DNA of 64,000 bases from Pomacea canaliculata. Its lineage: Eukaryota; Mollusca; Gastropoda; Architaenioglossa; Ampullariidae. The notes beneath the pieces were generated by a model. It saw only the letters and a list, made by a program, of their open reading frames with translations, made no database searches and was not told the origin of the DNA. Location of the stretch: the NCBI RefSeq assembly GCF_003073045.1, contig NC_037596.1:10103950-10167949 (forward strand). The letters are read 5' to 3'. Shown here one piece after another: positions 1 through 64,000 of the stretch (position 1 is its first letter; every line of letters begins with the position of its first letter). The position numbers were made by a program, and so were the translations under genes.

Positions 1-1370
1 CTAATCTTCTTCTTTTGTTTATTTGAAATAATCATTGCAGCTCATGAGAACGAAAGATATAGAGTATATGACAACGACGGCAGGTTGAATGATTTTTGTG
101 AAGAAAACGATCTTGTAAATGGGGGAACAATTTTTCAATATAAGAAGATTCACTTTATGGCAAGACGTAAAGCTCAGAAAAGATAAAGTGAGAGAACAAA
201 GGCATCCACACTTTGACATGGAATTAGCTTAAAGACTCAGAGGTTTAGCGGAAATGTTTATTAGCATTGAAGTATAAGTTCAGTGTTATAACTAATATAA
301 CAGATGACACCGAACAAGCACCATGGAATGGAAAAAGCGTATAAACTTCAGACTGTCAAGGAATGGTGACTTAGGAGATTGTAGTAACTGGCAAGGCATA
401 ACCCTGTTGTCACAGACAAGCAAATTCTTTATTTGAAACATTTTGAAAAAGCTCAGCACTGTTTTCGTCAGCATCAGGCTTTAGAAAATGGATGGTTAGA
501 CATTTAAAGAAGATTATAGCACAAACAACAACCCCAACTACACCATGTTCATATACTTTGAGAAAGTATTTGGCAGTATACACCGTGAGTTATCATGGAA
601 AATTATGCCTGCCTAGTTTGTTGATGATGATGATTGATGATGATGTTTGATGTTGATAATCGAGTGAAATATGAAGCGCATTCTCACGCTTGTAAGGAGC
701 GTGCTCTTACCGCTTGAGACTCGTGGACAACATACAAAGAAAGGAAGGATCAACAACAGCACTGATGATTAAACATATAAAGTATCGAAAATACAAAAAG
801 GAATTGAGTAACAAGAACTGAGAGGGGTTTGAAGATGGACTGTCATTGTGTCACAGTTGTAATGCTAAACTTTTACAGAAACTGCAACTACTCTGTGAGT
901 GAAGTGCAATGCTCATAGCTCTTTTTATTAAAACAAAATGATGAACAAATCCACACTAATGAAAAATGTATTATTTGTCTGATATCAAAGCCTATTTGAC
1001 TCAGTGGATTATTCGATGATTTATGGCATATGAAATCGCATGAAACCTTCAAAAGATGTTTTTTTCGTAACCAGAGGATAATATCTAATATAGAAAATTT
1101 GTTGGTGTGTATTTCATGTCACAAGACATATACAACGCGTAAGCTATAGAAAAAAAGTCAAGAAAGCAGTTTTTCAATTATTTTTTTTTTGAAATTTTTA
1201 CGCAGTAAGTTCAAAGACAGGGATGTACCTTGTCGCCTTCGGTGAACATTCTTTATCTCTAAATAGTTCCGACTTGGTCAATGTATCTAATTTGTCTGAC
1301 TTATTTTGGATATATATATATCACTACTACTAGAACTTTTACTACAAATATTCTTTTCTTTTCAGAATGT
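1..1370. other. No supported gene
   Basis: AT-rich sequence with a (TGA)n-like patch at about 616-657. No domain, splice-paired exon or terminal repeat is recognised. Confidence 0.5.
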
Positions 1371-2479
1371 GACAGTTAAAGATCTGTTCAACTCTGCTCC
1401 TTCCTGATCTGAAGCCAGCCTGTTGGTTTCCTGGCAGTTCCTCGGAAGTGGTGTTCGGTCAAATCTGGATTACTTTCAGCATAATTTTACTTGGGTGACT
1501 GATTAGGTTCTGTAGTTTTGACACTCATTGCTGCGTCCAGTTCTTGGAAGTGATATATCTATTAACTGCCGTTTCACACATCCCCAGATTCCTTTACAAA
1601 GACCACTAACATCCTTTAGCATTTTTTCCTCACCCTGGTCAAGCAGCTCAGCATGGATACTGTCAATGCTAGGCTTCGATCCCTAAAGACTGTCCCACTC
1701 TCTCGACCTCTTCCCGTAGTACTGGTAGTTTTGCAAGGTTGTTAATATAGTCTGGTTGATTTGAGGGATGTTAGTATCTGTCCTCTGCTGAAAGTTGTTA
1801 AGTCCTTGCAATATTTAGTGCATTCAGGTTTCAGTTTGCAAAAGCAGCGCTTTTTAAACAGGAGACCTAACCACATCCCCTGATTTATTTCTTGGTGAGG
1901 GTCTGGAGTAGTTGGTGGATAATTTTGCTGTCACCTCGCGCTATACCCTTCTCTATTGTCTGGCATTAGCCCTAGACCCAGTTCTCTTTAGCTGCTTTCA
2001 TCTATCTCCTGAGGTCAAAACTCACTGCTTTGTACTTGGAAGCTTCTTCTTCTTTCTTTCTACAAGGCCGTCCTTTGATAGGGGCTGTTTTTTGTTCCTT
2101 GATCGCTCTACCACTGAATGGGCTGTTGAAAGTAGCACCATTTTGATGTTTTTTATAGAGGATGCACACATCACATTCCCCTACGTTCAGAACAGCGACC
2201 CTGTCTCCAATTTGAGCTTTGAAAATGTTCACTGACAATTAGGTCCAGCCAGGTTAAGGGTTGGTTGAAGTGTACTTCCCCTTCAGATTCAACTGAAGGC
2301 TCATTAAGACAAGGCTGTGATCACTGCCACTGTCTGCTTCTGGATTGTTTGAGCCTTGATCATTCTGCATTTGAAACGGTTTGGAAAAAGGTTGAAATCG
2401 ATTTGTTATGAACAAAATTAAAATTATCTGGGAAATGTCGGCTTTCAATTTTTCAGTCACAACAGGCATGGAGGGTAAT
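1371..2479 (-). pseudogene. RTE-type LINE fragment, 3' half (endonuclease end, linker, early reverse transcriptase)
   Basis: Read on the minus strand: SGSDHSLVLMSLQLNLKGK (endonuclease C-terminal SDH motif, about 2290-2350), KAQIGDRVAVLN linker (about 2180-2225), IHAELLDQGEEKM (about 1640-1680), then CQNYRT, SHPSKIMLKVI and QAGFRSGRSRVEQI (1375-1530), the conserved order of RTE-like reverse transcriptases. Stops and frame changes occur throughout. The catalytic YADD part is missing because similarity ends near 1371. The 5' part lies beyond the inserted hAT at 5131. Confidence 0.78.
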
Positions 2480-2487
2480 GGCTACAG

Positions 2488-5122
2488 CAGCGGTTCTCAA
2501 CCTTGTACATGTGGCGACCCCCCTGACGAACACCGGTACGTCCGCGACCCCCTTAACCAGCTACGTCGGTGGAAGAGCGGGGGAGCTTTAGCTAACCTCG
2601 AACGCCGCGTCGAGGAAATCAATGCAATTCAACAACGGAAGAACAAAGTTGGTATCTGCAAGAAGTATAACTGTTAATGAAATTTTACTAAAGCTAATAA
2701 ATATTATTTTATTGGACACTCACTTTGATTAATGAGAAGGTTGAGCCTGCTTGCTGTTGCATAGAGAAGCGAACCTGGGTGCTATGTTCGTACCCACTGC
2801 TATTCGCAGCTCAGCCTTTGCGTCCACCACGATTTCTGTATTCGACTTCAGTGCTGCAATGCTGAAAATCCTTGCTCACACATATACGAAGTTGAAAATG
2901 GCAGCAGAACTTTCATTGCTTTCTCAGAAAGGAGAGATATTCACCGTTGATGCTAATCCACAAGTTGTCACTGGTGTTGTTTGGAAGACCATTTTCAGGG
3001 ATTGGTCACTCGAAAGGTCGATGAGCTGCTCTTCTTCTTGCGTGGACAACCCGCTTGTGCTAGGATCAGCAGAAATGGATTACGAATCCAATCGTATTTA
3101 GTCACATCAATTTCAGCGAAATAATGCTGAAACCTTTCTTGCAGTCCGTTTAGATGGGCAATAATTACATTCTTCACCTGATCAAGATTCAAGTTAACGT
3201 CAGCCTTGCACTTACACAAGCACGGAAACATATCAAAAATATTTTCTTGGCGTATCTTTTGCGTCCACAACGAAATTTTTCGGACGAAAGCATCATCTTG
3301 TCAGTTGTTTGTAATATGGTGGTGTCCTTCCTTGCATAGAAGTATTCACAACGTTCAGCTTCTCAAATATGTCCGATAAATATGCCATTAGCAGCAGCCA
3401 TCGGTCGTTCTTAAGCAGGTCAGCCTTGTTGAAAGAGTTCTCCTTCAGAAACACCCACAATTCTTCCCGCAATTCAAAGACTCTTGCGAGAGCTTTTCCA
3501 CGCGACAACCACCTTGATTCGCAGTAATAGAGCAAGGTGTCATAGTCGGCTCCCATGTCTTGACATATCAGAGCAAACAGGCGAGATCTGGCAGAACTGT
3601 TCTTTACAAAGTTCACCATTTTTATGACATCTGTTAGCACTGTGTTCAACTCAACACTCAAATCTTTGAAGCTAGAACTTCACGGTGATCATGCAGTGAG
3701 TCCAAACTACGTCTGGAGCAACCTTTTTAATAAGAGATTGCAACCCTTGTTTCTTTCCAGCCATTGCAGGGCGCCATCTGTGCACAAGCCGACGCAGGAA
3801 CTCCAGAAATGCCTTCGTCCTTAAGGAAGTCATCGACAATCCCAAAAAAATCTTGGGCTGTTGCTCTGCGTTCAATTTTCTTGCAAATAAAAAGTCTTCC
3901 AGAAGATTATTTTCCCACACGTAACGAATGTAAGCAATCAAATGTGAGTCACCTGCAGTGTCAGTAGCTTCATCTAACTGCAAAGCAAAATTTTGGCTTT
4001 TTATACGACTGATCAACTGGTCAGACACGTCTTCAGATATCTCAGTTATTCTTCGGCGAACTGTGTCATTTGACAAAGGAATGGCTTGCAGTTGCGTAGC
4101 AGCATCTTCTCCTATCATGGCCGTACAATGTCCATTGCTGCAGGCAGTATTAATGACTCTCCGATCGTATGTGCTTTTTGTTTTGAGCAATGCGATAGGA
4201 AACTTGATACGAAGCCATCAAAGCTTTCTTATGAATTGATGTATGTGAGACAAAATGTTTTTTGTCTCTTTTGTATTCTTGCAATTTTCGTTCAAAAAAT
4301 TCGAGAGGTTTGCAAGCTAACTCCGCATGCCGAGTTTCCAAATGGCGCCGTAGTTTGTTTGGCTTCATACTATCTGGAGCTAATATTGGCGAGGCAAACA
4401 ACACACTGTGGCCGTTCTTACCATCAACATAAATGTTTGTAAAACAGTTTTCAAGTATTCATTGTCATACTTTCTTACTTTCGTAGCAGGCTTTCTGGTT
4501 TTTCATCGGCTCCAGCACCCGAAACTTGCACATCGCTCGTTTCTTCACTTTTTCTTTCAAAAAACCACGCAATCAGTTCCTTTTCGCAGCACAAATTATC
4601 CATGCTATCTTCTTCAGGACAAACACGTGTACTTTGCATCCAAAATTTGGATTAAAACTGCTGTCTTTATCCAGTCGCAGCGCATTGTCTGTCATGCTTC
4701 TGTCAGGGACCTATAGAGTACTAGGACTGAGCACGTGCGAATGAAAGGGTGTGAATGATGACGTTTCCTGAATGCGTGCCTTTTAGATGTTAAAAAAAAA
4801 GAGAGGTGACTGGAGAGGAGAGGGAGTCAGCGATGAGAGATTGGGAAGAGAGGGCAAAAGGTGAAGGAGGAGCTTGAGGCTTAATTGTTGAGGAGGGGGA
4901 TTGTGTTTTGAGTTTGGAAGTGAGAAGTCACTGCATTGCCGAGACAGTGTACTTGAATAGGGAAAGAGATTTGGAGTTTGATCGCCCTCACCACTCGTTA
5001 CACAATGTAAACTAATTTCACTAATACAGTATAAGAAACTTTTTAAAAATGACCACCTTCGCGACCCCTTGTAGGCACGTCGCGACCCCCAGGGGTCGCG
5101 CCCCACAGGTTGAGAACCGCTG
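2488..5122 (-). mobile_element. hAT (ZBED-type) DNA transposon, 2.6 kb, decayed
   Basis: Both ends carry CAGCGGTTCTCAACCT-type terminal inverted repeats, flanked by the perfect 8-base target duplication GGCTACAG (2480-2487 and 5123-5130), which is diagnostic of hAT. The minus strand holds a broken transposase. The element is inserted inside the endonuclease region of an older LINE. Confidence 0.92.
2995..4450 (-). pseudogene. hAT transposase, ZBED/FAM200-like, frameshifted
   Basis: Successive minus-strand frames give, from the 5' end: a BED zinc-finger relic (CVVC at about 4420-4400 in one frame, KLRRHLETRH in another), the N-terminal domain, the RNase-H-like segment with ALQLDEATDTAG and IAYIRYV (3672-4190), CESRWLSRGKALARVFELRE and a DRWLLLMAYLSDIFEKLN block (3293-3661), and the C-terminal HLNGLQERFQHYF..WIRNPF block (2995-3270). 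At least three frame shifts separate these pieces and the hAT dimerisation end is incomplete, so it is not functional. Similarity is to ZBED5-type hAT transposases, recognised from motif order. Confidence 0.85.
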
Positions 5123-5130
5123 GGCTACAG

Positions 5131-5560
5131 TGTCAGTGACTTTGCAGAAACTGAAGAATTCTTACTCCCAAGTAGCTGGGTACACCTAGACCAAATTCAC
5201 CTGCCCTTCATGCCCATTTGTGAAAGCCTCTGGGCGAACTTGACATTACAATCACCTTGTTATTCGAAGACATCCTTTCTTAGGACTGCCCTATGACCCT
5301 TTCCAGCTGTTTCAAAACTCTTATACTACACTTTGACAGGTTGTGAGTGCGGTCTGGCAGAGATGTAAACAAACTTTTGTAAATGAGTCTACATTTTTTA
5401 TGGCTCCAGCCACCTCTTTGTCCAATGTCCGACCGGTACTTTCTAGTTCAAGAGAGAGTTCTTCACATGGCATACTGTCCTGGCATTCCAATATCAGTAG
5501 AAACTCATTTTTATTTGTTTGGTGCTTGTAAACTTTTGCTGGCCACCATGGAGATTTTCA
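5131..5560 (-). pseudogene. RTE-type LINE fragment, 5' part (endonuclease), separated by hAT insertion
   Basis: Minus-strand translation includes a QGDCNVKF block at about 5245-5265, matching the usual QGDWNAKVG motif, then KNSSVSAKSLTL, where the FCKxxxL segment of the endonuclease is expected. The frame then runs straight into the hAT insertion site. The fragment is continuous in order and strand with 1371-2479. The part above about 5330 is weak. Confidence 0.6.
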
Positions 5561-8063
5561 TCAGGCACGTGGTCGTTGTTAGAGCTTAACTTCTCTAGCC
5601 TAGGATTTCTTTAGCGTGTCTATCCATCCATAGCCCCATGTCAAGGTTTTTGGTTCTTTATACCAATCAACCAACAGGGCACAGGTTAATTTGCAGGAGA
5701 TGTAATCTATGTATACTCAGTTTTACCATCGCCGCGAAACGTGCATGAGTTTGAACCCTCCTTCTTGAAGACTGGCCTTTTGGTAACCTATTCATTTTGG
5801 ACCAAAAGCTCTAGACCTCTCAACCTCCAGTGAACACAAGAAATGAATGGTAAAGAAGATTTTCTAGGCTCTAATACAAAAACAAATAAATAAGTAATAT
5901 TTTGTAACAACAAAGTCATTCATGAGCAAGAAACGCAATAAGAACCTGCTGGACATTTACCTCAGAACTGGAACATTTAAATTGTATAGATGATGACATA
6001 CACTATACAGACAACACATGGACTAAATATAACTGCACAAATACCAAACTTGTTATAAACATAGGCGAAACATGCAAAAGCATAATAACAATAAATTTAA
6101 TGAGAAATGACAGTAAAGAGAGGGATGAAGTAAAGAATTGTTCTGAGTCAGCAGACTAGTAACAAATAATACAAACACTAAACAACTTTGCTAAGAACCA
6201 ATAAACAAATCAAACCGTTGTCATGCTAGCACAAACCTTGATACAAAACTATAAGTAAGAACACCAAACTACATATATCAAAGTCTGTTAAAATTTCATT
6301 TTGATAAATACGTTCCATTCCGCTGAATCACAGTTTAGTGTATTGACCTATTCGTAAAAAACATTCCCTATGTCATAGAAACTACGTGAGATCAAACAAG
6401 TTTCATGAAATTTACTTTTTAAACTAGGATTTATAATGTTTTAAGCATATCTTATTAACAATCAAGACCAAACCTGTAGAGAATAAACTGAAAACGACGA
6501 GTAGAAGCACCCGTTTCCTGGTGACGTGCACCATCATGGTGGAAATATAAAAATGAAACTAAAATATTTGCGAAAAACTAAAAGAACAATATTACAATCT
6601 CCAAATTTAGAAAAAAACTATTTATTGTTTGTTTATTTCAAACATTATCGATTATTTCTTAATTTACGAGAGAAAAATATATATGAATATAAATAAAATG
6701 TGTATACCACGTCGGTTCGAGATCAGGTTCCGAGGGGCTATTTTCAGTATGGTATTAAATTATAAAGAAAATATCTTGAAGTTTGATCCATGTGAAAAAC
6801 AAAGTTATTGTCGACAATTAAATTTATTGGAGGAGATGACGTGCCTAAGTTGTTTTATCATAAAAGGAAAAAATAAAGCAGGTTAAATACTGTGCGAGAC
6901 TGCTGTTAATAGACGGGTTGCTTCCCATAGACTACTAGTCACCACGACAGCAGCTAATAACAGCTAGATGTTATCAAATTTTATTGATAGTTATGCTCCT
7001 TGTTTCTAGTTTACCTTTCGGCAGATGAAAAAAAAAGAATTGAGAAAAGCATCAACTCGGACAAAAATTTAAAAATATTGCAATATTTTATGTTTATAAT
7101 TTTATAACATTATATATAATATATGATAACAAACAAGTACTAAGTTTCCTAAACAGATGTGTATATGGGAAAAAGCAAATTAATTTCATGACAAGATAAG
7201 TAACCCAGGTACAAATTTCTTATCTTAAAGGTGAAGTATGTAGGTTATTGCTGTGTGACAAGGAAATAAGTGTATTTAAAAAAGAGTGTGCCACGTCTAC
7301 TCCTTGGACATGATTTAAAAAAAAAAAACACCAGGTACTGTAAAGCTATTATACTTCCCTTTGGTACTAGTTCAAAAAAAAAAAAAAAGAAAAACGATCT
7401 TCAAACAGACGACAAAACACAACATTGCTCTGCCTATTCTTTCTCTTCTCTCTCTTGTATGAGAGTGAGTACGTAAAATAAGATGCCTTTTATATATTTG
7501 TTTATGTTTTATAGTTGTGAAAAGTATCAGAGACCTAAAAGCTGCAATAAAATTACCTCAATAGGTATTCTCGTCAGGTGTGCAACCTCTAATTTTTACA
7601 ACACCCGACCACTGAGTGAGTGTATAAAACCGTCGCTTTCTAAGAGTGTGCAAGTCAGTACGTGTCAATGAGTTTGTAACTCGCTCGTCTTACAAACTTT
7701 AATAGACAAGTACCAGAAAGTGTAGTACTCGTAACAGGTGTACAGTGTTCGTATTTAAAATTATTGTCTAAGTTTTATAACTGGAGTCAAGCTGAGGCAG
7801 AAAATCTTGAGAGTCTGTCATCGTCAGATTTCAGATGTTCGCGCGCGTGAACACAGAGAGAAAGAGAAGAAAGAGTGAGAAGTTGAAGAAATCAATCACT
7901 ATTGACAACGCTGTATTTAGACTTAAACTGTATGGTTGACAATGACACTTAAACATGAAAAGGTTAAAATATGTACAACTATGACAGCCCAGGGAGGGGT
8001 AAATATCGTCTGCATTTTACAATAGGTCACGTGAGTACAAAACACGCACACGCACACCTATAT
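5561..8063. other. Intergenic, no supported gene
   Basis: AT-rich, with short A runs near 7319 and 7376. The longest frames (for example 6629-6886) have biased, unrecognisable composition. Confidence 0.5.
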
Positions 8064-8185
8064 CAGGGCTTCTGCTTAAGCAAAAAATTGCGTACGGTAC
8101 GCATTAAAAGTTCGGAGGACCCCTTCAATTTTTGTCAGTGGGGTCCCAGGGGACCCCTTCAAATTTGGGCGAAGAACAGATACAA
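8064..8185 (+). mobile_element. Possible hAT-like terminus and subterminal repeat
   Basis: CAGGGCTTCTGCTTAAGCA resembles a hAT end and is followed by GTACGGTACGC and two GGACCCCTTCAA blocks. No matching right end or target duplication was found. Confidence 0.3.
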
Positions 8186-8255
8186 AATCGGGTAAGTGTA
8201 GTGTCTGACATTGTAGCCCAATCGATTGTTGTCGTCTGCTGCAAGGCGAGAGTAA

Positions 8256-8359
8256 CTTCCCTTGCACGGAGTTTGTTTTCCCTTACCAAGAAGAGTTCCA
8301 TTAAAGGCCGATATCTTCCCACCGGGGGGAAATGAGGGGTATCGTCCGTGCAAGGGAAG
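8256..8359. repeat. Inverted repeat, 15-base arms with 74-base loop
   Basis: CTTCCCTTGCACGGA at 8256-8270 is perfectly complementary to 8345-8359. The loop contains a second near-palindromic patch (CTTCCCACCGGGGGGAAATG). It could be a fold-back element end. No protein is supported. Confidence 0.6.
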
Positions 8360-9368
8360 GTAGGAGTACACGAGGTGTGGACTGCCATCGGCCAGTCGTC
8401 TTCAATTACTACCCGGACAAAAGGCGGGGTGGACATCACAGGCACTGCCGACTAGCATGGCAATAAATCGTCTCCCTCACCCAGTACTTGCGGTAGGGTC
8501 TGAGCGCTGATGCGAAACGACTTCTATCTGAACATTCTGTCGGGGTTAGGACTGACTGTATTCTCCACAAACAAACAAAACTAGAATTTATAAAGGAGAG
8601 AAGAATGAACAGCGCAAATGACACAAACATAAAAACAACTGAATTGATCGCATAATGGTCGGGTTAGATAAGCGAAGAAAAACACAGTGGGGGCACTATG
8701 TTGCAGCGTGAATTGTTGGCCATTTGTAAAAGTTCAAAGATTGGACTCAAACCGAGGTGTACTTTAGGTCAGTCATCAGGAGGAATGAACTGAAAATATT
8801 AAATATTATTATCCCCTCTTATGAGTAAAGAAAGATGTAAGGAAAGACAGTATGTTCAGATAGAAGCCGTTTCGACTCACTTTTTCTTAGACCCTACATC
8901 AAGTACTAGTCGGCTGAGAAAGGCGTTTTATTGCTAAATATAGTTTGCAACTGAAACTCGTTTAATTTATTTGTACAGTTTCAAACACCTTCGATCCCCT
9001 TCATCTCATGATTTACGTAACATTCAGAATCCACTGAATGTCACTGAGCTGTGGGCGCCACGTCATGCCGAGGTTCGCTTTTCTACCTTGCACCAGTTTC
9101 TTTTATCCCAACTTTTATACATTTAGCAACGTGCCACCTCTCGTTGATGTTTCTTACAACTCTAGTTCTCACTAACTTATTAATTGCCAGGTTACGGTCG
9201 AGAACTTCCTCTTGAATGATGGCATCTGAGGCATTCATACTTTCATACATCCTCTCCTCTCCACCACCAGGTGCAGCTTATTTAACTTATTTCAAAGATG
9301 TCGTTGACATCGTGGTTAGAATTATCCTGCCCGACCCACTATCAGTGATACATGACCTACCCCAGTGG

Positions 9369-9838
9369 GTCTCAAAGTATTTCGGACCGCGGACCACTTG
9401 TGTGTTTACGATGTAAGATGTATTAGTATACGATACCTGTGTTTTATGATTTGCTACGAGGAACGACCTGTTTTCTTCCACCTTAGCCTCTAACCTCAAC
9501 AAACTGTACACAGCATCGTTGAAATCATGAGAGCCGGCTGCCAACGTGGCCTGTTAATGCCTTTTCTCAATTCCCAATGGCAGATATCTTGACCTGAGAA
9601 GTTGAGACCTTCGCAAGAAGCAGCTTCTGTTCACGTAAGTACTGTCGTAAGTTACTAAACTCATAAGGTTTTTATTTCTACTGAAGTCAATGAATACCAG
9701 TGTGACAACGCTGAGTTTAAAGTACTTTTACTTAACATCTGTAAAAAAAAATAATTACTCTCCCATTTTTGAGATACAAGTCTACTGCAGATGAGGTGAG
9801 GGTGGGGGCAGAGATAAACATTTTGACTTCGTAAAAGT
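9369..9838 (+). repeat. Dispersed repeat copy 1 with hAT-like end
   Basis: From about 9403 the sequence matches 47959-48395 nearly base for base through GAACGACCTGTTTTC, CGTTGAAATCATGAGAGCC and TACTGTCGTAAGTTACT. Copy 1 also has CAGTGGGTCTCAAAG..GGACCGCGGACCAC at its left edge, typical of a hAT terminus. Internal part of a non-autonomous element, or shared segmental-duplication sequence. Confidence 0.7.
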
Positions 9839-9919
9839 AAAAGAAAATCCTTACTTGAAAAAATAACAAGACATTGCTCTCCAGACGAGACACATAGGTC
9901 GCGAGCAGTAGCTGACAGC

Positions 9920-10322
9920 ACGAGTCGGGAACTCTAATAGTGAGGTAGATATAGGTGGTAGTGATACAGAGGATAGTGAGCTAGATGTAAGCGGCGATGA
10001 GGTTAGCGGGTCGGGGGTTTGGAATTGGTGTTTAAAGACAGCAACTAAGGCAAGGCAGCTAGCCTTGTAAACAAATGCTACTTGCAGAGAAAGAACAGCT
10101 TGCCCGAGTCGAGAGCTGAACCCAAGACAGTCAACCTTCACTGTATTGGTGACAGGCGCTAACCGTTACTCCACAGCCCACTGAGGTTAGCGGATTAGAT
10201 ACAAGTGAACACGAGACTATAACAGAAGATGCTAGCGAGATGGAGGTTGGCGAGAATGCAGATAGCGATGGGTCATTGGGTGGGGGTCATCGAGGAAATG
10301 TGACACGTGGGGGAGTGTTTTA
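9920..10322 (+). pseudogene. Acidic reading-frame remnant split by a SINE
   Basis: If the SINE and one duplication are left out, the plus-strand frames on either side agree: upstream GGSDTEDSELDVSGDEVSG, downstream DTSEHETITEDASEMEVGEN, then a stop near 10322. A Ser/Asp/Glu-rich tract of about 60 codons is unlikely to stay open by chance in this AT-rich DNA. Such tracts occur in N-termini of piggyBac-type transposases among other proteins; no catalytic part is seen. An upstream stop near 9910 limits it. Confidence 0.35.
10010..10181 (-). mobile_element. tRNA-derived SINE with 12-base target duplication
   Basis: On the minus strand it begins GGGCTGTGGAGTAACGG with an A-box-like GTAACGGTTAGCGCCTG and a B-box-like GGGTTCAGCTC. 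It is flanked by TGAGGTTAGCGG at 9998-10009 and again at 10182-10193, a perfect 12-base duplication. A second copy of the family lies at 54640-54785. Confidence 0.8.
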
Positions 10323-10643
10323 ACCACTATGTTACCGGGCGCCCATTACTTGTTGACGCCTTTTAGTACAGTTGCCCGCGCACGAGGGCGATGCTTGAAA
10401 ATAGGATGCAGTGATTGGCTGCTTGGTAGACTCGGCAGGTTCACCACATGCTTTCTTTGTTAGCGTTATGTGCTTTTATCATCTTTCCAAAACATTAATT
10501 TTACCTTTTTGTGCGGATGCTCCAAACTAATTTGCCATTTGCCGATAAAGGCGTTTAGAAGACTTGACTGTTTTGTCGACAACAAACCGACTCATCTGAT
10601 GCATGACGGAGCTTCTTCACACTAGAAATTAATGTTTAAAACA

Positions 10644-12630
10644 ATGACAACTTTTCATCTGCTTCTGAATTTCTACTTCTTACAGTCAGGTAATAGTTTC
10701 AAAAACTTTTTTATTTTAACTAAGGATACACCCCTTGCTTGATAACGTGATTATGATATTTACTCGAGGAAATGTAGTCCTTAGGGTAGTGCTGTTGTAA
10801 CAATATGGTGGGTTTGTTTTGTTTTTTTTATATATAATAATTACTATAGTACTCGTAATATTAGGTCAGATGGCTTGGCTCATTTAATCACTTTGGTTGT
10901 TATGGGCTGGATAACAGGAACATTGACTAAATCCACGACCGATTCTGTCTGCTCAATCTGTTAGGTTGTCAGATCACATGTCAAATAAATTTCTTCCGTG
11001 TCGCAAAAAGCACATTTGCGTAAAATACATAAGCAAAATTGCTTACAAACACAGAGCCTGATCACATGGTAAGTGCTGTATATCAGATTAAGATTTATCC
11101 ACCAACGAAGTCTTTTTCTGTCTAAACGAAAATTAAACAAAACGATTCCCCATAATGTGGAAAAAAGTAAAACCTTTTTTCTTTAGTCTGATCTTCAACA
11201 GTGGTAATAAACTTTATTCACGTATGCGCCAGAATTAGGTTATTGTAGTGGCTGCCAAAGCATGTGAGCACTGATCTTTGCATCAAAAAAAGCTTTTATG
11301 CTGGGTTTGGAATTCACATTTATCTTTCAAATAGAGTTACAAAACTAATCGACGACCATAACAAGAAGAAGGCATACTCTTCTGGTCTGCTTACCTCAGA
11401 CAAAAAAAAAAATCCCACCCCCACTACCACCAAAAGTCACATCACACGAAAAGATCAATCACAAATAACACCCTTGTCAGCTTCAAGTAATAGAAACCAA
11501 ACTTTTACCCAATCCAAAAATATCCCAAATATCATTTGCACAAAACAGCAAACAGCAGTGCCTGTGCAATATGACTTTCTTTGTGAAGCTCTCAGGCATT
11601 CTTCAAGGTCTATGAGACCTTGCTTAGGGAAGCTGGAGAAGTCATATGTGAATAAGGTCTATATACAGTTTGAAAATTGCAATCAGGCTAAATCTGAGTA
11701 CTTGTGCATTACTGTAATTAGATCAAACAGACTTGAGCTGTAAGTTTACTCTCAGCCTTTGATCTCCTCCCTGATGAGTTGATATTAACAAATTTGTGCT
11801 TGCAGACCCCTTAAACTTGAGCGGTCTCATAATATTTCCGGCTTTGTCAAACTCTTACCTGTACTGCACGCATTTGTAATCTTACGTAAAAGGGATGTTC
11901 AATAAATGCTCATGATTGTTAATTTGTTTAATTTTTTTGTATTTTTTCAGTGCTGTCTATAGGAACGGAATACAGTTGTCCAAAATTTCAAATAGGCGTG
12001 AACCTCGTCACCTGTATGATTAATAAAACAGCAGTTGACAATGCAGCATGTCACTCCCGGCAGAACTATGTGACATTTGATAAGGGCGAAACTGTACTCT
12101 GCTTTGCACCTCGACCATCAACTTCTGGTTGTAGTACATCGCACAACACATCCTCTAACCCTTGTTGGTGTGTTGATTCAGGTCAAAACATTTTTACGTA
12201 TACGATTTCATACGTGGCCACCTCGAGTGATGTGGGAGCAATTCTGGAATGCAAATATTGTATAACACCAAACCCGAACGGTCCTGCTGGCTGCAAAATT
12301 GACAGCTTGGGTTAGTGTCACATGTTTATTGAATTTGTTTGCCTAAGAGTGAGAGAGTGTGTGTTTGCTTGGGGGAGAGAACGTGTTTATATACCGGCTA
12401 CTTGTTTTGGAATAAACCTGTGTAGTAGCATGTATGCACGTTTGTTAGAAGTGAAGTGGAAACATATGAGATAACATAAATATGTATGCACTGTCTAGTT
12501 ATTAGAGTGTCTGATACTTTACTTGTCTCTCACAGATTCTGGAAATCAAGCGTCAAGAGCACATATGATTTATACGACTCCGGCATGGCTTCTTCCAGTT
12601 CTCTTGTCATTCAGCGACTTTTATGGTTAG
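10644..12630 (+). CDS. Short cysteine-rich, GPI-anchored-like surface protein, cassette unit 1
   Basis: Three coding exons, all with phase-1 introns: 10644-10689 (signal peptide, MTTFHLLLNFYFLQSG), 11951-12310 (one 120-residue extracellular domain) and 12536-12630 (tail), about 166 residues. The domain has about ten cysteines, a CWC motif, the run TSHNTSSNPCWC with N-glycosylation sites, and a closing ECKYC. The last exon holds a small-residue stretch (NQASRA) and then a hydrophobic end with no basic cytosolic tail (WLLPVLLSF), as in a GPI-attachment signal; a plain membrane tail is possible. An alternative splice at 12625 to 13160-13191 would add about nine residues. The paralogue at 51964-58053 has identical exon lengths, which favours the unspliced end. 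A receptor gene follows on the same strand. Function is inferred: cell-surface recognition partner or decoy. The domain family is not recognised by name. Confidence 0.8.
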
Positions 12631-13501
12631 TGCAGTTATTATAAGAACAGGTCGCATGAAGTTAAGATGGTTATGGAAATGATTGCCATGAGCATCTTTA
12701 ATTTACTTTATGTTTTTGTTCACGGACTTCTGAGGTAAAATATGAGACCAAGCTTAAAGCGTTAGTCCTTGTGCTAATCCGTCAAATTTTTATCTTCGAC
12801 TGTGTTCCTAAATCTCTAATATTCTAATTATGAAAACCCTCTCTCGTTCAAAATTTTTCTCTGTTTTCAGTCTATCTCTCTAGCTCTGTGTGAGAGAGAG
12901 AAAGAGAAGTTTTTTTCCATTTGTATTTATATCTTCCGACTTGAATAAGAAATGAGAACCCACCCAACTCTTAACATTATTAACATATGTTGCGCCTATA
13001 ACTATATGATAATGTCAGTAATTTTCCGTCAGTCGTTTTCATAGTTACATTTATTAGGAATAGTTATCATAGCTTGTAAGTTTTTATCGCATTTGTATTA
13101 TGATAAATGCTTTTGTAACAGGTACTTTTATATCTGTATATAATGTCATTTTTTTTCAGGAAGGGTCCGTTTTCCTCTGCTGCTGCTCTAGTACTTAAGA
13201 ACCAACAATTGAAAAATTACAAAGTATATTCATGAACAGTCTAAGACTTCAGCTGACAGACTTTTACACTAACTCTTACTTGGACGAGTGATATGCAGCG
13301 ATTTTAAATGTATGTATAAAACGGAAGCTTGTTCTTGTTATTTGGTTCCTCTTTGTGTTTTCTGTGTTTGATTTTATTCTTCTTTTAGTACGTTTGTTTA
13401 TTCTTTTATAGTTCATATGTTATTTGTTTTCCTGTCCCTTGTATGCTGTCCATGTTCCTTAGGAGTGTGAGTATGCGCTTTACAAATTTTTGCATTTATT
13501 A

Positions 13502-14552
13502 TGTAACGGATAAGTACTTAGTAGAGGGGGTTAGGAGGGAAGATCGACAACCGTGGTTGATCTGATCTAGCGTAGTGGGCTGGAAGTTGTTTGCCCTTGA
13601 GCAAATGACGTAAACTGGGACGTCAAAATAAGGTGACGTAAAAGATAGAGGAAAATAACGTTAGAGAAAAAACGGAAAGCAGAGAGCTAACGGCGGAACC
13701 GAAGTGAGAGCTGGTGGATTTTTCTCGGGACTTTCTCGCAACTGCTGCGACAGCGGAAAAAAGTATTACGGGAAGTAATACCGTGGGTAAACTACAGGTG
13801 GATGTACTTCACAGGTCGTGAGTCACTGTAGTCCGTGTTCACACCGTGGGGGAGCTCTGTGGCTTGGGCATCCCGCAGTACAGTTTCTTGGTGGGGCCAA
13901 GAAACCACACACTGGCGTGAGCGAGAAAACAACGGTCCCAGAACGGAAAAACTTGGTGTAAGACTGGTGCACCGACCTCCATCTGTCGCCTGGAAGGGAC
14001 AGTTCTTAACAGCCAGAGAGTAAGCGCCGGTGGAGGAAAGGTTTCCTCCCGGCCTTCAGCTAATCTAACATCATCCTGCCAAACACCTAGGAGGCGGCCG
14101 CATGCGCAAGACCAAGACATTCTGCTTGTAAACTGTTGGTACTGTAAAAACCATTTATTTTCAATAATAAATAGACTTCGTGGAAAGAAGATCAGTGGGA
14201 CTAATTAGAATAGAGGACTTGGGAGGGACTCAGAGACTTTAATATAAAAGGTTAATGTTTCATCAAGAACGAACATTTTGTTTTATTCTTCATCAGTGAC
14301 AATATTTATGAGAGTCGATTTTATTGTTAACTTTAATAGTACGTGGGATGAATGATAACATATTGGTAATATATCTTGTGTGGCGAATGAAGGAGTGAAT
14401 CTATGAGTGTGGATACTTTGCCTTTGTTTCATTTGACATTGTATTTGAATTGAATAATTATTCGTGCCTCTAAGAAGGTACGCCCACCCTCAAGCGATCA
14501 GGATATTTTGGTTTGTGGAAAGAATGCGCGTGTCCGCGGACGGTCCGTGACA
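13502..14552. mobile_element. Solo LTR, 1051 bases
   Basis: Starts TGTAACGG and ends CCGTGACA, which form a 7-of-8 inverted repeat (TG..CA). It is flanked by the 5-base duplication TATTA (13497-13501 and 14553-14557). It contains AATAAA-like signals near 14160-14172 and no reading frame of note. Length and TSD size fit an LTR retrotransposon reduced to one LTR by recombination. It sits downstream of the unit 1 short gene, inside an older AT-rich repeat tail. The retrotransposon family cannot be named. Confidence 0.78.
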
Positions 14553-15236
14553 TATTATTATTAAAAGATTTTGCAGCTATTCTTTTCTCTTTTGTTAATG
14601 CTGTTTTCGCTAGCGACATTCATTTATATTTGGTAAAAACATATATAAAAAAATGGCGCTTGTCTCTGATATGAGATTCCTGTCAGCTGAAATCCCCTCT
14701 TGATAGTAGCAAGTAAAGATCAAGTGGGCAGAAAATTGCTTTTGCCTCTTTCGCTGTTGCTGTATCTTCACCAGCCAGAGATATATACGAATGAATCTCT
14801 CTCACTTGCTAATATCCCAGTACAATTAAAGGAATCATTATCGAATACTTTATTTAGCAATAATCTTTTGCATGGACTCAAAGCCAGCTTTTCTACAGAC
14901 GGCAGCCGCATTGCCGACATCGGCAATAAGCACAGCAGCCCATGTTGAGCAGGATCTGGCACAGTGACACCAAAGATACTAAATGCAACAAAATGGATTT
15001 TAACACGACGGCTTCTGTGTAAACAGCGATGATCGCGCTGCGCTGAACGATATCTTCATGGTTGTCCATGGGACATATTTTTCTATCCCATCCCATGGCA
15101 ATTTATGCCTGTCCCATCCCATCCCATGGGACGTTTCCCATGCGATTCCCATGGTAATAACATTCCTATGGACAACACTGGATATCTTGATTCAAGGGAG
15201 ACAATTACATAAGTAGATAAGAGATTTTGTTTAATT
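14553..15236. other. Intergenic between solo LTR and LINE
   Basis: No gene supported. The short frames near 14700-14960 show no domain. The CCCATGG tract occupies 15083-15155. Confidence 0.5.
15083..15155 (+). repeat. Degenerate CCCATCCCATGG tandem tract
   Basis: CCCATCC and CCCATGG units recur about eight times with interruptions. Low-complexity DNA; the reading frames over it are not genes. Confidence 0.6.
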
Positions 15237-15249
15237 TCCTCGTCTGGTA

Positions 15250-15638
15250 CAAACACCATCAACAACAAGCTCGAAACCTTTACTAACCGATGCCTACGCC
15301 ATATTCTGGGAATAAGATGGCCTGAAAAGCTCTCCAACAGCAGCCTGTGGAAAAGAACCAAGCAGAATGCCACTAGCCAGGACATCAAAAAGCGCCAATG
15401 GGGCTGGATAGGACACACCCTGCACAAACCAGCTGACGCCATTGCCAGGCAGGCACTTGACTGGAACCTTCAGGGGAAGAGGAGAGTTGGGAGACCAAAG
15501 CAGACTTGGAAAAGAACAGTAGAGAGAGGCAAAGGACATCGGGACCACAACTGAGGGGGGCTGCCTTATACCGGGTCCGATGGCGAGGTGTTGTTGCGGC
15601 CCTATCCTCCTCAAATGTACAACAAGGAATAAACTAAC
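15250..15638 (+). mobile_element. 5'-truncated RTE-like LINE insertion
   Basis: The plus-strand frame reads ETFTNRCLRHILGIRWPEKL, KKRQWGWIGHTLHKPADAIA and RQALDWNLQGKRRVGRPKQT, the C-terminal signature of craniofacial-development-protein-2-like LINE ORFs, followed by a frameshifted RWRGVVAAL-type end. It is flanked by an imperfect 13-base target duplication, TCCTCGTCTGGTA (15237-15249) and TCCTCGTCTAGTA (15639-15651), so both ends are defined. Only about 390 bases were copied: a typical dead-on-arrival insertion. Confidence 0.85.
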
Positions 15639-15651
15639 TCCTCGTCTAGTA

Positions 15652-17239
15652 AAAGTAAATTACAGTCGATTTATCTGTACACTATCATTGTGTGTGTATA
15701 AATTATATTTGAAGCGTTTCTTAAGTATGCCAGCAAACAAAAGGCAACAAGCCTACATCACTAGATGTTTGAAGAATGTTTACATTGATCTTTTTATAAT
15801 ATTATGTTTTTTTTTAAAATTTGTGTTTGTATCCCTCTGTCACAGTCAGTCGCGTTCCCACAAACGCCAGGGCATTTGCGCGTTCTTTTCTACACAAACA
15901 TCTCTACCTCTTTTGTAGGCCTGTATATATTTAATGACTTTAATAACAATACACAATAAATGTTGAAGAGGATTTCCTAGTAAACATACATCAGTTAATC
16001 ATTACTACTATCTAAGATATATTAATATTACTTATTAATGATCTCTAAATCTAAACTCAGTCCTGACAGAAAGTTCCTTTCGTGATGTTTAACTTAAGAA
16101 TAATGAAGTGTAGAGTTCGGCACAACACTGCTTTCACTGTATCAACTGTCTCTGGGGACTAATTTCCATATATATATATCATCCACACTCACAACTTATC
16201 TTAACAGTTTCACAAACCAAACACAACTGACGTCAGGCGTTATACACTGAATGACACTGTCATTGGGGACGAGTGACAGCACAACTCAACATATCAAACG
16301 TTGTCTTCCTGGACCATATGCTCCATGATACCAATAAAATAAACAATTCACAAAACAAAACAACACAAAAACTCTTCGTGGCATCTGCCAGGCCCATCAG
16401 TCCGTGGCATTAGCCAGACCCAAACACGGCCCATCTCAAGGCCTTTCACTCCATGGCCCATCTCCCGGCACTGTAGACTGCGCCTGTTGACATTTACAAA
16501 CGAGAACAAAATTACTCATTCATATCTATCGAAAAAAATACATAAAAAATTCAACGTCCAAAAACCCGAGATGTACAAAAATACAATCACCGCACCTCAG
16601 CCGGCAGACGCAGTCTCCTTTCCCCCCCCACAAGTAGTGTCTCGGCACTCAACGTGTCTCCTCGGGAAGTGAAGCGCTGGCCCGCAACAGTTAATTTAAA
16701 TCGTCTTACCCTTATCTTGTTCCATTCTATAAAATAAAAAAATAAAAAGTCATTCAGCAAGTGGGCTCAGCTACTATCGCTGTGTTGGCGGTTATCCCTA
16801 TGTGACACCTTCGTAGACCCAGTGTGTCATTAGTAAGAGTGCTATAACATGGAAAATGAAAGAGAAATAAAAACACTATTTACAGGCATAGACAGACTGG
16901 GATAGGTATGGAAACCGAAACTACATTTCTGTTTTTATTTACATAAAAATTTAACTAACACATATGCACATTCATATATGCATATACACATTCAATACAC
17001 ACATTATCATATTCTTTGCTGACTGAAATCTCAGGTCTTTTTTTCTGGAAGGATATCTTTTCTGATGTGGCAGGTGGTGGTGGACGGGGAACGTCAAAAA
17101 TTGATGGCACAGCACACCAAATCAGCTTATTACTGTTAGCCACATTCATAAATTGTTAGTCCACCAGATAACCAGAGCACAGGTAGTAGCCAGGCTTGGA
17201 CAGCAGTATTACATCTTTTCTGTGCAAATCTTCATTCTG
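15652..17239. other. Intergenic upstream of receptor 1
   Basis: AT-rich. A patch at about 16370-16480 has repeated GGCATCTGCCAGGCCCAT-like and GGCCCATCTC words, perhaps a repeat end. No gene supported. Confidence 0.45.
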
Positions 17240-17507
17240 ATTTGCTGCCAGCTAACTGAAGATGGGATCTGGTTTTTCTGCTCCTACCTACAGTATGTAA
17301 GCTACGAGGGAACAGCTATAGTTTACATTTCCTCGTATGCGCGTATTTGCTCGTATGCGCGCTCCACTTTCGGTATTGCTCGGCTTTTCGACCAGTATAG
17401 AACAAATGTGACAAGAGGCAGTTTACGAAATGTATACAACTGTATAGGCGCTTGGCCAGGACGTGTCGCTAGCAGCTGCTGTTAGTCTTCTTGCCCCAGG
17501 AACAAGA
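17240..17507 (+). promoter_or_regulatory. Conserved 5' flank and probable core promoter of receptor 1
   Basis: About 270 bases upstream of the start align with the flank of receptor 3 (AGCTAACTGAAGAT, CTTTCGGTATTGC, CGGCTTTTCGACCA, ACAAGAGGCAGTT, GGCCAGGACGT). A weak TATA-like element sits near 17393-17400 where receptor 3 has TATATAAT. Receptor 1 alone carries a tandem CTCGTATGCGCG motif (about 17331-17362). The promoter role is inferred from conservation and position. Confidence 0.5.
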
Positions 17508-20500
17508 ATGTACTTCTGTGACTTGTGTGAGGTCGTGAAACCACAGATGTGGACAGTATGGACAGCACCTGTCTTGTTTTTTGTTGTTATCACAGGTAAG
17601 CGTGTGATCAACATTATTATAACATGTGTAGCTGTTGTGCTAGCACAAAGGTGAGATGTTTGAGAAACATAAAAAGAAGGCATGGTGACAACAGTCTTTA
17701 AAGATAGTTCTAGTTTTTTTTTTTCATACGTGTGTGTATACCATAATGGCAAAAAGCCATATGCGAATAGTTTCTTCGAAGTTGATCTTCGAGAAAAAAA
17801 ATTTAAGTACATGTATTTAATAAATAAAAAGAACTTGCTTCAAGTATCCAGTTTGGTTTCTCTCTCTCTATATATATATAAGAGAAAGAATGATTTTAAA
17901 GAATAATTTCTGTGTATGAAATGAATCTGAACCTTGAGATTATTGTAAAGCTGTTATTTTCAGGTGTAAACATTTCTCCCTGTGATGACAACGGTATGAG
18001 AGAAGTACTAGTTGACCAAGACACTGTCTTCACTTGCACGGCTGAGGGACAAGTCGAGTGGAGATTTGAATACAGTTTATACAGTCAAACCGTTTTGTTA
18101 GCAAAATGTGAAAGTACTTGCGAAGAGCTAAATAGTTTCAACAATCTGTTTAAAGCCAGTATATTAGAAGCTCGCCATTCAAGTTCTATGACCATCAGAG
18201 CTCGTAAACATCGGAGCATCGTCCATTTGACGAACGGCAGTCTTCTGTGTTATCGTATGAATGGCTCAGTGCAAGTGGCATCAGCTCGCTGTACACTCCA
18301 CTATGTGTGTAAGCACTACTGCAGATTTTCTTTATTTATTCATCTAGGACATTCGTTTAGGTCTTTCAAAGTTAAGCTGCTATTATTTTGGAGTGCTTTA
18401 TTGGATCTCGTGTCTGTTGTTCTTTGTGTAAGTATGTTTCATGGATGATATCATTGTTTGTTTCACAAAAAACTGGCTAAAACACAAACAGTTTTAAAAC
18501 TATGTCCTCAATAAATTCGCATAGCCTTTTAGATAGCATGTGTTGCCTGCACTTCTACCTTTTTGGTTGTCGTTTTGTCCTGTACAATAATCAGTCATTT
18601 ACAGATCCACCAGAGGACGTGTCATGTACGGCAGTTACTACGTCCTGGGCCGTGACTGTGTCCTGCTACGTCGCCAGTGTCTACTCCTCACGTAGACTGT
18701 ACACGTGTCAGCTTTACAGGCTAAACCAGGCAGTCAGTGTTAAGAGTTACATTGATACTTTTTGAAATAAGGAGAAATAGAGATACGCAAATTAAATACA
18801 GTTTGGATGCTGTGTGTCCGATTTATAATGCGCATTAACATATCTCCAAATAAAACCTTAAACACAGTTGATGTGAAATAACAAAAGAGCTTTTTTATTT
18901 TAGAAATACAAGAGTAGTCTATGGCTATGTTAAATAATCTCAATAGTTTAAAGTACCAAGCAATCGTTTCTTTGTGGAATCGACTTTTTTCGATGTTTGC
19001 CTTCAACTTATTTATTTATTTTGCATTTACAAAATACGTTCGCGTTTTGTTTCCTTGTTTCCGTCAAAATTGTATTTTTATTCTTCTCTGCTCATACTCT
19101 CATGGTTCCTCTATTACAGTCACAAAACAAAAGCTTGGAAACAGTCGCAATGCTGACCTCACCAACCAGCGAGTATATAGGAGAGAAAGAAGTGAAGGTT
19201 TCAGGTGTTTGTCAGTTCATCACCACACTGCCAACAGAGGAAGGACACTACTCTTTCCGTGTCTCTGTTTCGCCAGGTGGACGGACGTACTATGCAAACT
19301 TTCCAGATAAATACAACTGGACTACAACTGGTAAAAAAGAGCAGTCATTTTAAAAGAACATTTAGTGGCTGTTAGCTACACTGATCGACTCTCGCTATCT
19401 TTTTCTCATTGCCTCTCTCTCTCTCTAGTTCTGTACCTCTTTTCTCGCATGGTGTTTATGAAAGAAATGTACATTTTTTAAAATGACCGATGAACCTTGG
19501 ATCCTGCCCTTCTGTGTAAGTGTGCACGCGCGGTAGCATGTTCACGTCTTTGTTATCTTCTTCTTCTTAAAACCACGAGAACATATATATATATCCACAC
19601 ACCAGCTTTTTCGTGTACTTCAATCAATGCAAAGCAGAGCTTCCAGTCTATAAATAAGATTCTGCGTTTTCCTGTGCAGAACGCCCTTCTTTACCCAGGG
19701 TGTCTTGTGGTCCACAACAATACTTGTTAGAGACTACAAGCGCCACCTGTACCTGTAAAACCTCTTCTCTGGGCCATCCTGCAGGTTACTTGATATGGAT
19801 CATAGGTGATCAGAGATACATGGAGACAACAGCCTCTGAAGGCCAACAAAATCTCGCATCACACGAACTACATCATACGCATTTCTTCACTCAAGCAGAC
19901 CATGGAAGAACCTGGTTCAGATGTGATGTGGTCTGGGGACTGGAGAAGATACATGGAGAAAACTGCATTGTGAATGTGGGATGTATGTAAACAATCTAAT
20001 CCAAATTTTATAGTCTCTAACTACACTTGAAACTCCTTCCAGTCTGTATGCATGCGTCCTAATACATTTACACGAATTTGCGTACATGAAATCCAAACAC
20101 ATGGGTATACATTAATTCCTCAACTGTTTACTCGTGTGTGGCTAGCAGCTATTTTATAAACTTGTGAATGTTCTTTTATGGCGCAGTGACAAATATTGAC
20201 CTGGAAGTAGAGGGATTATAGACATATGAATAAGAAATGTGAAAGAAGTATAACAATCCCAGAATTGACTGTTATGTTATTGATTGTTACTCTATGATGA
20301 GTAGACCTGTATCACGTATTTTCTTGATCATTTTCTATCATTATATGAATATGAAAATTTTGGTACGTCCTTTCCATGGTAAATGATGTAAAATAGAGGG
20401 TCATCGTTGCTCTAATTTTTCAGAATATCTCAAGCAATATCTACATTAATAAATCGCCTCTTTGCCAACGATTCAAATAAAGAAAATGTCTACATCATAA

Positions 20501-23500
20501 AACTTTGGGTGAAACAGCAAATTATGAATTTCCTAAGGTATGTGATCTTATTTTATAGACGCTGCCAGACCAGCACAGTTTGTACTCAACGGCAACAAGC
20601 AAAATCAAACAGTGAATAAAGGACAACAAGTAAACATTTTGTGTAAATCTGACGGTCGGCCCACACCACACATCTCCATCTATAGCAATGACAACAACTC
20701 TGTTATCGTTAAAGGCTTGTCTATTATCAACTACACCCTCATCGCTCGCTGTGAGGACACGGCCACCTACACGTGCTCCGCGTGGAACGAGTTTTCACGT
20801 CAGTCAGGCGTGACCTCCTCCGTCAGTCTTGACCTCAACGTCCGGTGTAAGTGGAAGATTCTTTTGTAGGTCGTTTCTTCTGATTCCTAGTCGAAACTTT
20901 CCAGCAATATACGTCTCATTCTCATAAACCTTACACACACTCACACACGGCTTCATTTTTCATTTAATTTATTTATTTGTTTGTATGTGTTGTGTTTTGT
21001 GATTTCTTTGTTTTCTTTGTTATATGTGTCTTTAACAGGCAAGCCTCGAAGTCACTCGTCTACACGACTTGGATTTCACATGATGAACCACCAAACGGAA
21101 ATGAACTTTGACATAATAGCTTACCCCGTACCACACGAGTATCACGTGTGGTTGATAAAATCACCAATAAACAACAGTGAAGATGCCCACATTGAAGGTA
21201 AAGACACCATGGTAAACATCACCTGTCAGTCTGGTGTATTTCGCCGTTACCTGTCCACATGCTCTCTGAGAGTCGTCAACATCAATTCCCTGACAACAGG
21301 CTCCTACAAGGTGCAGGTCATTAACGAGGCTGGTGACGAGAACTTCACTGTCACAATAGACTTCAGTGAGTAAATACAAGAGATGCCTGTCACAATTTCT
21401 TCTGCATGGTACTGTTTTATCTGGGACCAGCAGTGACTTCAAAGAACGCAGAAAATAACGATAAAAATCAAACATATTCTTGAGCAACATTTATCTTCCA
21501 GAGACCTTTACTTAGAGGAATACTACTGCAAAACTTAGTGAATCGTACAAGCGGTGTGGATTTGAACAAAAGCCACACAAACACACACGTCACATTCTGC
21601 TTTCTTTCTGCATTGTAAATATAATTGTGCACATTAATGGCAAGTGAATATAATTAGTTATTAGTTTATAATTTATATTTTTCTTCTAGATGTCGCCAAA
21701 GACCTGGAATCATATTACCCGGCCGTTACTAGTGTGTGTGTCGTCGTGTTTATCTTCACGATTGCTGCTATCATTGTCTTACTTAAGAAAAAGAAGGAAA
21801 GCAAAGGTAAGCTATAGATAGCCTCTTCTAATTAAAGGAAAGTGTTACCGAATTATTTACTCAGATAAATGTAAATGTCATGCTTATTTTTCTATTATAA
21901 TTTTATATTCTATATTTTAAAGCTTTTTATTAGCCTCCCACTGTATAACCTTCTGATAAAGCTTAACAGGATGATGTCCACTTAACATTAACCATATCCG
22001 AGAATATCTTATAAGACTTTTTTGGTTATGGCTTTATTATTTGTCACAATCTGCCAAGTTTTGTTGCTAGTCTGCGCAAAACTGAGAAGCGAGTAATAAA
22101 AATTAATGGCGATCGCTTTAAATATCCGGAACATAGACTTTAATCAACCAGGCGTGTAAAGACTCCAGACAGTCGTGTTGGGGTTCAAACTTCTTGCTGG
22201 TGATAGAAGGGAAGCATCATTCACTTGTACAGAGCAATATTTGCCATGATGTCCAAAGGAAGTTCTTATCCCCCAGAACTGCTTTGACATACTAGCTTCC
22301 CAGACCTAACCCTTACAATAATACTCAGGATTCACATCTTCAAAGCAGAGATAGCCTCCGACGCTTCACAGCCGAATCCCTGTCAGACAAGACAAAAAAG
22401 AAGGGAAACCCTCGTCCCTCCATAACGATGACACAAATGTGCCAAAGCAGGTAAGAGTAAATTTAGTTTTGTATGTTATCGTGCTGGAAAAGACAAGGAT
22501 ACAGGATCAGTAAATCTTATGAGATGATGTTTGAACGTCGTTTGCCTCTTTTTTTGGTTGCATCATTCATTTATTCGTTTCTTTCTTTCCTTTTATGAAA
22601 CGCGAGTGAATGTGTTGTAAAGAAAATATTAAGGTCGTGTAAAAAATGACGGCTTTGTTGCTTTTTCTCTGATACTTTCATTGCATAGAACTGGTGGACA
22701 TTCCATGTGTGGACTGCACAGCCACAGAGTAGTTTACATATTTTAGAAAGGTTTTTATAGTCTTAACCACCTCCTTGTTAATATTGTGACTATAATTATC
22801 ATTCTTTGATACTTTGTTGACCAACTTTAAACTGATTTCTCTGCGTGCAGGTCGAAGGAAAGAGAACAGTTTAGTCAGTGAGAAGTAAGTGAAAACGGAC
22901 AATAGGTGAATAAATAAATCTTTGAGGGAATCCTAGCATCTGGGTCGAACAAAAGAACATCCTTATGATCAAAACCGAAAGTTAATTTTTCAAGAAAATA
23001 ATCAAAAAATGTATTTATGCATAGATATTAAATTTGACAATGTTGCACACAATCGGAAAAAGTCTCAGACGCATTTTCTTGCTCAGAGCAGGTGTCCACA
23101 CTGGGTTCACAGTGTACCCACATGTACACGACAGAATAATTTCTTGCTTCAGACATTCTCAGTTGTTTCAAACCTCCAAACGCTCTCTCCGAGAGTCTAT
23201 TGCTGATCATGTAGTATTAGGCAGCTTGTGTTTTCTTCTATCTCTTTTTTCCTCCCCATCAAAATCTGTCTGTTAATTTAAAATCGTTCACACTGATAGA
23301 CTGACAAAAAAAACTGCAAGCTGAACGGAATGAACATTTGACGAAATGTAAATGGGGGAAAATTCACACAAAGTAATTTTTTTACAGACAATGTAATAGC
23401 CTTCATTTAGCCGAGTGCCTGAATACTGTGCAGCACAAGATGACGAGGCTAAAAGTGGATGTCCGCAGTCCAGTCTCACCTTTCCATATTCTTGTTGAGG

Positions 23501-26500
23501 GCAGATGGTTCAGCTTGGCCGGACTTCTTTCCCATCTTTGACTGTCAGTGATATCGCCCACCGCCCACGCACGTGAAGACAGAATACAGCACGATTTGCC
23601 TGATGGGAACACATTTGTGATCATGCATCTGTTTGTGTGTGTGTGTGTGTTCCTGCATGTCATAGCGCCATTAACTAGTAAGAGTACAGTTCATAAGAGA
23701 CTTTCTGAGTGTCATTAACCAGTTATAAAATTAAGCATGAGGTGCTACTTCAGGGAAATGATCATTCAAGGAAATCACTAGCATGTAAGATTTATATGCA
23801 GATCAGGTTTTAAAAAAACATGTTTTCTATTTAGTCATTCAACATAATTGCTATTATGCATTTTAGCAAATTTTCAGTCGGACCCACATGACAGACATTA
23901 TTTAGAAGCATGTCAGTCAGTGTGGAAGTGTGAGCTGTGACATTTTAGAATACTTGATTGCTACAGAACAGGCACTGAATGTTAAAGCTTTCGATCCAGT
24001 TCATCACAAAACCTCTTTAGAATGGCTTAACCCAACTTTAGTCGGCTTTTCATTTGTCAGGTCAGGCTCGAAAGTAGTGAATATGTACAGTGAATTTTCA
24101 AACCGTGCTAAAGTCACATGCTGGATTAATCTTCAGGTTCTTCCTTAAGATTATTTAAAGCTGATGAGTTGTGCTCATGGTGTCTGGTATTTATCTGCTC
24201 CATCGTGAAATAGGATTGGAATCTAATTATTCTCTTCTTGTTAACAGTCAAACAGAGAGAAGCTTTACATACCACTTAATCACAGAAATCATATACTTTT
24301 AGAGTTATCAATGATAACAATAAAAGCATGTTGTCAAGTATCGTATATCTGAGAAGTGTACCTATGTCTGGTTTTATTTGTTTTGTTGAATCTGCTCTTC
24401 AAGACCTCGGTCTGAGTCTTTGCACCAACAGACCTTCCTCTCCTCCTCCTACTCCTCCTCCTCCTCCTCCTCCTCATCATCATCATCATCATCATCATCA
24501 TCAATCAATCAATCAGGTCCTCAAGAATTCAAGAACCGTGGAGTCAAGAGGTCAAAGGTCATGTTGTGCTAGGATGTTAGTTACGACCATGGATGTGTAT
24601 AGGTGGACTTCTGTCTGCCTCCCAAGATCATCTCAGCCCCTTGAGAAGTTTCCCCGCTGTTAGTCTCGGCGAGCCGTAACAAAGAATGTGAATAAACAGG
24701 AAGCTTTGTCATCTAATGCCGCGTTTTAGTAGTTGTTTACTGGAAAACATCGTACGCCAGCAGTTCAGTAATAATTATAAGTTCGTGGTACGAATGTACA
24801 AGGGAAGGAACTGCGCTTCGCGGAATGGAAGTATGAAAGAGTAACAAACCATCTCCCTTGACATTTGTTGACTTGGTGTTTACATTCTACAACAAAGAAG
24901 CTGTTCTCTCCTTTTCTTGTGTGATTTATGTCTCTTCTGCGTGTGTCTCTTATTTGCATTTTTCACCAACTTCTATTTCTCTGATTGTCAATCTTCTTTT
25001 TTTGTATACTTCTGCGACTGATGACAGTGCCTTTGACTTCATCTTGAAATTGGGGCTGACTGACTAACTGCTGTATTATTTAATATTTTCAACACCCTTT
25101 TATATCTCACGTGCCAGATATAAGACATTCACTACAGGACTGATCAGACAGCTTTACATCCAGCAGCAGCTAAGGGAGGGAAGTCACATAACTACTTTTC
25201 AAATGCATAGACATAAGCGGAGTTACATATCTTGAATAGTTTATACCTTCTCTGCTCCTAAAATTCACCCTAAGTAGTTGTCTCCATTCCCAAATAATAA
25301 ACGGTTCACATTTGCTCCACTGTCGAGAGTAATAAACATGATATGGCTTCTTTGGTGCCCAAGACATTTCTGTTCCTTTCTGCCCTGCTCTTCTGAATGT
25401 AAATACGTAAAAAAAATTATTTCAGGTCGATTACATCCCTTTAATAAAAGGCGCAAATAAGGCAAATTTAATTAGTTCTTAAAAAATACGTTAATTTAGA
25501 AAGTCAAGTTAAGGCACAATCTTTTCTTTCGTTTTCAGCTATTCAGTAAATTCTGCCTCCTGTTGCTCTTGCCAGGTATATCTAACCTCATCTTCTAAGT
25601 TAATGGTTGTATTTATTATGTCACTACAGTTGGTACATGGATGTTTCAACAGTGTGATAACAATGAGGAAATGGCCTGATTCCTTCTTATTGACCCATAA
25701 TTAGGTTAAATATTGAGCTTGGTCAGAGAAAATAATGCACAGTACTTCTGCTATCCTCTCCTTATGCGTGTAAGTATGAGCTCTACAAATTTTGCATTTA
25801 TCATTATTATTTTTCATCAACAGTTAATCTACCGTTAACGATAAAAATGTCAAATTCCTTGCCGAGCTTTATTTACGTCTGTATCTTGTTAAAAAATACT
25901 ACTTTCATGTCACATTAAAGTTCTTTAAAATGTGCTTTGTATCTGTCTGTATGTGTGTGTGTGAGAGAGAGAGAGTGAGTTTGTGTTTTGTTGGTGAAAG
26001 ACAGGTATCTGTACTTGATCAGTTTTCTCTCTCTCACACACACACACACATATAGACATTTTACAAGTGTTTTTATTGAACAGCTAAGTGGTGGGCGTAA
26101 AATCATTTCTTAATGAAGTAAGCTTTAGTTGGTGACACTTATCTTGACGACACCGTCTGTGAATCATCTGAAGCCACAGAGGTGAACACTTCTCACCCAG
26201 CGCCTACAGACCGAGGGTCTTCGGTTCTCATCTGTTGGACATGGTAAGAAGCTGTAGGGCTGCATTGGTTAGCCCTTTGTTTGTTACTAAAAGAGCAATA
26301 AACATCCAGCATTTAAGGGACTTGCTCTTTGTCAGACTTCAGTGTGAACCGGAGGAATGTTCTTCCCACGAGCAAGCTTAAAATGTGTGGCTGTATGTTC
26401 CAACAACAATCGCAGAAAACATCAGACGTGTCTACACCCGTAGAAAAATTCCGCGCCTCTGTGTGATACACAGCCTCCGCAGCACAAATATTACTAAAAA

Positions 26501-26829
26501 GATGTCTTCTGGTGATCATATCATTTTATGTATCTTCTAGGCTAGCAACTAACTAAAAAGACAAACATGGTATCAAAGCCGATATCGAGACATTTCTACC
26601 TTAAGTACAGAAATGGCGATGTTGAAATAAATAAAATATATAAATATTTGTTCCATTGTAGAGCCACCCAAGAAAAATTTGTCAGAACTGACCAGCATAG
26701 CCAGTATTTGTCTCCCTTTACTAGGTCTACAGCAGGTCTAAACAAGGCAAAGTGCAGAAGGTTCAGGCCTCCAGTGAGCCCAACATTTCCACTGCAGTGG
26801 TAAACACGTTTGTTGACATGTCCTCCTGA
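17508..26829 (+). CDS. Multi-Ig-domain type I transmembrane receptor, cassette unit 1 (complete)
   Basis: Eleven coding exons join into one open frame of 660 residues: 17508-17595 (signal peptide, core MWTVWTAPVLFFVVITG), 17964-18308 (Ig-like 1, residues 30-144), 18605-18732 plus 19120-19330 (domain 2, split by a phase-0 intron, 145-257), 19680-19982 (domain 3, 258-358), 20559-20846 (domain 4, I-set-like with GRPTP and EDTATYTCSAWN, 359-454), 21039-21365 (domain 5, 455-563), 21690-21806 (transmembrane segment VCVVVFIFTIAAIIVLL then KKKK, 579-599), and cytoplasmic exons 22851-22884, 25539-25575 and 26725-26829. All introns are GT..AG and phases agree throughout. The tail has a CCSC cluster and two tyrosines (YSVN, YSRS) but no canonical ITIM or ITAM. 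The upstream in-frame ATG is used because the receptor at 60035 keeps the same start. Type I topology is supported. A recognition role is inferred from the tandem cluster; the ligand is unknown. Confidence 0.85.
24437..24515 (+). repeat. Compound microsatellite (TCC)n-(TCA)n
   Basis: Runs of TCC/CTC pass into TCA/CAT repeats and then three ATCA units. Intronic in receptor 1. The Pro-rich and His-rich reading frame here is an artefact of the repeat. Confidence 0.9.
24645..24775 (+). repeat. Short interspersed repeat, copy a
   Basis: Matches 34761-34894 in the same orientation: CCGCTGT..TCTCGG.GAGCC, CAAAGAATGTGA, CGTTTTAGTAGTT, AACATCGT..GCCAGCAGT. It lies in a receptor 1 cytoplasmic-tail intron. 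Family not recognised. Confidence 0.55.
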
Positions 26830-26956
26830 TTGTTCGCAAAACTATTGGTTTCCTGTCACCTTCACACACAACTTTACCGATCTTAATTAAACTTTTGACG
26901 ATATTTCGTAGGCATTATAAATTTAAATGAGTTACATTTGTTCATTCGAAACAAAT

Positions 26957-26962
26957 AATAAA
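26957..26962 (+). terminator. Candidate poly(A) signal of receptor 1
   Basis: AATAAA lies 128 bases after the receptor 1 stop codon at 26829, before the convergent receptor 2. It is a motif match only. Confidence 0.4.
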
Positions 26963-27194
26963 ATATTGGGACCTAAAGTGTGAATCTGCATTTTGATGAC
27001 AAGGGGTTGGACAAAAGTATGAGAATAATATGCGAGATAAAAATAGAAGAGAGCTTGTAAGGGCTTAGTTCAGTTTGGTTTAATGTTTCTCATTATAGAA
27101 AACCATACAAATGGAAAGGCACTAGCTTTGAGAATTTTTCTTCTGACTTTCAAACTTACATTTAAACGATTAAACTTTTTACAGTTTTCTTTAC

Positions 27195-30100
27195 CTTTTA
27201 TCTTGTTCCTGATTACGACAATGAGTACAGAAGCCAAGATAACAACTCCAGCTAGAGTCACCAACATGAAGAAATTGTTTTGTGGTAAAACAGTGTCTTC
27301 TTCGACTGAAAAACAAACAGAACAAATAAGAAAAGTCAATCAGTTAATATTTTTAAGTATACGTGGAGACGTTAACAAAAGGAGGACTACTACTAAAACG
27401 AATTTAAAAGGTTACCAGTAATTTTTCTCTTCCTTCACTGTCAAGCAATTGTACCTTTCACTTCAATAGCAACAGATACTTAACTGAGCTGAATGGTGAG
27501 GTTCTCAATACCATAATCATTGATGAGTTGCACCTTGTACATGCCAGTCCTTGACAGGGAGTAATTGCTGAAGACAGTTAAAGTACATCTGGATATATAA
27601 CGGTGCTTACTGTCAGATTTACAGGAAACATTTGCATCTGAAATTTGAACATAAGAAAATATACTGCTGTGGTTTAATGGTTTTGCCAACCACACACCAG
27701 CCCCAGAAGGTACCGGGAAGGCGATCACATCAAAAGTCAGCTCATCTCTCTCGTGTTTGACATAAATATTGATAACATTTGTGGATGACACGCTCCGAGG
27801 TTTACCTGCAACATTAGAAAATGGCAAAACTCACATCAAGTATCTTCCTTGATTAAACACTAGTAAATGATAACAGTAAAATGTAATGTCTGTTTAATAT
27901 TTAATAAAACATAAACACAAACTGTTATTGTTAAGTAAATGAAATATGCATTGACAGGGAGTAGGGGTTAAAGGATGGACTTAATAACATTTATCGGTGT
28001 TGTGGTGTGGAAAGAACAAACACGTTTTCGGAAAAATGTTTTGACATGTGTCAGCTAAATGCTACTACTTACATCCAGTATCAAGCTGGATGCTGAGCGA
28101 GGTAGTCACGTGATGTGAAAACTCATTCCACGCGGAGCACGTGTAAGTGGCGGTGTCCTCACAGCGAGCGATGAAAGTGTAGTTGATAACAGACGAGCCT
28201 CTAAATATAACCCTGTCATTGTCATTATTATAGATGGAGATGTTAGGTGTGGGTCGGCCGTCCGATTCGCATCTCAGGTGAACTTGGTCTTTCTCCATGA
28301 CTGTCACGTGACGCTCACGACCGTTGAGAAAAATTCGTGACGTCTTGGGTGCATCTGTAAAAGCATAATAAAGAGTAAATAAAACAAATGTATATCAGAG
28401 TCAGTGTAATATTGATAATGATTTGTGTTTCTTTGTTTTGTTTTTAGAATAGATCATAACTTCTTTCATAACAAAGTACTTGTACATTACAAAGGCTATT
28501 GCATTGCAGTTTACAATAACTGCACATACATGCATTCGGTCATCTACACTTTCGGGAAGCTTTTGAAGTTTCTTGCATGGTGAAAAGGGCATTCAATTCT
28601 ATTTATTTATTTAAATCTTAAATAGATCAGTATTATCTATAATATCTAAAAGAAAGAATTAGAGATTTGCAACGAGTTATTAATTTCTTCTTTGGTAATT
28701 ATTGGAATCAAACCCTACAACACCTGGAGCACAAAATACTGCAAAAAAATTTAAATAAAACAATTATAAGGCCATTATTTTTTTTTAATTTGTGCATGTC
28801 ATTGACAGAACAGTCACAGTTTTTCTAGGGATGGTAACTTTGATGCTTAGCAGATTTTATTTTTTTGTAAGTAATCATGTGACCTATGCTTCTGAGCAAA
28901 TTTACTCAAAAGTCGTCTCATAGTGCGATGTTGAATTTACTCTCTGCTAAACCGCCGTCAGGATTAGCTTTCTTTGTATTCTAACAATGTTTAAAAATGA
29001 ATCAAGAATTTTTTTTTACTTACGACCTACACTAGCAGTATAGTTCTGCCCGGGTATCGCATATTGTCCCCAAATGATGTCGCATCTCACCCAAGCTTTT
29101 CCATGGTCTGACAGAGTGAAGGACTGGCTATAGTGTAGTTCGTTTGGAGTTGACAATTGTTGTCGTTTCATGATTGACCCCTGCTGGGTCGTGTCTTTAC
29201 CTGCGACCCACGCCAGGTACCCTGCAGGTTGTCCAACACTTGCAGCTTTACAGGTACACGTGACATTAGTGTTTTCTAACACGTGGGGCTGTGGACTGCA
29301 AGATACAATCGGTGACTTGGGCCTCTCTAAAGGAAAAAGGTAATTTTTTTTAGAATTTGTGTATAAACATAATATATCTATTAAAATACAACCATATTAG
29401 TGTATCGTTTGTAGATCTTATAAGAGAACAGTGTGTGTGTGTGTGAGAGTGAGGCAGATATACAGACAGAGGGAGGGAGAGGTTAACTTGCTTTTGTTTG
29501 TGTTGATGATTTATGATTTTTGTTGAATGTAACTTTAAAGACAAATATGTACATTTCATTACCGATTGCCACTAACTTGTCTTCGACACTTAGTGTTCGT
29601 CCACCTGGTGAGACAGAAACAAAGAACCCATAGTTTCCTTCTTCTGCTGGGAGTGTTGTGTTGAACTGACAGAAGCTTGAGACCTTGACTTCACTCTTAG
29701 TAATCTTTTCATTGTTAGGTGATGTTACCATGGTAACGGTTTCCAGTGTTTTGTTTTCTGACTGTACGAAATATAAAAAAAATAATAGAAACAATAAAGC
29801 ACTACAACAACAAGAGTCCAAGTCTTAATCAGTAATTCAGTAATTAGAATGCAGAAATAAAAATAAGAATCTCTATTTCTTCCTGTTTGGGTTAGCCTAA
29901 GAGCACAAATATATTTAAATATGCATTGCACATATTATAAATTAGAGACTTGAACGGGGTTCTAGCTTTAAATAAAGAGCGACTCGTGAGCTGATTTAAA
30001 GCCACAACGTATTTTACATATGAGAGCAAGTTATACCAATAAGACAGAATGACCAGCCATGACCCCGTTTTTGTAATGGGGACTTACCGCATTTTTACTT

Positions 30101-31032
30101 CGAATTAGCTGACACTTGTACCGTCTCCGGGAAGAGTAGACACTGCCAATGACACATGACACATGGACAGAGAACGAGGAGTTGACTGCAGTGCATGAAA
30201 TGTTCTTTGGTGGGTCTGTTAAAAGACAATAGACTGACATTTGCATTTCCATTCCGTGCATTCTAGTTTTATATAGAGTTTATTGTAATCATGTAGCATT
30301 TTGCTACAGCAATCGAAAGTGTCTAATAATCATCAAAGGTGATAAGCATCCATCAGGTATCCATTCCCTCCAGGCTGATAGACTGAGGAAATTTTACTGC
30401 GCTACACGGGTATCGAACCAGATTGCCTCTCACTTTGGACACCAGTATTTTAACTACTCACTATCCGCTGCCCTATTTGTTTATCTCTTTCTATGTGTGT
30501 GTTACTTACCCACATAGTCAAGCCCACAGCCAGCTGACATGTTATCGGCATCGCGACGAGTACACTCCAGACTGCCGTTGAGAAAGTGGACATTGTTATA
30601 CAACCTTGTGTTATTCACGGTGTTGACGATGATAGATGTCGTGTTGTTATTTATGACAGCGGCGGTAAACAGCCCATCAAAGCTGTTCATCAGAACAAAC
30701 ATGTCGCCTGTTGCTAACACCGCTGAAGTCATTCGGTTTTCTCCCTTTGTCCTCCAATCGTAATAATGTAGTCGCCATTCTACTGGCCCCTCAGATGTGC
30801 AGGTGAAACGAGTTTCGTGACCAGCCAGGACCTCCTGCACACCTTCACTACCACAGGGTGAGAGAAGGACACCTGTAACACACCAAGATTAGACATGCAC
30901 AGCTCTGTACAAAACTATTTATGTAATTTATAGAGGAACCATAACTCGTCAGTATCTTAGCAGTGTAGTGGATTCACCTTTGATGATTGGCAGATCAAGA
31001 ATGAGAAGAAGAGTGCCGACAATCCACAGCAT
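27195..31032 (-). CDS. Multi-Ig-domain type I transmembrane receptor, cassette unit 2 (3' end unresolved)
   Basis: Exons on the minus strand: 31032-30978 (signal peptide MLWIVGTLLLILDLPIIKG), 30872-30510 (Ig-like 1), 30215-30088 and 29761-29563 (split domain 2), 29326-29024 (domain 3), 28354-28073 (domain 4, GRPTPNISIYNN and EDTATYTCSAWN), 27805-27485 (domain 5), 27305-27195 (transmembrane, FMLVTLAGVVILASVLIVV then RNKIK). Intron phases match receptor 1 throughout (1,1,0,1,1,1,1,1), and the domain-3 exon is 303 bases in both. This is 587 residues to the end of the transmembrane exon. The cytoplasmic exons were not found. Reading through the donor at 27194 gives a short lysine-rich tail ending near 27070; an alternative is a tail exon inside the last introns of the convergent receptor 1. 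Its short partner gene lies 1.9 kb upstream on the same strand. Confidence 0.8.
30300..30476 (-). mobile_element. tRNA-like SINE in receptor 2 intron
   Basis: The minus strand begins GGCAGCGGATAGTGAGTAG (A-box-like) and has GGTTCGATACC, a near-perfect pol III B box, about 45 bases later, then a non-tRNA body ending near 30300. It differs from the 10010 family. Ends are approximate. Confidence 0.6.
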
Positions 31033-32922
31033 CCTCCAGTTAGTGCTTTACGACACCTCGCGCATCTTTCTGACTACATGAGGATCCCATTTCTTTCAGT
31101 TGATACCATGCATATCAAACTCAACCAGGAGACTCACAATGTGTCTACACATTTTTTAGACAGCTTCTCCATATGAGAGAAACATTTCCTTCTTCCCTGC
31201 TTATTCGCGGTTCGCGATGGGTCCGTGAAGGCGCAGACTGTTTTAATGAATCTCTAACCCGAAAGTACACAAACTGTTGCACACTGCGAGTCTGTTCTTC
31301 GAACCGAGAGGAACAGAAAACAGGAAAAGTTTAAAATCTCGCCACAGTTTAATGCCTTTTCAATGTTTATCTGCTGTCAGGATTAATAACACTATTCCCA
31401 TAAACCTTATGTGACACAGAACATTGCTTGTAATCAAACATATCAGACAGTGTTGTAGAATTTTGCCAGGTCAATGCAGGTCAGCTTGCTGGATATGAGT
31501 GGACTGCTGATGATATCCCCGACTTTCAACTTCTCAAATTTTATGTTGACCCCAAACAAACACGTTTCTCAGCATGTAGTCCAAAAGTTTGTCTACTAGG
31601 GAAGGATGTGGAAAAACAGTATTTTAACTGAAGACAGCAACTGTGGCAAACGTCCTCAAAACATCCGTTTCTTACTCGTATGCATCATCTGCAGCCTGTG
31701 TGAGCCCTGAAGTCACTTCGTAACACACTTGATAAAACAAAAAAAATTCAGTATCTTTTGAAATTCCACTTTTAATAAAAATAAAGAAACTAACTACGGA
31801 ACTCGTTAGGACAAATCGGTTTTCTGCAGTTATCTTTCTTGGCATTGATTAGTCAGTAATTTGCAACTTCACTTTTTCTACATCTAGTCCCTTTCTTGCA
31901 AAAATAGAGTCAAAAAACAGCGAAGAAAGCAGTCAAACAACTTTATTTCCAAATTAACCAAAATTAAGCTCTCCATCTCTGATTGAAATTCCTCTTCAGG
32001 CGAATAAAACGTCTCTGCAACGACTACACATGAAGTTGAAAATGATAGACTGAGAGAAGGACTGAGGGAGTGAGATGAGTGATAAAGCAGTTTAAACTGT
32101 ATTTTGGCAAGAGTTATTGCAATAAAACCACGTGTGGGTGTGCCTTAATACTTTACATGTTTTCTTATCCAAAGTACCATAGAACATGCTTGGGAAGGGT
32201 TTCTAAGATGATAGTAAGATACAAAATGATGGTAAGATGGAAAGAGTACATTCGACGATCGTTCGCTGGTAGTAAACTTTTGTGTTTGAAAATAATGTAT
32301 ATATTACAAAAATACCATGTGGAAGAGGAATGAGGAAAGGCAGCATTGTACTTTGTCTTGCATTTTGACACACCTTGTCTTTTGGTTAAGAAAGTAACAG
32401 TCCAGAAGACGTGTAGAACAAACCCAAGTGTTGTGGGCTTCATGACCAATAGATGGGACCGAGCAGTTTGTAAGCAGCAGACAGGTGAGAGCACAATATT
32501 GTAGCACATGTTCCGGTGATTTCCTGGGGTAGGATGTGCAGTAGGACGGTGTCCACTTGCTTGATGGCAGGTTAACTCCTACAACTAGACTACGATCTTC
32601 TACGCATTTACGCAAGCATGCGCATGTACAAATAAATTAGTACCATTTCTTTCTATTCTTTCCAACAAATGAACCGTCCTCAGCATATCTCATAAAAGCA
32701 GTAATAGAAAATGGGAGGAAGTAATCCAAGCAGGCATTCTGGAAGGGGGAGATAAGTTGCTCTTGGCACTTTAAGGAAAGAGTGGTGTCCCTTATGAGTT
32801 CCTTGAGACATAGATTCACGAAAGTCCAAGAAGCAGATGAAGAATGCAGTGATGTAGTACCCGGAGGTCACATGACGTAATTTACACACACATATTCAAA
32901 ATATAAACAGACGAGTAAACAA
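31033..32922. other. Intergenic between minus-strand short gene and receptor 2
   Basis: Carries the receptor 2 promoter (not identified by motif) and the 3' untranslated region of the short gene ending at 32923. Frames such as 32165-32509 are unsupported. Confidence 0.5.
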
Positions 32923-34258
32923 TTAGTGGATCACCCAGGCTAAAAATAGCATCGTCATCAGAATGAATGTAGGGAAAACTGGGTCAGCTGCTGCTCTACT
33001 GTTGGCTGGTTGGTGCTGGGAATCTCTTCCACTCAGAGAATCCTTGTCAGACAATACTTCTGAAAGCATACATTATATCCACATAGAGCTAATCCGCACA
33101 ATGTAGTAGGCATCGTCCTAAATAAACAGAGAAAAACGGTAATACTATAATAATGATATTTATGTCTAAGACAGTAAGATGCGACTTTGACGGCAAACAG
33201 CACGAGATACTTTGTAAGTAGCTGTTACCTAATCCAAATGTTTTGTGTGTGTGTGTGTGTTCAGGTGCGAGCACGCGTGTGTGTGTTGGGGGAGAGAGAG
33301 GAGGGATTATTACAATTACTTTGTATGCCATGAATAGGTTGAAGGAAACAATGAGAGCCTTCAACGCTTTAGTCACATACAGTTGTAAAGAAACTGCCAA
33401 TTAGGAACCCATCTACTGTTGCAATTTGTTAGTCGGATTCAATAGTTAAGAAAGAAATCAACGACATGGGACATGTTTCATTATTAATGAATGAAGGATG
33501 ATCTAGGACAAGAGAGAGAATGTTTTATAATAATGGACATACATTCGAAAATTCCATGTCCCCAGTTCTTGTTTTATGCTTTCCCCCGACCAGGGACATA
33601 AAAACTAGTCTGCTGGCTCAAAAGTAAACAGTAAACTAACTTAAACTTTAGGATTGTCTTCTGCCTGCACATCAGAGTAAGCTTTTCTCTTGCACGAATA
33701 AGTGTGTGACAGGATACGCTGCTGTTGTCAATGCTTCAGTCATTAGATGGAATTATTCTCAAACATTTTAAATTGTAGTCTAAACAAATGCTATACAACA
33801 CAAAGTATTTAGCAAGCAATCCTTTTAAAGGAGGTACGTTTTTTTTCTTTTTGCTATGCTATATTACTAACCAAACTGTAGATTTTTGCAGCTCTCGCTT
33901 ATTTCTTCATCCAAATGATGATTTGGCGATGGACAAACTTTGCACCACAGCTGAGCTCCTACATCTTGGGAGCGACTGGCATTGTAAACAAATGTGTAAT
34001 TAAAGATATCTCCATCTGACTTGTTACACCAGCAATTAGTGTCTTCCTCGTGAGTAGGACTGCATGTTGAAGAATTGAAGCTTGGTGTGTAGCACTTAGT
34101 TAGTGTAGAAGAATTTTGTGTTTTCTCAAATGTCACGAAAGGCTGTGATGATGAGCAGTCTGCTTCCTTTACAGCTGTACTGTTGATCAGGCAGACAATA
34201 ATATTTTCTCCATCTTTGAACTTTTCTGGACATAAGATCTTCACTCCCAGAGGTTCAA
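32923..34258 (-). CDS. Short cysteine-rich, GPI-anchored-like surface protein, cassette unit 2 (first exon not found)
   Basis: Two exons: 34258-33872 (387 bases, domain with about ten cysteines and CWC) and 33059-32923 (tail). The acceptor after a TTTCAG tract and the GTTAGT donor keep phase 1 at both ends, as in the paralogues at 10644 and 51964. The domain shares spacing with them: C-P near the start, VTFEK, NCWCN, IFNYTFVYNAS, DVGAQLWCKVC. The tail is longer than in the paralogues: a polar Ser/Ala/Arg-rich spacer, then a hydrophobic end (FILMTMLFLAWVIH) that stops without a basic tail, as expected for GPI attachment. The signal-peptide exon should lie above 34258 but could not be fixed; in the third copy it sits 5.4 kb away, so a distant exon is plausible. 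Receptor 2 follows downstream on the same strand. Confidence 0.72.
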
Positions 34259-34760
34259 CTGAAACAATGTAATGTTATAAACTTTATTTTAACAATGACA
34301 TACGGTTTCAACATTGAAATGAAAGGTGTTGTTTATCTGCTTTATCTGTTCTTCTTTCACATTCTCAGTAAATCAGCAGCACTTCAAAATTAACAATCTC
34401 TTTAAAAAGAAAGAATTAATTGATAAGTTCATCACCCATCATGTCTGCACAGGCATCCAATCATCTTCTACATGGTGTGACAGTTACAATATTTTAAAGT
34501 ATAAATCGGGTGTTTCTTCATTTCCAACCTATTCAGTTATAAGTATGTGGTGACGTGTTCCACTGTGGTAATGAAGAATAATGAATGTGAGGATGTTTAA
34601 AAAATGTGATGAAGTGGTGTAAATTTAAAAAGTATACGAAGGGAATATTATATCTGCAAATATTTTAAGCGTGCTTTTCTTGTTTTAAAATAACCAAAGA
34701 ATTTGAATGTAGGTAAATTACTTCTTTGAACAACACTTAGTTAAGGATTTGTCTAAAGCC

Positions 34761-34894
34761 ACGAAGTTCTCCGCTGTCATTCTCGGTGAGCCTAAACAAA
34801 GAATGTGACTAAACCGTAGGCTTTGTAGTCTCGTGCCTCGTTTTAGTAGTTAACTAGGAAAAAAACATCGTCTGCCAGCAGTCCAGTAGTGATG
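34761..34894 (+). repeat. Short interspersed repeat, copy b
   Basis: Counterpart of 24645-24775. It lies about 0.5 kb upstream of the first visible exon of the minus-strand short gene. Confidence 0.55.
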
Positions 34895-37800
34895 GTTCGT
34901 GATGGATACAAGTACATGGATTGCCAGAATGTCGTTGGCTTGTGTCGGAGGTCCATGCAAACCACCTCCTAGCACTGTGCGTGTGCATGTTCGCCTCACT
35001 GAGCCAGTTGCGAACACGGTGGATCGTTATTAACCGTGATGCCGACAACAGAGATGCCAGCGTTAGCTATTGAAGTTTGAAAAAAAGACTATTATTCCAG
35101 AATCAAAAAGAAGCTAGTTTAATTGTTTAAAGTTTGTCACGGATTTTTAATTTGATCGTAAAAAAGGCGACTATCTAAAATGAACTCTTACTCCGCCTCA
35201 CCTGTCCGTTACTGTTGTTAATACAGAAGCTTCTTAAACCTGAGTACGGGTAAGCGACCATCTCCAACACAGTGGATTTCAGATGGTGGATAATCAACGA
35301 GTTTTAGGTACAAAACTAAGAAATGGCAGGCAAAGCTGGACGAATTAGCAGTCTTGGACAAGCAGCATGCTTCTTTGGATCAGATCCTGTTTCCACAAAG
35401 TAAGTCACGGGTCACAGCTGACAAACACGGCAGAAAGAAAGTGGTATAGCTTGCAATCTCTAGTCCTCTTCCCAGTTTGTTTTAACCTACCAAAGGTACC
35501 TACCAAGCACTTTGATTTTGATGACTTGCTGGTGCAATGCACAAAAGAACATGACACAACTTCTACACATACAGTGCAGCTATCTACTCAAAGACAAATT
35601 GTGTATATGTCCATAAAAATGGGCAAGTCCTCAAAAATACTCCCCAAGAAATCAGCTTGCGTTGTAAAATCTGGAAACATACCTGGAGATGCGATACAGA
35701 GATCACATACAATGGTGTCACCTTTGATAAAAAGAAAACCTGGAAATAGCCCATCAAGAGGCCAGAAGCAAAGACCGGAACTCACCATTATGTGTAATTA
35801 GCTGATTCTTGGTGGGAAACAATCAAGTATTAAGTCTACCATGGGGATGTCGGAACAGGTCTAGCTGGGTGCGTTTTCTGCTATCGACCGGGTAAAGCTC
35901 CTTGTAATACTTCTCTAATTTGCAGTGAACACCTACCTAGGTATACTCGAGATGCATGCGTGGAAACACCACCATGCACAAAAAGTCTATAAAAACCTCT
36001 AATAAACATGTGGTTCTCGCTTTCCCATTGGTTAAGATCATTACTAGCTGAGTGTAACCATGTGCAGTCCTGGTGTCTGTGTTGTTAACTTCTCTCTGAC
36101 CATAAAGAAAACAATTATTACCACTGTGTCCCACACAAAGAGAATAAAGAACTAAGAAAGCAGTGCAGACTATGCACCTGCTCGAAGGACAAAGCTTGCT
36201 TTTGGACAGCAAATATCATTTCTGTGAAATGATGATTTTCTCTTTTCATCGCTGGAATCATTACTGCCATGGTTGTCCAATAAAAGTATGATGTTAACAT
36301 TTCTATTAATAGAGATCCACAGTGCAGGGGAATAGTAATGGCTTTCATAATCTTAGGTCAAAGAAAAAATAACTTATTGGGGGGTAAAGTATCTGCGTGT
36401 ATGTTTATTTTTTGTGTATGCATGTGTGTATGCTTGTGCATGTGTTTGATTGTTTTTTTGCTGTTGTTTTTGTTGTTGTTTTGGGGTTTTTTTTGCTTGT
36501 TTGGTTTGTTTGTTTTTTTTGCAAACGTGTTTGGGAATTTTGTGAACTTTTGTACAGTGTTTGTAATACAAACAGTTTGAAAGAAACAAAGGTAAAGGGG
36601 AAAGAGGGACTAACTGTAAAATATCTGCTTGTTGAACTAGTATTTCAGAACTTTATGCACAGCTTGGTTATGTCTTATTACTTCCCTAGCTTCACTTCAC
36701 TTGAGTAATGTGCTTGCAAGTGCAACAAAGACCTTAAGACAATAAAAAAGGCATTTACTAATAACAAAAGAAAGAAATGACAAAATGTGATAGCCATGCC
36801 GGTAGCTGCATTTAAACGATTGCCACTTCACAGTCTACTTAAGGATGAGCAGGAAACTCAGTACTGTAAAAATAATGCTAATCAAAAGTACAAACCAGAA
36901 TAGGCCAAAAACCAGAGAAATATCAAAACTCTCCAGGACATTGTGCCACGTGTTACTGTGAAAGGAAGTCGCGTAAAGACGAGAATATTGGGGATCGACC
37001 AATCTTGGAATTCTACGTTAAAACTCACCAATATCGTCTTATTTGTAAATTTATTCAGATAAAAAAATATCTTTACTTACTAGAATCAGTCTTTAGATAC
37101 CAAACTAATATTAATGTGTTAATTTGGAGGTATAATATATTATTCTCATTTGGAATGTAATCACATTGAGTCGTTTGTTTGGACTTCCACCTTGTGGGGA
37201 AACGAAAATGGCTTAGTTCTCTTGGACCCACGCAATAGGCCGACAAAAATGTCCTCGTGACAGTTCCTAAAGGTAAGTAGGTTTTACATCTAAACAGTTT
37301 AATTGTTTCAAAGCAACATTTGATGAAGTTAAAGTCTTCTGGCTTATTGTGTTGTCTTTCCATGACTATCGTGATTAGTAAGAGCGCGAGACAAAGGACA
37401 AGTTTCTTTCAGTCGTTAATCTTACCTCCATGAAAATCATGATTGAAAAATAGCAGGTCTGTCTATTTGATACGGACGTTTTATGCTTGTAAAAAAGTAA
37501 ATTTAGCGTTGTTTTAAAGACTGTAAGAGACAAAGAGGAGAATTTTGTAAAGCCCTGTGACATTTGCCCCAGTCGGGGTCATAGGCCAATAACCCAAGTC
37601 ATCAACAACATATTGTATGACTGGTTGTATAAAAATACATGATTATATTATTCATGAGCCTCATGGCTCGCTGACTGGCTCGCGTAACCACTGCGAATGA
37701 TTATGTCGTCTGCTTATATTTGGTAATTATCTAGAGACGCGAACTTATTAAACAAAAAAAATGTCTTTTGCGAGATTATATTCTACAATATCCAATGTTC

Positions 37801-38913
37801 AGCTGTGTATTACTTATAGAAGCAGGTTTACTATCGAAATTTGGTTATTAAATGTTGCACATAAATGTTCAGTAGACAAAAATGCGGTTGTTGATATTTT
37901 CCTAAACGTCAGGTCAAAAACGTGCCACACACAGTGTATTATGATTAGAATTAGCTTGATGTGATCGTCAACATTAACTTCCATGTTTCTTGTTACTTAC
38001 GTCTCTTCAAGAAAAATATCCAGACAGTCTTGTGAGTACCTCGGCACCATTTTGTCACCAGTCAACAAACACTCAAAGTCTGCTCCGTTGGGCGCTTGAT
38101 ATGTCACTGGTGTCGGTGTGTCTCACAGCTCACCTAGACTGTGTCATTGATAAACAGATCGATGCTCCCTTGGCAACGTTGGCAGCATTATAAACATTGA
38201 ACTAAGAATAAAGGTATTTGCTGCACCATACTCCACGGTTCGCAGAAAATACCGTTCACGGGTTTAATTTGTTTAATGCTTTATCATCATTTATTGGTGG
38301 GCACGTGTGTGTGTACCTGACGTTAGAATGAAATGTCAAAATATTTTGGCCAACTGAAAGGCAGCTTACCACTTCAACAACCACTACCCCAACCCACACT
38401 CCCTTACCCTTACCCTGACCCTTCGCCTGCCCCACAGTCGTAAATATCGAGCTGTTCAGATCTGTTTCTGCCACTCCCTACGTGACTACACCTAACAGCA
38501 GAAATAATAGAAAAAATCTTTGAGTACGTTTCATACAACGCAATCCTATGGCACGATAGAAAGTAAAGGTGTTCCTTCTATAACTCCAGCATGTTTTGTC
38601 GGAACATAGATATAGCAGTATTATCAGTGACTATATGGAAACGTCCATGTACGAAATAGAATAATAATAATAATGCTCATATATATACACACACATGCAC
38701 GGTCACAGTAGCCTCAATGCTAGCTCATAGTCTATCCAAAAGAAAGTCAGTGAAACTTTGTCTCTTGTTTACCGAAAAAAGTTGTATTAACATAGCAGCT
38801 ACAACATTACTGTAGCTTCGCCCATTGCCATGAACTGTGGACAGTCATGATGGTTATGGGCTGTGGTTCTTGCCTTCACCTGCTGCATGTCTACTTCACA
38901 GCAAGACTACTAA
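34895..38913. other. Gene-poor stretch upstream of the unit 2 short gene
   Basis: Should hold the missing signal-peptide exon of the short gene. Contains a T/G-rich low-complexity tract at 36397-36540. The 35367-35801 frame (144 codons) has no domain or splice support. Confidence 0.45.
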
Positions 38914-39030
38914 AACTAGCAGTCCCATACATCTTGTGTAGACAACAAGTGGTCCCATACATCTTGCGTAGACAACTAGTGGTCCCATACATCTTGTGTA
39001 GACAACTAGCGGTAAATTATATCTTGTGTA
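38914..39030 (+). repeat. 30-base minisatellite, about four units
   Basis: Unit of the form ACTAGTGGTCCCATACATCT plus TGTGTAGACA, repeated with few changes; the last unit is degenerate. It explains the repeated LRRQLVVPYI reading frame here. Confidence 0.85.
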
Positions 39031-39059
39031 TAGAGTGACAACCATCCGTGATTATTACA

Positions 39060-39180
39060 TTTGTGTATTTTTTGTTTCTTTTTTAATAAAGCACTTTGAG
39101 CCTGTATTTTATGATGGGGAACAGCGCTATGCAAATAAACATTATTATTATTATTGTTATTGTTATTATTATTATTAATT
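39060..39180 (+). repeat. SINE/LINE-type 3' tail with (TTA)n
   Basis: AATAAAGCACTTTGAGC, then CAGCGCTATGCAAATAAA and a run of ATT/ATTATTG. This is the usual 3' end of a molluscan interspersed element; the body upstream is not clear. Confidence 0.5.
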
Positions 39181-40334
39181 TTATTACAGAATACAGAGTA
39201 AGTCGCAATCTAGTGCATTAAGGTAACACACACACCTTCATCTGCGACAACCCCGTTACACACCTACGCCCCACTCCCGTACGTAATAATCAACATAGAT
39301 CCATATCTACTCCTTGGCTTCGGAGGCACACAATTTTTCTTCTTGCTTGATACTGAGTAAAGCTTAGGGCAAAAAGCTGTTTCCCCACATTTGTGTGCAC
39401 ATCCCCCTTGTGTGAGATACAAGCTACAGACATTGCAAGTAACATATTAACACCTATATAACACACATAGACGTATAAACAATAAACGCCTCGGGAGGTC
39501 ACGAGCTTCATTCTGAACGTGGCAATTGTTGTACATCGGTATGTCGAGAATGAAATAATATAAAATAATAGTCCTGCACTTGCCATTTTTCTGCTACGAT
39601 ACAAGTAGCGTCAGCTATCTGACAAAGTTTTAATGTTCTCTTTGATTGCGTAGTCATTGTGGGTGCACACACAGACACACACAAACACACAAATTTTCTT
39701 CGTCCGAAGTGTCGGCTGAAAAGGGAGAAATAATTGACATCTGCTAAATTTTGCACTCTAACAAAAACAAATATTAAACTAATTATACACAGGCTTATTC
39801 TTGGGTTGAAACACTGTTAATGTAGTATATACTTGAGTGAAGGGAGGTAAGCTACGTTATCACCCTCTCTTCTTATGAATTAACTCGTTAAATATATATA
39901 TTTAACCAACCAGAACTGAACAAACAGGAGTCCACTGCCTATTGTTCTATTGCTAGTACACCTGTAAATATTTTTTGTAAAAATGACTGTAAGAGTTTCC
40001 TAACCTCTAATGAGAGATTACACTCTTCCCGTTGGTTGGTAGCAGACATCGCCTTTGAACCCTGTAACTGGACAGCACATAAAGCCTGTTTTTCTCCTCA
40101 TACATTATTACACTTTTGATATATACAGTTGCCACTATTCATATCATGTGTACACAAACGTCTATGTGTGTCCTGAGATTCTTTACCTCACTTCTCCATT
40201 ATGGTGATTTGGTACCAGCGGCATTTTTTATTGAATCAGTGGTGTATGCCTCGGTCAGGTGGCAGACAGTGTGGTGGAGACAACACCAGCCAACCGTGTT
40301 TTGTTGTGCTCTCCGGGACGACACATATAAGATG
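39181..40334. other. Intergenic, no supported gene
   Basis: Between the repeat tail and the tandem duplication. Nothing recognisable. Confidence 0.45.
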
Positions 40335-43300
40335 AAGAATAAACGGCAAATAGTGAACTCATAAAAATAACTATAAGCAGACAGAACACTTGGCGTCGTG
40401 CAGTGACATCAGCGAACTTGAAAATGAACTTTAATGACCCCTGCTACGCACGAGGACTGGCCGGCATGAATGAGCAGCCACCCGTTATGTTACTGAAACA
40501 GTCGGGTGAATAGTCTGTACGACCAAGCGTTTGCAAGATGTTTGGCTTCGAGTTTACCTCTGACCATAGTGACATTCAGTTTATTCTCTGTGAGGTCATT
40601 GAATGGCACAAGTCAATACATAGCACGCGCTGCCTCCAAGTGCAAATGGAAGGGTTTTATTCAAGGAACCGCCACAGAATGTCAATGATTCTGCACTGGA
40701 GAGAAATCTTTATATTAGCATACATGTTAATGTCACCTGCTGAAAGAATTTTCCCAGCCGGTTAGTTCACAGCCTTAGATACTAACTCAGTCAAAAGACT
40801 TGTTTCGACAAACATCTACATTCTGTTAACTAGAATCACTGGCTAATAATAGGTCTTTAGTTTATCTCTTATGCTTCACTTTTAAAAGCCAATAAGGCTG
40901 CTAAATAAGGTAAATAAATATTTACATGCAGCTTTTCTGTCAGGGAAGTGTTTGTGAGCTCACAACATGATGTTTATTTGTGTAATTTTGAAGTATTGTG
41001 TATGTGAAGTGCCATGGGAGGAAGAAAATAACGGAAGAAGGAACAAAAGAAAAAAGAATATAAGTGGACCGTATTAGAGAAGGGTTGCGATGAGACTATA
41101 AAAACATCAAAAGAGCTGTTAATTCGGATGATTACAAACATCACCGCTTTCTTCGTCTTCATCATGCATCGGTATGTTTAGACATTGTAAGTGGATTGTT
41201 TTTTGGGTTTTTTTTTTGTTTGTTTTTATTTGCCAAGGGAAGTAATCGATGACGCTTTTTTTCAACTTGCTAGCAGCGGTTATCCAGCACTTTTCTCAGT
41301 CTGCTGACAATGAACAATAAAAATCATTTTTCAAAAAACTAGAGTGAGAACAATATTAGTTCAACTGCAACCTCAGTTTAGTTGTCTTAGAAGTTTTCAT
41401 AGCTGCTCAACATGAAGCAGACAGGTGAAATGTTTACAAAGATATAAAATTTTTGGATCAACCATTCAAGCGCACCAGCCCTTTTCAAAGTGTTTAAGTA
41501 AATAAAGTTTGTGGACCTCTCAGACGAAAATTTACTAAATAGAGACATTTGATACATAGTGTTACTATATACGATGTATTAAGATGACAGTCTATAAATA
41601 AACATGCAGTCAGTTCTATAAATGCCCATAAAAAGTCGGGTAGGTCATAATTCACTGATAGTGGGTCGGCAGGGTAAGCTACACACGTATGTACGTGACA
41701 AACTGCAAAGAGAGTGAGAGACCGATAAGGTGCTCATGTTGCGAAGAAAATATGGAGCAATGGCCATGACAAAAATAGCGATGACACCCTATGGAGGTCC
41801 ACAAGTTACAACTGTTAGGAGCGAATCGAGCACGGATCATAATCAGCTTGTAGTGGTTTCGAAACTCCCGTCAGGTAACATACCCCACCTCCTTGGCAAG
41901 ACATTTTGCTTTGAGTGCTTTGCGTAATGTGTTATGCCTTTCAACGGGAATGTAGAGAGAGTCAGTGACAGATATCTACCTGGGAGAGGAGAGGTAGCGA
42001 AAGTGAAGGTAAGTATGATGTATGTGCATAGCGCTGAAAGCACCCAGAATTCCATCGATTTTTGTTGTATTTTTTTTAAGTACCGTGATATTTAACCACA
42101 CATCTCAACTGTGGTGAGCGAGATAGCCATGATGGCATAAAGTTTACTAATGTGGGTTTTTTTCAATAATCACCTCAATGACATGTCGTAACTGAACACA
42201 TGAAATTTTGAAGTAAAAATGTTTGAATTAGGGAAGAGAGAAAACTCTAATTACTTAAGAAGTCTGCAAGTGAGCAAATACAGTTTAATCAATTCTCATA
42301 AGTACGCATCGTCAGTAGTACCTATTCTCTCGGTGCTTACTTCAACCTGTATATAGACCACTGAGTCTACTGTGTTTACAGCTCCAAAGATAATGTATGT
42401 GTAACTAAATGACGAGTTCTGGATTCGGGGACAAAATATTTACTGTTGTGTCATGTCACAATTAATATCTCAGGTCGTAATGACACACTGCAGCATAAAT
42501 ACCTTGTAGCAGAGTGTAGATATAAAGAAGACTCGCCTACAAGTCGTGGCATTTCGCTGACACAGGCTGTGAGCGCTAATTCAATAGGTTTGTGTGGGTG
42601 ACAAGCCTTATATATATATTGCTACACGTTTTGTCACTCGGGTACGTACGCACACACTCATGCTTAACAACGATCACAAACACACACAAAGAGAGAGCAG
42701 ACAGGTACAGGTGCGCACTAAGACTGCCGTCCTCCATGTCTGTATGATAAGATTCGCATTGTTGACTTAGGATTGAGAGACATTTGTTGACAAGTAATCT
42801 GCAGCTTCACTCAGAGAGCGATTAAACATGTCGCAATATCATTTCCTCCTCCCACCACCCCCACCACCTTTCGTGACACTTAGTCTTATGGTCTTTACAG
42901 CCCTGTTCTTAGTAGAAAATACGAATCTTTTGATAATAATAAGAGTTATATTTTACACCTGCTGTCAAAACGTTTTGACTAGACACATTAGACCATGCAT
43001 AGTATTCCTTTTGACTAGACCTCGATAGGATAATGACAATGACAGTTCTTTATTAACGAGAGGTAAAATAAGCAAGAAGATGTTTTTTTTTAATTTAGCT
43101 CTCACCATTTACAGGAAAGAAAATTAACTACGTGAATGAAGTAATAAAGTATTATAGAATATTTTATAGTAAACATTAAGGAAGGTGGATATGTACAATT
43201 GTGGTGGTTAAGAAAAAAATATATATGTATATGTTTACAAAGTTTCCTTGAGTTGGGAGGTATCTCTGGACTCTAGAGGCCTCATCTATTTGTCTTCAAA

Positions 43301-43905
43301 GTATTTAAGTTATTATGGTGTCGACAGTAATGTCGTGAAAGTAGAGATGTCTTGCCAGATTACTTCTTGAATTTTCAATTACTTCTATCAATCATTATAT
43401 TTACACATTCACTTGTCCTATGTTAAGCATTACACGTGTCACTAGTTTTGTTACAAACATTTACTGACAGGGGCCACGTGTCATTTCGGTCCGCATGGTG
43501 TGCAGGTCAGTGGTGCGCGTAACTGGGAAGAATCAGAGTGTGAGATGCTATTGACCATAATAATGACATTTTGAAATATTTTATGTTTATATTTTGTCCA
43601 GCATGGAATATTTTCCCAATGTAATGCTGAGAGAGCTCTCCCCTCTCCAGCAGAGAAGGAGCAGCCCGCCACAAGGAGCAGGTCGGTTAGAATCACTTCA
43701 CTCAAACAGCAACAGATGCGGACAAAGATGGACGATGGCGGCTATCACTTTATTACCCACTGGTATGTAAAGACAGAAATATTATTAAAATTATTGTCCT
43801 GACTAAACACGTAAATACCTCCTTTTATTACGCATTATGCCTCTGATATTTTTTAACAAAGTCTCACGAAGTTCAACCGAAATGAAAGATGAAAACTTAA
43901 TTATT
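40335..43905 (+). repeat. Tandem duplication, copy 1 (about 3.6 kb)
   Basis: Aligns over its length with 44690-47820. Shared anchors include AATGACCC..TGCTAC, TCACTGATAGTGGGTCGG, TCTCAGGTCGTAATG, GAGAGAGCAGACAGGTACAG and GGTCGGTTAGAATCACTTC. Copy 1 has about 300 extra bases near 43030-43320. No intact gene is recognised. A block near 43600-43750 with acceptor-like and donor-like edges is frameshifted relative to copy 2. Confidence 0.75.
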
Positions 43906-44689
43906 GTTCACTCAGCCGATGTGCCCGGATGTTTCGATTAATTAACATCGCTGAACTGTGTTTACTTCCACCCATGGTTACATCGATTACTTTCACTTCG
44001 AGATAATTGTATAAAATAAGTTGAAATATAGCATGTGCCACCATTTGTCTGTAGAAATGAACTTGATAAAGGCGCTTACACATATAATCAGTTTAACTTA
44101 CTTCTTTGAGCTACAAACCCATGTCACCTGTCAACACAGTATCTTCTGTTGCCCTCATCTGAACTTTCAGTGCATCCTGTGCCAGTGGCACAGTTAGAAC
44201 GATAACAACAATTAAACATGGCTAATTCGTCGCAATGTATTATGCAACACACGCGGCCTACAGGTGAGTAGCTACGGAAATCTGTTCAATCTGGTTAAAC
44301 TTGACTTACATACTTCATTAAGTTGTTTCTTTAACACAAGTCATCGAGACAAATACTACGCACTAAATAACTGGAGAGAAAACTGCAGAAAAAACGAGAT
44401 GAAAAAAATAATCTGTTCATATGCAATTTCGTACCTGTGTTTGTGTAGCTATTCCACAGAAACATAGTTTAAGCACTACATGATGAAGATCAAGTCTTGT
44501 CTTCACGCGCGCTTTTTTCATGTGGAACATGTTTATTGTCGGCTGCTTTGCTGTGATATAACCTTAGTCGCTAGGTGAGGATGAGACCTCAGAAATTTAA
44601 TTAACCAGAGGATAAAGTAAATTATTAATGTAGAAAGTTTGATCATATCAACCTGGCCGAGCTGGCTGAGGATTTTTAATTACGCAAAT
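43906..44689. other. Spacer between tandem copies
   Basis: Unique sequence separating the two duplicated units. No gene or repeat is recognised. Confidence 0.45.
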
Positions 44690-47600
44690 AAGGTAAAGAA
44701 CGAACTGCAAATATAGAGTGACTTGTGAAAATAGTCATAAACAGACAAAACACTTGGTGAACTGAAGTGAAATCAGAGAACTCTCGCAAAGATGAACTCG
44801 AATGACCCATGCTACTTGCATGAGGACTGGTTGGTATTGATGAACAGCCAGCAGTTATGTTAGTACCGAAACAATCGGGTGTATGGGCTGAGTGATCAAA
44901 CGTTTGCAGTTTACCTCTCACCATGGTTACATCGATTTCACCCTCCTTGAGGTCATTGAATAACAAGTCAAAACATAGCATGTTGTACCCCCAAGAGCAA
45001 AATAAAAGGGTCTTTTCAAACAACCGCCACAGATCGTCAATAGTTCTGTATGGGGAGATCTTTATATCAACATACGATGTTAATGTCATTTGCTGAAAGC
45101 TTTTCCTAGCCGGGTAGTTCTCAGCCTAAGTTGCTAAGTCATTCAAAAGACTTGTTTCTCTAGCATCCTCATTGTGTCAACTACAATAACTGGCTCAAAA
45201 TATTCTTTTAGTTTATCTCTTGTGCTTCACAATAAGGCTGATAAATAAAACAGGCATTTCACAACTTGTAACTGCTCTTTTACCAAGGGAAATAATCCAT
45301 GGCGCTTATTGCAACATGCTAGCAGCGGTTATCCAGCATTTTTCTCTGTTGACAAGGAGCAATCAAATGCACTTTTCAAATAAATAGAGTGAACAAATAT
45401 TTTACAGGTTCAGTTTACTTGTGTTCACCGTTGTCATAGAGGTTTGAAGTGAAGCAGACCGGTGAAATATTTGACATCAACTATATAGTTATAGCGCTAA
45501 GCGTCAAAGCATCAGTTGTTTTCAGTATTTTATTAATAATAATAATAAATAAGTCTTAAACTTTTCTGAAGGAATTCTACAAAATATAGACATTTGATGT
45601 ATAGTGTTATTGTTCGATTCTGTAACACGACAATCTATTAATAACTATGCCGTCAGTTCTATAAATGTCAGTAAAAATAAGGTAGGTCATATATCACTGA
45701 TAGTGGGTCGGGCAGGATAAGATACCGTACATACGTAACAGACTGTAAAGGAAATAAGAGGCCTACAAACTGTGAAAGTGTATCATCTCGCGAGGAATTA
45801 TGGAGCAATCGGCATGACCAAAAATAGCGATGAAAGGCGCTTTGCAGTTATACAAACTGCAACTGTTAGCAACAACTCGAGGCATGGATCAAATCACCTT
45901 GTGGTGGTTTAGAAACTCCCCGACAGGTGATACACCCCACCCACTTGAACATGGTGCTGGATTACTGTCGCATAGTGCGTTGTGCCCTTCAACATGTAGC
46001 AAGATTCAGGTGGAATGTACTTATCTGGGAGAAGAGGGTAAGTGAAACCAGATGTATGTGCTTAGCGCTGTAAGTACCCGGAAGTCCGTTCGTTTTTTGT
46101 CGTTATTTTGTGAGTACCGTTGATTATTTCATTGTACATTTCAACTGTGGTAAGCGAGATAGCCATGAAGTTGAAAGGTTTTACTAATGAACTTTATTTT
46201 TAAATAATCACCTTATGTGTGGTAACTGATCTTATGAAGTTGAGAAGTCAAAATTTTTGAAAGGGGGAAAAGAGAGAAAAATCCAGTCACTTTAAGGAGA
46301 ACAACGAATGAGAAAAATATAGTTTTAATCACTTTCTCGCAGGTAAGCATGTCAATAGTACTTATTCTCTCGGTGTTTTACTGCGCCAATTGTATATAGA
46401 CCACTGAGTCTATGTTTGAAGCTCCTAGGATAATGTATGTCTAGCTAAATGACGAGTTCTACATTTGAGGACAAAATATTTACTATTGTGTCATGTCACA
46501 ATTAGTATCTCAGGTCGTAATGCAACATGAATACCTTGTAGCAGGGTACCTCAGTGTGTAGATGTGAAGCAGACTCGCCTACAAGTCGTGGCATTTCAGT
46601 GACACAGGGCGTGAGCGCTACGTCAATAGGTTTGGTCGGGTGACAAGGCTTTTATATATATACTGCCTCAGATAACGATTAACAGTCACTGTCTGTAGAC
46701 AAGTTTTGTCACTCGGGTACGTAAGCACACACTCATGTTAAACAACGATCGCAAACACACACAAAGAGAGAGCAGACAGGTACAGGTGCGCACTAAGACG
46801 CTGTGTCGTCCTCCATGTCTGTATGATTAGATTCGCATTGTTGAGTCAGGAGCGAGAGACATTTGTTGACAAGTAATCTGCGGCTTCACGCAGAGAGCGA
46901 TTAAACACGTGACATTATCATTACCTCCACCCACCACCACTAACACCACCACCACCACCACCACCACCACCTTTGGTGACATTTAGCCTTATGATCTCAA
47001 CAGCCTTAAGCCTGTTCTGCGTAGAAAATACGAATCTTTTGATAAGAATAAGAGTTATATTTTACACCTGCTGTCAAAACATTCTGACTAGACGCACTAG
47101 ACCATTATAATAACCCCTTGGACTAGATGTCGATAGGAGAATGTGAATGTCGCAATGTCTAGCGAAATTACTTCTTTAAAGTAATAACATCAATCATTAT
47201 TTTACACATTCACTTGTCTTTCGTTAAGCATTACACTAAGCATTACACGTGCCCAGTGTCAATACTGTAGTTTTATTACAAACATTTACTGGTGGGGTCC
47301 ACGTGTCATTTCGGTCGTGTGCAGGTCAGTGGTGTGCGTAACTGGTAAGAATCAGAGTGTGAGATGCCATTGACCATAATAATGACATGTTGAAGTATTG
47401 TATATTTTATTTTTTGTCCAGCATGGAATATTTTCCCAACTTAATGCTGAGAGCTCTCCCCTCCGCAGCAGAGAAGGAGCAGCCCACCACAAGGACCAGG
47501 TCGGTTAGAATCACTTCACTCAAACAGCAGCAGATGAGGACAAAGATGGGTGATGGCGGCTCTCACTTGATTACCCACTGGTACTTAAAGAAAGAAATAT

Positions 47601-47820
47601 GAGGCTAGACTGAACTGATGAACTTAAGTGGGACTAAAGGAGTCTCATGATCAAGTCACAAGACTGCAGCGAGCTTCAGTAAGATCGGCGAGGCTTTCCT
47701 ACATCACTGCCGTGACTAAACACATAAATACCTTGTTTTATTACTAATTATACCCCTTCTATTCTTTACCAAAGCCCAATATTTCACTGGGTGCAAACGA
47801 ATTAAAAGACGAAAACTATA
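44690..47820 (+). repeat. Tandem duplication, copy 2 (about 3.1 kb)
   Basis: Same order and orientation as copy 1, about 4.35 kb away. It contains a (CAC)n run at about 46932-46970 expanded relative to copy 1. The block near 47423-47580 is open for about 50 codons (MEYFPNLMLRAL..) after an acceptor-like CAG, but the matching frame in copy 1 is shifted, so a coding role is doubtful. Confidence 0.75.
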
Positions 47821-47958
47821 ATGCGTATATATAAATACATATAAGGCCAAAAGCGCTATTAGAATTTTCCAAGTCATTTCATTTTCTTTTGTGTTAAACT
47901 GCAGACGTGGCTGCAGCTCCGTGTATAAATGTTGACAAACCAAATGTCTAACTCAATT

Positions 47959-48397
47959 GTGTGTTTACGATGTAAGATGTATCAGTGTGTGATACCTTTG
48001 TTTTATGATTTGCTACGAGGAACGACCTGTTTTCTTCTGCCTTAGCATTTAACGTCAACAAACTGTACACAGCATCGTTGAAATCATGAGAGCCGGCTGC
48101 CAACGTGGCTGTTAATGCATTTTCTCAAGTCCCAATGGCAGGTATCTTGACCTGAGAAGTTGAGACCTTCGCAAGAAGCAGCTTCTGTTCACGTAAGTAC
48201 TGTCGTAAGTTACTAAACTCATAAGGTGTTTATTTCTACTGAAGTCAAGGAATACCAGTGTGATAACGCTGTGTTTAACCTAACGCTATTACTTAACATC
48301 TGTAAAAAAAATAATTACTCTCCCATTTTTGAGATACAAGTCTACTGCAGGTGAGGTGGAGGTGGGGCAGAGATAAACATTTTGACTTCGTAAAAGT
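47959..48397 (+). repeat. Dispersed repeat copy 2
   Basis: Same orientation as 9403-9838 and ending at the same base block (GACTTCGTAAAAGT). The hAT-like left end is missing. Both copies lie upstream of a short cassette gene on the same strand. Confidence 0.7.
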
Positions 48398-49591
48398 TAC
48401 TCCGGATCGACACAGTGGTAGTCACAAGTAGCGAGGGGTAGTGGACAGCACTGTGGTAGCGGATGGGTGATCTCATCACAACCACTGATAAATTGTTTAA
48501 TAAAGATGCCGACTATAAATAAGTCACGGTGGCTATTTTTTCAGGTCAGACAATAGGTACATTTGTAGCCAGGGGGAGTGTAATGATCTGTAGCAGCTCT
48601 CGTATGGAGTGTCATGAGTTGTAGCATTGTCTCGTGTACGTGTGGTGTCCTGCGTCTTACGTCTTTGTGTACGTCATTTGGATGACATCATTTTCCAATG
48701 AAAGTAAACGTCACAGAGAGGCAGTTGAATATGAAGCTGCAAACAGAAGACCGGTCGGTCGGAAATCTGTGAATAACGAAAGAACATCATTCTGGTTCTA
48801 CCATCTAATGGACGTGTTGTGTTGTCGACTTCATCGTGCGGCTTCTGAAACATTTTACCTTCTTTGGACTGTCTAACATCAGCCATTTTGACCTCTGTCT
48901 AACATCAACTGTCTTTGTTGCCCACCTCTGTGTGAAGATCAAACGTCTCTATTATTTAATCAATCATTTTAACTATAGTTGAAGATCAACAATCTCCACT
49001 TTACTTTGCCTTTATGTGCGGGGTCTCGTCAAAGTACATGTCTTCGTAAGTATGTTGGGGTTAGTGTGCGAAAGACTTATTACAGCGTATGTTTTTTTGT
49101 TTTTTTTCAGCATGATGCATCGTCCTTTCACTTTACATTTAACTGCGCATATGGTTTCGGAAAGGCACCTTCAGCTACTGGAGAAGCGTGTCAGACTGTT
49201 CTTTATTGAAAATGTCTCTCTTTGTGATGTTCAGCTACAAATGAGCAGCAGAAATGCGATGCGTGGTGAAGTGATGCAAATAATTCACTCTGCGATTACT
49301 CCCCAGGGGGATGAGATGTCTTTATGCTAGCTTAACCTCAGTCTTGCACTGTTCCTCGTGGTTTATCTAGGATATCCAGCTCGTGAAAGTATTACTTTTT
49401 TAAGTTTAATCATCTCTCTCTCTCCCTTCTTCATTTTCTGGAGCATCTTAAAAATAAAACCACCTCATAACCAAAGTTGTTATCGGGGTAGCTTTGGTCC
49501 TGATGTCAAACCAGTCCACAACCAATCACATGTTTATTTTAAAGTCGTGAGCTGTAAATGTTATTTACCGACTATCACTTTTCACACGAAG
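48398..49591. other. Intergenic upstream of the P-element relic
   Basis: May hold the left end of the P-like element. The frame from 49113, after an acceptor-like T-rich CAG, has no recognised domain. Confidence 0.4.
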
Positions 49592-50661
49592 ATGTCAGGT
49601 TGTTCATGGTGCACTGCGCCGAGTTGTCAAAACTCAGCTTTTTGGTTGTTCTCTTCCGACAGACGAAGAGATGTAAGTAAACAGCATTTCCTTTCTTCAG
49701 TAAATTTAAAAAGACACAGTTATCGTTGGTTTTGCTACAAATCCTGCTGTTTAGAGGTTTCACTAGTCTTGTGTTGTCATTTCCAAAGATGCAAGATGTG
49801 GATGCAAAACTGCCAGAGAAGCGATCTGTTGGGCCAGGCAACTGTTTAACCTACCCTTAATAACAACCCTGAGAGGAGTTACGCAAAAATGTTAATATTT
49901 TCCCAGTGCTTAACAATCATGTTTTGCAAACCTTACAGCAAAGCGTGTCTGCTATGCGTCCAGGAGGCGAGGTATGTAGTGTCGTTTTAATGAAATGACG
50001 ATCAAAGAAGAACTATCTTACAACATGAAAGAGGACAATATGTTAAGGGGTTCCCCGACTTTGGTAGCCAGAGATCGAGCTATGCTGCAAATCAGGCCTC
50101 AGTATTCATGGTTGTTGGACTTATAGAGTACTCGAAACAAGCGGTCTGATAATTTTTATCCACTAGCCCGATTATTGGCAACTTGCTGAAGTCATTATTG
50201 ACACAGTTCCAGGGAAAATATAAGATATCGGATTGAAAGTCATCAAATGTGACCAAGGTTCAAACACCCGCAAAGAAATAGAAGGATTGGGTGTGTCTGA
50301 AAACAGACCTTACTTATTTGTCCATAATTCAAAATTCTACCTTAACTACGATTCATCTCATTAAAAAAAGTATCTATAATGCCTTTGAGCAGATTCATGA
50401 AATACTTAAAAGATTTTTTTCAGTATAGATACCAAAAAAGTATACATCCCAATGGCTCCACGACTCTCAGAAAAATACCTACATTTACCAGAATTTTCAG
50501 CGCTTCGAGTAAAATTGCCTCTCAGATTGTGTCACAGTGTTGCAGCTGGGAGTGTTATCAGAAGAGGCCTCTCAGATTGCTTTGAACACATGGATCAGCG
50601 TTCAACAGCCTTACCAAGTGTAGCAGCCAAACGATGCGTTATGCCATCTCGGAAACCGTGA
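49592..50661 (+). pseudogene. P-element/THAP9-like transposase relic
   Basis: 49592-49672 encodes a THAP-like start (MSGCSWCTAPSCQNSAFW) ending at a GTAAGT donor. Further on, frames give AANQASVFMVVGL (about 50088-50125), GLKVIKCDQGSN and GVSENRPYLFVHN (50230-50363) and LRVKLPLRLCHSVAAGSV with FEHMD (50452-50661). These are in the order seen in P-element-type transposases, including the CDQGSN block. Stops and frameshifts separate them and most of the catalytic region is missing, so it is dead. Terminal repeats were not located. Confidence 0.7.
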
Positions 50662-51963
50662 GTCTCACAGATTTCTTTGTCATGGCTGTCGACACTTAAA
50701 AGAGAGGAACGGAAAATTATATTTTAGGAAACCCATCTGGAACGAGTGAATATTCGATTCCTGTAACGTTCGCTCACGTATTCGAAAGCAAATGCAGATT
50801 AATGCAGTTGTTTTTAATAAACGGCAGTTTTACATTATACAGTATAAACAACATGTATGCAAGTCTGTGCACTTCACTGTGTGTGCTAAAGTTACCGATA
50901 CAGGATGGTAAGAACAAAGGCGGGGTACACTCGAGATGCTAGAGACGCTTGCTTCACCAAAGGCACAGCGAGCCGCGACCGCCGCTCTCACATAAAATGG
51001 GGTCACTTGCTGACCCCTTTATTGCGCGTGCTTGTGATTGGTTGCTTTGACAGCTGTTTCGTCGTGCACCTGCTCCTTTGCTTTAGTTTGGTAGAACTTA
51101 GCTATATTTACTTCTAACATTCAAAGTTTCTAACCTTTCGTTATTCTCACTGAATGTGATGGATTTACTGAACGTGTGTTTAAATCTTCACCAACCCTAG
51201 CGCGTGAGCCTGCATCTTTTTTTCAAATTTTTATAGAAGACTCTGTTTCTCTATGTTTCAGACAATATATTTTCAAGCCAAACAGAAGTGGTGGTTACAT
51301 CAAGGTTTACTTTTTACCTCCATAAATACTTGCGTCTTTAAAACCTTGATACTCCACAGGGTGCGCACCAACTATACAGCCAAACACTCACTAGAAGAGC
51401 AACGTATGAACAGTTCAGTCCACACCGAAGCAGATGACCAGAACAGCGCGGTAGAGCAGACGACAAGAACTCGATCATCGGCGTACACGGTGCGAGAAGC
51501 CATAAGCCAACTTTTACAAGTCTATTCTCTGCCTCGTGTTTGTTTAATAAATGTCAAGAAAAGTGCGTGATCCGAAACGGTGGTGCGTAGCCATACTATA
51601 GTGGTATTGTATTTATTTGACTCTGAGGCTATTTTTAGACAGTTGCGAGGATAGTTACACCATCATGGAATGACAATTTTCAGGAAAACTACGTATTTGA
51701 ACAAAATCATTTCTCTCCACAGATGCCCCGCAAGAGCGCATTGCTGCCATTCAAGCATGCTTAAAATACACGAAGAACAAGCGATGATATCCACCACCGT
51801 ATAGAAGCAAACAAAAGATTTGTGACGAAGGAAAACTTCGACTAAGTCGACGAAAGAGGAAAAATAGTCCCATTGACCGATAACTCCAGCAGAAATTGCG
51901 CTAAGCTAATTATCTCGTACATTACACAGCTTCCTCACACTGGAAATTAATCTACTTCAAACA
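50662..51963. other. Intergenic upstream of unit 3 short gene
   Basis: The last roughly 60 bases before the ATG (CTTCCTCACACTGGAAATTA) resemble the same position before 10644, suggesting a shared 5' untranslated region. The 51253-51570 frame is not supported as a gene. Confidence 0.45.
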
Positions 51964-54900
51964 ATGACAACTTTACACCTGCTTCTGCATTTCTGCTTCT
52001 TGCCGTCAGGTAATAATTACAGAAACTATTTATTTGAAGTAACCACACACACCTAGCATGCTAAGGAAATTATGATGCGTATTCGAGGAAATAGTCCTTA
52101 GCGTATGGTAGTGCTGTACTATAGTAACAAAGAAATACTAACATACTTATAATATTAGGTCAGGTGGCCCTGCTCATTGAATCACTTGGTTGTTATGGGC
52201 CGAACATCTGGATCACTGACTAAATCAACGACCAATAAGTCCATAAAATCGACGATCAAGTCCGTATAACTACCTGTGTCCTGCTTGTCGATCAAGATGT
52301 CAGACCCTTATGTCTAAACTTCCGCGTGGCAGAAAAACATAACTACACTGTACATAAAATTGCTTACAAACACAACGCCTGATCATACCGTAAGCGTTGA
52401 ATGTCATATTAAGATTTATCCAACACCAAAGCCTCTCTCTGTAAAAACGAAAACAAAACCAAACGATCCAACATAATGTGAAACAAGAAGTTTTAGTCCG
52501 ATCTCGAACAGTTTATAATGGACCTTATTCATGTAGACGCAGAACCAGAATGAGGCCCCAGGTGAATGCTAAAACATGTGAGCACTGAGCTATAAATCTA
52601 TGAATCGAAAAGTCTTCAATACTGGGTTTGGAATTCACTCCATTTTCCTACATTTACAATTAACGAAGAAAAATTATTTGCTAAAATTGGATTAGCTTTC
52701 TTATAGAGTAGTAACCGACGGCCATAAAAAATCTTCTCATCTGCTAAACCATAACCCTCAATGTTTTTTTATTAATAATGCAAAAGTCACTTGACTGTAA
52801 ACAGCCAATCAAATATAGCACTCCTCTATAGGTGTCTGCTTCAACTAACTGAAACCAAACTCACATATTACCCAATGCACAGAATGACAAACATCAGTAC
52901 CAGTGCCATTTCACTTTCTTTGTGAAGCTCTCAGATATTTTTCCTCAAGGTCCATAAGACATTGTTTTGGAAAACTGGAAGAATCATGTGTATAAGGTCC
53001 ATGAGTGATAAAACTGTCATTTGATCAGTGCAAATATTTCCATCAGGCTAAAGCTGAGTACTTCTGCATTAATTTGATGAGATCAAAGAGACTGTACTGT
53101 AACTATAGTCTAAGCCTTTGTTAATCAGGATTCTTCAATATTTTTCAGTTTTTCTGTTGTGGACGTAGTAGTAACACTGTCCACTTTTATGGGTTTTTGG
53201 AAGGACTTGTTTGCTGCAATGAGTAAAGCATGTTAGGGTAAATAGGACTATCTAGATGCAAAGTACTCTTAATGAGCAATAAGAAAAAGAAGGGCATAGG
53301 TTATAAGATATCTCACCACCGTCTAACATCAGTGTTGAGTAAGAGGCAAAATGAAGAAGGTATATAAAATATAACTGTGGCTCACTTTTAAAAAAATCCA
53401 TTCTGCCGCGAATCACAGTGGGAAGCAGGGTTTGGCAAGGTAAAGGTTTCAATATAAATTGTAACAGGGTTTTAATGTTGTCTGTAACTATTACTAGAAC
53501 ATATTAAACACTTTAAGAACTACTTCGACAAGCATAGTCTTTTACTTATATAAGGACCTTATTTCTGAACACTGAGGATCATGGAAAAAACATGCATGAA
53601 AAAGCATCTGAAGTATGATTTCTATAATTGGTGGTAGTGGGATGAATTAGATATTACTCATATGATCTTAAAGGCCTAACATTTATGATGATGATAACTT
53701 AATGCTGAGATAGTGAATAAATACAAGCACGTATGAGTGTGTGTGTGAGAGAGAGAAAGGAGAACACTTTAGTCGCAAAAGACAATCATTGTCTTCAGAC
53801 ATGAATGTCGGATATGTTTATACCTTACAAAACAGCTAGTTTTTAAAGAGAGATCAGATCACAGAGGTATATCTCTGAACTGCTGGCTGCCTCCCACTAC
53901 AAATTCTTAGCCTTTAGTGAAGTTGTAGGATGTCAGGTTTCTTAGCAAGCCATTTAACAGTTTAATATCTGGAATGTGATAATATTTTAGAAGTCAACAA
54001 TAGAATTACACTAAATCTATGACTTTATATTTCTGTCTTTTGGGGGAAATGTCCTCATTCTCCACTTTCCAAAACTTAGAGCAAATAAACTGACAACACA
54101 ACAGACCATAAAGTTTAATTTGTTTGTGCCTCCTTCAACAGAAGTGTTTGCATCATCTGCTTTTCTTCTTGATTTTGATTCTAGAAGTTAATACGACGAA
54201 AAAATGTCTTTAAGTAGTCCACAGACGTATGCCCATGATCAGATAAAGAAAAGACTGGCACATAACCTAACCATGAAAGTCAAAGTTGACCTATTAACCC
54301 TTTGAGCATCGTGGGCCACAAACATGGCTCAGTTCATATGACCCAAGAATAGTAAACTGAATTTTCTTGGATTTCTGTTGTCACCAGAGGGAAAGAAAGT
54401 AGGCAATTTTCATTACTTTTATTCCAAAGTTCAAGTTTTCTCCTTTGCGAAACTGTATAGCTTTCTTGGTCTATTGTTAACCTGAGAGGGGTAGAAATAA
54501 AAATAAACATCTCCCACTGATATCTTTACCATCTTAAATTATCTGCCACTGTTTTATCACATAATTATACTTTTATGCTGGGCTAAGACAAGGGGAGGGG
54601 GTAATTTGTGTCGTACGCTGAATCAGCAACTAAAGTTCTAACATAGCAAGGGAGCCAGACCTGTAAACAGATAAAACATGCAGAAAAAGAACTGCATGCC
54701 TGAGACAAGATCTAAACCCAAGGCAGGCAACCTACACTGGGTATTAGTGACAGGCACTAACTTTTGCACTATACCCTAGACAAGTGTGACACATTTTATG
54801 GTTATCTTGTAGTTAACACAAGTATGAACCACTAGCAAATACACCTGAGACCGGACACCAGAGGAGTGGGTTAGGGTGTACAGCTTTACATCCTTCAGTG

Positions 54901-57900
54901 AAGGGTAAACAATGCATGCAGGAATTTTTTTATGTTTTATCGTCAGGCTGTGGAGAATGGAAGCAAGAAGTTACTGTAGCTTAACCTTGCTAGGTCTCTT
55001 GCATTACTGAAGGGCTAAAATCAACCTTCATTGTATTAATATTTATTCTTATATGTATATATCATTTAGCTACAATTAGCTCATTTGATAATAATTTATT
55101 TTTTATAATGTTTTACCCCATCATCAAAGGCTAGCTTTGCATTACAAAAAATTGCAACAGTAATAATAATAATAATAACAGAAGCTGGTCTCAAAGGAAA
55201 GCATTCATTGCATTCTCAGTTAGTAGGGCTACTAATGTTGAAAAGGTTAATGCCATCAGCATATTATGTGTTCTACAACCTAGCCTTTGCATGGATATGT
55301 ATAAATTCTAATTAAAAAAGTAACTGAAAGTTATTAGGATGCTTGTATAGAAGCACAACTTGCAATCTGTGGTGCAGTGGCATAACATTTGCTGACAAAG
55401 ATGTCATGCCATCAATACAACTCTTGTTAGGCCAACATGAATAGGGTCCTTTACGCCCGCCTTTTGTACAGGGCAGCTTGGGTACCACGTCACCCGCTGT
55501 TGCTGCCCGTCTCGCGCTGCGCGCCGCTCGCGCGACCACGCGTGGGGTGGAGGGGCTAAGCACTGTCAGCAGTACCTGCTGACCTAAACAGCGCTCCCGC
55601 TACAAAAGCAACGTAGTGGGCGTATTATTGAGATGGAAAGATTATTGGCGCTTTGGTTGGAAGACAAAAAAACCAATGCCGTATCCCTGTGAGTTTTATG
55701 GTTGTTCAGGAGAAGGCTAGGCGACTGTTTGAGGCGTTGAAAAGAGAAAAGTGGGAAGGAAGTGAAAGTGAAGAATTTGTGGCGAGTATAGGGGTTGGTT
55801 TATGAGGTTTAAGGATCGTGCCAATTTCCATAACATTAAAGTGCAAGGTGAAGCTGCTAGTGCTGATGAGAAAGCAGCAACTAAGTTTCCTAATGCATTG
55901 GCTAAGATAATTGAGGAGGGTGGTTACTGTGCTCAACAAGTGTTCAACGTGGATGAGACAGGCTTGTTTTGGAAACGTCTGCCTAACCTAACACTGTTTA
56001 TTACTGTTACAGCACTTACAGTACAGTATTTCATTATTAAACGTACTGTACTACAATATTTTACTGTACTTATGTTTATTGATAATTATGTAGGTTGCTG
56101 TGTTAGGATAGGTGTTTGGATAGGCTAAGTGTTTGCAGTACTGTACTGTTATTATGGTACAGTACTGTATGAACGTAGGATCCGACTTACGTCGAAATTC
56201 GGTTTACGACGCCGCGTAAGAACGGATCCCCGTCGTAAGTCGAGGACTACCTGTATAAAACAACCAAACATATTAACATTTTCCTTTATTACTTTATAAT
56301 TTTACATTAACTGTTCATAATATGTGATGATTAAGCAGTGGTAAAGTAACAGGAGTTTAGTGGATTGCCACATTTAAGTTGGCTAAGCAAAGAGAAAGTA
56401 ATTGGAGTTTGAGCTGCAGAGTTAAAACTGACAGTACTTAAAATGTATTGTTATGTTTGTAATTAGAAGTTTGTGTGCATTGTTTTATGTGGACATTTTG
56501 GGTTTTTTAGTAAGATCTTCATATATTTGTTTGCTTGCTTATTTGTGTTTAGATGGTTAGGGCTGTAATATTTTTTTTACTTCTGCTGAAATACAATTTT
56601 GAACAGGCACTCATAAAATGTTACTGCTGACAAAACAATTCAGGCAAATGGGACAGAAGAGGAAGTGTTGCTGATTTTATGAATAATGAATGAACTCTCA
56701 AGATTTTAATGAATGGACTAGGAAAAATTACAATTATCATATACTCATAAGACCAAGCCACTGCACTGATTATACATAGCGTTCAGAAGTTATTGCATTA
56801 TACTTAAAGAGTTAAGTTTGTTTTAATGACAAGAGATGTGTTGTTTTTTTTAAATATCGTCTTCGTCCACTTATCAATTGGGACACAACTGTGCAAGAGC
56901 AATTAGGAAATCTTGACTGGGTTACAGCCCTTTCATTTCATTGCTTTGGCTCATGCTATCTTAACAGTCAAGCTAAAGTTGTGTCTGTTGTCAACAGACT
57001 AAGTGTGAACGTTGATTTACTACTTATCTTCTCCATTGTTAGGTAAAAGGTAAGTAAGTTGCTAAAAAGATACATTTTAATGAGATTTTGCTGCTGCAGT
57101 TTAGATGCTAAGAACATAGTTAATATGCTTGAATGTCTCAATGCGCAGACAAAATTGTGTCTGTATACACATGACCTATTTGAAAGTTTTGTTCACAAAT
57201 TTATACCTGCAGCCAACATAAACATGAGCACACTTTCATCATATTTCAGGCTTTGTCACTGTTGTACTGCACACATTTCTAATTTTGCATAGAAGATATA
57301 TATGTGTATAATACAACAAACGCTCATAATTGTTGATGTGTTTAATTTTTATCTCTCTTTTTTTGTATTGTTTCAGTGCTGTCTACAGTAATGGACTATA
57401 CTTGTCCAACATTTCAAAAAGGCTGGAACAAGATCACTTGCAAGATCAATTTAACATCATTTGATGATGAAGCATGTGACTCCCTGCAAGAAAATGTGAC
57501 ATTTGAAAAGGGAGAAAATAAACTATGCTATGCACCACCACCAGCAGCGTCTGGTTGTAGAACATCGCACAACACCTCCTCTAACCCTTGCTGGTGTGTT
57601 GAATCGGATAACATTTTTACATACACGTTTTTATACGTGGCTGCCTCGAGTGATGTGGGAGCATCCGTGGAATGTAAATATTGTATAACATCACACAACA
57701 CAAACGACAATGTTGGCTGCAAAATCAGTAGCTTTGGTAAGTGTGACAAGTTTCTTCATTTTGTGTGACTATGTGTGTGAGTGTGAGAGATATATATATA
57801 GAGAGAGAAAGAATGATGTAGGTATGTACTTGAAATAAACCTGTGTAGTAGTAGCAATACGTTTGTTACGAGCGAAATGGACAAAATGAGATAGTATATG

Positions 57901-58053
57901 TCCTTGTAAGCACTGTATAATTAGTTGTCTATCTGATTCTTTTAATGCTCTCTCACAGATTCGGAGAATCAAGCGTCAAGGGCAGATATTATTTATACGA
58001 CTCTCACATGGCATCTTCCAGTTTTCTTGTCATTCAACTTTTATGGTTTATGA
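51964..58053 (+). CDS. Short cysteine-rich, GPI-anchored-like surface protein, cassette unit 3
   Basis: Exons 51964-52009 (signal peptide MTTLHLLLHFCFLPSG), 57377-57736 (domain) and 57959-58053 (tail, stop TGA), 166 residues. Exon lengths (46, 360, 95 coding bases) and phases equal those of the copy at 10644. By eye about 60-65 percent of domain residues are shared, including SGCxTSHNTSSNPCWC, SSDVGA and ECKYCIT; the tail keeps NQASRA and a hydrophobic end. The first intron is 5.4 kb against 1.3 kb in unit 1. Both intron ends still align with unit 1, and the extra roughly 4 kb between about 53.1 and 57.2 kb is repeat-derived (SINE, Tigger relic). Receptor 3 starts 2.0 kb downstream. The GPI call rests on the tail only. 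Confidence 0.8.
54640..54785 (-). mobile_element. tRNA-derived SINE, second copy
   Basis: Minus-strand sequence follows the copy at 10010-10181: GTTAGTGCCTGTCACTAAT (A-box side), CCTTGGGTTTAGATCT (B-box region), then the body with GTTCTTTTTCTGC. It is more diverged, with no clear target duplication. It lies in the expanded first intron of the third short gene. Confidence 0.65.
55436..56253 (+). mobile_element. Tigger-type (pogo/Tc1-mariner) transposon relic
   Basis: The right end, read inward on the minus strand, is CAGGTAGTCCTCGACTTACG next to TA (56254-56255), the known Tigger terminus, with the associated GGATCC..GGATCC inverted region at 56168-56230. Inside lie parts of a TIGD1-like transposase: MERLLALWLEDKKTNA (from 55633), VVQEKARRLFEALKREKW, DRANFHNIKVQGEAASADEK and FNVDETGLFWKRLP (to about 55985), then directly 3' untranslated-type sequence. 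The DNA-binding N-terminus and all after the first catalytic aspartate are missing. The left terminal repeat was not seen. Confidence 0.82.
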
Positions 58054-59286
58054 AAATGATGATAAATTCTTCTCGTGTGTATAGTATTAAAATCTTTACA
58101 AACGTTGTCAGGAGCATCTTTAATTTACTTTGCTTTTGTTAAATTTGCTAAGATAAGACCTAGATTTTTGTAGCATCAGTCCTTGTGTTAATCTGTCAAA
58201 GGTTTTGACTATTTCTTTTCGTTAAAATATACTTTAGAATCGCTGATGCTTGATAATAGCTATGTTCATAGTACTTGGAGGAGCTTTGTTTGAGTGTCTT
58301 TTGCATGGAGCTTGAAAAAATGATACACAGTGATTTTTTAACTGTATACACTAAAGAGAAATTTGGCTTTTTTTTCCAATGCTATTTTCACTACTAACAT
58401 TCAACACACTAAAATCGACACTTCACTTTCACGCCTAGCTTACACTCAGGTTTACAACGTCTGTACTGTACAAAAACTGTTGGGTAGTGTTGAGCACTGT
58501 ATCTTTAGAGGGTTCAACGTGTGACTGATTTAAAAGAAAAACAGTCACAACGGTGATGAACAATTCCTAAAATTGTTATTTACAGAATGAGGATAATCAG
58601 CATGGTGTAGCGTCATCCAATTAATTGTAACAGATCAACAGACACATTTGGGGTTTTGTACAACCATGCTGAGGTAAAAATGTTCAGCAAAGAAATGAGC
58701 AGAACAATTTTTTTCTGCCCAGAAATCATGTTGGGTTTTTTTTTCATATTTGCACTGTCAGACGATGTAAACAGGACAGACGCCGGTTTTCATTTCTAGT
58801 GACGCGGTAAACGAAAATCTTGCTTAGTCAGAAATGATGGCATAAAGTCTTCATGACAACTCCAATGTAACCATCCCTAGCATCCATCCCATAGACTGAT
58901 TCTGATGTCTTACTCGCTTGTCCTGACACAAACGTTAGACTCCCTGAGAGTGGAAGGTATCTGACAAACGAGGGGCTGAGTGACAAGCTGCTGGAGTTCT
59001 TCATCATCTCAGAGTTGCTTTGTGAGAAGTGGTTCCAGTGTGAGTTCCTACGTTGATGGCAGCAAGCACAAGATATTTCAAGTCAAAATACCAGATCAAC
59101 ATTTTGACTGAAAGACATATTTTGTGGAAATAGGGAGGTGTTCTGCTTATCACACAACAAAATCCTTTTCATATTTGAAAGCAGGATAGTGACTTGTAGA
59201 AAACCTCAAATGTGCATCAAAGTCGCTGACATTACTACACCCTAATGATCAGTTCCTGTCATAGCTGAGGGACTATATTTTAACTA
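58054..59286. other. Intergenic between unit 3 short gene and receptor 3
   Basis: Contains the 3' untranslated region of the short gene and AT-rich sequence up to the MITE. No further gene. Confidence 0.5.
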
Positions 59287-59735
59287 CAGTGATCCCTCAC
59301 CTTTCGCGGGGATTACCTTCCAGAGACCCCACGATAAGCAAAAGTCCAAATCGCTGCATAAATTATTTTTATTATAATTATATATATAATATATATAAAG
59401 GCTTTAGAAACCCTTCATACACTCACATAAACCTTACCTACTCTCTTATCATTATTCTCACGCTAGGAAACTTGCGCTTGTGCTAGTGGCGGACAGTATT
59501 AGTTGCGTTTCCTTTGTTTACAGTACGGTATTCATCCGCTGATGAAATATCTGTACGCACTATGTTTTATATGTTTGAATTAACATTTTATATATTGTTT
59601 TAAATTTTTTAGGCAAAAGTAATTAGAATCATAAATATTATATGAATACTTATTTGCCGCGATATAGTGAAAACTGCAATACAGAAGCCATAATAAGTGA
59701 ATTGTCATATATATATATGTAGCGAGGGGCGACTG
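59287..59735. mobile_element. Pogo/Tigger-type MITE, 449 bases
   Basis: Begins CAGTGATCCCTC and ends GCGAGGGGCGACTG, imperfect inverted termini, flanked by TA on both sides (59285-59286, 59736-59737). The interior is AT-rich without a transposase. It lies about 65 bases before the conserved 5' flank of receptor 3 and has no counterpart upstream of receptor 1. Confidence 0.75.
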
Positions 59736-59799
59736 TATAGTGAAAATAGGCGGCTACACTCCTACCATCCTGCTTCATCTATCAGCCTGCACATCCACT

Positions 59800-60034
59800 T
59801 TTAGCAGCTAACTGAAGATGTGATCTGGTTTTCCTCTATCACTACCATTTTTAGGCCATGCTGGGTACAGCTATAGTTCACATTTCCTCGTCACACTTTC
59901 GGTATTGCACGGCTTTTCGACCAATATATAATTAATATAACAAGAGGCAGTTCACGAAATTTGCACACTGTATAGGCGATTGGCCAGGACGTAGCGCTCG
60001 CAGCTGATGTTAGTCTTCTTGCTCAGTAACAAGA
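59800..60034 (+). promoter_or_regulatory. Conserved 5' flank and probable core promoter of receptor 3
   Basis: Aligns with 17240-17507. It contains GACCAATATATAATT around 59919-59933, a plausible TATA box about 105 bases before the ATG. The doubled CTCGTATGCGCG motif of receptor 1 is absent here. Confidence 0.5.
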
Positions 60035-63000
60035 ATGTACTTCTGTGATTTGCATGAGAATAAACCAGGGATGTGGATTGTGTGGACAGCACATGTCTTG
60101 GTATTCTTTGGTGTCACAGGTAAGGTTATGAGCAACATTGTAACATGTAAAGCTGTTGTGCTAACACCAAGGAGAGATGTTTGAGAAACACGAAAGGAAG
60201 GCACAGAGACAAACTACCCTTTGTTTATATCACTTTGTGAAAAATATTGTTCTTGATTTGTTCATACATTTGTGCATAGCATAAGAATGACGAAGACTGC
60301 GGATCTTGATAGAGAGATATTAATTTCTTAATAAATAAAAGGAATTTGCTTCAAGTATCCATTTTGATTGTATATATACGAGAGAGAGGAAGACATCAAG
60401 AATGAAAGTTTTAAAAAATAATTTATGTGTATGAAATAAATCTAAGCTTTGAGGTTGCTGTACAGCTGTTATTTTCAGGTGTAAATATCTCTCCATGTGA
60501 TGACAACGGTGTGAGAGAAGTACTAGCTGACCAAGACACTGTCTTCACTTGCACGGCTGAGGGACACGTCGAGTGGAAATTTGAATACAACGATTCCAAT
60601 AAAACTGTTTCGTTAGCAAATTGCGAAAGTACTTGCAAAGAGCTAAATAATTATAAAAATCTGTTTAAAGCCAGTATAGTAAAAGCTCGCCATTCAAGTT
60701 CTATGACCATTACAACTGTAAAACATCGGAACATCGTTCATTTGTTGAACGGCAGTCTTCTGTGTGTTTTAATGGCTGGATCCGCGCAAGTGGCATCAGT
60801 TCGCTGTGGACTCCACTATGTGTGTAAGCACTACTGTATATTTTATTTAGAGTTATTTATTCATCTATTGCATAAGTTTTAGTCTTTAAAACTTAAGCCA
60901 TTATTATTTTAAGTGCTTCATTTAATCTCATATCCGTTGTTCAGTGTATAAGTGCTTTTCATGGAGGATACAATTTATTTACTTAAGTGTAAAAACGATT
61001 ATAATCATTTATCTGCCTTGTGATTTTCGATTCTCCCGCTCACCATCGACAACTGTTGTTTTCCTCAAAACATTCGGGTGGATTACACCAGTCTTTTCAT
61101 TTCGTTTCTATGTGTACTATAGACCTATGAGATTATACAGTCACCTTTATTAAAGATTTTATAAAATAAGGAAAATAAAGGTAGGTTCTTGAAAGGTGCT
61201 ACGAATGTGGGAGGTCCCACCCTGAAATACGTTTTAGTTTTTGTTGTTGGAAGTTGATATTTTTCTGGTTAGAATCGAAATATCTAGAAAGGATAGGTCT
61301 GATGCTAGCGTCTTATCACCTTTATAGTCTAGAAATGGCTGTTCGTAATGCATCCCCACCTCATAGCCTAGTATACGGTATGCGTTTTCTACACTTGTAT
61401 CTGTTTATTGTCGTTTTGTCTTGTAAAATGATCACAGTCCTTCACAGATCCACCAGAGGACGTGTCATGCACAGCAGTTAATACATCCTGGGCCGTGATT
61501 GTGTCCTGTTCCGTCAGACGTGTTTACTCTTCACGTGGACTTTACACGTGTCAGCTTTACCGGCTAGAACAGGTCTAGTGGGATTTTTGTAATCTATTTA
61601 AAATAAGGAGATATGGATAAATACAAATTAAATATATGTACAGTTTTGATGCTGGGTGTTCTTTAAAAAATGAGCTCAAACATATCTCCAAATTAAGTCC
61701 TAAACATAGAACCAACAAAAAGTGCCGGGTTTTTTTTTTCACTCTAAAAGTAAAACAGCAGTTCATGGCAATGATGAATGATCTCTGTTACCAGTCGTTC
61801 CTTTGTGGAATCGACTTTGTTCGATGTTTTACATTATTAAGCATGTATTTCTTTCTGTTTGAGTTTTTTCATATAAAAGTTAATAATAATATTAGAATCA
61901 ATATCGTCATAACGACTTGCATTTTCATTTCATTTCTTGCACTCTGCATTGTAATTATTGTCAGTAAAGACTATAAGATTGCACAGTAACACATTAATAA
62001 AGGGACTGAAACTAACGTCTTAATAACGTTAAACAACAATGTCTAAAAGTTTTTGCTTTAAAAAAGGTTTTAAACTCTTCACAATTTTATAATGTTTATT
62101 TAAGATTTTTGTTTTACATTCATAAAATCAGTTCTTGATTTGTTTCCTTGTTGCCGGGAAAACTGCATTTTCATAGTTCTCTGCTTCTCTGCTCATACTG
62201 TCATGGTTCCTGTATTACAGTCACAAAACAAAAGTTTGGAAACAGTCGCAATGCTGACCTCACCAACCAGGGAGTACATAGGAGAGAAAGAAGTGAAGGT
62301 TTCAGGTTTCTGTCAGTTCAACACCACACTACCAACAGAGGAAGGACAGTATGCTTTCCGTGTCTCTGTTTCGCCAGGTGGACGGACGTACTATGCAAAC
62401 TTTACAGATAAATACAACTGGATTACAACTGGTAAAAAAGAGCAGTCATTTTAAAATAATATTTAGCGGCTGTATCCGAGATAAAGACATTTTCACTGTC
62501 TCTGCCTCTGTCTCTCTAGCTCTCAACCTCTTTTCTCGCACGGTTTTCATGAAAGAAATTACCTTCACCTTTTCGATCACGTGTAAAACTTGGATTCTCA
62601 CTATATGTGTGTGTGTGTGGGGTTTTTTTTTAAAAGTGCGGTGACTTTTTAAAACCACGATCATATGTCTGATTTTTTTCCGGGTGTTTGAATCAATGCA
62701 AAGCAGAGCTTCCAGTCTACAAACTAAAAATTTGTTTTCCTGTGCAGAACGCCCTTGTTTGCCCAGGGTGTCTTGTGGTCCACAACAATACGTGTTAGAG
62801 AATACAAACGCCACCTGTACCTGCAAAACCTCTTCTCTGGGCCAACCTGCAGGTTACTTGATATGGATCATAGGTGACCAGACAGACCTGGAGACAACAT
62901 CCACTGAAGGCCAACAAAATCTCGCATCACACGAACTCCATCATACGCATTTCTTCACTCAAGCAGACCATGGCAGAACCTGGTTCAGATGCGATGTGGT

Positions 63001-64000
63001 CTGGGGACTGGAGAAGATACATGGAGAAAACTACACTGTCAATGTGGGATGTATGTGGATACTTATTCTAAATTTTATACGTCTCTTTGAACTTCATTCC
63101 CTCTATATGTTCCAATGGATTTACATGAATTTGCGTAATGGAATCCATACTCACCTTTCAGATGGGTATCTATTCATTTCTCAACGGTTTATTCGTCCGT
63201 GGTTAGCAGCTACTTTTATATACAGGGATTACTAACAAATGAATAAGCAGTGTGAAAGAACTATAAAAATCCTAGCGGCAATTGTGGTGTTGTTAATTGT
63301 TACTCTGGGATGAGTACACTTGTATTATTTATGTTCATAGACATTCTATAACATCATATAAATAAGAAAATTTCAATAGTCCTTTCCACTGAAAAAAATA
63401 TAACATGGGGAAGGGGGCTTCATTGTTCTAATTCAGGGATGCCCAACCTACGGCCCGCGGGCCATATCCGGCCCGCGACACGGTGCCATCCGGCCCGCGA
63501 AACTTCTGCCCACAGTGCAGGAAATCGGCATGTTAGTAATAAAAAAAGACCGAAAAAAACGAAAAAAAGGGAAGAAGAAGTATGTATCCCTACGTACGTA
63601 GGGGCGTCTTTCAATCTTTTTTTCGATGGACGAACATTTCGATTCAGTTCTCCGACTTGGTGTCTCTACGATACAGCCGGACATTCAGAAGTTGGTTTCG
63701 GGAAAACAACTTCAAATATTCCACTAATTACTACATAATTAATGGTAAGTACAACTTCTTTGTAATAAAAATGGTATCTGCTCTATTTTTTCTTCTTTTT
63801 TTGTGTTTTTGCGGTGAAGCGGCCCGTGACACACATGTCGGAAATGTGTATGGCCCGCAGGCCGAAAAAGGTTAGGCATCCCTGTTCTAATTGTTCCGAA
63901 AATCCCTCGCAATATGTACAATAATAAATTGTCTCTGTCATTAAACTTTGGTTGAACCAACAAACAATAAATTTCTCTAGTGATTTTATTTTATTGTACA
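60035..64000 (+). CDS. Multi-Ig-domain receptor, cassette unit 3 (truncated by window end)
   Basis: Visible exons: 60035-60119 (signal peptide; shares the MYFCDL start and WTA core with receptor 1), 60479-60823 (Ig-like 1, 115 residues), 61448-61572 and 62221-62431 (split domain 2), 62748-63050 (domain 3). Lengths equal receptor 1 except the first (85 vs 88 bases) and the first half of domain 2 (125 vs 128 bases). Domains 4 and 5, the transmembrane segment and the tail lie beyond the window: the last bases align with the end of the matching receptor 1 intron, so domain 4 should begin within about 20 bases past the edge. The last visible intron carries a hAT MITE. Domain 3 is about 88 percent and the second half of domain 2 about 90 percent identical to receptor 1, but Ig-like 1 only about 76 percent (counted by eye). 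Confidence 0.82.
63434..63884. mobile_element. hAT-type MITE in receptor 3 intron
   Basis: Termini are CAGGGATGCCCAACCT and its near-complement AGGTTAGGCATCCCTG. It is flanked by the perfect 8-base duplication TTCTAATT (63426-63433, 63885-63892). The matching intron of receptor 1 keeps the unoccupied site CTCTAATT near 20410-20417. Some interior sequence reads in frame for short stretches, but no transposase motif is seen. Confidence 0.9.

Follow-up and report, generated by a model that had tools for sequence, protein, structure and literature searches.

The closest precedent for the gene array described here is provided by the FF/FcoR gene pairs of the tunicate Botryllus schlosseri. For the fuhc locus of this animal, over 37 and 53 loci are described and the pairs are presented as the unit of variation; FcoR is characterized as a type I receptor with Ig domains, a transmembrane (TM) segment and a tail containing an ITIM, a hemITAM or YxxI/L/V (PMC12065747). 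In the window, by which the whole analyzed stretch of 64,000 nucleotides from Pomacea canaliculata is meant, three cassettes were detected, each consisting of a short gene (S) upstream of a multi-Ig receptor gene (R) on the same strand. A genome-wide test of P. canaliculata (440 Mb) identified 37 S and 55 R loci in two clusters, namely B (C7, 9.65-10.53 Mb), which holds the window, and A (6.6-6.9 Mb), numbers that resemble those given for Botryllus (PMC12065747). S adjoins R as in the tunicate a gene without known signalling motifs is described to adjoin its cognate Ig receptor gene, and the R genes standing alone in the snail have a parallel in a Botryllus region with co-receptor loci only (PMC12065747). 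On the other hand, FcoRs are described as fester-related while S and R show no similarity, and R1 comprises 604 aa up to the TM segment alone, compared to 520-610 aa stated for whole FcoRs (PMC12065747). Further differences are the host, a snail instead of a tunicate, and the S protein, a single cysteine-rich orphan domain. Unlike FcoR, R1 and R2 did not reveal any sushi domain match (E 0.1), R having five Ig-like domains. The Botryllus system is further characterized by co-expression of the partners, haplotype variation of the pairs and a role in allorecognition.

Other systems share single features with the snail array. The vertebrate paired receptors (LILR, CEACAM, Siglec, CD300) are portrayed as clustered, subject to gene conversion and similar in their ectodomains, with or without ITIM/ITSM tails. 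What separates them from the snail genes is the unrelated second gene accompanying many R, and the R1 TM segment, inside which there is no obvious charged residue. Among molluscs, CgIgIT2 of Crassostrea gigas is described as a receptor with five extracellular Ig domains, a TM segment and a tyrosine motif given as ITAM; it is likened to R by description only, and a paired small gene is not mentioned in that account (PMC11999971). The gastropod Biomphalaria possesses polymorphic clusters (GRC/PTC1, PTC2) whose single-pass membrane genes have relatives in gastropods only. These clusters are reported to control schistosome resistance, to which their extreme haplotype divergence is linked; the PTC2 genes are described as lacking known domains except for TM, whereas R has recognizable Ig domains (PMC7494358). 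The Hydractinia Alr complex resembles the array in its size, with 41 IgSF members gathered in one complex, but its domains are given as V-set and I-set and the source mentions no paired small gene (PMC11999971). In the open-licence literature, no published description of a snail S/R array was found by title or abstract start, a search of weak reach.

Structure of the three cassettes

The S genes comprise the following exons:

10644..10689, plus strand: S1 exon 1, start codon, signal-peptide-like MTTFHLLLNFYFLQS
11951..12310, plus strand: S1 exon 2, single cysteine-rich S domain
12536..12630, plus strand: S1 exon 3, short hydrophobic C-terminus resembling a GPI signal; last position counted manually
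33872..34258, minus strand: S2 exon 2, S domain; both ends set manually at the splice sites
32923..33005, minus strand: S2 exon 3, no more than a candidate, encoding ANSRAAADPVFPTFILMTMLFLAWVIH before a stop and resembling a GPI signal; positions counted manually
51964..52009, plus strand: S3 exon 1, ATG, hydrophobic first exon
57377..57736, plus strand: S3 exon 2, S domain
57959..58053, plus strand: S3 exon 3, hydrophobic C-terminus; positions counted manually

The R genes comprise:

17508..17595, plus strand: R1 exon 1, start codon, signal-peptide-like
17964..18308, plus strand: R1 exon a, membrane-distal Ig-like domain D1; without Pfam match alone
18605-18738 and 19120-19330, plus strand: R1 exons b and c, domain D2, split by a phase-0 intron
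19680..19982, plus strand: R1 exon d, C2-set domain D3 (Pfam C2-set_2)
20559..20846, plus strand: R1 exon e, Ig domain D4 (Pfam Ig_3 / I-set)
21039..21365, plus strand: R1 exon f, membrane-proximal domain D5
21690..21806, plus strand: R1 transmembrane exon
22329..22354, plus strand: R1 predicted short tail, GFTSSKQR then stop; weak acceptor, prediction only, end counted by hand
30978..31032, minus strand: R2 exon 1, start codon, signal-peptide-like
30872-30510 (a), 30215-30088 (b), 29761-29563 (c), 29326-29024 (d), 28354-28073 (e) and 27805-27485 (f), minus strand: R2 ectodomain exons
27195..27305, minus strand: R2 transmembrane exon
60035..60119, plus strand: R3 exon 1, ATG, hydrophobic first exon
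60479-60823, plus strand: R3 exon a
about 61448-61572, 62221-62431 and 62748-63050, plus strand: R3 exons b, c and d, read by hand

All six genes of the three short-gene-then-receptor cassettes proposed by the initial annotation were recovered, and at the protein level the copies match one another with E values between about 1e-16 and 1e-60. No fourth S or R was detected in the window by a six-frame profile search (E 0.05). Five of the six proposed gene positions (10644 and 51964 for S1 and S3; 17508, 31032 and 60035 for R1 to R3) coincide with the ATG of a hydrophobic first exon. The sixth, 34258, had to be abandoned as start codon of S2, since it is the first base of S2 exon 2, following the splice acceptor; exon 1 of this gene was not located within the 9 kb searched. 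The proposed likeness of exon lengths and phases within each gene type was confirmed. R1 and R2 share one phase pattern over eight exons (88/55, 345/363, 134/128, 211/199, 303/303, 288/282, 327/321 and 117/111 bases), while S1 and S3 agree in exon 1 (46 bases), exon 2 (360 bases) and exon 3 (approximately 95 bases, counted by hand). At the DNA level, the alignment of copies 1 and 3 extends outside the exons (main blocks 68-76%), whereas that of copy 2 with either of them is confined to receptor exons, plus one 129-base repeat outside the genes.

R is predicted to be a single-pass protein with five Ig-like ectodomains and a TM helix. After splicing, the frames of R1 (604 aa) and R2 (587 aa) are open through the TM exon, and both contain Ig_3, I-set and C2-set_2 matches above the curated Pfam cut-offs. 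Tested singly, D1 and D5 remained below the Pfam cut-off or without match, and D2 of R1 and R2 had no match. R3 leaves the window: its exon e starts about 7 bases past position 64000, and exon f, the TM exon and the matches to the long-tail exons also lie beyond.

The S product is a small secreted, cysteine-rich protein that is probably membrane-tethered, and no signalling part was recognized in it. The label "GPI-anchored-like" is based on the short C-terminal hydrophobic last exons of S1, S3 and, as a candidate, S2, assessed by eye; the candidate last exons of the S loci s6660 and s10524 resemble TM ends more than GPI signals. A comparison of 12 S members detected no relatives in Pfam or PDB and no Ig family among the Pfam matches. 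One Thyroglobulin_1 match (E 0.021) and two PDB matches (E 0.2 and 0.84) were discounted as chance. The idea that S is a diverged copy of an R domain was dismissed, as a profile comparison of S with R domains revealed no similarity. None of 24 S exons of cluster B contains a stop.

Pairing of S and R in the genome

In cluster B, a same-strand R directly follows S in 20 of 26 cases (12 on the plus and eight on the minus strand), which was reached in 0/20,000 shuffles (mean 7.4-9.6). Two of these tandem pairs are questionable: the R of s10471 is broken, and s10349 lies 18 kb from its R. Without them, 18/26 remain. If head-to-head R neighbours are included without distance limit, 24/26 S are paired (0/20,000 shuffles). 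The exceptions are two diverged S added later by a profile search of 264 kb, while all 24 S first found in the cluster have a tandem or head-to-head R. The pairing in cluster A (3/13 S) was not above chance; runs of S alone and runs of R alone occur there. R loci outnumber S loci and several R stand alone. An S gene is usually paired in cluster B and mostly unpaired in cluster A.

Joint descent and selection

The S and R trees are largely congruent. A deep split is common to both (18 pairs), and the Mantel test of S against exon a gave 0/10,000 (27 pairs). Clade labels agree in 16/16 tandem pairs at 9.74-10.34 Mb, which was reached in 4/20,000 shuffles. In a third S clade, the units of which are mostly arranged head to head, six of eight S have a neighbouring R belonging to a single supported exon-a clade (96/95). 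Within clades, the S-R correlation was not significant after removal of near-duplicates (612/10,000, 13 pairs; 1,691/10,000, 19 pairs), and neither was that of S with exon d in 11 pairs (4,066/20,000). The four closest units branch in one order in the S tree and in another in the R tree, the receptor of s9774 clusters with an R that has no partner, and one pair has an apparently swapped partner.

The initial annotation had regarded the pair as a unit kept together through an inversion. A heritable unit is supported by the pairing in cluster B together with the mostly joint duplication of S and R; cluster A, the lone R genes and the apparently swapped partner do not conform to it.

In 45 of 49 exon comparisons dN/dS was below 1, and these comparisons did not reveal consistent positive selection. 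Positive selection was therefore discarded as proof of recognition. For the pair s10000/s10080, a suggestive ratio of 0.5 synonymous to 7.5 non-synonymous changes was noted.

Cytoplasmic tails of the receptors

As consensus for ITSM/ITIM, TxYxx(V/I) or (I/V/L/S)xYxx(I/V/L) was used; in vertebrates, these motifs are usually inhibitory. Predicted ITSM/ITIM-like motifs are present in many R tails. An ITSM-like TxYxx(L/I/V) was found in 12 of 15 aligned tails, of which five have the strict form TxYxx(V/I) and seven TxYxxL, and the second tail exon of R9995, R10086, R9917 and R3 contains VVYAVV or VLYAVV. The array resembles FF/FcoR in these tail motifs, even though they were lost from R1 and its sister copies R10022 and R10062, and were not found for R2. 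Downstream of the short R1 tail, the tail exons are decayed; the R10062 tail, unlike that of R1, reads on. A search for cytoplasmic exons of R2, R9966 and R9969 yielded nothing convincing.

The last tail exon has 19 matches in the genome, all on C7, and 16 of them lie a few kb downstream of a same-strand R. Between R3 and three other receptors, dS of this exon is 0.08-0.12, while their ectodomain exons show a dS of 0.44-1.40. Hence, the last tail exon is homogenized between receptors with old ectodomains. This differs from Siglec-11/16, for which conversion is described for the ectodomain region.

Interpretation of the array

The cassettes may represent matched S/R partners of an immune-type receptor array, likeliest forming one complex on the same cell, a reading which is favoured tentatively and at somewhat less than even likelihood. 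They would be units of a large array on one snail chromosome, in which the S and R of each cassette stay together and are duplicated jointly. Within the complex, recognition would fall to S and signalling to R as its co-receptor, and the exchange of tail exons between copies would create similar ectodomains with different signalling. While gene structures, genomic pairing, joint descent, tail motifs and the homogenization of the last tail exon emerge from calculation, expression, the membrane anchoring of S, its binding to R and a use in self/non-self or pathogen sensing are inferred. The tyrosine motifs predicted in many R tails lend support to an immune-type function. Allorecognition of the colonial kind is a poor match for a solitary snail.

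The main rival is co-duplication without interaction, which is quite possible, if on the doubtful side. A block of approximately 10-20 kb with two neighbouring, fast-evolving surface-protein genes would have been copied and inverted repeatedly, and S and R would never interact, their linkage persisting solely through joint copying. Whole-block copying alone could yield much of the pairing and by itself leads to co-phylogeny. The alignment of copies 1 and 3 beyond the exons, the S-only and R-only runs in cluster A and the within-clade congruence, not significant after thinning, point in the same direction. It is less easily reconciled with pairs that persist with open frames across a receptor ectodomain dS of about 0.4-1.4, with R genes still found beside S in most third-clade units, albeit head to head, or with the complete pairing of the 24 S first found in cluster B.

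A role between cells, with S as self-tag and R on haemocytes reading it by a missing-self or incompatibility logic, is unlikely. Linkage would keep the specificities matched, and linked ligand and receptor genes would be the genetics expected. The S ends, which look membrane-tethered and have no signalling part, and the ITSM/ITIM-like motifs of many R tails are in line with this role, but shared expression in one cell would explain the same-strand adjacency equally readily. A single transcription unit, in which the S exons would serve the receptor gene as alternative 5' exons, is highly improbable. S does precede R on the same strand, and its phase-1 exon ends would fit R exons; however, each of the three receptors begins with a start codon and a signal-like exon of its own, S1 and S3 have their own stop-terminated last exons, and most third-clade units are arranged head to head. 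A fused single S-R gene was ruled out by the same R start exons and S stops.

It is conceivable, though rather uncertain, that a protostome independently built an FF/FcoR-like (or MHC/NK-complex-like) supergene. It would comprise dozens of linked matched pairs on one chromosome, each joining an Ig receptor that has ITSM-like tails to an orphan recognition protein tethered to the membrane, and signalling and motif-less forms would be switched by tail-exon exchange and decay. If true, recognition genes would have multiplied as pairs a second time, here in a mollusc and with a small partner that is unrelated, which would point to a convergent logic in the building of animal self/non-self receptors. 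The array poses the concrete question of whether each S binds its own R and no other, and its tail exons provide a case for following how receptors with and without signalling motifs interconvert. As membrane-gene clusters are reported to govern schistosome resistance in Biomphalaria, a partner gene is worth seeking there (PMC7494358). Altogether, the array resembles a system of matched gene pairs with which a mollusc would sense self/non-self or pathogens.

Gene content of the window

All six genes proposed in the initial annotation were present at the proposed places, and their exon structure was read from the sequence: three short genes for cysteine-rich, probably surface-bound proteins (S1 to S3), each forming a cassette with a multi-Ig receptor gene (R1 to R3). 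At position 34258 the S2 gene was found, but this base is the first of its exon 2 and not a start codon. R1 and R2 have eight exons each with identical phases, and their spliced exons give open frames of 604 and 587 amino acids through the transmembrane (TM) exon. R3 is truncated by the window end; matches to all its remaining exons lie in the next 4.4 kb. Each receptor comprises a signal-like exon, five Ig-like domains and a TM exon, D1 being encoded by one exon (a), D2 by two with a phase-0 intron between them (b and c) and D3 to D5 by one each (d, e and f). Above the Pfam cut-off, D3 matched C2-set_2 and D4 matched Ig_3 and I-set; D1, D2 and D5 were labelled Ig-like because of their exon structure and cysteine pattern. 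A profile search of the whole window revealed no additional S or R gene. Three further open frames resemble fragments which we take to be of transposase or retroelement origin:

Window 2995-4458, minus strand, open frame, no Pfam match at E 0.01
Window 15213-15554, plus strand, open frame, no Pfam match at E 0.01
Window 55772-56128, plus strand, open frame, no Pfam match at E 0.01

A 444-base repeat at 9395-9838 recurs in the same orientation at 47954-48397 (93% identical), and two neighbouring sets of repeat blocks, about 4 kb apart, lie at 42370-43782 and 46410-47600 (86-95% identical).

Twelve diverse members of the S family share 13 invariant positions, eight of which are cysteines. No relative was detected in Pfam or PDB, nor did profile comparison reveal any similarity to the receptor domains. 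The last S exon is short and hydrophobic, and GPI anchoring is plausible from its sequence for S1, S3 and, with a candidate exon, S2. The candidate last exons of the S loci s6660 and s10524 look closer to TM ends.

Genomic distribution

The genome (440,159,624 bases, 24 contigs) was examined by single-protein searches with S1, S2, one distant S and receptor exons a, c, d and f at cut-offs of 0.01-10. Matches were nearly confined to C7, the chromosome contig that carries the window at 10103950-10167949 and makes up 7% of the genome. Among the matches listed, 44/49, 56/60 and 50/51 for the three S queries and 54/58 (exon a), 76/78 (c), 82/87 (d) and 49/49 (f) for the receptor lay on C7; these counts are lower bounds, the families being large. 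Good-scoring R exceptions occurred at three places in C1:31.71-31.73 Mb (exons a and d), and the best S exception was one on C11 (E 0.004). Most of this receptor type thus seems to reside on a single chromosome. Relatives of the R domains, the weaker ones with marginal E-values, were scattered along C7 at 0.8, 1.7-2.7, 6.6-6.9, 8.3, 9.7-10.5, 13.7, 22.8, 24.2, 26.3, 27-28, 29 and 30.7 Mb, and diverged S-domain genes at 2.24-2.72, 27.05-28.28 and 30.74-30.87 Mb.

Pairing of S and R

When those receptor exons whose E lay below about 0.01 were chained, cluster B (C7 9.65-10.53 Mb, including the window) came to 24 S and 37 R loci. Cluster A (6.6-6.9 Mb) came to 13 S and 18 R, some of which are fragments. 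For 20 of the 24 S genes in cluster B, the next downstream gene is a same-strand R at a distance of 3.1-18.3 kb (12 pairs on the plus strand, eight on the minus strand), which none of 20,000 shuffles matched (mean 7.1 for type and strand, 9.5 for type alone). A more sensitive profile search covering 264 kb added two diverged S:

C7:9952418-9952741, plus strand, diverged S-like exon, open, E 2e-6, without tandem or head-to-head R
C7:10041331-10041636, plus strand, diverged S-like exon, open, E 2e-4, without tandem or head-to-head R

With these, 20/26 are tandem (0/20,000 shuffles; means 7.4 and 9.6), and 24/26 are paired if an opposite-strand R that is the next upstream gene is also counted, at any distance (0/20,000; means 13.0 and 13.2). 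Two of the 20 tandem pairs are doubtful: the R after s10471 carries a stop in exon a, and s10349 has its tandem R 18 kb away and a head-to-head R at 2.4 kb. At C7:10481731-10485023 (plus strand), exon a, which holds a stop, and exon c of one chained R flank an S exon at 10482992, making this a broken or interleaved unit.

By the initial annotation, a finding that the two gene types are usually unpaired across the genome would have counted against the cassette. They are not in cluster B, but they are in the smaller cluster A, where just 3/13 S have a tandem R, no more than expected by chance (2,236 and 19,944 of 20,000 shuffles reach it); the remainder mostly form single-type runs, with S on one strand and R on the opposite one. 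For both clusters combined, 23/39 S are in tandem pairs.

Joint descent

In trees of 28 S domains and 20 receptors (exons a and d), a deep split of 18 pairs into 10 and 8 is common to S (95/94) and R (100/99). The closest duplicates also agree (s10000/s10080, s10026/s10058, s9745/s10234). Discordance was seen for s9774, whose R clusters with the unpaired R9966, suggesting a partner swap, and for the four closest units, in which s10115 lies outside in the S tree and the receptor of s10161 in the R tree. Larger trees (44 S, 40 R exon a) revealed a third S clade of eight members. Six of these S have a head-to-head R, at most 7.4 kb away in five cases and at most 17 kb in the sixth, and the other two have a tandem R; six of the neighbouring R belong to one supported exon-a clade (96/95), with R10440 and R10465 outside.

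Distances of S and exon a were correlated over 27 pairs, six of them head-to-head pairs assigned manually (0/10,000 permutations). Permutation within clades gave 15/10,000 with ML distances and 454/10,000 with tree distances. When near-duplicates were thinned out, leaving 19 or 13 pairs, the overall signal persisted (4 and 2 of 10,000), but the within-clade signal was gone (1,691 and 612 of 10,000). Separate thinning to 11 pairs gave 58/20,000 for S against exon a, 4,066/20,000 for S against exon d and 13,087/20,000 for exon a against d. Clade labels drawn from the trees agree in 16/16 tandem pairs at 9.74-10.34 Mb, equalled by 4/20,000 shuffles, while circular shifts reached at most 12. S and R of the pairs therefore largely share descent.

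The 7-kb flanks that follow exon f in R9995 (from 9991502, minus strand) and in R10086 (from 10090374, plus strand) match each other in opposite orientation, with 96% identity over 6.8 kb, which may reflect a recent inverted cassette duplication or an assembly effect.

Receptor tails and constraint

Cytoplasmic exons predicted from the genomic sequence were readable in R9917, R9995, R10086 and R3. These four tails carry TPLYAVV, VVYAVV or VLYAVV and, in the last exon, DYQNI-x10-DYVQL and TEYC(A/T)L. Read by eye from the acceptor that serves R9917, the R9995 copy of the first tail exon is not in frame, and we are unsure of its use in that receptor. For the last tail exon the genome search gave 19 matches. 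All lie on C7, and 16 follow a same-strand R at a distance of a few kb. Four weak places (E of at least 0.24) were excluded and 15 tails aligned; TxYxx(L/I/V) is conserved in 12/15 and ITAM-like spacing in 4/15. The ITSM consensus is TxYxx(V/I). In R1 the first tail exon has lost the stretch bearing its tyrosine, in R10022 and R10062 a cysteine replaces this residue, and the last tail exon is broken in all three. R1 and R10022 share the predicted tail end GFTSSKQR from one weak acceptor, from which R10062 reads on. Near-relative receptors hence occur with or without tyrosine motifs, a mixture typical of vertebrate paired immune receptors.

Between R3 and R9995, R10086 and R9917, dS is 0.08-0.12 in the last tail exon but 0.44-1.40 in the ectodomain exons, indicating that the last signalling exon was copied between old receptors. 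For R3 against its sister R1 the relation is reversed (ectodomain 0.06-0.40; last-tail-exon remnant 0.67 on 27 codons).

In almost every copy listed from the two clusters the S or R exons have open frames; stops occur in s6825, exon a of R10481 and the tails of R10204 and R10225. Pairwise dN/dS, from comparisons that reuse sequences and are hence non-independent, was below 1 in 45/49 exon comparisons (0.3-0.6 in 33 of these), in favour of working proteins. Across the 49 there was no consistent evidence of positive selection. Four values of at least 1, on few changes, were obtained for the s10000/s10080 units (S 3.95, exon a 1.33), the s10026/s10058 units (exon e 1.02) and R10062 against R1 (exon f 4.24). 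Comparison of R9917 with R9995 in the last tail exon gave 1.32 on 3 synonymous changes.

Possible function

S and R of a cassette are taken here as matched partners, which most likely would form one complex on one cell, with S recognising and R signalling. For the FF/FcoR pairs of Botryllus such a complex is suggested in a published account (PMC12065747). The one-cell complex is favoured because of the same-strand adjacency and because S has no recognised signalling part; as second choice, S might be a self-tag read by the receptor on a neighbouring cell. Common descent by itself is no proof of interaction, and copying of blocks whose S and R do not interact stays a serious rival, since cassette copies 1 and 3 have common DNA outside exons too and cluster A holds S and R genes able to live apart.

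Paired genes, ITIM-type tails and clusters are a logic already known from Botryllus FF/FcoR. The snail parts differ, comprising an orphan S domain, a five-domain R, a homogenised tail exon and a mollusc host, and S and R are unrelated to each other, whereas FF and FcoR are described as related. The snail array would thus be a variation on the FF/FcoR-type logic, outside FF/FcoR itself.
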